NCBI GenBank assembly: GCA_948144175.1
Contig: CANXME010002184.1
Location: 136,001-200,000 of the forward strand
DNA: 64,000 bases
Origin: Closterium sp. NIES-65
Lineage: Eukaryota > Streptophyta > Zygnematophyceae > Desmidiales > Closteriaceae
Reading direction: 5' to 3'
Positions 1 to 64,000 of this stretch are shown here, piece by piece. The position numbers and the translations under genes are program-made. Within the stretch, counting starts at the first letter, position 1; each line of letters starts with the position of its first letter. Under the pieces are notes generated by a model. That model ran no database searches, was not told where the DNA came from, and worked only from the letters and a program-made list of their open reading frames with translations.

Positions 1-264
1 CCAGGTGTCCCACAGGTCTCACCAGCTCGATGACTTGTGCGAATGCCGTACGGGCAGCGACCCGGACTCGGAGACGGCCCACGCTGGTAAAGCCACTTAC
101 AAAGCTGCCGGGGCATAAGGGTCGGACGTTGCTGTATCTACATCTGGCCACCGCCAGACACTCCGCACCAAACAGCGTCATAGTGACTGCTACTATGGCT
201 GCCACCACTCCCACTGCTGCCACCACCACCGTCACCACTCCCACCGGCACGACAAAGTGAAGTC
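1..264 (-). pseudogene. copia gag fragment
   Basis: On the minus strand an ATG near 264 opens a Gly/Ser-rich frame that is soon stopped by TAG. After the stop the sequence still encodes a match to the gag of the copia element at 7.3-9.3 kb: a PRQL...W..QRG stretch, then a cysteine, an IRTSHRAGETCG segment and a Pro/Gly end at the window edge. The corresponding block in the larger element is LSPQQLREWYAARQRG followed by C...RTGDRAGEQCGG. The long poly-Gly tract of the relative is much shorter here. The fragment is broken and continues to the left. Homology is by eye between the two copies in this window. Confidence 0.55.
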
Positions 265-329
265 ATGGCGGGCAAGCTAGGAGGAGCGCGACCTCTAGGG
301 CAGTACGGAGTGAAGGCAGTAGCACGAGT

Positions 330-1250
330 AGCATCAGCAGCAGTAAGAGCAGCAGGGCGGCGCGCGGCCAGAGCACGGCAGCGTGCAGCTAGAGCAGGGC
401 GGCGCGCGGCCAGAGCAGGGCAGCGTGCAGCTAGAGCAGGGCGGCGCGCGGCCAGAGCAGGGCGGTGCGCGGCCAGAGCAGGGCAGTAGCAGGTAGCAGC
501 TTCTAGGGCAAAAGCACCAAGGGCTTTTTTTTTTAATGATTATTATTGTTTTAAGTTTGTTTAGGGTTTAGCAGGGCGCTGGCGCAGGGCAAGGCGCTGG
601 CGCAGAGCAGGGCAGGGCGCTGGCACAGGGCAGGACGCTGGCACAGGGCAGGGCGCCAGAGCGTGTAGGGCAGGGCGCTAGCGCAGGGCAGGGCAGGGCG
701 CTGGCGCTGGCTGTAACAGTGCGTGACGCGAGGGGCAGCAGAGCACGACGCGACGGGCTGCCTTAGGGCGCGACACTCGGGCTACAGCAGAGCTCGACGC
801 GTGGGGCAACAGCGCGCGGCTCATGGGCTGCCGTAGGGCGCGACGCGCGGGGCAGTAGCGCGCGATGCGCGGGCTGCCGTAGGGCGCGAAGCGTAGGGTA
901 GCAGCTCGTGCGTAGGGCAGGGCGCTGGCGCAGGGCAGGGCGCTGGCACAAGGCAGGGCGTTGGCGCAGGGCAGGGCGATGGCGCACGGCAGGGCGCTGG
1001 CGCAGGGCAGGGCGCCGGCGCAGGGCAGGGCGCTGGTGCAGGGCAGGGAGCCGGCGCAGGGCAGGGCAGGGCGCCGGCGCAGGGTAGGGCGCTGGCACAG
1101 GGCAGGCCGCTGGCGCAAGGCAGGGAGCCGGCGCAGGGTAGGGCGCTAGCGCAGGGCAGGGGGCTGGCGCAAGGCAGGGCGCCGATGCAGGGCAAGGCAT
1201 TGGCACAGGGCAGGGCGTGCGCAAGGCAGCGCGACGCAAGGTAGTGGGGT
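330..1250. repeat. GC-rich tandem repeats in the copia 5' leader
   Basis: Imperfect repeats of about 10-20 bp built on GGGCAGGGCGCTGGCGCA fill the space between the primer-binding site and gag. All six frames stay open over parts of it because of the composition; no real protein is implied. The copia element at 3085-16368 has an analogous repeat-filled leader with a different unit. Confidence 0.8.
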
Positions 1251-1311
1251 AATTCGGTAACCGCAGTCGGAAGCAAAGTATGGTGGGCCCGGAAAAAAAC
1301 GGTCCTATGGA

Positions 1312-1329
1312 CCTACTGCTCTGAAACCA
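1312..1329 (-). promoter_or_regulatory. primer-binding site
   Basis: Immediately inside the LTR the minus strand reads TGGTTTCAGAGCAGTAGG, close to the TGGTATCAGAGC sequence complementary to the initiator-Met tRNA 3' end that many plant LTR elements use. Confidence 0.65.
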
Positions 1330-1462
1330 TGTCAAGATAGCAAGCAGGAATGATTGCATTGAATGAAATGTGGGTACAAGTACTAACCCTAACTTCGGGT
1401 TGTTCCCCATATAAGCTACCCCACTATAGTCTACACAGAACTAACACATATATAGTCTGACA
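1330..1462 (-). repeat. LTR (5' LTR of the left-edge copia element), 133 bp
   Basis: Begins TGTCAGACTATATA on the minus strand and ends CTTGACA next to the primer-binding site. A TATA-like stretch lies near its start. The partner LTR is outside the window. Confidence 0.7.
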
Positions 1463-1466
1463 TTGC

Positions 1467-3084
1467 CTAGGGCGAGTTGTTGCATGCCCTTCGCATGGAC
1501 CACAAAGCAACAAAGGCAGGCTTCCATGTCCAGCTCCTACCATCCATCTTGACCTTGCTCAGCATTTTCTGCTCCTCCACGAAATTTTCTTTGAGCCGCT
1601 TCTTCCGTGATGCCCCCATTGTCAGCATGTATATTTTTGCGTGAAGTCTAAAAGCAGCCTCCGCCTTCCACAGTATGCGCTTGGCCCGGAATTTTTGCCC
1701 CCAAAAAACCGCATCACACCTCTCCAGCCAGATTTGATGTAGGACCACAGACGTGAGGGTCAATTCCACGAAAGCTGACCTGGTGCCCGCTTTCCGGAAC
1801 AGAATGTCTTCCAGCGAGGCAGTTGGGCGGCTGGGATTCAACATGCGTAGAGCGCGCCGAAGAGCCGAGGTCACTACTTGTATCCTGGGGCACAGGATGA
1901 GGCAGTGTTCCATCGTCTCTTGCTCCCCGAAGTATGGGATTGAGGGCTTGCTGCTGCGGAAAGCCAATCTTTCCCCCACCTGTAGATTCAAGCCGTGGAT
2001 GCGGATGAGGACATCCCTTGGACGGCTGGGGACAGCCAAGGAGTCCCGAGTCAGCACCACCCTCTTCCAAGGGTGTCCCTTTCCATCCGTCCTTCATGCG
2101 CCTCATAGAGACCACTCGCCCTCCTTCCAGAATTGGAACACGCAGAGGAGAGCAAGCTGAGCGTGGGGGAATAGTAGGGAAGCCCAGAAGCTTTTGCCAG
2201 TGAGACGGAATCGCTAGCAGCGCCTTCATCACCAGCTTAGCCGACCCGTTACCTCCTAGCTCCTGCTTCAGCACCGCCATGGATTAAACCACTGCAACCC
2301 CATCTTCCTCTCCGTCCAGCAGATCCCCGATACGAGTGTGCTTCAGGCCCTGCGCCTCTTTCTGCCCCCCGACCGGATTGGTGCCGTTTAGTAAAACATC
2401 TTTGCTGAAGAAAAGCCTCTCCTGCAAAACCTCCTCCCTGCTCCCCACCAGGTTCCTGATCGAGAAGGGCGACCGCATGAAGCTCTCCGCCGTCTGTTTC
2501 CACCGTAAACTGCCACTGCCCCAGTGCTTCACCAATTTTACATGCGCGGTGAAGGAGTCCACACCCAGCGGAAGCTTTGCCGCCCGCTCCATGAGGTCTT
2601 TTTTAAGCAGGTTCTGCTCCGTGATGCACAAGCCGACTCTAATTGCCGCCAAGCATGTGATAAGTATCTCCGGGTCTCTTACCCCGATCCCACCGTCCAG
2701 CCTCGGAGTGTAAAGCAGCTCCCTGCTCCAGAGGATAAATCCTTTTGCAGTTTCTACCCTGTTCCCGGATGTGAAACTGTGCAGTAGTCGCATGATTTCC
2801 AACCAGATGGCTACCGGCGGCGGGTAAATTTGGGTCTGGGAAGCCAGAATCGGTGTGATGTAAAAATTGACAACTGTCGCCCTTGCTGTGATTGTTAGGT
2901 ATTTGAGCTGCCACTTGGTCAGCTTCTCCGATACACGGCTCCATGTCTTTTCCCAAGCCGGCTGGAAGTTTCCGGGCGGCGTCACCCACACACCCAGTAG
3001 CCGTTCTGCTTCATCCGCTTTGGCACATTTGAAACCTCCGGCCCCACCCTCAGTCGCTCCGATGTTTGCGCCCAGAGGTAGTAC
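1467..3084 (-). pseudogene. LINE ORF2, C-terminal segment
   Basis: Encodes the part downstream of the reverse transcriptase active site: a stretch containing LLGVWVTPPGNF, W.KTWSRVSEKLTKWQ and GGIGVRDPEI, typical of plant LINE post-RT regions, then in a second frame (1467-2060) a region ending MEHCLILCP that resembles the zinc-binding zf-RVT module with its first cysteine pair lost. The frame changes near 2280, so at least one frameshift is present. The reading ends in TAG a few bases before the LTR of the left-edge element. Confidence 0.75.
3080..3084. repeat. target-site duplication AGTAC (left copy)
   Basis: AGTAC precedes the left LTR here and follows the right LTR at 16369-16373, as expected for the 5-bp duplication made by LTR element integration. 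Confidence 0.9.
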
Positions 3085-3209
3085 TGTGAAAGAATGAGGA
3101 ATGAATGAACTAGCACAAGGTTGGGTACAAGTAGGAAACCCTAGGAAACTGTACCCCATAGTGTCTACCCCACTATAGCCTAGACAAGCTATATAATATG
3201 AGTTTGACA
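3085..3209 (-). repeat. 3' LTR of the copia element, 125 bp
   Basis: TGTCAAACTC...CTTTCACA on the minus strand. It differs from the right LTR at 16244-16368 at about two bases (for example GAAAG/GAAAT and TGTCT/TGTGT on the plus strand). Very short for a copia LTR. Confidence 0.92.
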
Positions 3210-3219
3210 CACCCCCATA
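3210..3219 (-). promoter_or_regulatory. polypurine tract
   Basis: TATGGGGGTG on the minus strand directly upstream of the 3' LTR; the site where plus-strand DNA synthesis is primed. Confidence 0.7.
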
Positions 3220-3406
3220 GGCAAAGTGGGGGAGAAAAAGAGGTCACAAGACTAGTCAAGCAAAGCAAAGCAAGCTCAGGGTGGATCACAACGTCACCAC
3301 ACAATCCGAGCACAAGAGCAAGGCCAAAAGGCCAGTTCACATGCAAGATCATATATAAAGGTAAACAAGCAAGTGCAGGTATAGAAAGATCACAGTACAA
3401 GCAAGG

Positions 3407-6400
3407 TCAAGAAGTGAGCAAGTGAGGCCAAGTAGGCACAAGACCTAGCATCGTACAAAAGCGCTGATGATCACCAGGCGGAATTGCCTTGGTAAAGATA
3501 TCAGCAGTGTTGGCCTCAGAGGCTACGTAAGCAAGGCGCAGCTGACCACGCTGCTGCAGCTCATGAGCAAGGAAGTAGCGGAGAGCAATGTGCTTCGTTC
3601 TGTGCTCCAGTCTGTGCTCCCGACACAAGGCCAGCATGGCCTTGTTGTCTACGTATAGAACTGGAGGAGAACGAGGCTGCTCTCCTAGGTCAGTCAGCAT
3701 GTAGGTGAGCCAGCATAGCTCCTGTGCAGCCATGGCCCCCGCGTAGATCTCAGCCTCACAGCTGGAGCCGAGAACAGAAGACGAGCGGGTAGACCGCCAC
3801 GAAACAGAGCCGGAGCCAAGGTTGAAGGTGTAACCCTGTGACGACCGCTGCGTAGCTTGATCGTCAGCCCAAGAAGCGTCTGCGTGACCTGTGAGGACCA
3901 CTCGACGTCGCCCTCCAAGCACTAGCCCCATGCTCGACGTACTGCACAAGTAGCGCAACACCCTCTTCGCTACAGCCATGTGCTCTGGTCGGTGTCTCCC
4001 AGGAGCAACATAGCGTGCCAAGATGCTAAGAGGGTATGCAAGGTCAGGTCGAGTGCAGGTCATCAGGTACATGAGGAAGCCAACAAGCTCTGGGTACGGG
4101 CCACTCGGCTCTACGGACTCATCCAAAGGCAGAGCTGAGAGCGAGTGGCGAGTAGACAGAGGAGTGGCCTGAGGCGAGGAGTACGTGAAGTCAAAGCGCT
4201 GAAGGACCTGCTGCACCATGTGTGACTGAGTCAGGGTCATGGTGCGCTGTGCTCTGTCCCGGGTGATCTGCAAGCCAAGATAGCTGTGCATTTCACCCAG
4301 GTCTGTGCACGTATGTCTCTTCTGCAGCTCGGACTTTACGTGGGCGAGTCCAGCAGTGTCAGTAGTGGCAAAGACCAAGTCGTCGACGTACACGAGGATG
4401 TAGAACGGCGGCAAAGAGGTGTCGGTGCGCAGAAACAGCGAAGGGTCGGCTGTAGAAGGAGCAAACCCAAGAGCCGCAACTGTAGTCCTCAGTGTGTCGT
4501 GCCACTCACGGGGCGCCTGGCGGAGACCGTAGACTGGCCGCCGGAGGCTCCACTGGGTACCAGGAGGAAACGACCCAGTGAAGCCAGGTGGGCGGCGCAG
4601 CCAGATCTCCTCGTGCAGGCTGCCCTGCATAAAAGCTGTGCTGAAGTCAAGAGAGTGAAGCTCGTAGTCGCGCTGAGCGGCTATGTGCAGCAGCACCCGA
4701 AGAGTGGTCATCTTCGGGGTGGGAGAGAAGGTCTGAAAGTAGTCAACTCCCTGCCGCTGACTGAAGCCTCGAGCCACGTAACGCGCCTTGAAGATAGGCG
4801 GAGAACCCGGCGGCCGCTTCACCCTGAAAATCCACATGCCACTGACGATGTTCGCCCCAGGTGGGGGAACCTCGTCGACGTAGGTGCCTGTGGACTTCCA
4901 GGAAGCCATCTCTGCGTCCCTGGCTGACTGCCACGGAGAGGAGTAGGGACCCTCGATCGCCTCAGCGTACGATCGAGGAGTCGGGATGTCTGGTGCATCC
5001 AGGTCTCCCTCAAGGGCAATCAGCGTGGACACAAGATGAGGCAAAGTAGCAGCAAAACATTGGAACTCCTCCTGCCTGTCCTCAAGGACGTCCGTGCTAA
5101 GATCACGCTCACCCTCGACGGACGGAGGACAGACAGACTCAGACCCAGCAACAAGACTAGCAGCATAGTCTAGACGACAGCGAGCAGCAAATTCGACAAG
5201 CTCAGCAACCAAGGCAGACGCAGTAGTGGACTCAAAGGAAGGGTCAGTGACAACAGTAGCCAGGAGACGCGTGAGAGTAGGACTGGCAGCACGAAGAGAG
5301 TCAGACTCCGGGCCAGCAAGGACAGGAAGAGAGGACTCTGGAGGAGACGGCAACGGGACACGCAGAGGAGTAGTGGAAGGACGCAGTGCCATCTGGTGTG
5401 TGCCAGGGACCGCAAGAGGACGCGGACGCGCAGTACGACCACTAGTGCGAGCAGCACGAACAGGCGACGCAGGACGAGACGCAGGCTCACGACGCTCAGC
5501 AAGACCTCCAGTAGGACCAGTGTAGGGAGAAGGAGCAGGCAGGGGCGAGGCGGGCTGTAACTGTGATTGCGACTGGACAGGCGGTGGACACTCTAAGGGA
5601 GGGGCAGGACCAGTAGAAGGCGGAAGACCAAGAGCCTGCTCAAGGAGCGGAACGAAGTACGACCTCGGCCGCTCAGCGCCTCCAGAACCAGAAGGGACAG
5701 CACCAGTACCCCCAGCGGTAGCACTAGCGCCCAGCAGCACCTCCAGCTCCAACAGCGCCAACTCCAGCACCCTCAGAAGCACCAGCGCCAGCAGCCCCTC
5801 CAGCGCCAACACCTCCAGCAGCTCTAGCTCCAGCAGCTCCAGCAGCACCAACTCTAGCAGGACCGGTAGCTCCAGTACCGCCAGCAGCTCCAACAGTACC
5901 TCCAGCAGCCCCAGCAGCACCCCCATTCCCAGCAGCTCCAGAACCGCAAGGACGCGCCCCTCCGGGACCAGCAGCAACAGTAGTACCTCCAGCTCCAGCA
6001 GCACGGCTCCAGCGCCGGGCAAACCACTCGCGCAGCTCCTGCGGAGAGAGTGGCTCCCGCCTCGAAGAAATACCTCGCGAGGCCACACGAGCAGACCCAG
6101 CACCCCCAGGCTTAGCACCCCCAGATTCAGCACCCCCAGGCTCAGCACCCCCAAACTCAGCACCCCCAGGCTCAGCACCCCCAGGCTCCGCACCCCTGGA
6201 CTCAGCACCCCCAGGCTCCACACCCTCAAGCTCAGCACCACCAGACCCGGCACCCGCAGGCTCAGCACCTCTAGCAGCACCAGAGTCAACAGCTACCTCG
6301 ACAGGCTCGACTGCGTCTACGTGGGACACACCTGACGGGGCAGGACCCTGAGGGGGGAGGGGGTCTACCGGGGGAGGACCTGGCGCAAGGAAGAGCGGCG

Positions 6401-7288
6401 GCGGGGGGAGGGGCGTAGTGCGGTAGGGGGAAGAGATGGTAGTAGGGCACCGACTCGTCAAAGGTGACGTCCTGGGAGGACAGGATACGGCGTGAGGTGG
6501 GGTGGTAAAACTGCCACCCAGGCGCGTCAGGGGGGAAGCCAAGGAAGACGCTGGGAACAGCACCGGGGGAACAGCTTGTCCGCAGACAAGTCGTGAACAA
6601 ACGCCCGAGATCCCCAGACCCAAAATGCAGACGCATCGCCAACCTTCCCCGTCCACCGCAGGGTGGGGGAGGTCTCTGGCAAGGAGACCCGGGGCTAGAG
6701 GTTGAGCTGATGCGCGGCGTACTGAACTGCAAACGGCCCCAAAAAATGGGGAGCAGCCGCATGGATCATGGACGTACGAGCGACGTCCATGACCATGCCA
6801 ATGCGGCGCTGAGCAATCCCATTTTGTTGTGGAGAGGCCGGAAGCGTGAAGGTCTGGCGGATGCCCTGTGCTCGACAGAAGGCTCCCAGACGGGCAGAGG
6901 AAAACTCCCCGCCTCTGTCAGAGTGCAGACGCAGAACAAGAAAGTCCGAGCCGAAACTCTCTCTGAGCTGGAGACGAGCTGCGCGGATCCAATCGATCAA
7001 CACCTCAGTGACGTCACCCTTGCTGCGCAAGGGGAAGACTGTGGTGTAACGCGAGTAGTCGTCAACCACCAACAGGAAGTAACGCTCGTGCCCCTGGCCA
7101 CGGACGCGAGCGGGGCCCCACACGTCCATGTGAAGAGTCTGCAGCGGAGCCTCTATCGGAGGAAACTCGGAGGAGTGAGGGGCGGCGCGCTGTCGCCCCT
7201 CGACGTAGGGGACACAGGTAGGGGCAGGCCCCAGAGGTAGGGGAGGGAGAGACCAGGGGAGACCAGAGACAAGGACACGGGAGGCCAT
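3407..7288 (-). pseudogene. copia pol: integrase, linker, reverse transcriptase, RNase H
   Basis: The integrase core (6695-7288) has the DDYSRY and HSDRGGEF aspartate motifs, but the position of the catalytic glutamate reads NGIAQRRIG, glutamine where copia enzymes have NGVAERR. A C-terminal segment with FLGFPPDAPGWQFYHP follows in a shifted frame (6.3-6.7 kb). A linker made of GGAEPGGAEP-type repeats (5.7-6.3 kb) must be frameshifted near 5.7 kb to join the last block. From about 5.7 kb to 3407 the frame is open through a complete reverse transcriptase: FKARYVARGFSQ, DFSTAFMQG, YILVYVDDLVFA catalytic box, SYLGLQI, then RNase H with HADASWADD and SSCEAE. Several frameshifts break the polyprotein, so this is a recently dead copy whose RT/RNase H module still looks intact. 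Confidence 0.88.
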
Positions 7289-7330
7289 GCCTCAGAGACG
7301 AGGCAGGGAGGGGTGACCAAGGCGGTGGTG

Positions 7331-9296
7331 CTAGAGGAGAGTCTGGTGGGACAGGAGACGACACGAGCAAGGAGCAGACTCAGGACCAGACCTGGACGCT
7401 GCAGCAAACACCTGACTCGACGCAGCTACCTGACCAGACTCGGTAGTGAGTGTGTACAGGCTCGACCTCGGCCGACGGGTAAACGTGGCCAAGTGTTGGC
7501 CTGTCCGAGCACACATGCGGTGGGTCACCCGCTGACTCGCAGGAGTGAACTGGTCAACCCCCCTATCCTGTAGATCAGCTCCACTCACAAAGTTCGTAGA
7601 GAACGAGGGGAGGTAGAGACCAGACAGGGTGCCAGAGGGGGCTGCCGGGCACGGTAAGACAGTGGAGAAGGTAGCAAGGACAGGACCCCCAGAGGGGTCC
7701 GTAAGGGAGACTGCATCCGGGCGACTAAGCACCATAAGCGTGGTGCGGTCTCGAAAGAAGGAGCGGGAAGCACCCGAGTCAAGGGTGAAGGTGTGTAAGG
7801 CCTGAGCCGACGTAGTACCTGAGAGAGCAGACTCACCAGCACCTGGGGCAGCAGACGCACTAGCACCTAGAGCAGCAGCCTCACCAGCACCTAGAGGAGC
7901 AGCCTCAATGCCCGGGTCAGGCGGAACACACAGGTAACAGTCACCCTCCTCACTAGTAGACACAGCATACATGGCAGCAAGAATAGCATCATAGTCAAGA
8001 TCAAAGATGGCAACCCCCGCCCTAGACATATCTCCCCAGCAAGGGATCTCCGAGGCCTCAGGGAACTGGTGACGCCATGCGTCCGTCAGGCGGCCGAAGC
8101 AGCGCTGGGTGGAGTGCGGGCCCCCGCACTGCTCACCAGCTCGGTCGCCGGTACGGAGGACGTAAGTGCATGGACCAGTACCCCCACCGCGCTGACGCGC
8201 AGCGTACCACTCACGAAGCTGCTGAGGGGACAGGGTCTCACGACTGCGCTGCTGCTGCTGGCGCGGACCACCACCGGACGCACTCCTCTGCGCAAAGCCT
8301 CGACCAGCTCCGCCGCCGCCTCCGCCGCCTCCGCCGCCTCCGCCACCTCCGCCGCCTCCGCTCCCTCCGCCACCACCGCCGCCTCCTCCGCTTCCACTGC
8401 TGCCACCGCCGCCTCCACCCCCGCCACCACTCCCACCACCACCCCCACCCCCTCCACTGCCTCCACCACCACCTCCACCGCCCCCGCCAGCCCCTCCTGC
8501 GCCCTTGCCCCCCTTGCCCTTGCCGGTGAGGCGTCTCCCGCTAGGGGCAGACGCAGCGCCGACCGACTCGAAACCAACGAGGTTGGCAGCAGCAGCAAAA
8601 GCAACAGAGGGCAAGAGGGGGGAGGGGGAACACCCCTCAAAGACGGGGGTGCGAGGGTCACCACGAGAGGCTCCTACAGCGACTATGCTCTTCTCTGCTG
8701 CTAGGAGGCGCTCCTCGAGGAGGTCAACGGTGAGTGTGGTGGGGAAAACTGAGAGGAAGTGGTCCCTGACTAAGCGAAGGGAGTCAGGGAGCCGGGTGAC
8801 TATGTAGTAGAGGGTGATGTACATGGGGGGGGGGGTTCTTGGCGCAGAACTCAGCAGGAAGCGCAGCGCGGTAGCGAGTGTCACTAGTGCGAAGGTGCGT
8901 AATGAGGTCAGCGAGTGTGGGAAAGGCAGCAAGGTCAGGGAATAGGTACGGCAGCATGAGGCGGCTAAGCGCAGTAGTGGCAGGGGAGGAGTAGCGTGCA
9001 ACTACAGCGCCATACAAGGTCTGAGCACTCTTGTACTGGCTAAAGTGCGCACGCTCAGTAGTCGGTCTGTGGCGACGCACAGCAAGACGGGCAGCAGCAT
9101 TGCGTGTGGCCCACTGTGAGTGAACAGTGCTGTCAGCAGTAGCAGGAGGGGCAGGGGAGGCACCAGAGGTGAGATCGAACAGGGAGAGTCCGTCTGCCCT
9201 ATCGCGCTGTAGGAACAGCTGGAGGTCATCAACTCAGACCTCAAAGTCAACAGCACGACCCTCAGTATCAAAGGTAATAACACTGGGGGTAGCCAT
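7331..9296 (-). pseudogene. copia gag and protease
   Basis: The likely gag start is the ATG at 9296 (MATPSVITFDTEGRAV), 25 bp from the gypsy insertion. A TGA near 9237 interrupts it where relatives would be expected to have Trp (FEV-stop-VDDLQLFLQ). A second break falls in a long run of C on the minus strand at about 8826-8836, where the frame must change to continue into MYITLYYIVTRLPDS. The next 556 codons contain a poly-Gly/Ser tract of about 60 residues, then LSPQQLREWYAARQ and a compact Cys/His cluster (C-x14-C-x3-H-x4-C) in place of a classical CCHC knuckle, and finally the aspartic protease motif LDSGASRSFF. Gag packages the RNA; protease matures the polyprotein. Homopolymer indels could partly be sequencing errors. 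Confidence 0.82.
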
Positions 9297-9315
9297 GACT
9301 GCAGTGGCCTAACAG

Positions 9316-9320
9316 GGAGT
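9316..9320. repeat. target-site duplication GGAGT of the nested gypsy element
   Basis: GGAGT lies just left of the left LTR and again at 15202-15206 just right of the right LTR. Confidence 0.9.
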
Positions 9321-9699
9321 TGTGAGGATCTAGGATCAAGCTCAGAAAAGAGAATGAGAATTGAGTCGAATTGAATGATCACCTGGGTACAACACGAGGC
9401 TATATATAGGCTCGACACAAGGCCCCGTAACCAGGTGTTACGCGAAGGTTCCGCAGGCCGCGTAGCGTCCCGAACAGATCCTTACCGAATTCGGTAGAAG
9501 GCAATTCGGTGGCAACCGAAAAAGCCAGAATTCGGTGCACGTAACCTAGCTCGGTGCTATAACTATAATAAAATATAGGAAAGCACCTAGCCTAGGAAAT
9601 CAAGCAATTCATGCATGCATATGATTATCCTATGCTAGAAATAACATGATAAAGTAAAGGCAAGCAAGCATAGCTGGCATAAGCCGTCGTACTCTCACA
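9321..9699 (-). repeat. 3' LTR of nested gypsy, 379 bp
   Basis: TGTGAGAG...TCCTCACA on the minus strand, almost identical to 14823-15201. It contains a TATATATAG box (plus-strand ctatatatagg at about 9400) and paired ATTCGGT motifs. Confidence 0.92.
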
Positions 9700-9714
9700 C
9701 GTCCCCCCCTTAAA
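9700..9714 (-). promoter_or_regulatory. polypurine tract of nested gypsy
   Basis: TTTAAGGGGGGGAC on the minus strand abuts the 3' LTR. Confidence 0.7.
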
Positions 9715-12700
9715 TCTGGGTGGCGTGAGATTCACCCTGCTTGACAAGATAGTCCTTGAGAGCACGGCGTGCGTTGCCCATATCAGCTTCTGCAACCCAA
9801 CTGTCCTCAGTGGGGTCGTATCCCTTCCAGCGTATCAGGAACTCGAGGGTCTTCCCGCCGCGGCGCCGATGAGAGAGAACGCGCTCAATCTCGTACTCAG
9901 GTTCATCCTGCACAAGAACAGGTGGAGGTGGCGGTAGCTGCCGTCCCTGGAACTGTTGGTTGGGGTCCTTGTAGGGTTTCAGTAGCTGCACATGGAAAGC
10001 ATTTTGAAGCTTCCATGTATCTGGTAAGCGCAAGCGGAATGTAACTGGTGTCACCTGTGCCTCAACGAGAAAAGGACCATAGAAGCGAGGCCGGAGTTTG
10101 GATTGGAGGTGAGACAGGTTCAAGGTGCGCATGTCAAGAAGCACCGGATCTCCGACTGCTACTGAGTGATCTCGTCGCTGACGATCGGCATACTGCTTTT
10201 GGGAGGTCTGCATCGTGGTGAGTCGTCGCTGAGTTTTCTCCCATAGCTGCTGCATGGTGGTGACGAAGTCATGTGCGGCTTGGACGTGTGCCGGTGTGGT
10301 TGGCTGCTGTGGTGTGAGTGGTTCCCGTCCGTAACACAGGAAGAAAGGAGTTTTCTCTGTGGCCGCATGTGAGGCGTTGTTGTAAGCGAACTCTAGGGTC
10401 GGTAACTGTGTGTCCCAGCGGCTGACGTCGTCCTTGCAAGCTGTGCGTAGTAACTGTTCAACCACTTGTTTGAGTCGCTCTGTCTGTCCGTCAGTCTGGG
10501 GGTGGTATGCTGAAGACATTGCAAGCTTTGTCCCCAACAGTCCCATGAGCTCCTTCCAGAACTTACTGGTGAATTTTGGGTCTCTGTCTGAGATGAGTGT
10601 AGCGGGGATGCCGTGGATGGTGATGATGCGATCGAAGAAGAGGCGAGCAGTTGCTTCAGCTGTAGCTGTGGCGTTGGCCGGTATGAAGTGACCCATTTTG
10701 GAGAACTTATCGATTACTACGAGGATGGAATCGTGCCCCCGTGAGGTCGAAGGAAGTCCGGTGATAAAGTCGAGGCTAACGACGTGCCATGGCTGCTCCG
10801 GTACAGGTAGAGGCTGAAGTAACCCTGCTTTTTTCTGCTTGTTACTCTTCATCCGCTGGCACGTGTCGCAAGAGGTGACGAACTGCTGCACGTCTGCTGC
10901 CATCCCGGGCCAGTAGTAATACTTCGCTATCCCTGTTAACGTCTTGTTGCTCCTGAAATGTCCCGCATATGGTACGTCGTGAAACTCCTCCAATAGGATC
11001 TGCCGTAGCGGGGCGTAATTTGGTACCCAAATCTTTCCTGAACCATTCCTTACCGCTAGGTCTTTCTCCCACTGTAACAGCTTCTTAGTATGTGTTGTAG
11101 CGATCTCTGCGTCCACGGAGTACCCATGTTGGAATAGACCCTTGAGCAGAGGGTTCATCCCGTCGAGCCGGATGCCTGCTACATGTCCGAGGCGGCTCAA
11201 TGCGTCTGCTTTGTTGTGTAGCCCGGGCTTGTAGACGATGTCGTAGTGGAAGTGAGTTTCCAGGAAGTCCACCCACCACACCTATCGTCGTGAGAGCGTC
11301 GGCTGCGACTTCAGGTATTTGAGACTGCAGTGGTCAGTATAGACTGTAGTCTTGGCTCCCTCTAGGTAACACCTCCACGCCTTGAAGGCTATGATTATCG
11401 CTAAGGCCTCCTTGTCGTGAATGGGGTAGTTTAGTTCTGCTCCGTGTAGTTTCTTACTGAGGTAGGCGATAGGCTGTAAACCGTGTCCGTGATCCTGCAT
11501 CAGTACTGCTCCGACTGCCTGGTCACTCGCATCTGCTTCCACCACGTAGTCTTTGTCTGGGTTTGGTAGGATGAGTACTGGCGCTGTAGTCAGTGCTGTC
11601 TATAGCTGCTCCATGGCTTGCTGATGAGGCGTATCCCATTTGTAGGGCGTATCCTTTTTCAGTAGGTCGGTCAGTGGCGCTGCTATCTTAGCGTACTGCG
11701 GCACGAACCTGTTGTAGTAGTTGGTGAAGCCTAGGAACTGCTGCAACTCCTTCACGTTCTCCGGTACTTTCCACTTCTTGACGGCTTCGATCTTCCACCG
11801 GTCCACGTGTACACCCTCGGCACTCACCATGTGCCCGAGAAACTGCACCTTCTTCAGGGCGAAGTCGCTCTTCGACAACTTCACGTAGAACTTGTTTTTC
11901 CGCAGAATCTCGAACACCTTCCACAGATACTCCACGTGCTCCTTCATGTTCTTGGAGTAGATGAGAATGACGTCCAGGTACACCACCACGCACTCGTCCA
12001 GCAGGGTTCATAAGATGTGACTCATCTCCGCCTGAAACGTTGCTGGTGCGTTGCAGAGTCCGAACAGCATCACCAAGTATTCGTAGGAGCCGTATCTGGT
12101 ACGGAACGCCGTCTTGTGGATCGAGTTGTCCGCCATCTTGATCTGCCAGTAACCCGACCGTGGGTCCAACTTCGAGAAGACTGTTGCATCACGCAGTTGG
12201 TCCAGTAAGTCGTCGATGCGCGGAATGGGGTATTTGTTTTTAACTGTCTGTTTGTTCAGTGCGCGGTAGTCGATGCACATCCGTAGACTGCCGTCTGGTT
12301 TTGGAGTGAAGAGAACTGGTGCACCGTAGGGAGAGGTGGATGGGCGGATCAGTTGTCTGTCCAGTAGATACTCTATCTTTTCTTCATGTCTGTCAGTTCT
12401 GTCGGACTCAGTCGGTATGGTGCACGTGAGACGGGTTTCGCACCTGGTTCCTCCACGATCTCGTGCTCGTGGGTGCGTGCTAGAGGTACGCCTGCAGGTA
12501 GGTCGTCGGGCATTATATCCTTGTATTGCTCGAAGACCTCTTTTACTACTGCAGGGAGCTCGGAACTCGGCTTCTCCTCCTCTGCTGCTGCCATGACCAG
12601 TGCTAGGTAACCCGTGTTACTCTCGTTTACCATCTGTTCGAACCGTGCCAGTGTCGTTTCAGGTACGTCCCCTGTATCCGTCTAGCTTCGTAGTGCTATC

Positions 12701-13239
12701 CGCTTCCCGTTGTTGTAGATGCACACCTTGCTGTTGACCCTATCGATCTCGGGGTTGAACCGATTCAGAAAATCTCGCCCCAAGATAAAATCTAATCCTT
12801 TGATGTTGGTGACTGGTAGCTTCGGCTTCCACCTCAACGCACCTATATGCAGCTGCAGTGATGCTTCGCCGTGGATAGGAAGCTTCGTACCGTCCACCAT
12901 GGTAGCTAAAAACTGGGTCTCTTCCTCCTTCTCTCCAATTTTCTCCAATGCTTCGCGGTCACACACCGAGTGAGATGCACCGCTGACCACCAGTGCCTGG
13001 AGGCGTCGCCCATTGCATAACACCTCGAGGAGTAGTGGTTTCTTCTGTGCTGAGTAGCCAAAGAGGGTCTCGTTAATTGGATCATAGGGTACATCAAACT
13101 TAATACCTTCCCTTTTTCCTATACCTGACTCAGCGCTTTCCAACTTCGCCTGGGGGGTAGGAGGATTTTTCCGAGGCTTGTATAATTTCTCCTGAGCCTG
13201 GATGTCTCCTCTAAGCCTTGGCAGCTCTGTAGGCTTCAC
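9710..13239 (-). pseudogene. gypsy pol: protease, RT, RNase H, integrase, chromodomain (inactivated)
   Basis: Protease (12.68-13.24 kb) reads VVSGASHSVCD, valine where the catalytic DSGAS aspartate should be. RT begins with [20 protein letters not shown] after a frameshift near 12370 and carries [11 protein letters not shown] and [17 protein letters not shown] at 12008 and the active-site box VVYLDVILIYS (YLDD in working enzymes) follow. TAG stops at 11600 and 11282 flank RNase H (VVEADASDQAVGAVL). The final open block (9710-11281) has the integrase zinc finger, DFITGLP, SDRDPKF and QTERLKQ catalytic motifs, and a chromodomain with YEIERVLSHRRRGGKTLEFLIRWKGYDPTEDSWV. The integrase-chromodomain part looks intact; the rest cannot make a working enzyme. 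Confidence 0.9.
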
Positions 13240-13329
13240 CTGTGGGCAACGGGGAGCCTTAACACTGTGCTGCGGGGAGAGAATATTAACTCCACGGAAC
13301 GCACGACCCTTTTCTACGCTCCGTAGTAC

Positions 13330-14705
13330 TTAGCCCAACTTCTCAGGTACCTGAATAATTTCTAAAGGCTTTTTCTTGGCCTCTAAACCTCCCCTGAATT
13401 TTATAAAGACTTGAAAACCACGAGAAGCAATATTCTTCGTTAGAGCATCTTTATAGGATACTTTTAACGAATTCTTACTTTCGTGGGTGTTCGGCTGGAG
13501 TTTCCCGGTCGGTGCAGAGTCTTTTTTCGCGGAGCCTCCATTTGCCTCGGGGATTTCCCCTGATGCCGGCCGGTCGTGACGTTTTAGATTCGCGCCATCA
13601 TTTTCTCCTTTTTTCACCCGCTCCGAAGTCGCCACGTCGTCGCCTTTTCATGCTTTTTGGATCTTTACGCGATCGCCAGGTCGATCCGCGGCTACTGGCG
13701 TTACCCGTTTTTTTACTTCGGGGGTGCTCCACTGTTTCCGTCCCGGAGTGCCGCACGTGCTTTCTTCATTTTGTAGCACGTCAAAAACGGATGTCCTGCT
13801 GCGCCGCAAAATTCGCATTTTGTCGGCTGCTGCTTCGCGTCGTATTTGTCGATATCCATCGGTTCGGCGAACGTGGGGGGTGCCGATCGCTCTGTGCCGA
13901 ATGTACGGTTCGGCGTGAAGCGTCGTGTTTCGGGTTGACCTCGAGTCAGTGCGTCGTATCGCTCAGCAGCACGCACGATGTCTCTATAGCTGTTGTAATT
14001 CGCCGCAATCTCCATTTTTAACCCTTCGGTGTACGCCTGGATTTTTTCGCCCTCGGTCAGGTCGGTGATGCGGTTGAACAGTAACTCCATCTGCTGCGTG
14101 TACTGTGTTACACTACTGTATTGCTTGTGTCGGTGTATCTGCTACCGCGCCATGTAGGTTGTATTAATTGGTTCGAAACGCTCGATTAAATCTGCCCGAA
14201 ACTGCTGCCACGTTTTCTCCCCGTGGGCTACAACGGTGTAGTAAATCCATTCGAGAGCCGGTCCACGTAACAGTGTCGCTGCGAGCCGAATCCTTGCTGC
14301 GTCGTGTTGCGGGGTCGAACAGCCAATGGCCTCGAAGTAAATTTCGAGGGTGGCCACGAATCGCCGGACGTCGGATCCCTTCGCGCTTGGATCGAACGCC
14401 TCCGGGAGCCTCGGTCGTGCTGCTTCGAGGTTCGGCGACAGTGGTGCCATTGGTCCGTGAAATTTCGGTGTCGCCACTGCTGCTAGAGTTGTCGGTGCTG
14501 CAGTCGCTGCGGTCGCTGCTGCTGCGGTGGCGAACCCTAGTTTGCTTGTCAGAAAAGCCTCGAGTCGACGAAGCGTCGCCTGCGTCTGCTCCATGTCGGT
14601 GCGGAGGCTCGCGATGTCGCTCGTAGTCGCGTAGTTGTCGCCTTGGCCCTCCATGCCTGACATCAATGCGTCCGAAAAACCGAATCGAGGGGGAGCGAAA
14701 AACAC
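13330..14705 (-). pseudogene. gypsy gag (nested element)
   Basis: The first block (14142-14705) holds a gag matrix/capsid region with LRRLEAFLTSKLGF, ARPRLPEAFDPSAKGSDVRRF and LLRGPALEWIYY, ending in a TAG at 14142. Reading on in the same frame gives VTQYTQQMELLFNRITDLTEGEKIQAYTEGLK and then a CCHC zinc knuckle CEFCGAAGHPFLTC. A third open block (13330-13635) is Lys/Ser rich. Gag binds and packages the element RNA; it is inactivated by at least one stop. Confidence 0.82.
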
Positions 14706-14805
14706 GAAACCTGTTTTACGTACTCGAAATCGATGTTTGACTGCGTTGCCTTCGCGGTTTTTTGAAGACTGGTTTTTAGCGGTCGAAAGAACTTCGCGTG
14801 TAAAC

Positions 14806-14822
14806 GGGCTCTGATTACCAAG
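14806..14822 (-). promoter_or_regulatory. primer-binding site of nested gypsy
   Basis: CTTGGTAATCAGAGCCC on the minus strand adjoins the 5' LTR; it resembles the initiator-Met tRNA complement TGGTATCAGAGCC with one extra A. Confidence 0.7.
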
Positions 14823-15201
14823 TGTGAGGATCTAGGATCAAGCTCAGAAAAGAGAATGAGAATTGAGTCGAATTGAATTATCACCTGGGTACAACACGAG
14901 GCTATATATAGGCTCGACATAAGGCCCCGTAACCAGGTGTTACGCGAAGGTTCCGCGGGCCGCGTAGCGTCCCGAACAGATCCTTACCGAATTCGGTAGA
15001 AGGCAATTCGGTGGCAACCGAAAAAGCCAGAATTCGGTGCACGTAACCTGGCTCGGTGCTATAATTATAATAAAATATAGGAAAGCACCTAGCCTAGGAA
15101 ATCAAGCAATTCATGCATGCATATGATTATCCTATGCTAGAAATAGCATGATAAAGTAAAGGCAAGCAAGCATAGCTGGCATAAGCCGTCGTAATCTCAC
15201 A
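14823..15201 (-). repeat. 5' LTR of nested gypsy, 379 bp
   Basis: Nearly identical to 9321-9699 (differences such as aattgaatgatc/aattgaattatc). The same TATATATAG box is present. Confidence 0.92.
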
Positions 15202-15206
15202 GGAGT

Positions 15207-16230
15207 GATCTCACCAGTCCGAGTAAGTAGGGCCGGGGCGCGCCGGTAGGAACAGTAGTGGCTCGACGGCAGGGCGGCTCGGCTGTTGGGCGGCTCGGCG
15301 GCTCGGCTGCTGGGCGGCTCGGCGGGTCGGTTGCTGGGTGGCTCGGCTGCTCGGCGGCTCGGCTGCTGGGCGGCTCGGCTGTCAGGCGGCTTGGCGGCTC
15401 GGCTGCTCGACGGCTCGGCTGCTGGGCGGCTCGGCGGCTGAAGGGGCCGCTAGGGGCGGCGACGAGGCCGCGTAGGAAGGGGAGCGGCGACGGGGCTGCT
15501 AGGGGCGGCGAGGGGGCCGCGTAGGTAGGGAGGCGGGGACGAGGGCACTGAGGGCGGCGATGGGGCCGCTAGGGGCGGCGACGGGGCCACGTAGGGGCGG
15601 CGACAGGGTCGTGTAGGGGCGGCGACAGGGCCGCGTAGGTGGGGAGGCGGCGACGGGGCCGCTAGGGGCGGCGACGGGGCCGCTTAGGGGCGGCGATGGG
15701 GCCGCTAGGGGCGGCGACGGGGCCGCGTAGGTAGGGAGGCGGCGACGGGGCCGCTAGGGGCGGCGACGGGGCCGCTAGAGGCGGCGACGGGGCCGCGTAG
15801 GGGCGGCGACGGGGCCGCGTAGGGGCGGCGACGGGGCCACGTAGGTAGGGAGGCGGCGGTGGGGCCGCTAGGAGCGGCGACGGGGCCGCGTAGGGGCGGC
15901 GACGGGGCCGCTTAGGGGCGGCGACGGGGCCGCGTAGGTGGAGAGGCGGCGACGGGGCCGCTAGGGGCGGCGACGGGGCCGCTAGGGGCGGCGACGGGGC
16001 CGCGTAGGGGGCGGCGACGGGGCCGCTAGGGGCGGCTACGGGGCCACGTAGGGGCGGCGACGGGGCCGCTAGGGGCCGCGAGGGGCGGCACGGGGGGGCC
16101 GTGGGAGGGGCCTCTAAGGGACCTCGACGGAAGGGCGGCCCACAGGGCGCGCCTCGGGCAGTAGCGACTGGCGCTCTGGTCAGAAAAAAATTTCAGTGGT
16201 GGGCCCAAGGAAGCATTCCCACTAGGGAAC
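15207..16230. repeat. GC-rich tandem repeats forming the copia 5' leader
   Basis: About 1 kb of imperfect repeats based on GGCGGCGACGGGGCCGCTAG (15.5-16.1 kb), preceded by a GGCGGCTCGGCTGCT repeat (15.26-15.44 kb). They lie between the primer-binding site and gag of the copia element. No coding role is seen. Confidence 0.85.
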
Positions 16231-16243
16231 CTGCTCTATACCA
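16231..16243 (-). promoter_or_regulatory. primer-binding site of the copia element
   Basis: TGGTATAGAGCAG on the minus strand abuts the 5' LTR; one base short of the common TGGTATCAGAGCAG site. Confidence 0.75.
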
Positions 16244-16368
16244 TGTGAAATAATGAGGAATGAATGAACTAGCACAAGGTTGGGTACAAGTAGGAAACCC
16301 TAGGAAACTGTACCCCATAGTGTGTACCCCACTATAGCCTAGACAAGCTATATAATATGAGTTTGACA
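16244..16368 (-). repeat. 5' LTR of the copia element, 125 bp
   Basis: Right partner of 3085-3209, followed by the AGTAC duplication. Confidence 0.92.
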
Positions 16369-16642
16369 AGTACTACTGATTTCGACTTGTTTGTTGCCAA
16401 GCTCGATGCTTTTTCGAAGCGGTCCAATGTTTCCTCTGCCTGACCAATCTGCTCCCTTCCTTGCAGGACGAGAGTCGTATCGTCCGCGTACCCGAGGTAC
16501 CCAAGCCGGCGCCCTTCCTTCTCAAGACCGAGCTCCCGCTTCTCCACCTCCTGAGCCAACGGCTCCACCGCACATAGAAACAGGTACGGCGCCAGAGGGC
16601 ACCCTTTCCGAACTCCCGAGACCACATCGACCCCCTCTCCAT
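16369..16642 (-). pseudogene. LINE ORF2 segment with the RT active site
   Basis: Minus strand: VDVVSGVRKGCPLAPYLF, then LGYADDTTLVLQGRE, the FADD/YADD catalytic box of non-LTR reverse transcriptases, ending NKSKSVVL at the copia insertion. On the other side it is interrupted by the insertion at 16643-17678. The frame is open. Confidence 0.85.
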
Positions 16643-17678
16643 GCGGAGAGTCACTCTACAATGGTAGTGAGCTAGTCTACGGGGGTTGGCACGAACTACT
16701 AGAGGTGATCGTAGCTTTGCTTAGTTCCTTAGTGCTTGCGCATTCACGGGAGTAATCGGCAAGGGTTTCCACTAGGCAAAGTCGAAATTACATAAATGAG
16801 TGAACAAGCAATGACAACAATGGCTACATCAGGCACCTAGCAACCCTGCTGCCAGCCTGGTCGACCGCCAGCACAGCTCGGTCGACCGCCTGCCAGCGTT
16901 GCGTAGAGGAGCCGCGCCAGCACTGTAGAAAGGCGACCTGCCAACAGAGCAGGTCGACGGCATGCCAACGCTGCAGCAGAGCGGCTGTCCAGCGTTGCCC
17001 CGTAGAACATAGCAGTGTGCACGCTCGCAGGTGTGCGCAGACGATTGGCCCGGCTTGCCTCGTTGGGCATCCGTCAGCTATTGTCTGCGCCTGACAAGCC
17101 ACATCGACTCCGGGATACCAGCCCGCAGTCGCCTGCGCCATCGCAACCTCGACGACGTTCGCGTGCCTCCGCAGAACTCGTTGAGCAGGTTACCCGGTCG
17201 ACCCGGTCGACCACCAGGTGCTTCCGGTCGACCACCACCGCTTCTGGTCGACCACTAGGTCCCTCTGGTCGACCACCAGGTGCCTCTGGTCGACCACAAC
17301 TCCCGTCGAGCTACCCCCTGGTCGGCGGACCCCTTCCGTCGACTAGAACCATCAGCGGTTGTCGCCGAGCTCCCCTCGTCGACCGCTGCTCACTTGTCAG
17401 GTCGACGGACTGCTCCGGAGACCTCCCGGTCGAGCGGCAGGTCGACGGGATGCTCCGGAGACCTCCCGGTCGAGCTGCAGGTCCTGGTCGACGTCCCACA
17501 TGTCGCCCAGACCAGTCATTTGCAGCTGTCGAGCTCCCTGGTCGACAGCAACACCACAGCGGTCCCCTGCAGCTCGACGAAGCCTGTCGAGCAGCTCTCC
17601 CACTGTGAACGGTCGGCTGCTACTCCCGTACATCCGACCAAGTCGTCGGCGTTGCCCAAGCAAGGGCGGGGCCAACAC
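16643..17678 (+). mobile_element. unclassified non-autonomous insertion in the LINE (copy 1)
   Basis: About 1.04 kb separating LINE codons that otherwise join as GWLGVLTGME-RGVDVVSGV. A short direct repeat CTCCAT occurs at both edges. It starts GCGGAGAGTCACTCTACAA and ends near AAGGGCGGGGCC. The second insertion (18071-18948, opposite strand) starts GCGGAGAGTCACCCTACAA, shares GGTGATCGTAGC and GGCAAG(A/G)GTTTCCACTA, and ends GAGGGCGGGGCC, so the two are copies of one family. The interior is rich in GGTCGACC and GCCAGCGYTGC repeats and has no credible coding region. The class (DNA transposon, LARD or other) is not clear. Confidence 0.6.
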
Positions 17679-18070
17679 TCCATTCCTGTTAACACTCCAA
17701 GCCAACCATTAATCAGCAGCTTTGTTGTCGTTCCCTCGTGCAGGCCCTTCACCCAGCCGACAAGCCGTTTCGGGAAACCCATCTTCTCCAGCACATTGAA
17801 GAGAAACTCCCTCGAGACCGAGTCAAATGCTTTCTGAAAATCCACCAAAAGGAGGTGCCAATCATCGTTCCCGCTTTTCGCGCCTTCAATAATGTCCACC
17901 ACCAGCGCAACCGCATCCGATAGGCCACGACCGGGGATGAAACCGTAATGCTCCGGTAAAATAACCATGTGAAGCACCGACTTCATACGATCCGCCACCA
18001 CCCGAGCCAGAACCTTGTAAGTGAAATTCAGGAACGTGATTGGACGGTAGTTATTAAGCTGCTCCTTGTC
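17679..18070 (-). pseudogene. LINE ORF2 segment (RT fingers/palm)
   Basis: Minus strand: LNNYRPITFLNFTYKVLARVV, PEHYGFIPGRGLSDAV and LLLVDFQKAFDSVSREFL (motif A of non-LTR RT), then LLINGWLGVLTGME up to insertion copy 1. Confidence 0.85.
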
Positions 18071-18948
18071 GGAATGAAAGGCCCCGCCCTCACTTGGGCG
18101 TAGACATTTTCAGCGACGACGTGGTGAATTCGATGAAGTGATCGTCGCATTGGATCAGCCCGTCCTCTGAAACCGCGGGTGATTTTGGAGGAGGTTGTCC
18201 TCTGATTCACCAGCTCATGAACGAGCTCTGGTCGACGGGGTGCTGTTCGACAAGCTCGTCTTCTGATCTGCTTCTGGATCGCGCGATCTCTGACGGACGG
18301 GGTGCTTTCCGAGGAGCCGCGTTCTCTGACCGAAGGGCGCTGTTCGGCGAGTCTCATCTCAGCGAACTGGCTGGCCGAATTCGCGCGACTGCGAAACTCT
18401 GCAAGGGCATGCGAATTTCGCTCAGGAGGCTCTTAGCGAAATTCGACCTGCGAAATGGCATCACGTGCTCGACGGTGGACACCTGACGAAACCATCGGAG
18501 CGTTTTCTACCTGGCACCTGCGCAATGTCTCTGATGGTGCAACTGTCTACCTGCACCTACTCGGCAGGTGCACACCTGCGCAGATATTCACCTACGAATG
18601 CAACGCTGGCAGGCCGCCCTGTTGCAGCGCTGGCATGTCGCCCTTTTGCTCCGCTTGCAGACCTCTCTGTTTCAGCGTTGGCGAACCGCTCTGATGTAGT
18701 GCTGGCAATTCGCCTTGCAGAATTCTTGCTAGGGATTGCAATGCCATTCCAGTGGTATCACCTGCATGCTCTTCTTTGTACTCTAATTCTCAATTTTCAA
18801 TGTTCTTTCAATTTCCTTAGTGGAAACTCTTGCCAAATTTCTCAGTGGTCACAGCAAGTAGTAAGAACTCTACTAGAGCGCTACGATCACCCACTCAACT
18901 CCGTGCTCTCCTTCGTAGTCCACTCCCGTTGTAGGGTGACTCTCCGCA
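18071..18948 (-). mobile_element. unclassified non-autonomous insertion in the LINE (copy 2)
   Basis: Same family as 16643-17678 in the other orientation. It is flanked by a 9-bp near-duplication, CTCCTTGTC at 18062-18070 and CTCCTTATC at 18949-18957. Removing it restores the LINE reading LLHKGDKE-QLNNYRP. A 9-bp duplication is typical of Mutator-like elements, but I do not see long terminal inverted repeats. No coding region is credible inside. Confidence 0.6.
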
Positions 18949-19500
18949 CTCCTTATCTCCCTTGTGCAGCAGAATCGTCACAGCTTCCTTGAGCTCAGCC
19001 GGCAAAGAAGCAGTGTTATGAAAACTCCTTGCCATAACCATGAAACTTTCCCCCAGCAGGTCCCAGTGTGCCTCGAACAGCTCCTTCGGCAGGCCATCAC
19101 TGCCAGGGGATTTGTTCCTCGCCATCGCCGCAAAAGCTTTCTTAACCTCTTGCTCTGTCCAGTCCGCTGTTAGTGTTTCAGCCACTCCCACATCCAGGCG
19201 GCGAGCCAGGTCGAAACTCCACTCCGCACCCTCGACCCGACAGTCCTTTCCGAAAATGCTCCTGAAGTGTCGCGCCGCCACCGCCCGAATCTCCTTGGAA
19301 CCAGTGATCGACACCGCGCCGTCCTTCAGCTTCGAAATCTGTGTTCGATCCTTCTGCGCCTGCACCTTCGCCGAAAGATGCTCCGAGGCGATTTCTCTCG
19401 TCATCTCCGCCGTGGAACCCGCCTGAAGGTGCAGCCGCTCCTTAGACGCCTGATACATTTTCAGCTGCCCTCCACCTTCAACAACTCCTTCCTTCTGCAA
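18949..19500 (-). pseudogene. LINE ORF2 segment (N-terminal part of RT)
   Basis: Minus strand frame with ISKLKDGAVSITGSKEIRAV, FRSIFGKD, AFAAMARNKSPGSDGLPKELFEA and KEAVTILLHKGDKE, the standard stretch just before the RT fingers. Upstream (above 19500) a TAG closes the frame and no endonuclease is readable. Confidence 0.8.
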
Positions 19501-20042
19501 GTGCTACTATCGGCTGCGAAATGCTACACCACATCGGGAGAGGCGGGACAGGCGAACTCTGGTTACTTTCTGACATTGCTGAGTTGTCGTGACTGTAATT
19601 GCCGAAAAGCTGGGGTCATATCGCGAACGCCAGCGTCCATGCGACCTCCTTCGTACCCATGGATGCGAATCTCACCAAGCCATGACGAACACCCTCAATG
19701 CTTGACCCGAAGTGAAGTGAGCGCGCTCCGCCAACGCTGCGCTGGCGGTGCGATTTGCCAGCGCTGTGCTGGTTGGAGCGATGTTTCTGCAGCAATTTCT
19801 CCCTCTTCCCTTCTCCTGTCCTCCTCACCCAGGATGAACCACAACCACACCGACCTTTCTCACTACCAGCCTACCACCACACCACCTCCTCCCCTTCCAA
19901 GCGGTCCCTAGCATCGGTTCCACAGCCCTCTTCCACCGGCGGCAGCCTCCCTTATTTCTCCTGTCAGCAGCAAATTTCTACTAGGCTTCACAATTACAAT
20001 ACGATTATGCCTTTTTCTTTCTTCTAGTTTCATTGAGGGTTC
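19501..20042. other. intergenic region with no gene recognised
   Basis: Between the truncated LINE and the secreted-protein gene. It holds a few GCCAGCGCTGTGCTGG-like repeats resembling the interior of the unclassified insertions and a pyrimidine-rich stretch at 19.79-19.93 kb. It probably includes the promoter of the downstream gene. Confidence 0.4.
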
Positions 20043-20048
20043 TATAAA
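20043..20048 (+). promoter_or_regulatory. possible TATA box of the Met-rich protein gene
   Basis: TATAAA lies 72-77 bp upstream of the chosen ATG, in a plain context; it would leave a 5' UTR of about 45 nt. Confidence 0.4.
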
Positions 20049-20119
20049 CCGTCCTAGTAGTAGTTCCATTGCTCTAGTCGCCGGTGACTGCACGCGGTCT
20101 GTTAACATATTTCGTAACC

Positions 20120-21301
20120 ATGAGTCGCTTAACTCTATGGATGGCGTTGGTAGCGGCCCTTCTCGTCCTTGGATGTGCAGTCACGGAAGCCAATCATGCT
20201 TCGAAACCCGCTTCGTCTTCCGAGCTTTCCGAATCCCTTCCGAATAACCGTCGCATGCTGTCGCCGACGAGTCGTCGCCTGCTGTCGCGCGACGGCGGCG
20301 GCTTCAGCGACAGCGAGATGGAGGCGATGCACGACAGCATGTGGCGCTGGCGCAACTCCATGGACCGCTCGCGCCGCAGGGGCGGAATGATGGGCGGAAG
20401 AGGAGGCGGCGGAATGATGGGCGGAAGGGGCAAGGCGGTAAAAGAATCCGCGGAAAAGGAAGCTTTCCCCGAGGGCGACTGCGGGGGAAACGGTGGCGGA
20501 GAGAAGCAGGAGGCCCCCCATTTGGAGCTGATTCGACGAAGCATGCGAGCCGTTGGATTGATTGGGGAAATTTCTGAAGATTCGACGAGCGCCAGCGCCC
20601 CCACCACGAACGGCGGCAGCAGCACCTTGATGCGCTTCGGAGGAAGGCGCATGAGTTTCCCTCTCATGCATATGCATCATGGACGCATGCACGTGCCTAT
20701 GATGGGTACGGGAAATCTAAATGAACACCCGATGCAGTTAAGGGCGGAAATTGAACCTCCCCAGGCTGTTCCTCTGCGCAGTTCGACTCCCTGCGCGTTC
20801 TTCTCATCCATCTGTGACTTCTTCCGCCGTGTATTTGGTGCGTCTTCTCCCAAAATCGAAATTTTCTCAAACGAGGATACCGCGGTTGGATCTAGTGGAA
20901 TCAGCGCGCAGTATTCGCGGAGAATGATGCGCGGCAGAGCAGCGTTGGACACGGCATCGATAAGCGCATTTGACGCTTTTAAGAAAAGTCTCGTTAATGG
21001 CCTTATGGTGGAAAACGCTCAGGAGCATGCCATGACTGATGTGCCTGGCATGGATGAAATGATGGGGGATAGGGATGGTATGATGATGGAAGCGGATGAT
21101 ATGATGGAGGAAGGTGATATGATGATGAATCAAGCTGATATGATGATGCAGGGTGAAAGCATTGCAACAGGCAACGGCAAGGTGATGATGCCACACGGGG
21201 ATGGCATGGTTGGAAGGCAGGTGGATGACAAAGAGATGGAAGACATGATGGAGGGGATGATGGGGGGGAATAGGATGATGCTGAGAGGTGGCAATGCATA
21301 G
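20120..21301 (+). CDS. secreted methionine-rich protein of unknown function
   Basis: Single-exon frame of 393 residues from the ATG at 20120. I prefer this start over an in-frame ATG at 20084 because it places a clean signal peptide at the terminus (MSRLTLWMALVAALLVLGC, hydrophobic core, then AVTEA). Next come basic RRMLSP/RRLLSRD segments, a Gly-Met-Arg stretch with repeated MMGGRGG, a His-Met cluster (MHMHHGRMH), a hydrophobic patch with two cysteines (CAFFSSIC), and an acidic Met-rich tail with repeated D/E-MM units (DEMMGDRDGMMMEADDMMEEGDMMM). Such Met/His/Asp runs can bind Cu(I) or other metals, which is only an inference. I do not recognise the family. The 3' end was copied in the tandem duplication at 22176. 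Confidence 0.7.
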   Translation: MSRLTLWMALVAALLVLGCAVTEANHASKPASSSELSESLPNNRRMLSPTSRRLLSRDGGGFSDSEMEAMHDSMWRWRNSMDRSRRRGGMMGGRGGGGMMGGRGKAVKESAEKEAFPEGDCGGNGGGEKQEAPHLELIRRSMRAVGLIGEISEDSTSASAPTTNGGSSTLMRFGGRRMSFPLMHMHHGRMHVPMMGTGNLNEHPMQLRAEIEPPQAVPLRSSTPCAFFSSICDFFRRVFGASSPKIEIFSNEDTAVGSSGISAQYSRRMMRGRAALDTASISAFDAFKKSLVNGLMVENAQEHAMTDVPGMDEMMGDRDGMMMEADDMMEEGDMMMNQADMMMQGESIATGNGKVMMPHGDGMVGRQVDDKEMEDMMEGMMGGNRMMLRGGNA

Positions 21302-21600
21302 CTATTAGTCTTCGTTATGTGTGTTTTATGAGCTCTAGTTCTGAATAGTTGTTTGATAAGCTGTAGTGTATGCTTGTTTGTAGGGAAAGATTCTGTAAAA
21401 TTTGTAGTGCTTGGTTCATCACTCAAATCATTCATGCGTTTAATGTAGACATGCCTATCTGCTATTCTCTGCCTATCTACTGTGATGTAGATGACGTTCT
21501 TGCCAACTTCTGAGCAAACGCGAAAGAAAGGAGAAAATACTTACGAGTAATGAACTGAAAATATAGTTCAGGTAAAATTTTAGAGTAGCAAGAGGATTAG

Positions 21601-21932
21601 TGTTACGAGTGCAATTGAGTGAACGAACGAGAATTGCACTATCGAAGCAAGAGTACAATGAGCGAAGGCATGAGCGAAGAATATATAGCGAAACTACAGT
21701 GGTAACGGTAATGGTCGCGCGACGAGCCTGGGACTGAGGTTGGGAACGTGTCGAAGCGTAGGCCCGGAGCGCGGGTTACCAGCCGAGCCGTGAGGTCGGG
21801 ATGCGATGTGCGAAAATGGCGGGATGATGAATGATGCGATGGTCGCGAGTGGTAACGGCGCTGACTGAGGTGCTACAGTGATGTACGCGTTGAGCAGAGA
21901 TGCGAAGTAAGGAAAAAGGGAATTTCCTTACA
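21601..21932 (-). repeat. 3' LTR of gypsy 2 (outer copy), 332 bp
   Basis: TGTAAGGAAATTCC...CTCGTAACA on the minus strand with a TATATATTC box (plus gaatatatagc). Followed by the polypurine tract at 21933-21952. Confidence 0.92.
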
Positions 21933-21960
21933 CTACCCCCCCCCTCCTAAAAGGTACTCC

Positions 21961-22175
21961 TTACGACAGCGCGTGGACGTCTTTGAAGTTTCGGCTGCGT
22001 AGATAGTCGGTGACGACAGGGTGGTTTTCAATTCTGTCCAGGGGGACCCAGTTGTCCTCGGTGGGTGTACGATCTTTCCAGCGAATCAGAAACTCAACTT
22101 TTCGGGCCCCTCGAGGGTCGCAAACTCTGTGGCTCAAGATTTTGTCGGGGGTGATGACTGGTTCGGTTGGGGTGA
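21961..22175 (-). pseudogene. duplicated chromodomain end of gypsy 2 pol (outer copy)
   Basis: Encodes KILSHRVCDPRGARKVEFLIRWK and TEDNWVPLDRIENH, the C-terminal chromodomain, cut off at the tandem-duplication junction. Confidence 0.85.
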
Positions 22176-22444
22176 TGACTGATGTGCCTGGCATGGATGA
22201 AATGATGGGGGATAGGGATGGTATGATGATGGAAGCGGATGATATGATGGAGGAAGGTGATATGATGATGAATCAAGCTGATATGATGATGCAGGGTGAA
22301 AGCATTGCAACAGGCAACGGCAAGGTGATGATGCCACACGGGGATGGCATGGTTGGAAGGCAGGTGGATGACAAAGAGATGGAAGACATGATGGAGGGGA
22401 TGATGGGGGGGAATAGGATGATGCTGAGAGGTGGCAATGCATAG
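22176..22444 (+). pseudogene. duplicated 3' end of the Met-rich protein gene
   Basis: Repeats the last 90 codons and stop of the gene at 20120-21301, base for base as far as I can see, but has no promoter, start or signal peptide. By chance the antisense of the chromodomain fragment upstream stays open in the same frame. Confidence 0.85.
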
Positions 22445-22744
22445 CTATTAGTCTTCGTTATGTGTGTTTTATGAGCTCTAGTTCTGAATAGTTGTTTGAT
22501 AAGCTGTAGTGTATGCTTGTTTGTAGGGAAAGATTCTGTAAAATTTGTAGTGCTTGGTTCATCACTCAAATCATTCATGCGTTTAATGTAGACATGCCTA
22601 TCTGCTATTCTCTGCCTATCTACTGTGATGTAGATGACGTTCTTGCCAACTTCTGAGCAAACGCGAAAGAAAGGAGAAAATACTTACGAGTAATGAACTG
22701 AAAATATAGTTCAGGTAAAATTTATAGAGTAGCAAGAGGATTAG

Positions 22745-23076
22745 TGTTACGAGTGCAATTGAGTGAACGAACGAGAATTGCACTATCGAAGCAAGAGTAC
22801 AATGAGCGAAGGCATGAGCGAAGAATATATAGCGAAACTACAGTGGTAACGGTAATGGTCGCGCGACGAGCCTGGGACTGAGGTTGGGAACGTGTCGAAG
22901 CGTAGGCCCGGAGCGCGGGTTACCAGCCGAGCCGTGAGGTCGGGATGCGATGTGCGAAAATGGCGGGATGATGAATGATGCGATGGTCGCGAGTGGTAAC
23001 GGCGCTGACTGAGGTGCTACAGTGATGTACGCGTTGAGCAGAGATGCGAAGTAAGGAAAAAGGGAATTTCCTTACA
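22745..23076 (-). repeat. LTR of gypsy 2 (inner copy from the duplication), 332 bp
   Basis: Same as 21601-21932; preceded by the same ATTAG because the flank was duplicated with it. The polypurine tract follows at 23077-23096 (TTTTAGGAGGGGGGGGTAG on the minus strand). Confidence 0.9.
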
Positions 23077-23104
23077 CTACCCCCCCCCTCCTAAAAGGTA
23101 CTCC

Positions 23105-23365
23105 TTACGACAGCGCGTGGACGTCTTTGAAGTTTCGGCTGCGTAGATAGTCGGTGACGACAGGGTGGTTTTCAATTCTGTCCAGGGGGACCCAGTTGTC
23201 CTCGGTGGGTGTACGATCTTTCCAGCGAATCAGAAACTCAACTTTTCGGGCCCCTCGAGGGTCGCAAACTCTGTGGCTCAAGATTTTGTCGGGGGTGATG
23301 ACTGGTTCGGTTGGTGGTCGTGACATGCTGGATGGTCGATGTCGTGGGAGTTGGCTGGTGGATGG
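23105..23365 (-). pseudogene. C-terminal end of gypsy 2 pol (chromodomain), separated by the TRIM insertion
   Basis: Continues the pol frame from 24676 after the TRIM: a PSTSQLPRHRPSS linker, then EPVITPDKILSHRVCDPRGA, the chromodomain core VEFLIRWKDRTPTEDNWVPL and the end FKDVHALS with a TAA-type stop. Chromodomains direct integration by reading histone marks. Confidence 0.85.
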
Positions 23366-24675
23366 TGTCGAGAGTTGAACGAATGAGAGAACGAGTAGAT
23401 TAAAGTAGGGCCTAGGCTTAGTAGCCTAGGCCCAAGTGGGATGTCGAGCGGGTTTTACCTAGGGTGAGTATCGAGTGAGTTGGAAGAGAAATTGGAGAAT
23501 GATGGTTTCACTATAGGGTTCGAAGTACATATAGCATAGGAACCAAATAAGGTGCACCACCAACAACAGTTTAAATAACTACACTAACTACAACTACAAG
23601 CAGTTATAAAACATGACAAATATATTTCGACACGCCCCCATAATGCTTGTAGGTAGAGATGTAGTTACGCCGTGCAAAAGAATAACAAGCAACAGCAGGT
23701 ACTGCAGGCGGGCTAACATTGAATAGTTACCCCCTCCATCTCCTCACCCTCCTCCTTCCCCTCCCCCACACTGCTGCAGGAGCAGCAGAGAAGGGGGGAA
23801 GAGAGGAGAGGTGGAGGGACGGCTGCATGTTGCCTCACACCCGCCACCCCGGTACCACTCCCCCTGCTCCCCCACATCCTCACACCCTCCCCCCCCAGCG
23901 GCAGCTGCAGCGGTGGGACTGAAAGAAGGAGGAGGGGAAGGGAGAGAGTTGACCCAACACTCCAACACCCGCCACCCCCATACCCTCCTCCCCACGGCTG
24001 CAGGGAGACAAAGGAGGAGGGGGGTGGGCGGGAAGAAAGCCGCAGAGCGGCTAAACGGTGTCGACGCAGATTGATCAGGGGCGGCTTCAGGGAGAGCAGG
24101 GGCGGAAAGGCCCGTCGCGTGCTAGTGCCACGGGGCGCACGACGGGTAGGATAAGAGAAAGGGCCCGATCGTGTGCCTCGGGGCGCACGACGAGCAGGGC
24201 ACCATCGTGTGCCACGCGGCGCACGATGGGCAGGTTAAGGGCACCGTCGCGTGCCACGGGGCGCGCGACGGGCAGAAAAGGCGTCACACGCCAACCGGGG
24301 GCGGGACAAGGAAAAATCGTCACGCGCCCTAGGCGCGCGACCGGAAAATCTTAGCAGCGGAAGTGTAGGGCGGGCCCACAGGCCAGGACGTAATTCGCTC
24401 CGATAACATGTCGAGAGTTGAACGAATGAGAGAACGAGTAGATTAAAGTAGGGCCTAGGCTTAGTAGCCTAGGCCCAAGTGGGATGTCGAGCGGGTTTTA
24501 CCTAGGGTGAGTATCGAGTGAGTTGGAAGAGAAATTGGAGAATGATGGTTTCACTATAGGGTTCGAAGTACATATAGCATAGGAACCAAATAAGGTGCAC
24601 CACCAACAACAGTTTAAATAACTACACTAACTACAACTACAAGCAGTTATAAAACATGACAACTATATTTCGACA
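23366..24675 (-). mobile_element. TRIM-like non-autonomous LTR element, 1310 bp
   Basis: Two 267-bp LTRs (23366-23632 and 24409-24675) with one visible difference (CAAATATA/CAACTATA), flanked by a perfect GATGG duplication. A primer-binding site (24394-24408, TGTTATCGGAGCGAA on the minus strand) and a G-rich tract (23633-23642, ATGGGGGCG) set minus orientation. The 776-bp interior has no coding region: a pyrimidine/purine-rich part (23.73-24.03 kb) and GC-rich repeats of a GTGCCACGGGGCGCACGACGG type (24.1-24.3 kb). The repeat leader next to the PBS resembles the copia elements in this window, so a copia relative probably mobilises it. Confidence 0.88.
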
Positions 24676-27600
24676 GATGGTACGTAAGGGCGAAGCAGGC
24701 TGACGTGGAACGAGGGGCTGACGTACTAGTCAGCAGGAAGGAGGAGGTGCGCGGTGACAGGTGTGATCATGTGACTGATTCGAAATGGCCCACAGTATCG
24801 AGGGCGGAGTTTGGGAGTGATGGGCAGGCGGAGGTTCTGAGTGTCGAGTAAAACGAGGTCGTCGGGCTGATAAGTGACGGGTCTGCGGTGGCGATCGGCG
24901 TTGTGTTTAGCGATGATATTTGATTTTTTAATTGCTTCTGCTGCCCTGGTCCGTGCTGCTTGCAAAATCTCGGCGAACTGTTGTGCGCGTGGAACGGGAT
25001 TGTCGGGGTTTGGTGTCATGGGTACTGTTGGGTTCTGTCCGTAATTCAAGTAGAATGGCGACTGTTGGGTCGTGGCAGATGGCGCGTTGTTGTATGCAAA
25101 CTCGATGAGAGGCAGCTGCTGCTCCCACGTGTTTGGATCGTCACACGTGGCTCGAATGAGTTGCTCCATAGTCTGGTTTGTCCGTTCTGTCTGTCCGTCG
25201 GTTTCGGGGTGATACGATGAACTGAATTGAAGTCGCGTGCCGAACTGCTGCCACAGGTTCCGCCAGAAATTACTGGTAAACTTCGTGTCCCTGTCGCTGA
25301 TGATCGACGCTGGTATCCCGTGCAGTCGAACGACGGTGGCGATGAAGAGTCGGGCTGTTTCCTCGGCTGTGATTGATTTCCTGCATGCTGCGAAATGTGC
25401 CATTTTCGTTAGTCGATCGACGACGACCAGGATCGCGTCATTCCCACTCGCCCCGGCCGGTAACCCCGTGACGAAGTCCATCGTCACCTGCTGCCAAGCA
25501 CGCTCTGGAGGTGGGATTGGTTGTGATTGGCTTGCCGGCCGCTTCCTGGTTGACTTCATGAGTTGGCAAGTGGGACACGATGCCACGTGTCGTTGCACGT
25601 CGGTCAACATTTCCGGCCAGTAATAGTACCGCTGCAGCTGCTGCCGTGTTTTTTCTACTCCGAAATGTCCCGAGGTAACTCCGTCGTGTGCCTCCTGTAA
25701 CAGTAGTTCCCGTAGTAGCGTGTACCCTGGTACCCAGATGCGGCCGGATCTAGCTTTTACGTGATAGGCTCCCTTGGCTGCTGCGAATTGCTGTGAATTT
25801 CCTCCTGTGAAGAATGGGTCTGATTGATATCCGTGGGTAAATAGTCCTGTCAGTAACGGGCTGGTCTGGGCGAGTAGTATCGCATGTATTTGGGCAGTGG
25901 GACGGGTCAGTGCGTCGGCGATATTCGAGGCTCCTTTTTTATATGTGACCGTATAGTGGAAATTCGATTCGAGGAAGTCGAGCCACCGAATCTGTCGTGG
26001 GTTGAGGTGGGGCTGTGCGCGAAGGTACTGTAGGGATCGATGGTCTGTCCGTACTGTCACGTCTGCGCCGGTCAAGTAGCAACGCCACACTTTGAATGCA
26101 TGCACGATCGCGAGCATTTCGCGGTCGTGTATCGGGTAATTTCGCTCAGGTGGATGTAGCTTGCGTGATTCGTAGGCGATGGGTTGGAGGCCGTTGCCGA
26201 AGTCCTGTAACAGTACGGCTCCGATGGCGATGTCACTCGCGTCTGCAACAACTTCGAAGGGGCGGTGTGGGTTAGCGATGCGTAGGACGGGTGGTGAACA
26301 GAGAACATTTTTCAGGGCAGAGAAGGCAGCATGCTCTTTCTCCCCCCACGTAGAAGGGACCCCCTTACGCAGTAAATCAGTGAGCGGGGCTGTTAAGCGT
26401 GCCATGTCGGGGACGAACCGACGAACGTAATTAACAAACCCTAAAAAACTCTGTAGTTCCGTGATGTTTGTCGGGGGATGCCACGCTTTTACGGTATCCA
26501 GCTTCTTAGGGTCTATCTCAACCCCAGCCTCCGAAATGACGTGACCTAAAAACTCTAGCCTGTCCCGAAAAAACTCGCACTTGGAGCCCTTGGTGAGTAA
26601 CCGATGTGCCTCTAAAATTTTAAAAACTGCTTCGAGATCTACTAAGTGCTGCTGCTGGTCCCGACTGTAAACGAGGATGTCGTCGAGGTAAACTATGACG
26701 CATTTATCTAAAAGTGGCCTAAACGCCTCGTTCATGGTCATCTGAAATGTTGCAGGCGCGTTGGTCAGCCCGAAAGGCATCACCGTGTACTCGAATGACC
26801 CGTACCTAGTCCTAAATGCTGTCTTGGCGCAGTCCGATGGTTCGACCCGAATTTGATGGTAACCTCCCTGTAAGTCTATTTTCGAAAATACTCGTGCGGT
26901 TCGCAGCTGGTCGATCAGTTCGTCGGCGCGGGGGATGGGGTATCGTGATTTTACTGTTACCCTGTTAAGCGCTCGGTAGTCGATGCACATGCGAAACCCC
27001 CCGTCTTTTTTCGGTGTGAACAGTATCGGTGCGGCGAACGGTGACGAGCTCGGTCGGATAAACTGCTTCTCTAACAGGTAATCTAACTGCTTCCTTAGCT
27101 CGTCGAGCTCGGGCTGTGTCAGTCGAAATTGGCGCTGTACAGTTGGCTGTGCCCCCGGTTCTAACTCGATCCTATGGTCATGCGCCCGCTGAGGTGGCAG
27201 CCCTTGCGGTAAGTCATCCGGAAAGATACCTGGAAACCGTTTCAGTAGTGCCTGTAGTTCGGGTGGTACGGCTGCCAACAGTTTCTGCAAATCACTCGGC
27301 CGGACCTCTTTTTCCACTAATGCGATATCCACTGCGTACACGTCAGCTCCAGCAGCGACTGCCCGTTTCATCGTGATGGCGTTGACCTGGACCGTCGAAG
27401 ACTCGGGTGGCTGCCAGCGAGGTAGGACGACCCAGTTACCACTACTTCGCACTGTGCAGCTACCCGTCGTCCAGTCAATTCGTGGGTTATACCGTCGCAG
27501 CCAATCACGTCCCAATAAAATGTCTTGCCCATCCAGTGTCGTTGCGAGCATTTCCTGTGTAAACCCGAAGTTCCCTCCGCAGCGGACCTTTACTCTCTCC

Positions 27601-28016
27601 ACCTTTTCCCGTATAGCCAGTGGCGTGCCGTCGACTAAGCGTGCATCTATCTCAGGTAAGCATCGGTTAAGTGTTAACTGTAATCTCCGTGCGGTTGCGG
27701 TATTAACTAAGCTGTGACTTGCTCCTCCGTCAATAAAAATCTTCACTGCTGCTCCCTGTATTTTCCCGTAGATTAGTACTGGGCAATCCGTTGCTGTACC
27801 CTCCTTATTCATCCGAGCCCGATCGATGGCATGAATCGGTACTGTGACTCGGTGAGGGTCGGTGTGGTTGGGCGAGCAGGCAGTCTCGTCAGTAGTTGGC
27901 CCAACTTCTACTGACTGCTGGCGTTTCCCTGCCTCTGAGACTCCCTCCCCTGCTCTGCTCCTCGGTGCCTCAGCTCCTCTGGGCATTCGCTCTTGCGATG
28001 GCCCGGCCTGTTGCAA
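24676..28016 (-). pseudogene. gypsy 2 pol: protease, RT, RNase H, integrase
   Basis: One open frame of 1096 codons, overlapping gag by about 109 bp in another frame. Visible in order: protease IFIDGGASHSLV (DGGA instead of DSGA/DTGA), [34 protein letters not shown], the catalytic box VIVYLDDILVYS, RNase H VVADASDIAIGAVLL, the integrase zinc finger HFGVEKTRQQLQ...CPTCQLMK, DFVTGLP, ISDRDTKF and GQTERTNQ. The frame ends in a TAG at 24726, after LLLPAD. Reading through the stop gives YVSPSFHVSLLRPYVP, the usual linker, up to the TRIM insertion. One stop plus the TRIM therefore separate an otherwise complete enzyme from its chromodomain. The relationship of gag and pol suggests a programmed frameshift or separate initiation. 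Confidence 0.88.
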
Positions 28017-29152
28017 GCAAAGCAGCGCCCCTTAAACGGTGCGGCAGCTGCATTCGTTGCGACGGCGTGTACAGTGGCGTGCTCGGTCGGTCCCCGAGGA
28101 CGATGTCCGTAATAGGACCCCGGTCTCGGTCGGCGTAGAATGTCGATCTTCTCGGCGAGCGCGAGAATCTCGTTGAAGTTAGAGAGACCGCGCAGCATTA
28201 TCTCGTGCGAGATGTCCGGCTTCAGCCCTCCGACATAACGGTCCACCCGCTTCGCTTCGTGCATGTAGCCGACCTGCTCGCAAAGTGCGAGAAAACCGCT
28301 GGTATAGTCTTGAACTGACCCGAGCTGGCGCCAAGTGCGCAGTTTCTGACGCGCCGAAATTGAAGCCGTGATCGGCTCAAAACGCGCCCGAAGTCCTGCG
28401 CACCACGCATCCCACGTGCTGTATTGGGCGGTCTCGCAGAACGAACTCCAGGTGACAGCTGGACCCGAGGGCCCTTCCTCGTGCGACAGTGGCTCGTAGG
28501 CGCGTGGCGACGTCACGATGACTCGCCACCAGTCCATGGCGGGGCCCCTTAGCAGTGAAACCGCATACCGGATCTTTGCGGCGTCCGACTCGACGTAATT
28601 GGCGTCAAAGAAAACGTTCATCGTGAAGACCCACGATTGAACTGTCGGACCGCCGCGTTGACTTGGGTCGAAGCAGGGCGGGCGTTGCGGCTTGAGCGGC
28701 ATTGGTGCCATGTTGGGTTGTTCGCCACTTGTCGCCGCAAATTCCACGTGTCGACGGACTTCTCGAGGCTCCCGTGGGCTTGGTGCGATCCTGTTTCCTC
28801 CCATGCCAGGCATCGGCTGGGCGGCGCCCTCACTGGCTGCGCCTGAGCGTTGTCCCGTGCTGTCGTGTTGTGTTGGTGTGCCGGACGAGATGATGATCGG
28901 CTCATCCGAACGTGCAGATGCGTTTGTTGGTGCGTGGGATGTCGTCGGTATGTTCATCGTGGATTGTTGACGGGCGGAGTCACGTTCCGCCGTGAGGGTC
29001 GCGATTTCAAGCGCCGAATCCTCCAGTTGACGCACGAGACGATCAAGTTGCTCCTGCGTCAATGTGGCGAGCGTGAAGTCGGCCATGGCGGGGGTGTCGG
29101 GCAAGCTCAGCGAGAGCCTCGGTCGTGGCCGTGCGTGCTTGCGAGAGAGCAC
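27908..29152 (-). CDS. gypsy 2 gag
   Basis: 414 codons, intact. The first Met after a basic/Ser start is at 29085 or earlier (MADFTLATLTQEQLDRLVRQLED, coiled-coil-like). The capsid region includes LKPQRPPCFDPSQRGGPTV, IRYAVSLLRGPAMDWW and LRTWRQLGSVQDYTSGFLAL, and one CCHC zinc knuckle, CFACNRPGHRKSEC, lies near the C-terminus. Packages element RNA. Upstream, 29153-29268 joins the primer-binding site. Confidence 0.82.
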   Translation of the reverse strand: MLSRKHARPRPRLSLSLPDTPAMADFTLATLTQEQLDRLVRQLEDSALEIATLTAERDSARQQSTMNIPTTSHAPTNASARSDEPIIISSGTPTQHDSTGQRSGAASEGAAQPMPGMGGNRIAPSPREPREVRRHVEFAATSGEQPNMAPMPLKPQRPPCFDPSQRGGPTVQSWVFTMNVFFDANYVESDAAKIRYAVSLLRGPAMDWWRVIVTSPRAYEPLSHEEGPSGPAVTWSSFCETAQYSTWDAWCAGLRARFEPITASISARQKLRTWRQLGSVQDYTSGFLALCEQVGYMHEAKRVDRYVGGLKPDISHEIMLRGLSNFNEILALAEKIDILRRPRPGSYYGHRPRGPTEHATVHAVATNAAAAPFKGRCFACNRPGHRKSECPEELRHRGAEQGRESQRQGNASSQ

Positions 29153-29252
29153 TACGAGCGGCGGTGCTGTATCGCTGAGAGACGTCTACCCCCCCCAAAA
29201 ATTGAGATAGTGGGGAAGCGAAGGTGTGGATGCGGTCCGAGATGGGATCGTA

Positions 29253-29268
29253 GGCTCTGAATACCAAG
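29253..29268 (-). promoter_or_regulatory. primer-binding site of gypsy 2
   Basis: CTTGGTATTCAGAGCC on the minus strand adjoins the 5' LTR; close to the initiator-Met tRNA complement, and to the site in the nested gypsy element. Confidence 0.75.
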
Positions 29269-29600
29269 TGTTACGAGTGCAATTGAGTGAACGAAAGAGA
29301 ATTGCACTATCGAAGCAAGAGTACAATGAGCGAAGGCATGAGCGAAGAATATATAGCGAAAATACAGTGGTAACGGTAATGGTCGCGCGACGAGCCTGGG
29401 ACTGAGGTTGGGAACGTGTCGAAGCGTAGGCCCGGAGCGCGGGTTACCAGCCGAGCCGTGAGGTCGGGATGCGATGTGCGAAAATGGCGGGATGATGAAT
29501 GATGCGATGGTCGCGAGTGGTAACGGTGCTGACTGAGGTGCTACAGTGATGTACGCGTTGAGCAGAGATGCGAAGTAAGGAAAAAGGGAATTTCCTTACA
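29269..29600 (-). repeat. 5' LTR of gypsy 2, 332 bp
   Basis: Partner of 21601-21932 with few differences, followed by the ATTAG duplication. Confidence 0.92.
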
Positions 29601-30162
29601 ATTAGCAGGTTCTCCGTCGCTTGTTGGGGGTTTGTACATAGTCGAGCCTGAATAATAAGCGAGTACGTTCAAATTTTGAATGTCGAATTCAAATTCAAAC
29701 TTCCCTTCTGATATTTCCGAGGCGCTTTCAGGCCTTCAACAAACATCTGGTAGGAGACTGGTATCCATGTGGTTTCGCGAACCTCCTTAGTGAGTCGTCA
29801 AGCCTTGTATCTCCAGAGTTTTCGCGTTTTCCGTAGTTACACACGAACTTCACGAATTCCTCCGGTGACGACGGGCGAATAAAACGATATCTCCCCACCC
29901 TCTCTGCCAAGTCTGAATTTCAGCTCCCACCCTCTCACCACCCTTGTTGATTCGTTATTTGTGGGCTTGATCATTCAAAACTACAGTTCCATTCCCACTT
30001 CGAGGGAGTTCTCACCATTGTTTCTACTTTTCACAACAATCGCAGTTTGGGTCAGAATCGCAGCACAACATTTAGACATCTACGTCTTTCTGCGAGTGTT
30101 TCACTTTCCTCCTCGTTCTAAATCCGACCAAGTAAAACAGCTGCGACAACACGCACCGCAAG
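29601..30162 (+). promoter_or_regulatory. 5' flank of the BRCA1-like gene
   Basis: About 560 bp of low-GC sequence between the gypsy 2 duplication (ATTAG) and the chosen ATG. It continues the flank of the Met-rich gene that the retrotransposon split. No RING-type cysteine/histidine pattern can be read in any frame, and I see no clear TATA box. Confidence 0.4.
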
Positions 30163-33100
30163 ATGGATCACAGGCCGCCGTCGCTAGCGCATCCCAACAA
30201 ACGCATCCAGCTTTTGCCACCGTCCGATGCGGCGGATGGCACCATCGTTTCGACTCCGATCCGCGATTTCGACATGGAATCGGGGATGGGCATTCTGAGA
30301 GTCAAGGGACGAGTTAAGTCTCTGGACAGTATCAGCCATGGCAGTGCCAGTGCAGCAACGAAAACTCGTAATGCTGCTGCCGAGCATTCTCGTAAGTTCG
30401 ACGAGCCGCCGAAAGCAGATGGCGGGAAATCGAAAGCTCTTGCAAGTATAGAAGAAGGCGAGGACCAGGCTGACGGCGAAAATGGAGTGACGAAGAAGGA
30501 AAAGAAGAAGAAGCTTCGGTGCTCCTTCTGCGATCAAACCAGCTCGGACGAGGTGATTTTGAAGAAGCCCGCGTTGCGTCCGCAAACAATTCGATGAAGT
30601 GCTCCGATTGCATAATCTGCCATCATGTGGCCCTTTTACTGGAATGCGGGAATTGTGTCGCTTGGCGCTGTCAGCGGCGTCCAATACGACACTACCTTCG
30701 TTTCTGTACTCGGAATTCCACTAACAGCATCTTTGTCTCTTTTTTCTCTTTCTCTCTCTTCCTTCCTATGCGTCAGTCGACCGGGGCTTTGGTAGCGGTG
30801 GACGAAAAGGGCGTGGCTTTCGAGCTCGCGGGCGATCTGAGTCCTAATGAGATATGCGTCCACGAGGATTGCCTTCTCTGGTGAGCTCAGAGTATTGTAA
30901 CGAGGATAACCGCATGATATATTAGTCGTAACGAGAGATGCGTCCACAAGGATTGCCTTCTCTGGTGAGTTCAGACGCTTATATTGAGGACAAGTAAATA
31001 AAATCTGAGTCGCGACGAGATATGAGGTCGTCGTTGGGAACAAGGTCCGTGAACACTCGGAGCGTTTTATGAAATGAAAGTACCAGTACTAAGAACGTTG
31101 TAAGGCTCTCGCTCCCTGTTGTTACTCCCTAAGGGACCGACGCATCAGCGCCTCAAGGACCGATTTCTGAACGTGCAGAGGGAGCTGCGCCAATTGCGTA
31201 AGCTACCTCCTTCGTGCTCCCGTCACTCCCGCGCCCTTTGCTCCGCCACTTTCCCCCGCAGGTCCCCCGAGGTGCATTTCACCAAGGGGCGATTCGTGAA
31301 CGTGCAGAAGGAGCTGCGCCGATCGGGGGGCTCACTTCCCCACCACCCTCCTCCCCACACATCATCCCCCTTTCGCTCGTTTCCGATCCCTTGTTCTCCG
31401 CGTCTCCCCTTGCGCAGGTCCCCCGAGGTGCATTTCACCAAGGGTCGTTTTATGAACGTGCAGAAGGAGCTGCGGCGGTCGGGAGGGCTCTATTGCACCG
31501 TGTGCGGCGGGCGCGGCGCGGCGCTGGGTTGCCGCGTCCCCGCGTGCCGCCACACGTACCACGTGCCGTGCGCGCGACGCACTCCTGGCTGCCACTTCGA
31601 TGACGTAAGTTCTCCACGTGCCTCACTGCTCTAAGCACGTTTAAGTAAGTGGACCTTTGAAATCACACCCTTTATAAGCACATCCTCTGTATTTACTCAA
31701 AGTACACTCACGCGCTCTCCTGCCCGCAACCACCGCCTGTGGGCATCGAAGCGAAGAAACTGAAAAACGAGCCAAAGTCTGACGACAAGCATTCATCTCA
31801 CCCTATGTGCACGCACAATCTTTATGCGCACCCCACCAGGACGCATACGTGCTCTCCTGCCCGCAACACCCGCCCGTGGGCGCCAAACCGAAAAAGCTCA
31901 AGCGCAAGCAGCCATCCCCCCCGGCGGCGCCGGCGCATGCGGACGATTCGGAGGACGAGGAGGATGCAGGGAACGCGCAGGACGCGCTGCGGGGGAAGGA
32001 GGACGCCCGCGCGCCCCCCGTTGCGGGGAAGAACCAGAGGCGTGCGCGGACTGGCGCAGGGGGGAAGGGCGCGGGGGCAGGGGGGAGAAAGACTTCCGCG
32101 CAAGGAGCGGCTACAGTGGCGCCCGAGGTTCCTGTAACGAAAGATGTGACTATAAAGGGCGCTGTCAAGGACGTCGCTATGAAGGATGTGACTACGAAGG
32201 GGGTAGCGGCCGTGAAAAGCAAAGAAGAGGATGCGGCACGAGCGGGGAAAGCATCAGCTCCTATAGCCAAGGTTCCTGTGACAAAGAATGTGACTATGAA
32301 GGGCGTGACTCTGAAGGATGAAGCTGCAGGGGGCAAGAAGATTGAAGAGAGCATGGCACGTGTGGGCAAGGAGTGCAGATCGGTGGAGCGAGGTAAGTTC
32401 CCCGTCGATAGGGAGTTTGAAGGGATGTGAGTACACTGATGTGACTTATCAAGATTTCACGTGATTTTTTTTTTTTTTTTTTAATACTACTAAATACAGG
32501 TCGCGTTACTCACAATATTGTGCTTTGTAACTTCCAAAACTTGCAGGCTTGTCTCCTGCGAAATCTTCAGAGAAAATGCCTGTGGAAGCTCTGACCAAAG
32601 GTGCTACTGCAACTGATGCTGGTGCCAGTGCCGTTGCTGCAACTGGTGCTGGTGATGCCACTGCCGCTGCTACCGCTACTGCCGCCACTGCCGCCGCCGC
32701 TGCCTCTTCTGTCAAGGTTACTCCGGGAACAGATGCAGCGAGAGATGTGACAATAACGAGCACTGCAAAGAAGGACAAGGGCAAGGGAGTGGAGGAGGGG
32801 GACAGCGAGCAGGAGACAGAGAGGGGCGTGAGCTTTGCAGCAGCAAACGCACTGGCTCCTTGTAGTAGCAGCAAGAAAGGGCAACCCTGTCCTAATGATT
32901 CATCCCCCAAGCCTTCCGGTAGCGTCGCTTCTGTTTCTCTTGCTGATGATGCTTCGGCAAAGCTGATGGCACAGGCTCGGGTGACTAAAGCGGATAGCGG
33001 TGCAGTCTTTAAGGTGCCTCAACCGGTGGTTAAGGTGCCTCAGGCTGGTGCCTCAGTGGCCCATGCGGTAGTTAAACCGCCTTTGGATCGGCTGGCTAAG

Positions 33101-33291
33101 GGTGAGGGGAAGGAGGGTGAGAAGGAAAGGAAGGGAGAGGGAGATAAGGGAGATGAGGGAGAGGGAAGCAAGGAGGTGGAGGGAGAAGGTTCTCTTCTTA
33201 GACGGAATGAAGGAGCACCGACAACGCAAGAGAGAGGAAAGGAGAAGGAAAAGAAGCAAGATATGGGTGCTGGTGTTGCTGGTGCTGCTGC

Positions 33292-33366
<75 letters not shown>

Positions 33367-36300
33367 AGCGGCTGCTGCTGAAGTGGCTGTGACAATGGGA
33401 GCAAGGAAATCAGCCTCAGTGGCAGCAGATGGCGCCTCTTGCTCCAGGAACAGCGGCAAGCCTCCCAGGTATGGGTATGGGTTAATGCTTTGAGGTGCAT
33501 CCGAACTGGGCTAGGCATGGGATGGTGTGGTAAGCTGCATGGTGGTGTGCTGGCATGGATGGGTGGTATGCCTCTTGCTCTAGGAACAGCGGCAAGCCTC
33601 CCAGGTAAAGGGTATGGGATAGATTCAGGGCAAGTTGCACTCAGAATTGCAGATTCGTCGTAGTTTTCTCCTGTTCCTATCCCTCTGCGACCTGTGTGTC
33701 CTCCTGGGGCTCAGCTTTAATTTCTGCACTGCATATTACTAGTAGCTTCCCGATCAACCCCCCTCCCGTTATTTATTCCTTTTTCTCTGGTTCTCTGCTT
33801 CTCCCGTCTGCAGCCAGTGGGTTCTGTGCGGGTCAGCCCTTGATTCAGCGTCCAAGGTGAGAGATCTACCGCTTACAGCCACATGTACTGTGCTGTGACT
33901 GCATGTGATGTGACTGCATGTGATGTGAGTGCATGTGATGTGACAATACACCAATTTGTGGCACTTGCGTTCTGTGCGGGTCAGCCCTTGATTCAGCGTC
34001 CAAGGTGAGAGATCTACCGCTTACAGCCACATGTACTGTGCTGTGACTGCATGTGCTGTGACTGCATGTGATGTGACTGCATGTGATGTGACTGCATGTG
34101 ATGTGACAATACACCAATTTGTGGCACTTACGCTGTGTGGGTCAGCCCTTGATTCAGCGTCCAAGGTGAGAGATTCACAGGTTACAGCCACGTACGCTGT
34201 TATGTGACTCCATGGGATGTTGCTGTATAGGATGTGACTGTACGTGGAGTGGCAGATGACTTGACTTGCATATGATTTGACTGCATACGATTTGACTGCA
34301 TACGATTTGACTGCATACGATTTGACTGCATACGATTTGACTGCATACGATTTGACTGCGTATGATTTGACTGCATACGATTTGACTGCATATGATTTGA
34401 CTGCATACGATTTGACTGCATACGATTTGACTGCATACGATTTGACTGCATACGATTTGACTGCATACGATTTGACTGCAAACGATTTGACTGCATGTGA
34501 TTTGACTGCGTGTGATGGGTCTGCGTGTGGTGTTACGATAATCCAATATGTGACTGAAGTTGTGAGTAGCCTGATCACTAATCGCATTTCTAGTCTCAAC
34601 AACAGTCCCCCTTTACTGCACAAACCATCTTCCGCCACTCTCTCCCCACTTACCCCCCCCACCACCACCCCTCTATCTTTTCCCTCTCCCTCCTCTCCCC
34701 TTCCCCCTCTCCCCCAAATCCCCCCCAACTCTCCCCCACTCTCCCTCCCCCTCCCATAGGCCCGCCTAGTCAAATTCGCTGACGCAATGGGCGCACAGCT
34801 GACGTCAGACTGGAGTCCACGTGTCACCCACTTATTGGTCGGCACAGATTCCGAGGGGAAGGCACGGAGGACGCTCAAGATGGTGATGGCTATCCTGCAC
34901 GGGCAGTGGGTGCTTAGCAGCAAGTGTAAGTGTTTTGTTGTGTTTGGCAACAAATGCTTCGTTTAGCAGCAAGTGTGAGTGTTTTGTTGTGCTTGGCAAC
35001 AAATGCTTCGTTTAGCAGCACGTGTAAGTGTTTTGTTGTGCTTGGCAACAAATGCTTCGTTTAGCAGCAAGTGTAACTGTTTTGTTGTGTTTGGCAACAA
35101 ATGCTTCGTTTAGCAACAAGTGTTACTGTTGCATGCAACCTTCACCCATGCCCGACCCATGCCCCCACCCATGCCCCCACCCATGCCATCCTCCCCCACA
35201 GCCATCTCCCCAACCGCTGTGCCGGCTGAGGGTCCACTTGAGTTGCTCTGTGACTAGATGACTTCTGAGTCGACTCAACCCAACCGCTGTGCCTGCTGAG
35301 GGTCCACTTGAGTCGCTCTGTGACTAGATGACTTTTGAGTCGACTCAAAACCCAACCGCTGTGCCGGCTGAGGGTCCACTTGAGTTGCTCTGTGACTAGA
35401 TGACTTTTGAGTCGACTCAACCCAACCGCTGTGTCGGCTGAGGGTCCATTTGAGTTGCTCTGTGACTAGAGAACCAGGAAAGAACCACCCTTAGCTTTCT
35501 CTCTTTCCTCCTCGTTGCGCCCCCTCTCCCCTCCCACAACAGGGTTGCCATCCTCCCCCACCGCCGCTTCCCTGGCCTCCCTGCCTGCTGAGGGACCATT
35601 TGAGGTGCTCTGTGACTCGCACGACGAGTCTGGTGGGGCTACACGCGGCCGGCTGCACTATGCGGTGAGTGCACGGCTGTAGCACGGAGCATGATTATTG
35701 CAAGGCTGGCAGTAGGTGCTGTAGCAGTGCGAGTCTGAAGGCATATGAGGTACTCTGTGACTCGCACGACGAGTCTGGCGGGGCTACACGCGGCAGGCTG
35801 CACTATGCGGTGAGTGCACGGCTGTAGCACACATAGAGTGTGGCTGTAGCACGGCTGTAGCATATTTGAAAGCATGTGAGGTGCTCTGTGACTCGCACGA
35901 CGAGTCTGGCGGGGCTACACGCGGCAGGCTGCACTATGCGGTGAGTGCAGAGGACTGCTGTAGCACACATAGAGTGGCTGTAGCACCGCTGTAGCACGGC
36001 TGTAGCACGCCTGAATCAAGGATGGGCGGTAGCAGGACGGTTTATCTCTCCCCTATCCCATGCCTCCCTATCAGCCCATGGCCAAGGGTCATTCCTCGCC
36101 GCCTCCCCTCTTCACCAACATCACGGCGGTGTTTCTTTGGGGAAGCTTTTTCATTCCTCTCTTCTCCCCTCCATCTCCTCCCCTCCCATGCCGCCCATTC
36201 AGCCCATGGCCAAGGGTCAATTCCTCGCTGCCTCCCCTCTTCACCAATATCGCAGCCAGTGTTTTCGGAAGGCTCATTCGTCATCCCTTCTCTAGCTTCC

Positions 36301-37699
36301 CTTCCCATTCCTCTTGTCTCCCTGTTTTCCCCATGGCCAAGGGTCATACCTCTCCTCCCCTTGTGTGATGAGTAGACTCAAAAATCGACGCATCACACGC
36401 GTTGCAACAGCACCCCATGGCCAAGGGTCATACCTCTCTTCCTCTCTTTGCCAACATCATGGTGGTGGTTCTTCAGGGCAGCTTTCTCACTCCTCTTTTG
36501 AGTCAACTCAAAGGAGACTTTTGAGTCGAATCAAAGGAGACTTTTGAGTCGACTCTAAAGTCACCTCTCCTCCTCTCTTTGCCAACATCACGGTGGTGTT
36601 TCTTCAGGGCAGCTTTCTCACTCTCTTCTCCCCTCCATCTTCTCCCCTCCATTTTCTCCCCTCCATCTTCTCCCCTCCATCTTCTCCCCTCCTCTCTTCT
36701 CCCCTCCATCTTCTCCCCTCCATCTTCTCCCCTCCATCTTCTCCCCTCCATCTTCTCCCCTCCATCTTCTCCCCTCCATCTTCTCCCCTCCATCTTCTCG
36801 AACGCGGCACTCAGCCCTTCTCTCCTCCCCTTCGCTCCTCTTCCTTTCTCTCTCCTTCCGTCCCCGCTTCTCCCCTTCCATGTCTCCCATTCAGCCCATG
36901 GCCAAGGGTCATCCCTCGCCGCCCCCCCTCTTCGCCAGCATCACAGCGGTCTTTCTTGAGGGCGGCTTCCTCAGCCCTTCTCTCTCCTCTCCTCTCCCCT
37001 CTTCTCTCCTCCCCTCCCATGCCTCCCTATCAGCCCATCGGTAAAGGCCATCCCTTGCCGCCTCCCCTCTTCGCCAGCATCACAGCGGTCTTTCTTGAGG
37101 GTGGCTTCCTCAGCCCTTCCTTTGCTGACGTGGCAAGCATCCTCCAGGTGGGATTCGCTACAGGTAGCTTTGCCATCTCGCTATAATATTCCTCTGCAAC
37201 CCTTTCTGTTCCTCTCAATCAGTTTTTTGAGAATTCTAAAAAAAAAAAAAACAGATTCCACCATATCATCTGTAACCCTTACCCATACAAATCTCCCCAA
37301 AAACCCCATTTGTGTTACCACCCCTCAATCCCCTATTTTCCTTTCTTCCCTTCCCAGTGCGGTGGCGGCACCGTCATTCCAAGCAGCGCCTTACAGTCCC
37401 CCACAGCCAAGACCCTTCTTGCTGCCTTCTCCAACCCCTCCAACACAACAAACAGCACCACCATTGCCGCCGAAAAAAGGAGAGGAGAGGAAGGGGAGAC
37501 GAAAATACTCTTGGTGGTGTATGCAGATGTGCCTGCAAACACACCCAGTGGCTCGGGTAAGATGCGGCGGGAACTGGCGCTGGTGGAGAAGCGGAGGGAA
37601 GCTGCTGGGCAAGTGGGGAAGGAGGTGGGGGCTCGTGGCTGTGTGACGCATAACTGGATCATTGATTCGGCTGCTGCGTTTGAGCTGAAACCATTCTGA
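30163..37699 (+). CDS. BRCA1/BARD1-like DNA-repair protein (ePHD finger and tandem BRCT), ten-exon model
   Basis: Exons: 30163-30552, 30777-30880, 31418-31604, 31840-32392, 32547-33468, 33814-33856, 34760-34925, 35543-35664, 37034-37147, 37358-37699. All have GT-AG borders, phases match and the sum is 980 codons plus TGA. Residues about 119-240 form an extended PHD finger: RCSFCDQTSSDE, ICVHEDCLLW, YCTVCGGRGAALGC, HTYHVPCARRTPGC, YVLSCPQH. Residues 241-718 are a low-complexity linker with a poly-Ala run of about 30 and VTKDVTIKG-like repeats. BRCT 1 is about 720-830 (QWVLCGSAL, LVKFADAMGAQL, VTHLLVG, ILHGQWVLSSKW), BRCT 2 about 832-978 (LFASITAVFL, CGGGTVIPS, VTHNWIIDSAA). In plants such proteins act in homologous-recombination repair through phosphopeptide-binding BRCTs. 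No RING domain precedes the ePHD, unlike typical BRCA1/BARD1. Introns are full of copies of neighbouring exon borders. Confidence 0.82.
30900..31417 (+). repeat. intron 2 with decoy copies of exon 2 end and exon 3 start
   Basis: 30935-30976 repeats the end of exon 2 with its donor (ATGCGTCCACAAGGATTGCC then TTCTCTGGTGAGTTCAG). At 31128-31195 and 31262-31330 are two copies of the start of exon 3 (around GTGCATTTCACCAAGGGGCG and GAACGTGCAGAAGGAGCTGC), the second with its own acceptor CCGCAG. Only the third copy, 31418 on, runs into the zinc-finger codons. Confidence 0.8.
33280..33385 (+). repeat. GCT trinucleotide run encoding poly-Ala
   Basis: About 30 consecutive GCT/GCC/GCA triplets inside exon 5 of the BRCA1-like gene. 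A length-variable site is likely. Confidence 0.9.
33567..34190 (+). repeat. introns 5 and 6: copies of exon 5 and exon 6 ends with donors
   Basis: 33567-33610 repeats the last 30 nt of exon 5 and its donor (AACAGCGGCAAGCCTCCCAG-GTAAAG). Exon 6 end plus donor (GGGTCAGCCCTTGATTCAGC, GTCCAAGGTGAGAGAT) recurs at about 33966-34020 and 34129-34182. TGACTGCATGTGATG microsatellite units separate the copies. Confidence 0.85.
34262..34512 (+). repeat. 15-bp minisatellite in intron 6
   Basis: About 16 copies of TGACTGCATACGATT. All frames are open in places because the period is a multiple of three; not coding. Confidence 0.92.
34918..35125 (+). repeat. intron 7: copies of the exon 7 end and donor
   Basis: Four to five units of about 60 bp, each with TTTAGCAGCAAGTGTAAGTG followed by TTTTGTTGTGCTTGGCAACA. 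The first unit contains the true exon 7 end (AGCAGCAAGT-GTAAG). Confidence 0.88.
35211..35475 (+). repeat. decayed copies of exon 8 upstream of it, punctuated by a palindrome
   Basis: Four copies (about 65 bp) of GGCTGAGGGTCCACTTGAGT TGCTCTGTGACTAG, a worn version of exon 8 (GCTGAGGGACCATTTGAGGT). Copies are joined by TTTTGAGTCGACTCAAAA (35333-35350, perfect) or variants of it. Confidence 0.85.
35665..35990 (+). repeat. intron 8: two copies of exon 8 end with donor
   Basis: 35745-35815 and 35877-35946 repeat GAGGTGCTCTGTGACTCGCA through CTGCACTATGCG-GTGAGTG, i.e. the last 66 nt of exon 8 and its donor, separated by CTGTAGCACGG repeats. Confidence 0.88.
36040..37033 (+). repeat. intron 8: copies of the acceptor and start of exon 9, plus CT-rich minisatellite
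   Basis: At least six copies of CAGCCCATGGCCAAGGGTCA and the following exon 9 start (about 36065, 36198, 36335, 36410, 36565, 36893). 36480-36560 carries three GACTTTTGAGTCGA-type palindromes. 36620-36800 is a CTCCATCTTCTCCC minisatellite (14-15 bp). The copy at 37034 continues into the exon used in the model. Confidence 0.82.
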
Positions 37700-38450
37700 T
37701 GTGCCTGCAAGCACTCCCTGTGGATCGGGTAAGATGCGGCGGGAACTGGCGCTGGTGGAGAAGCGGAGGGAAGCTGCTGGGCAACTGGGGAAGGAGGTGG
37801 GGGCTCGTGCCTGTGTGACGCACAACTGGATCATAGACTCGGCTGCTGCGTTTGAGCTGAAACCATTCTGATGTGCCTGCAAGCACTCCCGGTGGGTTGG
37901 GTAAGATGCTGCGGAAACTGGCTCTGGTGGAGAGGCGGGGGGGGGGGGGCTGCTGGGCTATTGGCGAAGGAGGTGGGGGCTCGTGCCCGTGTGACGCATA
38001 ACTGGATCATTGACTAGGCTGCTGGGTTTGAGCTGAAATCATTCTAGAGCGTACCTAGTTGGTTCTTCAGAAATGTGGCAAAGGCTCGTACATGTCTGAC
38101 GCATAACTGGATCATTGACTAGGCTGCTGGGTTTGAGCTCAAGGCGCTCTTGTAGAGTGCTTGGTGCTTGAGTGTACTAGGTAGGCCTCGAGAGGCTTGG
38201 GGAAGAAGGTGGGGGCTCGTTCCTGTCTGACTCACAACTGGAACATTGACTCTGCTGCTCACAACCACCTAGTTTCTAGTGCTTGTGTGACACACCATCG
38301 GATGATTCACGTGTTTCATCCGTAAGGCACAGTGGAGTAGAGGCTTCATTTTGCTTCTACTGTGTCTACACATCAGTGTTTCACAAGTGCCAGTGTGTGT
38401 GACGCTCAATTGGATTATTGATTCGGATGCTGCGTTGAATGTATTAGACT
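37700..38450 (+). repeat. tandem copies of the last exon downstream of the BRCA1-like gene
   Basis: Starting right at the stop, 37700-37871 repeats the last 172 bp of exon 10 almost exactly (including GTAAGATGCGGCGGGAACTG and the stop). 37872-38047 is a worse copy, and fragments (TGTGTGACGCATAACTGGAT) recur to about 38430. Confidence 0.88.
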
Positions 38451-39149
38451 CCGTAGGGGCTTACGCTGGGTAAGTGAGAGGAGTTACCATCAGCAGCAGA
38501 TCACTCGCCAACATCGTATTCTCACCAGTTTACTTCACGGAGGTTATTTCCTTCTTTACGTTTCCCTTGTATCTTCTCTCATGTTTAACATTCATAAAAT
38601 ATTTTACAACCCCCAACATATCATGATGTATGTACTCATGATGTATGACATATACAGTCATGTGTTGTGTAAGCGCGGTTGCTTATAATTTACAGTTGCT
38701 TGTTTCTATTTGCCGCAGCACTTGCTGCCACATCATGCGCAATTTCCATCGATGAATGCAACTCGCCCATCCCAGGTAAGATCAGGTCAACCAGTTTCAA
38801 CGAGTGCTGCTGGTGGAGTTTCCACCTGCAATCCGAACTTGCTGCGCGCCGTGACCGTGACCATCGGTTGCAAATCGTGAATCGTGGCGTGATCCACTCT
38901 GCCTTCGCAGGTTGGAAAATTGCGAGGATTTGAATTCGCTAGCCATATCGTTAGAGTAACCAGATTCGCGGCGCTCGCCACGCCACCATCGCAACCCGCT
39001 GGCCTGTGGAGCAGGAGAACAGCGAAACTCACGGATTCCACCTGGCGCGAAAACACATTTCCCGCCAAGCGTGCACCCTGGTTCCTGAGAATGTTGTGCG
39101 AGCCGCGTTCTCACCACCATCCTTCAATGTTTTCCAAGCACGAGCCTTG
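38451..39149 (+). other. intergenic; possible stray signal-peptide exon
   Basis: Around 38700-38775 a frame reads CLFLFAAALAATSCAISIDE and ends at a good donor (CCCAGGTAAGATC), much like exon 1 of the Gly/Lys-rich gene downstream (ending GCCTGGTAAGATT). There is no in-frame ATG, so it may be a relic or part of an unseen gene. Otherwise I see nothing. Confidence 0.3.
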
Positions 39150-39156
39150 TATAAAA
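39150..39156 (+). promoter_or_regulatory. TATA box of the Gly/Lys-rich protein gene
   Basis: TATAAAA about 160 bp upstream of the ATG, followed by a pyrimidine-rich start-site region (CTCTCGTCCCGCAC). Confidence 0.6.
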
Positions 39157-39315
39157 ACCTCTCGTCCCGCACATAATTGTCATCAGTTCCCATCTCATGC
39201 TTCCACCTCGTGATCTTCCATTCCCGTTTTCTTCGATTAGCCTCACTTCGCCTCGAGTAATCCTCTTTCCGCTGGTTCGTGGCACTTCGACAAGCGTCGA
39301 GATTCAGCTGCTAGA

Positions 39316-40322
39316 ATGGGTTCCAGGATGCGAAGTTTGTCCGTGCCGCTGCTTCTCCTTGCGCTTTTCGTAGCGTCAGCCTCCGTCGCGCCTGGTAAGA
39401 TTCTCACACCTCGTATCGCCGCGCGGTGATAACTCACCCCCCCGAAATTGCGCATTTTTACCAAAATCTCAGATTCCTTTCTCTCAAATATCACTTCCGT
39501 CTCCTCGCACTGCCTTCCCTTTTGTGCCGTTCTCCTCTTTCCCGATACTCGGGAGCTATTTCGAGTTCATCATGCCGCCTCTAAACTCTCGCATTCTCTC
39601 CAATTCACGCAGCGTCTGGAAGGACCTTGTCTCCTCGTCGCATCCTAGGCCTTTCGCTTCTCAGCTTCCCCAAGTCCTCGACCACTGCTCTACTAGCCAC
39701 TCCCGGAGGCACTGGCGGAGACACTGGCGGCGATACCGGCAGTGGCGGCGACATTGGGGGAGGCGGCGATGCGGGGGGAGGCGGAGAACCTGGCGGTCCT
39801 GGCGGAGACGTCGGCGGCGAGCAGGGCGGTCCTAAGGGTCCCCCTGGTGGCGACAATGGGGATACCGCCAGTGGCGGAGATACCGGCAGTGGCGGCGACG
39901 TTGGGGGAGGCGAGGGTGGCCCGCCACTGATCGGCGCTGGCGGAAAGGGCGGGAAGGGCGGAAAGGGAGGGAAGGGTGGGAAGGGCGGAAAAGGCGGAAA
40001 GGGAGGGAAAGGGGGCAAGGGGGGAAAGGGGGGGAAACCTGGTAACCAGCAGGGGGGACCTGGCGGAGATCAGAGGGGTTCTGACGGAGAGCAAGGGGGG
40101 GCTGGTGGGGAGCAGGGGGGATCCGGCGGGGAGCAGGGGGGATCTGGTGGAGAGCAGGGCGGGGCTGGCGGGGAGCAGGGGGGAGCAGAGGGGCAGGATC
40201 AGGGCCAGACCGCAGGCACAACGAGCACAGGGAAGGGTGGAAAGGCTGGAAAGGGTGGAAAGGGTGGGAAAGGAGGGAAGGGAGGCAAGGGTGGAAAGGG
40301 TGGCAAAGGTGGAAAGAAATAA
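39316..40322 (+). CDS. secreted glycine/lysine-rich protein, two exons
   Basis: Exon 1 39316-39394 (ATG to CCTG-GTAAGA), exon 2 39649-40322 (acceptor CATCCTAG), phase 1 at the join, total 250 residues. Exon 1 is almost exactly a signal peptide (MGSRMRSLSVPLLLLALFVA, then SASVAPG). Exon 2 starts with a short Ser/Leu region, then GGDTGG-type acidic Gly repeats, a first block of about ten GGK triplets, GGEQGGSGGEQ repeats, and a second GGK block to the C-terminus. Structural glycine-rich proteins of the cell wall look like this; the alternation of acidic and lysine-rich blocks could allow ionic cross-linking, which is inference. It has its own TATA box. I cannot assign a family. Confidence 0.7.
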
Positions 40323-40382
40323 AAGGCTATTGCAATAGCTAGGGGGTTGTAAAATTACTTGTTTTTGTATTACTAATGCTGT

Positions 40383-40584
40383 TGTAAGGAAAATTCCTTT
40401 TCCTTACTTCGCGTCCCCGCTCAGCGCGTACACCACTGTAGCACCACAGTCAGCACCGTTACCACTCGCAACTCTCGCATCGACAATCCTCCCGCCACCT
40501 TCGCACGTCGCACCCCGACCTCACGGCTCGGCGGGTAACCCGCGCTCCGGGCCTCCCTGTCCTTCCTCAATTGCACTCGTAACA
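40383..40584 (+). mobile_element. solo LTR related to gypsy 2, plus orientation
   Basis: TGTAAGGAAAATTCC...ACTCGTAACA flanked by a perfect GCTGT duplication (40378-40382 and 40585-40589), with no internal region: a solo LTR left by LTR-LTR recombination. Compared with the 332-bp LTRs it lacks about 125 bp near its 3' part and is more diverged, so it belongs to a sister subfamily. It lies 60 bp after the stop of the Gly/Lys-rich gene, perhaps within its 3' UTR. Confidence 0.85.
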
Positions 40585-40589
40585 GCTGT

Positions 40590-41012
40590 ACACAAAGTCC
40601 CCATTTTTAAGAGGGTATCATATTCTGTACGCTCTCTCCCAACGGACAGGGGGAAGGGGAAAGCCTTGTTTTTTTCCAGATTGCCCTTTGTGCTCTCCTA
40701 ATGGGATTGCAAAACCAACTCTCTAAATACATCTCGCACTTTAGATGCGTGACTTTAGATGTCTTATAATTTTGAGAAATTTACAGAGCAATTTCTTCCA
40801 CGAATCAGGTTGTGGCACCATTTACTTATATAAATTTCATACAATATGTTCTTCTACATCTACAGTTAGTTTTAGTGGCAGTTAGCTGCTGTACTGTAGT
40901 TGTAGGCTGTAAGCTGTAACCATAAATATGTTTCTCGTTTAAGGAGTCTTTATAAGCGTTTGAAACTGCTGGGGATTAAACAACAGAACTGAGTATTCGG
41001 TTCATCTGGTAT
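40590..41012. other. AT-rich intergenic stretch
   Basis: No coding frame, repeat or element recognised. Confidence 0.4.
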
Positions 41013-41465
41013 GGGAGAAGAGAACAGAACTGCTGCGCTGTTGCCATACTGCCGCGCTGTTGCCATACTGCCGCGCTGTTGGCATACCACCATGCCACCG
41101 TGTCACCATGTCACCATGTGGCCATGCCATGTGCTGCCATGCTGCCATGCCGTATGCTGCCATGCGGTTTGCTATACCGCCATACCACGAGGTGTGGCTG
41201 TTGCGGTACGAATCAAGTCAGCACCTGTTGGATCGGATTGGAATGGAATGGGACAAAGGAGGTTGCTGGTTGGTGGTTGCCATGCTGCCATGCCATGCAA
41301 TCACCATACTGCCATACCACAAGGTATGGCTGTTGATTTTTTATTCGACTCAAAAGTCACCTCAATGGGACAAAGGAGATTGCTGCCATGCCATGTTGCC
41401 ATGCCATGCAGTCACCATACCGCCATACCACGAGGTGTGGTTGCTGCCAGTATGAAAAGTCAGCA
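41013..41465. repeat. short imperfect repeats (GCCATACTGCC / CACCATGTCACC family)
   Basis: Mixed 7-20 bp repeats including CCATACCACGAGGTGTGGCT three times and a worn palindrome remnant (ATTCGACTCAAAAGTCAC) at about 41346. Confidence 0.7.
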
Positions 41466-41470
41466 CCTGT

Positions 41471-41977
41471 TGGAATGGAATGGAATGGGATGGAATGGGA
41501 TGGAATGGGATGGAGTGGGATGGAATGGGATGGAGTGGGATGGAATGGGATGGAATGGGATGGAATAAGATGGAATGGAATGGAATGGAATGGGATGGAA
41601 TGGGATGGAGTGGGATGGAATGGGATGGAGTGGGATGGAATGGGATGGAATGGGATGGAATAAGATGGAATGGAATGGGATGGAATGGGATGGAATGGGA
41701 TGGAATGGAATGGAATGGAATAAAATGGGATGGAATTGGATGGAATGGAATGGGATGGAATGGGATGGAATGGGATGGAATGGAATGGAATGGAATGGGA
41801 TGGAATGGGATGGAATGGAATGGAATGGGATGGAATGGGATGGAATGGGATGGAATGGAATGGAATGGAATGGAATGGGATGGAATGGAATGGAATGGAA
41901 TGGGATGGAATGGGATGGAATGGGATGGAATGGAATGGAATGGGATGGAATGGGATGGAATGGACCGGAGTGGATTG
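41471..41977. repeat. TGGAA/TGGGA pentamer satellite
   Basis: About 100 units of TGGAA and GGGA alternating (TGGAATGGGATGGAATGGGA), about 0.5 kb. Long open frames on both strands here are periodicity artefacts. Confidence 0.95.
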
Positions 41978-42079
41978 AATAGGAACAAAGAGATTTGCTG
42001 GTCGCTCATCGATGAAGGACAGCAGAAGCCCTGTTCTCAAGAAAAACAAAAAGGCAACACGGTTCAAAACCAGCAAGCG

Positions 42080-42201
42080 GGACAGCTTGTCACACAATGC
42101 ACACCATGCTCGACTCAAAAATCAACTCATCACACGCGGAACAGTTTGTCACACAATGCACACCAAGCTCCAATCTAACCGGTACCACTCACTTCGCAGG
42201 A
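42080..42201 (-). repeat. left remnant of the 117-bp array
   Basis: Contains one and a half worn units of the array at 50274-52985 (GTTTGTCACACAATGCACAC, CTCCAATCTAACCGGTACCA CTCACTTCGCAGGA), showing that the methyltransferase retrotransposon inserted inside that array. AGGA at 42198-42201 matches AGGA at 50274-50277. Confidence 0.8.
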
Positions 42202-42289
42202 TGTCGGAGAAACAGCTCTGCTCGTCATCTGCCTGCATTCTAACTCTCTTCTTCTTCTCTGTTCCTTCAGCTGCCTCAGCCACTCTCAA
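42202..42289 (-). repeat. 88-bp piece of retrotransposon internal sequence outside the LTR
   Basis: TGTCGGAGAAACAGCTCTGC onward repeats 42671-42757, the last internal bases of the element, which normally lie inside the 3' LTR. It sits on the outer side of that LTR, next to the AGGA flank. Confidence 0.85.
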
Positions 42290-42669
42290 TGAATGAGACG
42301 TAACTCTCACCTCAAGGGTCCTCCCTGAGTGGTGTGCCACCTGTATGCAAAGCTGAGGTAACAACAGTCCACTATATGAAAGGATACCAAACGGAAAGCA
42401 TCAGAGCTGTGTGAGAGAGTGACTTTACCTGACTTGGGCTCGAGCCGTGCATTTCTCAATGTGCGGCTCGAGCCTGGGTTGGTTCAATCACATTGGTCGC
42501 GTGGATTTCCCCCTTGGTGCTTTCCTAACAACCTCGCGTCAACTTCCCTGGTTCCCCACCTACCTACCCTCGAATATGCACACACAACATTGCTACACCC
42601 AAACCACACCAGAACTACACCTCGATCTAACTGGCACCGTATATGCACAACCGTGCATATTCGGTGACA
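42290..42669 (-). repeat. 3' LTR of gypsy 3, 380 bp
   Basis: TGTCACCGAATATGC...CGTCTCATTCA on the minus strand. 42384-42398 (plus ATACCAAACGGAAAG) is identical to the primer-binding-site sequence read on the other strand. Confidence 0.92.
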
Positions 42670-42745
42670 GCTGTCGGAGAAACAGCTCTGCTCGTCATCT
42701 GCCTGCATTCTAACTCTCTTCTTCTTCTCTGTTCCTTCAGCTGCC

Positions 42746-45700
42746 TCAGCCACTCTCTGCCCCCTCCTGTGCCCGTGCTTGAGCAGCTCGAGCGCGGGTC
42801 ACAGGACCAGTACGCTGAGGCCCGGTCCCTCTGATCACGGCTGTGTTCGTCTGATGCTCCCTCAACAGCGCCCCTTTATCGTTTTCCAAGACCAGCACCC
42901 CCGAAGGGCGCACCTCCTTGACTTTCCAGCGCACTGTCCCCAATCCCACGTCTAGAGTGTCCTGCTTTGCTCTCTTCAAATAAACTTCCTGCCCTTCCCA
43001 GACGCCCCTCGCCGTTCTCCCCTCACTTTTCCGTTGCCGCTGTTCGTATCTCCTGGCATCCCGCAGCTGTGCGGTGTGCAGATTTTCCAGCGCGGCTGGC
43101 ATCATGTGTCGCATGTAGCGCGCTCTCACCTCTGACAGGGCTACCCAGTTCTTAATCGTGCCCGCTGTCACTGTGTCTGTCAACACCCGCGGTGCCCCCA
43201 CTGGCAGGATGGGCTCTCGTCCAAAGAGTAGGCTATACGGAGAATGATCCTTCAGCGCTGCCTGCTTCCCAAACCTGTATCCTGCCGCTATCCAGTCCAA
43301 CTCATCATCCCAATCCCTCTTCCTCTGCTCCCCGTAGGCCCGCAGCCCTCGCTTGAAGGTCTGCACCGCGCGCTCGGTCAGCCCGTCGCTCTGCGGGTGG
43401 TAGCGGGAGGTCTTTCGGTGCGTGATGCCAGACTCCTCCAGCAACTTCTTGAACTCTCCTTGGAACTCTGTTCCCTGGTCTGTGAGCACCTCACCGCACG
43501 CTCCAAACCGACACACCACCTGTGCCTTGAAGGCTGCTGCAATGTGCCTCGCGCTCTTGCTAGGGATGGCTCGCACCTCCAGCCACTTGCTCACATGTTC
43601 CACCATGAACACTATGTACTGATTCCCGCTCCTGCTTAGCGGCAGCTCTCCCGCGAGGTCTAGGGACCATCGGAACCCCAGCCCGCAGATCGGCAGTGAG
43701 TGCAGCTCTGATTTGGCCTGCGTCAGGTTTGCTTTGCTCCTCTGACATGCCTCACACCCCTCCACCCACTCCTTCACTTGCCTGCGCATCCCTTCCCACC
43801 ACCAGCCCGTCTTCAGCAGGTGCACGGTCCTCTCGTGCCCGAAGTGTCCCAGCTTAGTGTGCACTTCCTTGATCACTGCTTCACGGTCCTTGGGCGCAGG
43901 CACCAGCTTCCAGCCATCCTCCGTCTTGATCTGCAGCTGCTGCTGATACCACCTGTAGTGGTGCCCTCGTGCCCTCACCCTTTCTGACACCGTCTCATCC
44001 TCTTCGGGTTCTCCCTTCACCCATTCCATTGCCTTTGCATCCTGCCAGATGTCAGCTGGCCCCTTGCTCCCTTTTGCCCCGACCTGCTCCACCTCTCTTC
44101 CCAGCAAGATCAAGGTGTGTGCTGGCTCCGGCTCTGTTTCCTCCGTCCCCTGTGCTACCTGTTCTGCTTCCAGCGGCGGCGGGTTGCGGGAGAGACCATC
44201 AACGTGCTGCAGCGTCTTCCCCGGCCTGTGCTTGATCTTGAAATCATATTCCTGCAACTTCACTGCCCACCTCGCGTTCCTCCCTGTCAGCCCTGGTGTA
44301 GTCATCAGCCATGTGAGGGGCTGATGATCAGTGACTAGGGTGAATTCTCTGCCCTGCAGGTATATCCGGAAATGCCCGACCGCCCACACTGCCGCCAGCC
44401 CCTCCCCGATGTATGAGCTGTACTGTGCCTCCGCTGGGTTGCAGCTCCTGCTGGCGTAGGCCACCACCTTCTCCACTCCCTCCACCTCCTGGCATAGTAT
44501 TGCCCCCATCCCTTGGCTACTCCAGTCGGTGTACAAGATGAAGGGCTGATCTGCTGCTGGCAGCCGCAGCACGGTTGCTGTCTTCACGGCTGTCATGAGG
44601 TCTTGCAGCGCCTCTCTCTGCTTTTCTCCCCACTCCCATGCCTTGTCTTCGCGCAGCATCCCGTTCAGCACCGTCGCTCGCTTACTGAAGTTCGGCACGA
44701 AGCGCCTGTAGTAGCTGAGGAAGCCCAAGACCGCACGCAGTCCTAATTTGTCTCGCGGTTCCCTTAGCCTGTCCAGCACTTGCACCTTTGCTTGCTGGAT
44801 CCCAATCTGCCCCCCTGTGACCTCATACCCCAGGTACTGTACTGTCCGCTCCCCCCACTTGCACTTGTTGGGATGGCACGTGAGCCCTGCTCCTTCTATG
44901 GCCGTCAGTGTTTTCTCCACATCCTCCAGGTGCTGCTGCTCGGTCAAACTGAAGATCACGACATCATCGATGTAGCACGCCGCGTGTTCTATTCCCCGCA
45001 GCACCGCGTCCATAACTCTCTGGAACACTGCCGAGGCGTTCCTCAGGCCGAAGGGCATGTACAGCCACTCGTACAGCCCATCCGGTCCGTGGAAGGCCGT
45101 TTTCTTCACGTCCTCCTCTCTTATCTTGATTTGATTGAACCCCTGTCGCAGGTCCAGCGTTGTGAAGAACACCCCGTCCGCCAACTTTTCAAAGAGCTCT
45201 TCTGCCATCGGCATGGGGTATCTATCTGGCACTGTGATCTTGTTAAGATCCCTGTAATCTCCGCACATCCTCCTACTCAGCACCTCGCCTGTCAAGTCCT
45301 TCCGGGCTGCCACCACGGTTGGGGTGGCGTACTCGGACTCTGACCTCCTAATCAGCCCGGCTTCCAGTAACTCCTTTATCTTCTCCCTACAGATCAATTC
45401 ATCCCCTGGTGGCATCTTCCTCCTGCGGTGGAACACCGGTTCGTCACTATTCAGCTTCAGCGCCATCTCTTTGATCTTACACTTCCCCAACTCCAGCAGG
45501 GTGAAGGCAAAGCCCTTCCTATGCTTGGCCAGTAGTGCCCGCATAGCTGCCCTCCCTTCCTCGCTCATGCTCTCACCTATCTTCCACTCTGGCTCCTGTT
45601 TCTGCAAGCAGGCCCACACCCCTTGCCTCACCGTCGCCACCGTGTTTTCTCCCTCCTTCAGTCCCCAGTGCAGCACTGTCTCTCTCCACATCCGCTGCAC

Positions 45701-48700
45701 CAACCACCTCATCATGTACCCATCCATTGCATTCCCCATCGCCCGCCTCCGTTCCTGTTCAGTCACGCCAGGGGCTGCTGTAGCGTTCTCCTTGTACCCC
45801 ATGGCCAGCTCCCTCTCCAAGGCCGTGGGCTCCTCCCATCGTCCCTTCCCGTGGTCGAACACTAGTCCTGGGCCTGGCTGCTTCCCGTCCATCTGATACC
45901 CTGCTGCCCCCTCATATGACACTAGCGTAGGTAGTGCTTGCCTCTCCTGCCCCACCTGATTGCATGGATAATGTCGGCTGTAGCTCCTCTTATTCACTGG
46001 TGCTGGTGTTCGCCCAGGCTCCAGTATATCGCTCAGCTTCCGCCCCTCTGCTCTCTGCACCCCCTCTATCTCCTTCTGCAGGTCTTCCCTTGGCACCACA
46101 TTCTGCCAGTACATCCTGAGCCTGTGTGCATAGGCTCCCATCCGCGTTGCGTCACTGCTCACTCCCTTCCCCACCTGTCTGGTCACTCGCTCCCTTACCA
46201 GTCGTATTGGCTCTCGCACATCTCCTTCCATGTCTAGGTGCTCCAGCAGGTAGGCCACTCTGCCTTGTCTAGCCTGCATCCACTCCATGACTCTGAACAG
46301 ATCCTCCATCAGTTGTGTCCGTAGGTCTTGCTCACCCTTGCCTTTCCCTGCCCATGATACCCCTTGGCATTCCCACCCAGCCACCAGCAGGTCCACGTGC
46401 CCCCAGCTTGCCACCTCAGCCTCCGTGATGGCCCTTACATCATTCACTCCTCTGCTCATTGCTGCCTTGATCACCTCTCCCTTCAGCAGTTCCGGGAACT
46501 CTCTATGCAACTGCCATGCATGATGCTCCGCCATTTTCCTTGCTTCTGCTGCCTTCTCTACGTAAATCCACTGCTTCACTGCAATCCCGTTCTGCACCAC
46601 TGCTGCCAGTCCCGCCCCTATACCTCCGAACAGTTCCACCAGCCGGATAGGTTGCTGCCAATCAGTCTGTTGGCTAGGCTCGTCCATGAAGCGCATCCTG
46701 GGCTCTCTACCCTGTCCCCTGTCTGTCATGCTCTCCTGTGCCCCCTGTTTCGCTGTCATCCCCCTCAGATCTGCCCTGTAGGCTCTTTTTGGCTCTGTCC
46801 TGACAAACTGCACAGGCAGTTGTCCCAGTGGCTCACCCTTCCTCCACCACCTGGTTCTGAATTCCACCGTCTCCTTCCAGAAGCAGATGGTCATACCTAG
46901 TGCAAAAAGCATCTCCGTGCCCACCAGGACGTCAAAATCTTCGGATTCTGAGATCCCACACCTGATCCTAACCGGCGTTTCGTGTTTCTCCCCCTTTAGC
47001 ACCGTCAGTTCTATTGGAGTCCTTGTACACGGCATCCACTTTGACTCTCCTCCCTCTGCTGTCATCACTAGCATCCCCTTCACTACATGCCTGTCCGGTG
47101 CCCACAGTCCCAGCTTCTCGGCCATCCCCTTCCCTAGTATTACGCTTTGTGCGCCAGTGTCTAAAATAGCCATCTTAGCCTTCTCCCCTTCCACACACAA
47201 CGCGCCACCTTGGATCAGCAGCACGGAAGTCTGGCACGCCAGCCGCTCCTGAGGATGCCGTGCCGCTCTACATCTCTCTTCCCTCTCTCCCGGTTTCTGT
47301 CCTTTCTCTCGTTCCTTCCTCACCTGCTCCTTCCGTGCATCCTTTCCTCCGCTGCGCAGCCCCATCTCCTCCCTTCCTCTCCATGCTAAGTATGCTGGCT
47401 GCTCCTCGTGTTCCACCTCATCCTCTGCTCTTCCTGCCCAGCTCATGAACGCGGCTTCCTCATCCTGCTCTACATCTTCCTCCTTTTCTTTCTTAGCGTA
47501 CATCCCCGCTTCTGCTTCGCGTCGGGGTCCCATTGCCTGCAGCTGAGCCTGTAGCTTGCTAATCTGCCTTTCCAGGTCTTCTGGTGTCCTTTTAGCCGCT
47601 CCCTCTCGTTGGTAACACTCTTTCGCTGCATGCCCTCCCTTCCCACAGGTTTCACACTTCGGCGCTGTTGGGCACTCCCGTCGCCGATGCCCTGGCTTGC
47701 CACAAGAGTCACAGTTCTTGTAGTCTCTGCGTAAGTGTCCTGGCTGCCCGCACCTGTGGCACGTTCGAGTGTCAGGCCTGGTCTCCCCTCTTCCTGCAGC
47801 TTTGTCCCTCTCTTCCGGTATCATGGCTGCAGCCCACGTTGGTCCCCTGCCTCGTTCTGCTGCTCGAGGCCTGTATGCCTCGTACTTCCTCTGTGCCAGC
47901 TCCATCTTTTCTGCCATCTCAAACACCTCCTCTAGTGTCGTGTCCGCCCCCATCTCGTACACTTTCATCCGCAGCCCGCTCCCTAAAGTGCCCTCCAGCC
48001 CGTCCAGGAACTTGCTCACGAGCAGGCCCATGTCCACGCAAGTCACATCCTCCGCCAGGTTGACCAGCCGATTGTAGTAGGTGAGTAGTGACTCGCCCCG
48101 CCCCTTCCTGAAATCTTGGAACTCTCTAATCTTCTCTGCAGTATGGCCTGGGAACTGCCGCTTCAGGCGCCTCAGGAATTCTTCCGTTGGATCCTCCCCA
48201 TACCTTCCTGCCCTCTTCAGTAGCTCATCCATCTTCATCCTATACAATGTCTCTGCCTCCCCTTCCAGTGTGTTGGGCAGGCTCAGAAAGAAGTCCACTG
48301 CATCCATGCCGCTCCTCTCGCATCTGTACCGCACATTGCCCACTTGCATGAGATAATTCTTCAGCGTGGGCCCCAAGCGCTGGTCCCCAGAGAAGCGTGC
48401 TGGCACTTCCACTCTTGTGACCATAGCCGTGCTTCCCCTTCCTTCTCCCCAGGCCTCACTCAACCCGCCTGCTATTCTGCGAGATGTTCCCCTCTCTCTC
48501 GCCCGCAGTATCCCCTCCCTTGCCTCTCTGGCCCGCTCCAGGCTGTGCATCAGCCCGCTGCCTCCCCCTCTGCTGCTGCGTTGATCCTGTCCTCCTTCTC
48601 CGACATGTCTTTCGTCACACTGCCTGTATCGCCCAGGCGAGCGAGACCCACCGCCCTGCCTTCCATCCCTGCTTCGCTGCCGCGGCGGCGAGCGATATCT

Positions 48701-49864
48701 GTCTCCTCGGCTCTCCTCGTGTCGCTGACGCCAATCCGTCGAGCGCGCCTCGCCTCCCCACCTCCCTCCATGATACCGTTGCGTGTCATGCGAGCGATAC
48801 CCATCTCCGCGTCCCCCATCATGATAGTGATGCGGATCTGGTGAGCGCGAGTCCCCTTCGCTCCTCCTGCCGTGATACCTCCGCGGATCTGGCGAGTGCG
48901 CACTACCTCCGCGTTCTCCGTCACGGCGCTGCCGCGGAACTGGCGAGCGGTAACCGCCTCCGCGCCTCTCGTCATGCGGCGGCCGCGGATCAGGCGAGCG
49001 ATAGCCGCCTTCGCGCCTCTCGTCACGCTGCAGCCGCGGATCTGGCGAGCGCGCGCCGCCAGCGTGCCTCCCATCGCGATGCCGTCGCTGGCCTGGAGAG
49101 CGCGCGCCGTCGCCGCGCCCCACGTCACGGTGCTGCTGCAGATCGGACACGCACACCTCGCCTCCGCATTTCTCGTCACGGTGCTGACGCGGATTCGGCG
49201 AGCGCGAGCCACTGCTACGCCTCCTGCCGTCCTTCTCTTCGCCACGCGACTGGTTCCGACCACCATTCTTCCCATCCGCTTTCGCTGCGCTTGGCTCTGC
49301 CGCCACGCCCGCCTGCGTCGGATCGGCCTCCTTGACTCCAGTGGGCATATCGCGCTGCCCGCCTGCGCCTTCCTCCTGGGCTTCGTCATCGCCCTTCGCC
49401 TCGCCTTCGGGATCCGTCTCCTGCGCCTTATTCGCCATGTCGGCCTCGTCCTCTCCGTCAACATCGAGGTCTCCCTGGCGACCAGAGAATAATTCCTCGA
49501 GGCCACGCCCGCGACTCCGCTCTTCACGACGGCGGTAACCTTCGTCCGGCGAGCGATACGCTCCCGTGTCCTGGCGATATCCACGATCGCCACCAGCTCC
49601 GTGGCGCGCGTCCGTCCGCCACGGGTCACTTCCCATCCTGACGGACTCGGATCCGCCTCTTCCTTCTCGCTCTGCACCTTCTCCTCGGTGATCTGGTGCG
49701 AGAGGGACCAGATCTGCGCGGAAGGCTGGCCTCCGCGGCGAGCGCTCAAGCCTCCGCGGTGACCTCTCCAACGAACGCCCGCGCTCCCGTGAGCGTTCGC
49801 GCCGCGAGCGATCATCCTCACGACGCCCATAGTTCCTGCCATATCGCAGCTCGTACACATCCAT
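42746..49864 (-). CDS. gag-pol polyprotein with embedded C5 cytosine DNA methyltransferase
   Basis: About 2372 codons from the ATG at 49864. Residues 1-560: Arg/Asp/Ser-rich, with about 15 RSPDPR..RDERRGGGYRSP repeats (48.64-49.24 kb). About 560-770: gag core and three zinc knuckles (CHRCGQPGHLRRD lacking the last Cys, CDSCGKPGHRRREC, CETCGKGGHAAKEC). About 900: protease AILDTGAQSVIL. About 1070-1390 (46.66-45.70 kb): methyltransferase, with SAM motif I IRLVELFGGIGAGL, NDVRAI, catalytic-loop motif IV AGWECQGVSWAGKG (Cys kept, Glu instead of Pro before it), LLEHLDM in the ENV position, AHRLRMYWQNV in the motif VIII position and C-terminal GNAMDGYMMRWL. About 1480-1750: RT with TTLDLRQGFNQIKI and YIDDVVIFS. 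Then RNase H LYTDWSSQGMGA, integrase zinc finger (HFGHERTVH...CEACQRSK) and core DLAG, LTDQGTEF, DGLTERAVQ. All catalytic residues of RT and integrase are present; no chromodomain. Confidence 0.93.
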   Translation of the reverse strand: MDVYELRYGRNYGRREDDRSRRERSRERGRSLERSPRRLERSPRRPAFRADLVPLAPDHRGEGAEREGRGGSESVRMGSDPWRTDARHGAGGDRGYRQDTGAYRSPDEGYRRREERSRGRGLEELFSGRQGDLDVDGEDEADMANKAQETDPEGEAKGDDEAQEEGAGGQRDMPTGVKEADPTQAGVAAEPSAAKADGKNGGRNQSRGEEKDGRRRSSGSRSPNPRQHRDEKCGGEVCVSDLQQHRDVGRGDGARSPGQRRHRDGRHAGGARSPDPRLQRDERREGGYRSPDPRPPHDERRGGGYRSPVPRQRRDGERGGSAHSPDPRRYHGRRSEGDSRSPDPHHYHDGGRGDGYRSHDTQRYHGGRWGGEARSTDWRQRHEESRGDRYRSPPRQRSRDGRQGGGSRSPGRYRQCDERHVGEGGQDQRSSRGGGSGLMHSLERAREAREGILRARERGTSRRIAGGLSEAWGEGRGSTAMVTRVEVPARFSGDQRLGPTLKNYLMQVGNVRYRCERSGMDAVDFFLSLPNTLEGEAETLYRMKMDELLKRAGRYGEDPTEEFLRRLKRQFPGHTAEKIREFQDFRKGRGESLLTYYNRLVNLAEDVTCVDMGLLVSKFLDGLEGTLGSGLRMKVYEMGADTTLEEVFEMAEKMELAQRKYEAYRPRAAERGRGPTWAAAMIPEERDKAAGRGETRPDTRTCHRCGQPGHLRRDYKNCDSCGKPGHRRRECPTAPKCETCGKGGHAAKECYQREGAAKRTPEDLERQISKLQAQLQAMGPRREAEAGMYAKKEKEEDVEQDEEAAFMSWAGRAEDEVEHEEQPAYLAWRGREEMGLRSGGKDARKEQVRKEREKGQKPGEREERCRAARHPQERLACQTSVLLIQGGALCVEGEKAKMAILDTGAQSVILGKGMAEKLGLWAPDRHVVKGMLVMTAEGGESKWMPCTRTPIELTVLKGEKHETPVRIRCGISESEDFDVLVGTEMLFALGMTICFWKETVEFRTRWWRKGEPLGQLPVQFVRTEPKRAYRADLRGMTAKQGAQESMTDRGQGREPRMRFMDEPSQQTDWQQPIRLVELFGGIGAGLAAVVQNGIAVKQWIYVEKAAEARKMAEHHAWQLHREFPELLKGEVIKAAMSRGVNDVRAITEAEVASWGHVDLLVAGWECQGVSWAGKGKGEQDLRTQLMEDLFRVMEWMQARQGRVAYLLEHLDMEGDVREPIRLVRERVTRQVGKGVSSDATRMGAYAHRLRMYWQNVVPREDLQKEIEGVQRAEGRKLSDILEPGRTPAPVNKRSYSRHYPCNQVGQERQALPTLVSYEGAAGYQMDGKQPGPGLVFDHGKGRWEEPTALERELAMGYKENATAAPGVTEQERRRAMGNAMDGYMMRWLVQRMWRETVLHWGLKEGENTVATVRQGVWACLQKQEPEWKIGESMSEEGRAAMRALLAKHRKGFAFTLLELGKCKIKEMALKLNSDEPVFHRRRKMPPGDELICREKIKELLEAGLIRRSESEYATPTVVAARKDLTGEVLSRRMCGDYRDLNKITVPDRYPMPMAEELFEKLADGVFFTTLDLRQGFNQIKIREEDVKKTAFHGPDGLYEWLYMPFGLRNASAVFQRVMDAVLRGIEHAACYIDDVVIFSLTEQQHLEDVEKTLTAIEGAGLTCHPNKCKWGERTVQYLGYEVTGGQIGIQQAKVQVLDRLREPRDKLGLRAVLGFLSYYRRFVPNFSKRATVLNGMLREDKAWEWGEKQREALQDLMTAVKTATVLRLPAADQPFILYTDWSSQGMGAILCQEVEGVEKVVAYASRSCNPAEAQYSSYIGEGLAAVWAVGHFRIYLQGREFTLVTDHQPLTWLMTTPGLTGRNARWAVKLQEYDFKIKHRPGKTLQHVDGLSRNPPPLEAEQVAQGTEETEPEPAHTLILLGREVEQVGAKGSKGPADIWQDAKAMEWVKGEPEEDETVSERVRARGHHYRWYQQQLQIKTEDGWKLVPAPKDREAVIKEVHTKLGHFGHERTVHLLKTGWWWEGMRRQVKEWVEGCEACQRSKANLTQAKSELHSLPICGLGFRWSLDLAGELPLSRSGNQYIVFMVEHVSKWLEVRAIPSKSARHIAAAFKAQVVCRFGACGEVLTDQGTEFQGEFKKLLEESGITHRKTSRYHPQSDGLTERAVQTFKRGLRAYGEQRKRDWDDELDWIAAGYRFGKQAALKDHSPYSLLFGREPILPVGAPRVLTDTVTAGTIKNWVALSEVRARYMRHMMPAALENLHTAQLRDARRYEQRQRKSEGRTARGVWEGQEVYLKRAKQDTLDVGLGTVRWKVKEVRPSGVLVLENDKGALLREHQTNTAVIRGTGPQRTGPVTRARAAQARAQEGAESG
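45700..46665 (-). other. C5 cytosine methyltransferase domain within the polyprotein
   Basis: The domain transfers a methyl group from S-adenosylmethionine to cytosine C5. Motif order I-IV-VI-VIII-IX/X is canonical, and the short spacing from motif VIII to the GNA/C-terminal helix, with the ..VSS....AHRLRMYWQN block, recalls DNMT3/DRM-type enzymes (HRARYFWGN) more than bacterial ones; this is a by-eye comparison. The changes ECQ for PCQ and EHL for ENV are unusual; the nucleophilic cysteine and motif VI glutamate remain, so activity is plausible but not certain. Confidence 0.85.
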
Positions 49865-49879
49865 GCTTGCACGCACACC

Positions 49880-49893
49880 CTTTCCGTTTGGTA
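49880..49893 (-). promoter_or_regulatory. primer-binding region, complementary to the element's own LTR
   Basis: Next to the 5' LTR the minus strand reads (A)TACCAAACGGAAAG. The LTR transcript strand contains CTTTCCGTTTGGTAT (3' LTR 42384-42398; the 5' LTR copy 49988-50002 has two mismatches). The 15-base complementarity suggests self-priming as in Tf1/sushi elements rather than a tRNA primer; no initiator-Met-like site is visible. Confidence 0.6.
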
Positions 49894-50273
49894 TGAATGA
49901 GACGTAACTCTCACCTCAAGGGTCCTCCCGGAGTGGTGTGCCACCTGTATGCAAAGCTGAGGTAACAACAGTCCACTATATGAAAGGATACCAAACACAA
50001 AGCATCAGAGCTGTGTGAGAGAGTGACTTTACCTGACTTGGGCTCGAGCCGTGCATTTCTCAATGTGCGGCTCGAGCCTGGGTTGGTTCAATCACATTGG
50101 TCGCGTGGATTTCCCCCTTGGTGCTTTCCTAACAACCTCGCGTCAACTTCCCTGGTTCCCCACCTACCTACCCTCGAATATGCACACACAACATTGCTAC
50201 ACCCAAACCACACCAGAACTACACCTCGATCTAACTGGCACCGTATATGCACAACCGTGCATATTCAGTGACA
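49894..50273 (-). repeat. 5' LTR of gypsy 3, 380 bp
   Basis: Partner of 42290-42669 with four visible differences (T/G, GG/AC, G/A). Confidence 0.92.
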
Positions 50274-52985
50274 AGGAGGGCACGTTCCGCTTCTTCGTGT
50301 GATGAGTCGATTTTTGAGTCGACTAAAAAATCAACAGTTTGTCACACAATGCACACCATGCTCCAATTTAACCGGCACCACTCACTTCACAGGAGGGCAC
50401 GTTCGGCTTCTTCGTATGATGAGTCGATTTTTTGAGTCGACTAAAAAATCAACAGTTTGTCACACAATGCACACCATGCTCCAATTTAACCGGCACCACT
50501 CACTTCACAGGAGGGCACGTTCGGCTTCTTCGTGTGATGAGTCGATTTTTGAGTCGACTGAAAAATCAACAGTTTGTCACACAATGCACACCATGCTCCA
50601 ATCTAACCGGCACCACTCACTTCACAGGAGGGCACGTTCGGCTTCTTCGTGTGATGAGTCGATTTTTGAGTCGACTGAAAAATCAATAGTTTGTCACACA
50701 ATGCACACCATGCTCCAATTTAACCGGCACCACTCACTTCATAGGAGGGCGCGTTCGGCTTCTTCGTGTGATGAGTCGATTTTTGAGTCGACTAAAAAAT
50801 CAACAGTTTGTCACACAATGCACACCATGCTCCAATTTAACCGGCACCACTCACTTCACAGGAGGGCGCGTTCGGCTTCTTCGTGTGATGAGTCGATTTT
50901 TGAGTCGACTAAAAAATCAACAATTTGTCACACAATGCACACCATGCTCCAATTTAACCGGCACCACTCACTTCACAGGAGGGCGCGTTCGACTTCTTCG
51001 TGTGATGAGTCGATTTTTGAGTCGACTAAAAAATCAACAGTTTGTCACACAATGCACACCATGCTCCAATTTAACCGGCACCACTCACTTCACAGGAGGG
51101 CGCGTTCGGCTTCTTTGTGTGATGAGTCGATTTTTGAGTCGACTGAAAAATCAACAGTTTGTCACACAATGCACACCATGCTCAAATCTAACCGGCACCA
51201 CTCACTTCACAGGAGGGCACATTCGGCTTCTTCGTGTGATGAGTCGATTTTTGAGTCGACTGAAAAATCAACAGTTTGTCACACAATGCACACCATGCTC
51301 CAATCTAACCGGCACCACTCACTTCACAGGAGGGCACGTTCGGCTTCTTCGTGTGATGAGTCGATTTTTGAGTCGACTGAAAAATCAACAGTTTGTCACA
51401 CAATGCACACCATGCTCCAATCTAACCGGCACCACTCACTTCACAGGAGGGCACGTTCGGCTTCTTCGTGTGATGAGTCGATTTTTGAGTCGACTAAAAA
51501 ATCAACAGTTTGTCACACAATGCACACCATGCTCCAATTTAACCGGCACCACTCACTTCACAGGAGGGCGCGTTCGGCTTCTTCGTGTGATGAGTCGATT
51601 TTTTAGTCAACTAAAAAATCAACAGTTTGTCACACAATGCACACCATGCTCCAATTTAACCGGCACCACTCACTTCACAGGAGGGCGCGTTCGGCTTCTT
51701 CGTGTGATGCGTCGATTTTTGAGTCGACTAAAAAATCAACGGTTTGTCACACAATGCACATCATGCTCCAATTTAACCGGCACCACTCACTTCACAGGAG
51801 GGCGCGTTCGGCTTCTTCGTGTGATGAGTTGATTTTTGAGTCGACTGAAAAATCAACAGTTTGTCACACAATGCACACCATGCTCCAATCTAACTGGCAC
51901 CGCTCACTTCACAGGAGGGCACGTTCGGCTTCTTCGTGTGATGAGTCGATTTTTGAGTCGACTGAAAAATCAACAGTTTGTCACACAATGCACACCATGC
52001 TCCAATCTAACCGGCACCACTCACTTCACAGGAGGGCACGTTCGGCTTCTTCGTGTGATGAGTCGATTTTTGAGTCGACTGAAAAATCAACAGTTTGTCA
52101 CACAATGCACACCATGCTCCAATCTAACCGGCACCACTCACTTCACAGGAGGGCACGTTCGGCTTCTTCGTGTGATGAGTCGATTTTTGAGTCGACTGAA
52201 AAATCAACAGTTTGTCACACAATGCACACCATGCTCCAATCTAACCGGCACCACTCACTTCACAGGAGGGCACGTTTGGCTTCTTCGTGTGATGAGTCGA
52301 TTTTTGAGTCGACTGAAAAATCAACAGTTTGTCACACAATGCACACCATGCTCCAATCTAACCGGCACCACTCACTTCACAGGAGGGCACGTTCGGCTTC
52401 TTCGTGTGATGAGTCGATTTTTGAGTAGACTGAAAAATCAACAGTTTGTCACACAATGCACACCATGCTCCAATCTAACCGGCACCACTCACTTCACAGG
52501 AGGGCACGTTCGGCTTCTTCGTGTGATGAGTCGATTTTTGAGTCGACTAAAAAATCAACAGTTTGTCACACAATGCACACCATGCTCCAATTTAACCGGC
52601 ACCACTCACTTCACAGGAGGGCGCGTTCGGCTTCTTCGTGTGATGAGTCGATTTTTGAGTCAACTAAAAAATCAACAGTTTGTCACACAATGCACACCAT
52701 GCTCCAATTTAACCGGCACCACTCACTTCACAGGAGGGCGCGTTCGGCTTCTTCGTGTGATGCGTCGATTTTTGAGTCGACTAAAAAATCAACGGTTTGT
52801 CACACAATGCACATCATGCTCCAATTTAACCGGCACCACTCACTTCACAGGAGGGCGCGTTCGGCTTCTTCGTGTGATGAGTCGATTTTTGAGTCGACTG
52901 AAAAATCAACAGTTTGTCACACAATGCACACCATGCTCCAATCTAACCGGCACCACTCACTTCACAGGAGGGCACGTTCGGCTTC
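50274..52985 (-). repeat. 117-118 bp tandem array, about 23 units, each carrying an exon end and splice donor
   Basis: On the minus strand each unit has GAAGCCGAACGTGCCCTCCT-GTGAA followed by the donor GTGAGTGGTGCCGG, then GGAGCATGGTGTGCATTGTG and the palindrome-like TTTTTGAGTCGACT. The first 25-28 nt copy the end of the unique exon at 52961-53128. Units are about 95-99% alike. A variant block (GATGCGTCGATT... ACATCATG) recurs at about 51709 and 52760, i.e. a nine-unit higher-order repeat of about 1.05 kb. Long plus-strand frames are artefacts of a period near a multiple of three. Confidence 0.93.
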
Positions 52986-55900
52986 TCATCCTCCCCAGCA
53001 CGATGCTCACTCCTCTGTACTTTGCGTAGGCTCGGCCGAAGCTGAGCGCCAGGGTCGGTTGCTTGTTGCGGTATGTGCAGCGCTGGTACATGCGGTTCGG
53101 GGTTCGACCCCCCTTTCCCCGGCATGGGCTGGAGGGTGGAGGGGCGAAGGTAGGGGTGCAGAGTAATGCAGAGGGGTGCAAACAGAAAGTGTGCGAAAGT
53201 GAAAGGGGTTCCGACCCTTTTCCAGACATGGGTTGGGTTGGAGGGTTGATTGTGGAAAGGTAGGAGTGCAGAGGAGTGCAGGGGAGACTTACAGCTGGGG
53301 CACATTCGTGATAGTCCTCCACTGAGTCCCTCTCGTCCGCGGTACTATCCGCAGCTCCAGCCCTCCAGCGCACCCTCCTTTATCCCCCTCCTCATCTCAT
53401 CTCATCCTCCCTAGGGCAGAACTCTCCACTTACAGCTGGGGCAGATACTTGATTGTCCTCCATTGAGTCCCTCTCGTCCGCGGTACTATCCGCAGCTCCA
53501 GCCCTCCAGCGCACCCTCCTTTATCCAGCACTCGCACCGTCATATTCTTAGGGTAAAACCCCCTATTTACACTCGGCGGGGTGATTTCCACCGAATAAGC
53601 GTGCCCCGCTAAGAGAGTCGCCGTTATCGTTCGAAGCACAGGCTGCGAGCCTTTGTACAGTTTGGAATAGTCGTTTCGGTCTCCTAGGGAATAGAAATAG
53701 GCTCGGTCGGTTAGCCGGGTGAACTTTGCAGTGGAATAGGGTCGGATCCGGCGCTTCTTGATTTGGTTCCGCGATAGGTTCGGCACGCCGTACTCAAGGT
53801 AGGTCAGGGCAATGGCTCGGTAGCAGACGGACCTGGAGGGTAGGTGAGGAGGAGACGGAGAAGGAAGAAAGGAGCTCAGATTGAAACACACTCAAATGTT
53901 AAAACACACTCAAGGGCAGATAAGCTTTCTGTAAGGTAAAATGCTGCGTGAAATCTTGATACATGAAACCTGGAATGTTCAGGTGCACAGGTGAGTGGCT
54001 TTGTTTTGACACTCCAAATATTCTGACACTCCCGAAGTTCTAATCTGAGACACCTCCAACCTCCAGCTCTGCAGCAACCCAAATCAAGGATGCCCCACAC
54101 CGTACCTGACACACAGGCTCGGAAACGCACGAACCTGCATGAGTAGAGCGACCAGGTGTCGTGGTACTGGCAGAGGGAGGCTCGGACCGAGGTTGGCGGC
54201 AGGATCGGGTGGAACGGAGCAACGAGGTAGGCTGGGCGGGCGGCGCTGGGGAAGGCTGGAGAGGAGGAGGAGAGGAAAGAGCCATCGGCGTCGTGGAGGG
54301 CGTAGAAGCGAGCATTGGAGCCTCCCCTGGGGACAGGGCGGTTGGGCTGGAGGGTAGAATGGGAGAGAGGAGCAGAGGGGAAAGGGGAGGCATGGAGAGG
54401 GAAAGTCAAGTAAGGAGAGAAGGGATTCATCTGCAATGTGCAGCTCGAAGGTGGGGTGGCGGGTGGCGCTGGGGAAGGCTGGCGAGGAGGAGGAGAGGAA
54501 AGAGCCATTGGCGTCGTGGAGGGCGTAAAAGCGAGCATTGGAGCCCTTCCTTCCTGGGGACAGGGCAGCTGGGCTGGAAAAGGGAAAATGGGCGGAGGAA
54601 GGGAGAGGAGCAGAGAGAAAGGGAATCAAGGAGAGGAAGGAGCCATGGGCATCGTGCAGCTCGAAGGTGGGGTGGCGGGCGGCGCTGGGGAAGGCTGGCG
54701 AGGAGGAGGAGAGGAAAGAGCCATCTGCATTGTGCAGCGGGTAGGACCGAGCGTTGGATCCTCCCCTCTCCTCCCACCTTACCAGCACATACCATAAATA
54801 GCAGCACTTACTGCAAATAGCAGCACTTACTGCAAATAGCAGCACTTACTGCAAATAGCAGCACTTACTGCACATTGCAGCACTTACCACGAATAGCAGC
54901 ACTTACTACAAATAGTAGCACCTACCACAAATAGCAGCACTTACCACAAATAGCAGCACTTACCGCATTGGGAACAGCATAGAGTCGCCTTGTGGCAGAT
55001 GTGAACTGAAGACCCTGACGAATGCAGCAGCAGGGAATGAAAGGGAAGAGGGAATAGGGCGTAGGGAGGAGGGGGCAATGTGTGTAGAACTCAGCTTAAT
55101 CTTAGTTGCTTTTGAGAATTCTTAAAAGTGACAGGTCTGCAAAGGAGGGACTGAGAGGGTGCATGGATTAGTAAGGAGGAGGGAGGAGAGAGAGAGGTGA
55201 TAAGTGCTGGGTTCCACACTCATCATCGCTGGGTTCCACACTCATCATCGCTGGGTTCCACACTCATCATCGCTGGGTTCCACACTCATCATCGCTGGGT
55301 TCCAGCTCCCACCTGCCTTGTTCACTGCCAGCCAGCCAATGCAAGAGGAGATCTCTTCAGAGTGGGGCCGCACTCCCACTCAACCACACACACACCAACT
55401 GATACACTCCCGTACTGTCCCTCTCACCTTCACACTCATCATCGCTGGGTTCCAGAACCCACCCGCCTTGTTCACTGCCAACACAAGAGCGGAGCTTTTC
55501 AGAGAGGGTGGCACTCCCACTCATTCACTCACTCACTCCCTCACACATCAACTCTCCGTTACTCACGCACACAGCAGAACTCACTTACTCTAGCCCCCTC
55601 TCATCTTCACACTCATCGCTGGGTTCCAGAACCCACCCGCCTTGTTCACTGCCAACACCAGAGCGGAGCTCTTCAGAGCATGGCCGCACTCACACTCATT
55701 CTCACTTACCCTCCCCTAATCTCGCTCTCTCTCACTCATTCAATCGCTCCCCCTCTCACCTTCACACTCATCGCTGGGTTCCAGAATCCGCCTCCCTTGT
55801 TCACTGCCAACACCAGAGCCGAGCTCTTCAGAGTGGGGCCAGTCACACTCAACTACACTCCCTTACTCACTCACGCAGACTACCACTCACTCACTCACTC

Positions 55901-58900
55901 ACTCCCTCCCTCCCTCTCACCTTCACACTCATTGCTGGGTTCCAGAATCCGCCTGCCTTATTCACTGCCAACACCAGCGCAGAGCTCTTCAGAGTGGGGC
56001 CGCACTCACCAAACCCCGAGAACCTGATGTGTTGAGGGAAGAAGGAAGAGGGGAAAGCGGGGAAGTGCAGACCTGCTTTTGAGTCGACTCAAAAGTCATG
56101 AGGGTTGTTGTGAGGACCCTAAGCAGAGCAGAGCTCTTGAGAGTGGGGCCGCATTCACCAAACCCCAAGAACCTGATGTGATGCAGTGCGGTGCGGATGA
56201 AGCGAGGGGTGTTTTTTTGAGTCGCCTCAACAAAGTACGCTACAGAAGAAAAAAAATCACACCCCACACAGAGAGTGCCTGCAACAGCACACAGTATGTC
56301 GCCTCAACAAAGTACGCTACAGAAGAAATCACACCCCACACAGACTGGGGCCGCACCGCACCGCAGTCAACAAAACCCCAAGATCCTGATCAGCATCACC
56401 CCAATGGGATGTGCCATGCCTTCTCTCCAACAGCCAACCCCCTCTAAGCCTCCACACCCCTCCCTCTCACCTGCTGTTCACCACCCTGTTTTGAGACGTC
56501 TCAAAACCCCCTCCACCCCTCCACGCCCCTCCCTCTCACCTGCTGTTCACCACCCTGTTTTGAGACGTCTCAAAACCCCCTCTACCCCTCCACGCCCCTC
56601 CCTCTCACCTGCTGTTCACCACCCTGTTTTGAGACGTCTCAAAACCCCCTCTACCCCTCCACGCCCCTCCCTCTCACCTGCTGTTCACCACCCTGTTTTG
56701 AGACGTCTCAAAACCCCCTCTACACCTCCACGCCCCTCCCTCTCACCTGCTGTTCACCACCCTGTTTTGAGACGTCTCAAAACCCCCTCTACCCCTCCAC
56801 GCCCCTCCCTCTCACCTGCTGTTCACCACCCTGTTTTGAGACGTCTCAAAACCCCCTCTACCCCTCCACGCCCCTCCCTCTCACCTGCTGTTCACCACCC
56901 TGTTTTGAGACGTCTCAAAACCCCCTCTACCCCTCCACGCCCCTCCCTCTCACCTGCTGTTCACCACCCTGTTTTGAGACGTCTCAAAACCCCCTCTACC
57001 CCTCCACGCCCCTCCCTCTCACCTGCTGTTCACCACCCTGTTTTGAGACGTCTCAAAACTCCCTCTACCCCTCCACGCCCCTCCCTCTCACCTGCTGTTC
57101 ACCACCCTGTTTTGAGACGTCTCAAAACCCCCTCTACCCCTCCACGCCCCTCCCTCTCACCTGCTGTTCACCACCCTGTTTTGAGACGTCTCAAAACCCC
57201 CTCTACCCCTCCACGCCCCTCCCTCTCACCTGCTGTTCACCACCCTGTTTTGAGACGTCTCAAAACCCCCTCTACACCTCCACGCCCCTCCCTCTCACCT
57301 GCTGTTCACCACCCTGTTTTGAGACGTCTCAAAACCCCCTCTACCCCTCCACGCCCCTCCCTCTCACCTGCTGTTCACCGCCCTGTTTTGAGACGTCTCA
57401 AAACCCCCTCTACCCCTCCACGCCCCTCCCTCTCACCTGCTGTTCACCACCCTGTTTTGAGACGTCTCAAAACCCCCTCTACCCCTCCACGCCCCTCTCA
57501 CCTGCTGTTCACCACCCTGTTTTGAGACGTCTAAAACCCCCCTCTACCCCTCCACGCCCCTCCCTCTCACCTGCTGTTCACCACCCTGTTTTGAGACGTC
57601 TCAAAACCCCCTCTACCCCTCCACGCCCCTCCCTCTCACCTGCTGTTCACCACCCTGTTTTGAGACGTCTCAAAACCCCCTCTACCCCTCCACGCCCCTC
57701 CCTCTCACCTGCTGTTCACCACCCTGTTTTGAGACGTCTCAAAACCCCCTCTACCCCTCCACGCCCCTCCCTCTCACCTGCCGTTGACCACCCTGTTTTG
57801 AGACGTCTCAAAACCCCCTCTACCCCTCCACGCCCCTCCCTCTCACCTGCTGTTCACCACCCTGTTTTGAGACGTCTCAAAACCCCCTCTACCCCTCCAC
57901 GCCCCTCCCTCTCACCTGCTGTTCACCACCCTGTTTTGAGACGTCTCAAAACCCCCTCTACCCCTCCACGCCCCTCCCTCTCACCTGCTGTTCACCACCC
58001 TGTTTTGAGACGTCTCAAAACCCCCTCTACCCCTCCACGCCCCTCCCTCTCACCTGCTGTTCACCACCCTGTTTTGAGACGTCTCAAAACCCCCTCTACA
58101 CCTCCACGCCCCTCCCTCTCACCTGCTGTTCACCACCCTGTTTTGAGACGTCTCAAAACCCCCTCTACCCCTCCACGCCCCTCCCTCTCACCTGCTGTTC
58201 ACCGCCCTGTTTTGAGACGTCTCAAAACCCCCTCTACCCCTCCACGCCCCTCCCTCTCACCTGCTGTTCACCACCCTGTTTTGAGACGTCTCAAAACCCC
58301 CTCTACCCCTCCACGCCCCTCTCACCTGCTGTTCACCACCCTGTTTTGAGACGTCTAAAACCCCCCTCTACCCCTCCACGCCCCTCCCTCTCACCTGCTG
58401 TTCACCACCCTGTTTTGAGACGTCTCAAAACCCCCTCTACCCCTCCACGCCCCTCCCTCTCACCTGCTGTTCACCACCCTGTTTTGAGACGTCTCAAAAC
58501 CCCCTCTACCCCTCCACGCCCCTCCCTCTCACCTGCTGTTCACCACCCTGTTTTGAGACGTCTCAAAACCCCCTCTACCCCTCCACGCCCCTCCCTCTCA
58601 CCTGCCGTTGACCACCCTGTTTTGAGACGTCTCAAAACCCCCTCTACCCCTCCACGCCCCTCCCTCTCACCTGCTGTTCACCACCCTGTTTTGAGACGTC
58701 TCAAAACCCCCTCTACCCCTCCACGCCCCTCCCTCTCACCTGCTGTTCACCACCCTGTTTTGAGACGTCTCAAAACCCCCTCTACCCCTCCACGCCCCTC
58801 CCTCTCACCTGCTGTTCACCACCCTGTTTTGAGACGTCTCAAAACCCCCTCTACCCCTCCACGCCCCTCCCTCTCACCTGCCGTTGACCACCCTATTCGC

Positions 58901-60926
58901 CTCCAGCATGCCGCACAGCTTCACGCCAACCGGGCTGCAAGGCAAGGCCCTCCCTCCCCTTCTCTCCAACCTCCAACCCCCTCTACCCCTCCCAGTTCCC
59001 TTCTCTCACCTTGAGTTGACCACCTTATTCGCCTCTAGCATGCCGCTCAGCATCACACCGAGCGGGCTCTTGAACGTGCCATCTCTCCCTCCCACCTCCT
59101 TCCTATAACCCTCTTTTCCCCACCCCCTCCGTTCGCTCACCTGCTGTTCACCACCCTATTAGCTTCCAGCATGCCGCTCAGCTTCACTTGACTCAGCATC
59201 ACGCCAATGGGGCTCTTGAACGTGCCGCCGTCCCGCGAATAGAAGAACCCCGCAGCCACTCGCCCCCTCGTCGCCATCTCCTTCACCCTCTGCACCGCCT
59301 CGATCTCCCCACCCCCATCATCCTCTTCCTCCTCCTCTTCGTCCTCCACTTCCTCTTCGTCTACCTCATGGCCATCCTCACTACCATTGTAAGCCGTTTC
59401 ATCGTCATTGTAAACTAATTGATCTTCATTGTAAGCTGACCCATCCTTTAGATAAGTGCTAAGAATTTTAGCAGTAGATTCACCCACCCCCTCGTCATCT
59501 CCCTCATCCGCTTTATAAGTTGATCCATTGCTCTCTCCACGCACCCTCCTCTTCCTCCATCCCCACTTCCCTCCCCTTCCCATAACCCCTTTAGTAGCTG
59601 CTTCAGCTGTCTCGCTATATTCATCCTCGTTATAGTCATCCTCCATACTGTACTGTGGCGCTGTTAGCATCAGACCAGGCGACTGCCAGTTCGACGTCGT
59701 GTACCCTTCCATTTCATCCTCGTTAGTAGCAGCTTCAATGTGCAGGCTAGACGATGCTGCTCCTGCTGGTAGCTGTGGTGTTGCCTGTGTTGATGGCATG
59801 AGCGGTGTTGGTGCGTGTGTTGACGGCATGAGCGGTGTTGGTGCGTGTGTTGATGGCATGAGCGCGTGTGTTGACGGCAGTAGCTGTGGCGGGGTTGGTG
59901 GCATGAGGTGTGTCGATGCAGCATCATACGGTGTTGACCCTCCGGAGGATTTGCTGTTGGGGCACAGGGGAAGGAGGAAACATACGGCATTAGCTGTGGT
60001 GTTGCATGCGTTACTGGCATTAGCTGTGTCGGTGCGTGTGCTGCCGGCAGTAGCTGTTTCGGGGTTGAACGGCATAAGTTGTGGACGGGTTGGTGGCATG
60101 AGGTGTGTCGATGCAGCATCATACGGTGTTGACCCTCCAGATTATTTACTGTTGGGGCAAAGGGGAAGGAGGAAACATATGGCATGAGTTGTGGGGTTGA
60201 AGGCATGAGTTGTAGAGGGGTTGATGGCATTAGTTGTTTCGGTGCAGCATCATATAGTGTTGAACCTCCAGATGATTTGCTGTTGGGGCAGGGGAAGGAG
60301 GAAATGCGTGTGTTGATGGCAGTAGCTGTGGCGGGGTTGGTGGCATTAGGTGTGTCGATGCAGCATCATAAGGGGTTGAACCTCCGGATGGTTTGCTGTT
60401 GGGGCGAAGAGAAGGAGGAAAAACATACACTGGGAGCAGTAGGAGTGGGGAAAAGATTGTTGAGTCAACACAAAGATAGGTGCAGCATCATATGGTGTTG
60501 ACCCTCCAGATGATCTGCTGTTTGGGGCAAAGGGAAGGAAGAGATATGTACAGGCATGTGGAGCAGAGTGCAAGGGGTCAACAGGGGCAGGCTAGGGAGG
60601 ATGAGGATGCAAAAGTGGGACTGGCAGTGTTACCTGCACTGCACAGTGATGCTTCTTATCCGCACACAAATGTATATGTTTTTTGAGAATTCTAAAAAAA
60701 ACAGGTTCCGCACACAAATGTATATGTTTTTTTAGAATAAAAGAGAAACAGGTTCCGCACACATATGTATATGTATCTCCTCCGCACACACACTCTTACC
60801 TGCAGGCCATACGGCCAATGAACGTGCTTGAGAGAATGAGGATGCCAAAGTTGCGGTTCAGGTTGATTCCAATGCGGTTGTTGAGAATGGTGGGTGGATA
60901 GTTGTGTGATGTGTTACCTGCAGCAC

Positions 60927-60975
<49 letters not shown>

Positions 60976-63900
60976 CGTGCATGTGTATCTGCACACACAC
61001 ACAGTCTTACCTGCAGGCGGTGCGGCTGATGAAGATGTAGGTGAGAATGAGGATGCCAAAGTTGGGCCGGCAGTCTTACCTGCACGGCACAGTGCTTTTT
61101 ATCCACACACACACACACATTCTTACCTGCAGGCAGTGCGGTCGATGAATGTGTATGTGAGGATGAGGATGCCAGATTTGCAGTTGATGTTGACGGCAAA
61201 GCGGTTCTTCAGGAAGGTGGGTGGATAGATAGTTGCACGTTCCTGTTGCATAAACTCATTCCCACACCCATGTGGCATTCTTACCTGCAGGCAGTGCGGT
61301 CGATGAATGTGCAGGTGAGGATGAGAATGCCAAAGTTGGACTGGCAGTGTTACATACATGTGTAACCGCACCCATGTGACACTCTTACCTGCATGCGGTG
61401 CGGTCGATGAATGTGCATGCAAGGATGAGAATCCCAAAGTTGCAGTTGAGGTCCATGGCGACGCGGTTGTTCAGAAAGGTGGGTGGGTAGTTGCGTTGCG
61501 TGCTCTGTTATAATACATATGCATGTTTCGTGTATCCGCACACACACACATTGTTTTGTTACCTGCAGGCGGTGCGGCCAATTAAGGTTGCATGCGAGAA
61601 TGAGGATATTTTTTTAGTCGACACTATTTTTGAGCCTATTTTTGAGTCGACTAAAAAATATGCCAAAGTTGCGGTTGAGGTCGATGGTAACGCAGTTGTT
61701 GAGGAAGGTGGGTAGTTGCGTGTTTTGTTACCTTCAGCACATATGTACATACATGCACGTATATCCGTACACAACACACACACACACTCCTACCTTGAGG
61801 TGTATTTTGAGGCGCCTCAAAATATGTACATGCATGTACACAACACACACACACTCGTACCTGCAGGTGGTGCCGCCGATGAAGGTGCATGTCAGGATGA
61901 GAATGCCGAAGTTGCGGTTGAGGTCGATGGCGACGCGGTTGTTGAGGAAGGTGGAGTGGCTAGGATGGTTGCATTGCATGTTTTGCTACACAAACTTAGA
62001 TCCGCACCCATCTGGTGAGAGCGTTACCTACCTGCTGCAAACTGTGCGGCCGATGAAGGTGCAGGCAAGGATGAGAATCCCAAAGTTGCGGTTGAGGTCG
62101 ATGGCGACGCGGTTGTTCAGAAAGGTGGACTGGCTGACGGTGATGCTCTGGCTGTTGTACAGAAATACACTGGGAGGGGGAGTGGGGGGGAAGGATGGGT
62201 GGAGAGAGAGTTGCGGTTCAGGATTGATGGCAATGTGGGTGTTGACCAAGGTGGAGTGGCTGACAGTGATGCTCTGGCTGTTGTACAGGAATACGCTGGG
62301 CGAAGGGGGAAGGGTGGGGGGAAAGCAGGGAGGAGGGAGGGAGGGAGGGTGGATAGGGAGTTGCGATTCAGGTCGATGGCAACATGGGTGTTGACGAAGG
62401 TGGAGTGGCTGACAGTGATGCTCTGGCTGTCGTACAGAAATACGCTGGGAAGGGGGGAAGGAGGGTGGTGGGTGGTTGGTAGACGGGGAAAGTAAGAAAG
62501 AAATGGAATGTGGGTGTTGACGAAGGTGGAGTGGCCGTCGGTGATGCTCTGGCTGTTGTACAGAAATACGCTGGGCGGGGGGGAAAGGTGGGGAGGAGGG
62601 GGAAAAAAAGGGAGGGGAAAGGAGGACGGGGACGGAGCGTGACGACGGCTCAACAGATACAAGAGGAGCGGATAAAGAACCCACATTGAAGAAAGAAAAG
62701 TACGACAGCCGCAGAAAAGAAAGAAAAGTACGACAGCCGCAGAAAAGAAAGAAAAGTACGACAGCCGCAGAAAAGAAAGAAAAGTACGACAGCCGCAGAA
62801 AAGAAAGAAAAGTACGACAGCCGCAGAAAAGAAAGAAAAGTACGACAGCCGCAGAAAAGAAAGAACAGTACGACAGCCGCAGAAAGGAAAGAAAAGTACG
62901 ACAGCCGCAGAAAAGAAAGAAAAGTACGACAGCCGCAGAAAAGAAAGAAAAGTACGACAGCCGCAGAAAAGAAAGAAAAGTACGACAGCCGCAGCCGCCG
63001 CAGCAGCAGGAGCGGCGCTGCTCACTCAAGAGAAAGATTTTGGGCAGGGCAGCATCACTCACCCGATGGGGTTGCTGTAGATGAGAGAGTGAGAGATGCG
63101 CACCTGAACGTGAAGCGGGATGGGGGACGGGATGGGAAGAGGGGAGAGGAGAGGAGTGAATGAAGGTTGAAGAAGCAGCAGCAGCAGCAGCAGCAGCATT
63201 GGCGCTCACCCAATGGGGTTGCTGTTGATGAGAGAGAGTGAGAGATGCGCACGTGGGTTGACTTTTGAGTCGACTCAAAAGTCGATGAGAGAGTGAGAGA
63301 TGCGCACGTGGGCCAGAGAGAGGGGAAGCGATGGGAGGGAAACGGGGGGTTAGAGGACAAGGAGGAGAGAGGTGAGTGGAGGAGATGCGGGAAGAAAATG
63401 GGTGAGTGGAGGAGAGCGGGGAATCCGAATTTTGAGACACTAACAATGGAGCCGTGGATTTGACTGGAGTTGACTGACAATGGATGGTGTCGACTTGACT
63501 GTAGTTGACTGGAGTTGACTTACTTGGATCGCCTTCCTACCTTTCCCTTTCGAGGGGAACATGGGGTGAGCACCATGCGGGTAGGTAGGTGTGGAGACCA
63601 AAGAGGGTGTTGACTACCTTTGACCAGCATTGGGTAGCGTTGACTAACGTTGACTAGCGTTGACTTACTTGCACCGCCTTCCTTCTTATACCTCTCGAAG
63701 GGAACATTGGGGCGGGCGCCGTGAGGGTAGGTGCGTGCGCAGGCTAAAGCGGGCGTTGGAGTGAAGCACATTGCCATCTGCACTCGCAGACTTGCATTGA
63801 CTGGCGTTGACTTGCGTTGACTTACTTGGAGCCCCTTTCTTCCTTTCCCTTGCGAGGGGAACGCAGGCCGGGCGCCGTGCGGGTAGGTGCAGAGGCCAAA

Positions 63901-64000
63901 GAGGGCGTTGGAGTGAAGCACAGGTTGCCAAGTGTGTGCTAGCGTTGACCTACATTGACTGGCGTTGACTTACTTGGATCGATTCTCGTCCTTTCCCTTT
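52957..64000 (-). CDS. multi-exon gene for an extracellular-type right-handed beta-helix protein (partial, 5' end beyond window)
   Basis: Exons I can support by splice borders and sense, 5' to 3': 63063-63103 (VRISHSLI.SNPIG), 62032-62169 (VFLYNSQSITVSQSTFLNNR then VAIDLNRNFGILILACTFIG), 59141-59953 (acidic linker, then FKSPIGVMLSQVKLSGMLEA-NRVVNS), 55921-56023 (FSGFGECGPTLKSSALVLAV-NKAGGFWNPAMSVK), 54964-55014, 54135-54326 (GGSNARFYALHDADGSF, CQYHDTWSLYSC), 53434-53832 (SVCYRAIALTYLEYGVPN, TLLAGHAYSVEITPP), 52961-53128 (MYQRCTYRNKQPTLALSFGR). The last three join in phase; joins at 54964-55014 are unresolved. Repeated short beta-strand/Asn-ladder motifs indicate a parallel beta-helix; the F..HDADGS and C...TW..YSC segments recall CEMIP/fibrocystin-L-like proteins (tentative). 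The last exon either stops at TGA 52957-52959 or splices at GTGAA-GTGAGT into the array. Confidence 0.5.
53290..53400 (-). repeat. copy of the end of exon 53434-53832 with donor
   Basis: Minus strand GAGGGTGCGCTGGAGGGCTG ... TGTGCCCCAGCT-GTAAGTC repeats the last ~95 nt of the upstream exon and its donor inside the intron. Confidence 0.85.
54370..54785 (-). repeat. copies of the acceptor and start of exon 54135-54326
   Basis: Three copies of GGCTCCAATGCTCGCTTCTA-CGCC...GGCTCTTTCCTCTCCTCC, each after a CCCCAG-type acceptor (about 54.55, 54.67, 54.76 kb). Confidence 0.82.
54795..54965 (-). repeat. 24-bp array of the exon end/donor AATGCG-GTAAGTGCTGCT
   Basis: Seven to eight units of AATAGCAGCACTTACTGCA (plus strand). 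On the minus strand each holds GTAAGTGCTGCTATTTG, the donor of exon 54964-55014. Confidence 0.85.
55195..55920 (-). repeat. copies of exon 55921-56023 end with donor
   Basis: Four partial copies (about 55.33, 55.46, 55.63, 55.80 kb) of GGCCCCACTCTGAAGAGCTC...TGGAACCCAGC(G/A)ATGAGTGTGAAGGTGAGAGG, then a 22-bp TGGAACCCAGCGATGATGAG run of four to five units at 55203-55305. A further copy lies upstream at 56105-56180 behind a perfect palindrome (56077-56094). Confidence 0.85.
56440..58885 (-). repeat. 69-bp tandem array, about 35 units, each with exon end, donor and perfect palindrome
   Basis: Minus-strand unit: GTTTTGAGACGTCTCAAAAC then AGGGTGGTGAACAGCAG-GTGAGAGGGAGGGGCG. The AGGGTGGTGAACAGCAG-GTGAG part copies the end and donor of exon 59141-59953. 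TTTTGAGACGTCTCAAAA is an 18-bp perfect palindrome in nearly every unit. Variants (CTACACCTCC, CACCGCCC, TCTAAAACCC) recur with a period of about 824 bp (57522 to 58346), twelve units, showing a recent higher-order duplication. Two intermediate copies without palindrome lie at 58887-59080. Confidence 0.95.
59954..60545 (-). repeat. copies of the acceptor and start of exon 59141-59953
   Basis: Four to five units (about 60.14, 60.28, 60.40, 60.52 kb) of CCCCAACAGCAAATCATCTG-GAGGTTCAACAC...GATGCTGC on the minus strand, each with its own CAG acceptor. Confidence 0.82.
60795..61960 (-). repeat. about seven copies of a beta-helix exon end with donor
   Basis: Each encodes a version of NNRVAIDLNRNFGILILTCT-FIGRTACR followed by CAGGTAAGAG or similar (ends near 60801, 61013, 61134, 61286, 61391, 61564, 61862). 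Most lack an acceptor in front, so they look like intronic copies of exon 62032-62169 rather than separate exons. A (GT)n/(AT)n microsatellite is at 60934-60975 and a 22-bp palindrome at 61803-61824. Confidence 0.75.
62185..62600 (-). repeat. copies of the acceptor and start of exon 62032-62169
   Basis: Four units of CCCAG-CGTATTTCTGTACAACAGCC ... GTCAACACCCA at about 62.29, 62.44 and 62.57 kb, each preceded by a pyrimidine tract and AG. Confidence 0.85.
62690..62997 (-). repeat. 26-bp minisatellite
   Basis: About twelve units of TGCGGCTGTCGTACTTTTCT-TTCTTT (minus strand), ending in a CCG-rich tail. Non-coding, in an intron. Confidence 0.92.
63063..63330 (-). repeat. three copies of a short beta-helix exon, two separated by a 24-bp palindrome
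   Basis: GTGCGCATCTCTCACTCTCT occurs at 63103, about 63250 and about 63310 (minus-strand starts). The last two are separated by a perfect 24-bp palindrome at 63260-63283 centred on GTCGAC. Confidence 0.88.
63519..64000 (-). repeat. four copies of an exon end with donor (about 155-bp unit)
   Basis: Units ending near 63521, 63666, 63824 and 63973 each carry CTTCACTCCAACGCCCTCTT, a CCCGCACGGCGCCCGGCC-type core and end CTCCAA-GTAAGTCAACGC, with a GTTGACT microsatellite after the donor. Which copy is the real exon cannot be decided without the sequence to the right. Confidence 0.75.

Follow-up and report, generated by a model that had tools for sequence, protein, structure and literature searches.

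Palindromes and tandem arrays in the window

The window, i.e. the whole 64-kb stretch of DNA that was analysed, contains 37 exact copies of the palindrome TTTTGAGNNNNCTCAAAA, as compared to none in 100 shuffles, which confirms the palindromes described in the earlier note. Four of these are located at 35333, 56077, 61805 and 63263, while the other 33 are placed inside a 69-bp array (56489-58827). The coding domain of a host gene was verified in one case only, an extended PHD finger (PF13771) within 31104-31634. No palindrome was identified at up to three mismatches in the first 35.2 kb of the window, consistent with the previous description of a transposon-only region that lacks it. A single match with four mismatches is located at 13769, and a Markov control over 304 kb contained three such matches.

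The exact TCGA-core palindrome at 35333..35350 is situated between the copies 35209-35328 and 35351-35470, which are 96% alike and each contain two ~50-bp units and one more worn palindrome (at 35263 and 35405). The entire segment, 35209..35470, is a short tandem array of a host piece and a palindrome, with a period of ~70 bp and 3.7 copies. At 36432..36623, two 61-bp host copies (36432-36492 and 36563-36623, 95% alike) are placed around positions 36496-36559. The latter segment, given as 36493-36560 in the earlier note, consists of three worn TCGA palindromes in tandem. Another worn palindrome, at 41338, is surrounded by 58-bp copies (41278..41446; 41278-41335 and 41389-41446) that are 88% alike.

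The exact TCGA-core palindrome at 56077..56094 has 60-bp copies on both sides (55975-56034 and 56124-56183, 92% alike), which are not flush with it but separated by 89 bp. The claim that the palindrome is placed exactly between the copies consequently does not hold at 56077. An AATT-core palindrome with one mismatch (60681-60698) is located between identical 22-bp copies, 60659-60680 and 60707-60728, and these copies (60659..60728) belong to a 47-bp tandem repeat of 2.4 copies. The GCGC-core palindrome at 61805-61822 is flanked by copies of 34-36 bp (61767-61802 and 61836-61869) that are 86% alike, and the segment 61767..61869 is interpreted as an old insertion. The segment 63232..63312 looks young, with identical 26-bp copies (63232-63257 and 63287-63312) on the two sides of a TCGA-core palindrome at 63263-63280.

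Both of the long arrays carry the palindrome, as the earlier note had stated. The 69-bp array (56436..58894; 35.8 copies) contains 33 exact ACGT-core palindromes, and in the 117-bp array (50274..52986; 23.2 copies) the worn palindrome GATTTTTGAGTCGACTRAAAAATC was matched 20 times.

A dispersed palindrome family with mirrored arms

In the 874-Mb assembly, TTTTGAGNNNNCTCAAAA has 30,327 exact matches, as compared to 4 for the reversed control. The AATT-core palindrome has 2,601 exact matches and the NCGN-core palindrome 24,964, with none in the control for either. A total of 94 perfect palindromes of at least 16 bp were identified in 304 kb, 87 of which belong to the TTTTGAG/CTCAAAA family when array members are entered singly (33 come from one array); the remaining seven equal the number in the shuffled control. 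The palindromes are real, occur far beyond chance and represent one dispersed family. The copies are ~18-52 bp long, and TTTTGAG/CTCAAAA adjoins a 4-bp centre. Four self-complementary cores, TCGA, ACGT, GCGC and AATT, serve as subfamily markers, the last being a type additional to those noted before. The observation that the central bases vary while remaining self-complementary extends to the genome: the core was self-complementary in 46 of the 50 places among the matches listed, although only 16 of the 256 tetramers have this property.

The longer arms vary among loci, yet mirror each other within a locus. At least four mirrored bases outside the 18-bp core were present at 16 of 59 loci, where chance gives 0.4%. 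The mirroring within a locus exceeds that between loci with the same core in the TCGA subfamily (0/5000 permutations) and likewise in AATT; for ACGT, with seven loci, the test is weak (303/5000). Where both arms are present, they differ at 6 of 29 clean loci. The symmetry could alternatively be maintained via conversion between the arms. As centre and arms vary symmetrically, the identity of the copied unit can be tested with sequence data only.

The subfamilies have longer arms in common. The 52-bp form was identified at no fewer than 38 further places, 33 of which are 95-100% identical over 48-59 bp. These matches stop near the element's own ends, and the surroundings vary among places. In one nested case (L079), a complete element is placed inside another palindrome of the family, with 17 bp of the latter on both sides. 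The earlier note had named hairpin-driven template switching as a candidate mechanism. If purely local, such switching at replication forks would make palindromes and tandem copies by chance, and it can yield mirrored arms as well as tandem copies. However, the same long sequence is present at unrelated loci, an 18-bp pattern recurs tens of thousands of times, and the nested element has a known sequence of the family duplicated on its two sides, all of which make this explanation very improbable.

The outer arms are subfamily-specific, and trimming at one end or at both is frequent. Some copies are full-length at one end and truncated at the other, in several cases exactly at TTTTGAG (L069, L077 and L084). 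At some loci, the gap between the host copies contains two elements of different subfamilies that no host copy separates, AATT and ACGT at L074, and TCGA and AATT at L044. Repeated units were observed inside the inserts at L016 and L069, and repeated half-units at L016 and C975. The latter suggested telomere-like addition, in which half-units would be repeated head to tail at chromosome ends. Two TCGA half-units in a row gave only 19 matches, and none of these was located within 6 kb of a contig start, the end that was covered; given this small number, telomere-like addition was set aside as a general account.

The core sequences were absent from all papers of the literature library searched. 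Among the viral contigs in IMG/VR, from which records near this genome may have been excluded, exact cores were matched 0 (TCGA), 1 (ACGT) and 1 (GCGC) times. Both of these matches lack flanking copies, and a 20-base arm had 0 matches. A viral source of the palindrome was set aside on these counts for three cores and one arm.

Host duplications and a candidate mobile element

Because 27.5% of random positions passed the initial duplication test, it was too loose and was dropped in favour of an anchored test, a comparison with mismatched flanks and a two-copy test. Tandem repeats abound in this genome, and 128 of 600 random positions satisfy a looser duplication test; with a tighter test, 57 of 80 palindromes qualify, as compared to 109 of 800 random positions. 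Array members less than 160 bp from the preceding palindrome and palindromes too near the end of a stretch were excluded from the counts. Loci L001-L020 are the first of the list and come from three contigs (C6, C9 and C10), while places already in the sample and most close-set places, i.e. tandem arrays, were skipped in the selection of L025-L044 and L047-L066.

The palindrome was placed between two host copies of 16 to ~100 bp at 42 of 59 loci, as compared to 0 of 472 mismatched flanks, and exactly two abutting copies were present at 38 of 80 palindromes versus 14 of 800 random positions. Among loci sampled irrespective of duplication, 18 of 20 with the TCGA core and 9 of 20 with the AATT core were duplicated (2/400 in the mismatched control). 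The 52-bp ACGT form was flanked by a duplication at 15 of 20 loci (13 of 18 if each allelic pair is entered a single time), and includes identical copy pairs of 82, 43, 32, 25 and 20 bp. The duplications are mostly 16-80 bp long; at the 29 clean loci they range from 16 to 71 bp and the inserts from 19 to 54 bp. No duplication reaching a score of 30 was identified at 20 of 80 loci, chiefly AATT.

The 58 borders examined revealed no clear target motif. The only trend is weak, with a G preceding and a C following the border in 43% of cases each (20 positions tested; 3 df, chi-square at most 8.0), and it could be an artefact of how the borders were drawn. The 69-bp unit was also considered as an element whose ends are inverted and whose target duplications measure 4 bp; this was rejected since the outer borders of the two-copy loci lack such ends.

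These palindromes probably represent a non-autonomous, ultra-short nuclear mobile element with long and variable target duplications, some of which have grown into arrays (probability roughly 0.78). The dispersal of one family with shared subfamily arms, the many places of the 52-bp form and the duplications at its borders agree with the mobile palindromic mini-element suggested in the earlier note. The element would be a palindrome of ~18-52 bp, perfect in young copies and often trimmed at its ends. The simplest cause of the host-palindrome-host structure would be a widely staggered pair of nicks followed by fill-in, and slippage or unequal exchange may then have expanded it into tandem arrays such as those of 69 and 117 bp. 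Since the symmetry runs through the centre, both halves may derive from a single template of half the length; for example, both 3' ends at the break could be extended on one short template and then joined head to head. The single family, four cores, mirrored arms and long flanking duplications are established, and mobility, nicking, expansion and the shared template are inferred.

No empty allele was found at the loci compared between copies, and we therefore infer mobility from dispersal and structure. The allele of the 63263 palindrome on contig C741 matches through the entire insertion, and the second copy was filled for both palindromes at L020, for L080 and for the palindrome at 3129 in L045. 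The pairs L071/L086 and L077/L078, and L045:4214, were retrieved via the palindrome itself and could not have been empty, while the copies of L007, with a single difference in 2996 bases, are uninformative.

Target-primed retroposition would be a sub-mechanism of the mobile-element explanation. A short hairpin RNA, resembling a minute SINE, would be copied into staggered nicks by a reverse transcriptase of the LINE or Penelope type. The variable duplication length and the copies cut off at one end fit this possibility, and the repeated insert units resemble template jumping, for which later slippage would also suffice. However, no 3' tail was seen by eye at the 29 clean loci, and the loop of a hairpin RNA needs no self-complementarity, a property that the centre of the palindrome almost always has; this route is therefore doubtful.

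A further explanation is that end joining at staggered double-strand breaks took up free palindromic DNA fragments, derived from an abundant extrachromosomal source, as filler. The trimmed ends and the mixed-subfamily inserts at L074 and L044 are consistent with such capture. It is nevertheless rather unlikely, as the source would have to yield one family in four mirrored versions, and the few exact cores in IMG/VR, with the reservation about nearby records, do not point to one.

More tentatively, the family may represent a new class of mobile DNA, in which the replicating unit is half a palindrome of ~9-26 nt, copied at both 3' ends of a staggered break and joined via its self-complementary 4-nt end. 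Each insertion would rebuild a perfect palindrome and duplicate tens of base pairs of host sequence. If so, few known replicating elements would be as small as the half-unit, which would also create tandem repeats and additional splice sites across the genome.

Comparison with known elements and splice borders

MITEs are non-autonomous elements with inverted repeats, high copy numbers and short target duplications of fixed length. The palindromes share the first three features, although MITEs are longer. In a classical MITE origin, two terminal inverted repeats of a cut-and-paste transposon would have fused, and the long copies would be unrelated tandem duplications; the palindromic structure, the high copy number and a size too small for a gene are in line with this. 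However, the long copies abut the element well above chance, their length varies (16-71 bp at the 29 clean loci, and up to 82 bp with identity), and the borders have no clear motif, so that such an origin appears remote. SINEs also have target duplications of variable length, as found here, but the 19-54 bp inserts consist of the palindrome, its arms or pieces thereof, rather than a promoter-bearing body with a 3' tail. Bacterial REP/BIME sequences are small dispersed palindromic units moved by RAYT. Unlike the family described here, they are imperfect palindromes with loops and are not known to carry long duplications. In plants, staggered breaks can give rise to tandem duplications that enclose filler. 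These, and intron gain by tandem duplication, have a similar outcome, in which filler separates copies of tens of base pairs, with a possible effect on introns. The filler in these duplications is not known to be one dispersed palindromic family.

The palindromic GC clusters of yeast mitochondria (GC42 and others) are described as very short and dispersed, with merged forms and rapid turnover (PMC4478555). They resemble our family in being short dispersed palindromes and in their merged forms, but they are mitochondrial, whereas there are ~30,000 exact, centre-symmetric copies with duplications of mostly 16-80 bp in the assembly studied here. The repetitive hairpin-forming elements of sponge mtDNA and the double-hairpin elements of Allomyces mtDNA are presumably mobile and occur in single, double or tandem forms (PMC2800124). 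They are likewise mitochondrial and have stems with variable loops, and a lack of flanking duplications is mentioned for those of Allomyces (PMC2800124), whereas long duplications flank the palindrome here. For the mitochondrial GC clusters and hairpin elements in general, these accounts give flanking direct repeats of 2-3 bp or none (PMC4478555, PMC2800124). If the mobile-element explanation is correct, a single tiny palindrome family has seeded very many short tandem duplications, and the arrays derived from some of these, within a single nuclear genome. The size limit for nuclear mobile elements would then drop, and the insertion signature, a long variable target duplication combined with two-fold symmetry, would be unmatched by the element classes compared here.

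The earlier note had also proposed that exon borders are specifically duplicated, by a mechanism that copies splice junctions. CTCACCT, which resembles a donor when read on the minus strand, does occur in the 69-bp unit and in some of the other duplicated pieces. However, the GTRAG donor motif was present 21 times in 2148 bp of duplicated pieces and 58 times in 8368 bp of flanks, i.e. 9.8 versus 6.9 per kb, a slight enrichment that is weak at best with so few events, and the 58 borders have no clear motif. Duplication directed by splice junctions is thus extremely unlikely, and splice-border targeting is not supported by the sequence comparison. Most simply, the copied splice sites would be by-products of insertion into intron-rich genes, with some insertions later amplified into arrays, and the mobile element would then offer a concrete way for introns to acquire tandem repeats and for splice sites to be duplicated.

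An abundant palindrome family

The 18-bp core of the palindromes consists of TTTTGAG and CTCAAAA around a four-base centre, by which subfamilies TCGA, ACGT, GCGC and AATT can be distinguished. The palindromes pointed out in the earlier note exceed chance: the window contains 37 matches to TTTTGAGNNNNCTCAAAA, whereas 100 dinucleotide shuffles contain none. In a scan of the eukaryotic genome from which the window comes (C1886:136001-200000; 874,075,685 bases in 2400 contigs in all), the pattern was found 30,327 times and its backwards-read control four times. Copies with NCGN centres (24,964) and AATT centres (2,601), neither of which had a match in the control, account for 27,565 of the 30,327; the NCGN count admits non-palindromic centres, although among the listed places only TCGA, ACGT and GCGC occur. 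The centre is self-complementary in 46 of 50 listed places (pattern TTTTGAGNNNNCTCAAAA, array members counted singly), and the other four, TTGA, AATC, ACAT and TCAA, are single changes from TCGA, AATT, ACGT and TCGA, respectively.

Whether these copies form one family was surveyed in the window and 24 further stretches of the same genome (L001-L024), 304 kb in all, of which 200 kb had been picked for listed palindromes. Of 94 perfect palindromes of at least 16 bp, 84 contain CTCAAAA (33 of them in the 69-bp array of the window), three contain CTCAAA, and seven have other sequences, which equals the seven in a mononucleotide shuffle of the same sequence. Worn copies with one to three mismatches number 97 against the 84 exact ones, array members included, and none in a Markov control, so that the exact count understates the family. 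No copy with up to three mismatches was found in the first 35.2 kb of the window or in four blind-picked 10-kb stretches (L021-L024); the latter result carries little weight, since the genome mean predicts only about 1.4 exact copies there.

Host duplications around the palindromes

A flanking duplication was scored as positive at 30 or more if the left copy ended and the right copy began within 30 bp of the core. It was present at 42 of 59 palindromes (the first of each array, distant from stretch ends) and at 0 of 472 mismatched flank pairs. Random positions from these stretches passed in 128 of 600 cases, a high rate that is due to the wealth of tandem repeats in the genome. A stricter test on 80 palindromes (the 59 plus 21 loci) admitted only a pair of copies that abut within 12 bp and have no third one in the vicinity. 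It was passed by 38 of the 80 and by 14 of 800 random positions, compared with 57 and 109, respectively, without the two-copy condition. In samples drawn regardless of duplication, 18 of 20 TCGA loci (L066 from the NCGN listing, the others from a thinned listing, with most close-set array places passed over) and 9 of 20 AATT loci (13 at a score of 24) were positive, against 2 of 400 mismatched controls. The AATT group, which has kept fewer recognisable duplications, may be older. Twenty loci of a 52-bp ACGT form (L068-L087), picked by match to this form and not by duplication, with up to 45 bp allowed per side for the longer arms, gave 15 positives at score 30, or 13 of 18 independent loci after merging the allelic pairs L071/L086 and L077/L078. 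Identical host pairs at these loci include those of 82 bp (L071), 43 bp (L079), 32 bp (L080), 25 bp (L073) and 20 bp (L081).

Host pieces of 16-71 bp (median 36) are duplicated at 29 clean two-copy loci, around inserts that measure 19-54 bp (median 28). The proposal that splice junctions in particular are duplicated was not supported: GTRAG occurs 21 times in 2148 bp of duplicated pieces, which are only slightly richer in it than their own 100-bp flanks (58 in 8368 bp). No clear motif was seen at 58 borders. An element with long target duplications is well supported, and it would be mobile in the strict sense, presumably with a copying machinery. Insertion may take place at a pair of staggered nicks with a distance of tens of bp between them, followed by fill-in, and the resulting host piece in two copies with the palindrome between them would later grow into arrays, such as those at 56436-58894 and 50274-52986 of the window.

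Both haplotypes are at least partly in the assembly (L045 and L046 are 99.1-99.4% alike). No empty allele was found among the second copies of window 63263, L020, L080 and L045:3129, all of which are filled. The pairs L071/L086 and L077/L078, as well as L045:4214, could not have been empty, since it was the palindrome itself that led to them. The two copies of L007 (L007:6601-9600 and L067, C1658:28364-31396) have one mismatch in 2996 aligned bases and are uninformative on presence or absence. In one of this pair, the palindrome at L007:6805 directly adjoins an additional tandem copy of 37 bp, as if such sites were prone to further tandem change. The closest approach to an empty site is L079, where a second palindrome of the family encloses an element, and 17 bp of the enclosing palindrome, GACTTTTGAGACGTCTC, flank this element on both sides. 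Here the sequence before insertion is known, and the flanking copy therefore most simply arose with the insertion.

Mirrored arms and gaps with two elements

The element extends beyond the 18-bp core. Of 59 loci, 36 have arms that are mirrored for at least two further bases (6% expected by chance) and 16 for at least four (0.4% expected). The mirrored extension is greater within a locus than between loci with the same core, both for TCGA (2.76 versus 1.43) and AATT (3.95 versus 0.72; 0 of 5000 permutations each), and the mirroring is thus not merely a shared consensus. The corresponding permutations are 31 of 5000 for GCGC (6 loci) and 303 of 5000 for ACGT (7 loci). Among the 29 clean loci, six have both arms present but differing from each other. 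The arms form groups, for example GTCACCTC in TCGA, and TCAACCTCAAACAAA, GTGATTTCA, AACATACC and GTCACTCC in AATT.

The 52-bp form has the layout ACGT-20-ACGT-20'-ACGT and surrounds the second core of L020:7251-7850. A genome search with this segment, in which 40 of 231 candidates were scored, placed it at at least 38 further places among the matches listed (allelic copies separate, an array counted as one place). At 33 of these, identity is 95-100% over 48-59 bp, and the matches end close to the palindrome ends.

Two elements of different subfamilies share one gap, with no host copy between them, at L074 and L044, and a complete element is followed within a single gap by one cut exactly at TTTTGAG at L069 and L077. 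Three near-alike host copies follow one another at L007:4156-4215 and at L030, and each of the two gaps between them contains a different subfamily. Palindromes of different subfamilies often lie less than 200 bp apart (22 adjacent pairs in L025-L044 and the other loci examined), and regional density may be behind much of this.

Template, known systems and neighbouring features

The palindromes make up a dispersed family of two-fold symmetry; their mirrored arms are specific to each subfamily, and the duplications at their borders are long and variable. Both halves of one copy probably come from a single template, because even the four-base centre is self-complementary and changes symmetrically from one subfamily to another. 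Structural selection on a hairpin would leave the loop free. Alternatively, arm symmetry might be kept by conversion between the arms after insertion. For a single template, the candidates are RNA, through target-primed retroposition, and DNA, through free palindromes captured at breaks.

The family was compared with MITEs, bacterial REP elements, introners and break filler duplications as generally described. Nearest in size and form are the GC clusters of yeast mitochondrial DNA and the hairpin elements of other mitochondrial genomes; the former are reported to have 2-3-bp flanking repeats (PMC4478555) and the Allomyces elements to lack flanking duplications (PMC2800124), whereas the host duplications here are long and variable. 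No description of the family, its four 14-base cores included, was found in a literature search outside which most subscription papers lay. We place the element with the short palindromic mobile repeats, as a probably new variant; that it represents a new class of mobile repeat is a real possibility, at roughly three chances in ten.

The minus strand at 42746-49915 of the window contains an open frame of 2389 aa, the last 584 residues of which match RT_RNaseH, integrase zinc-binding and integrase core domains, and it is on these grounds a predicted Ty3-like polyprotein. Its middle contains, by eye, what we take to be a putative cytosine-methyltransferase-like stretch. No family palindrome with up to three mismatches was found in this segment, and a 28-bp array of 10.9 copies (62689-62994) and a satellite of the 10-bp TGGAATGGAA (41471-41964) are also without family palindromes. 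A repeat of roughly 300 bp, represented by L007:8903-9202, is dispersed over many contigs; on C1829, C117 and C1976 its matches overlap, at a spacing of about 150 bp. Finally, C1316:475367-477403 contains a 73-bp tandem array whose units partly match the 52-bp ACGT element (41 bp identical).
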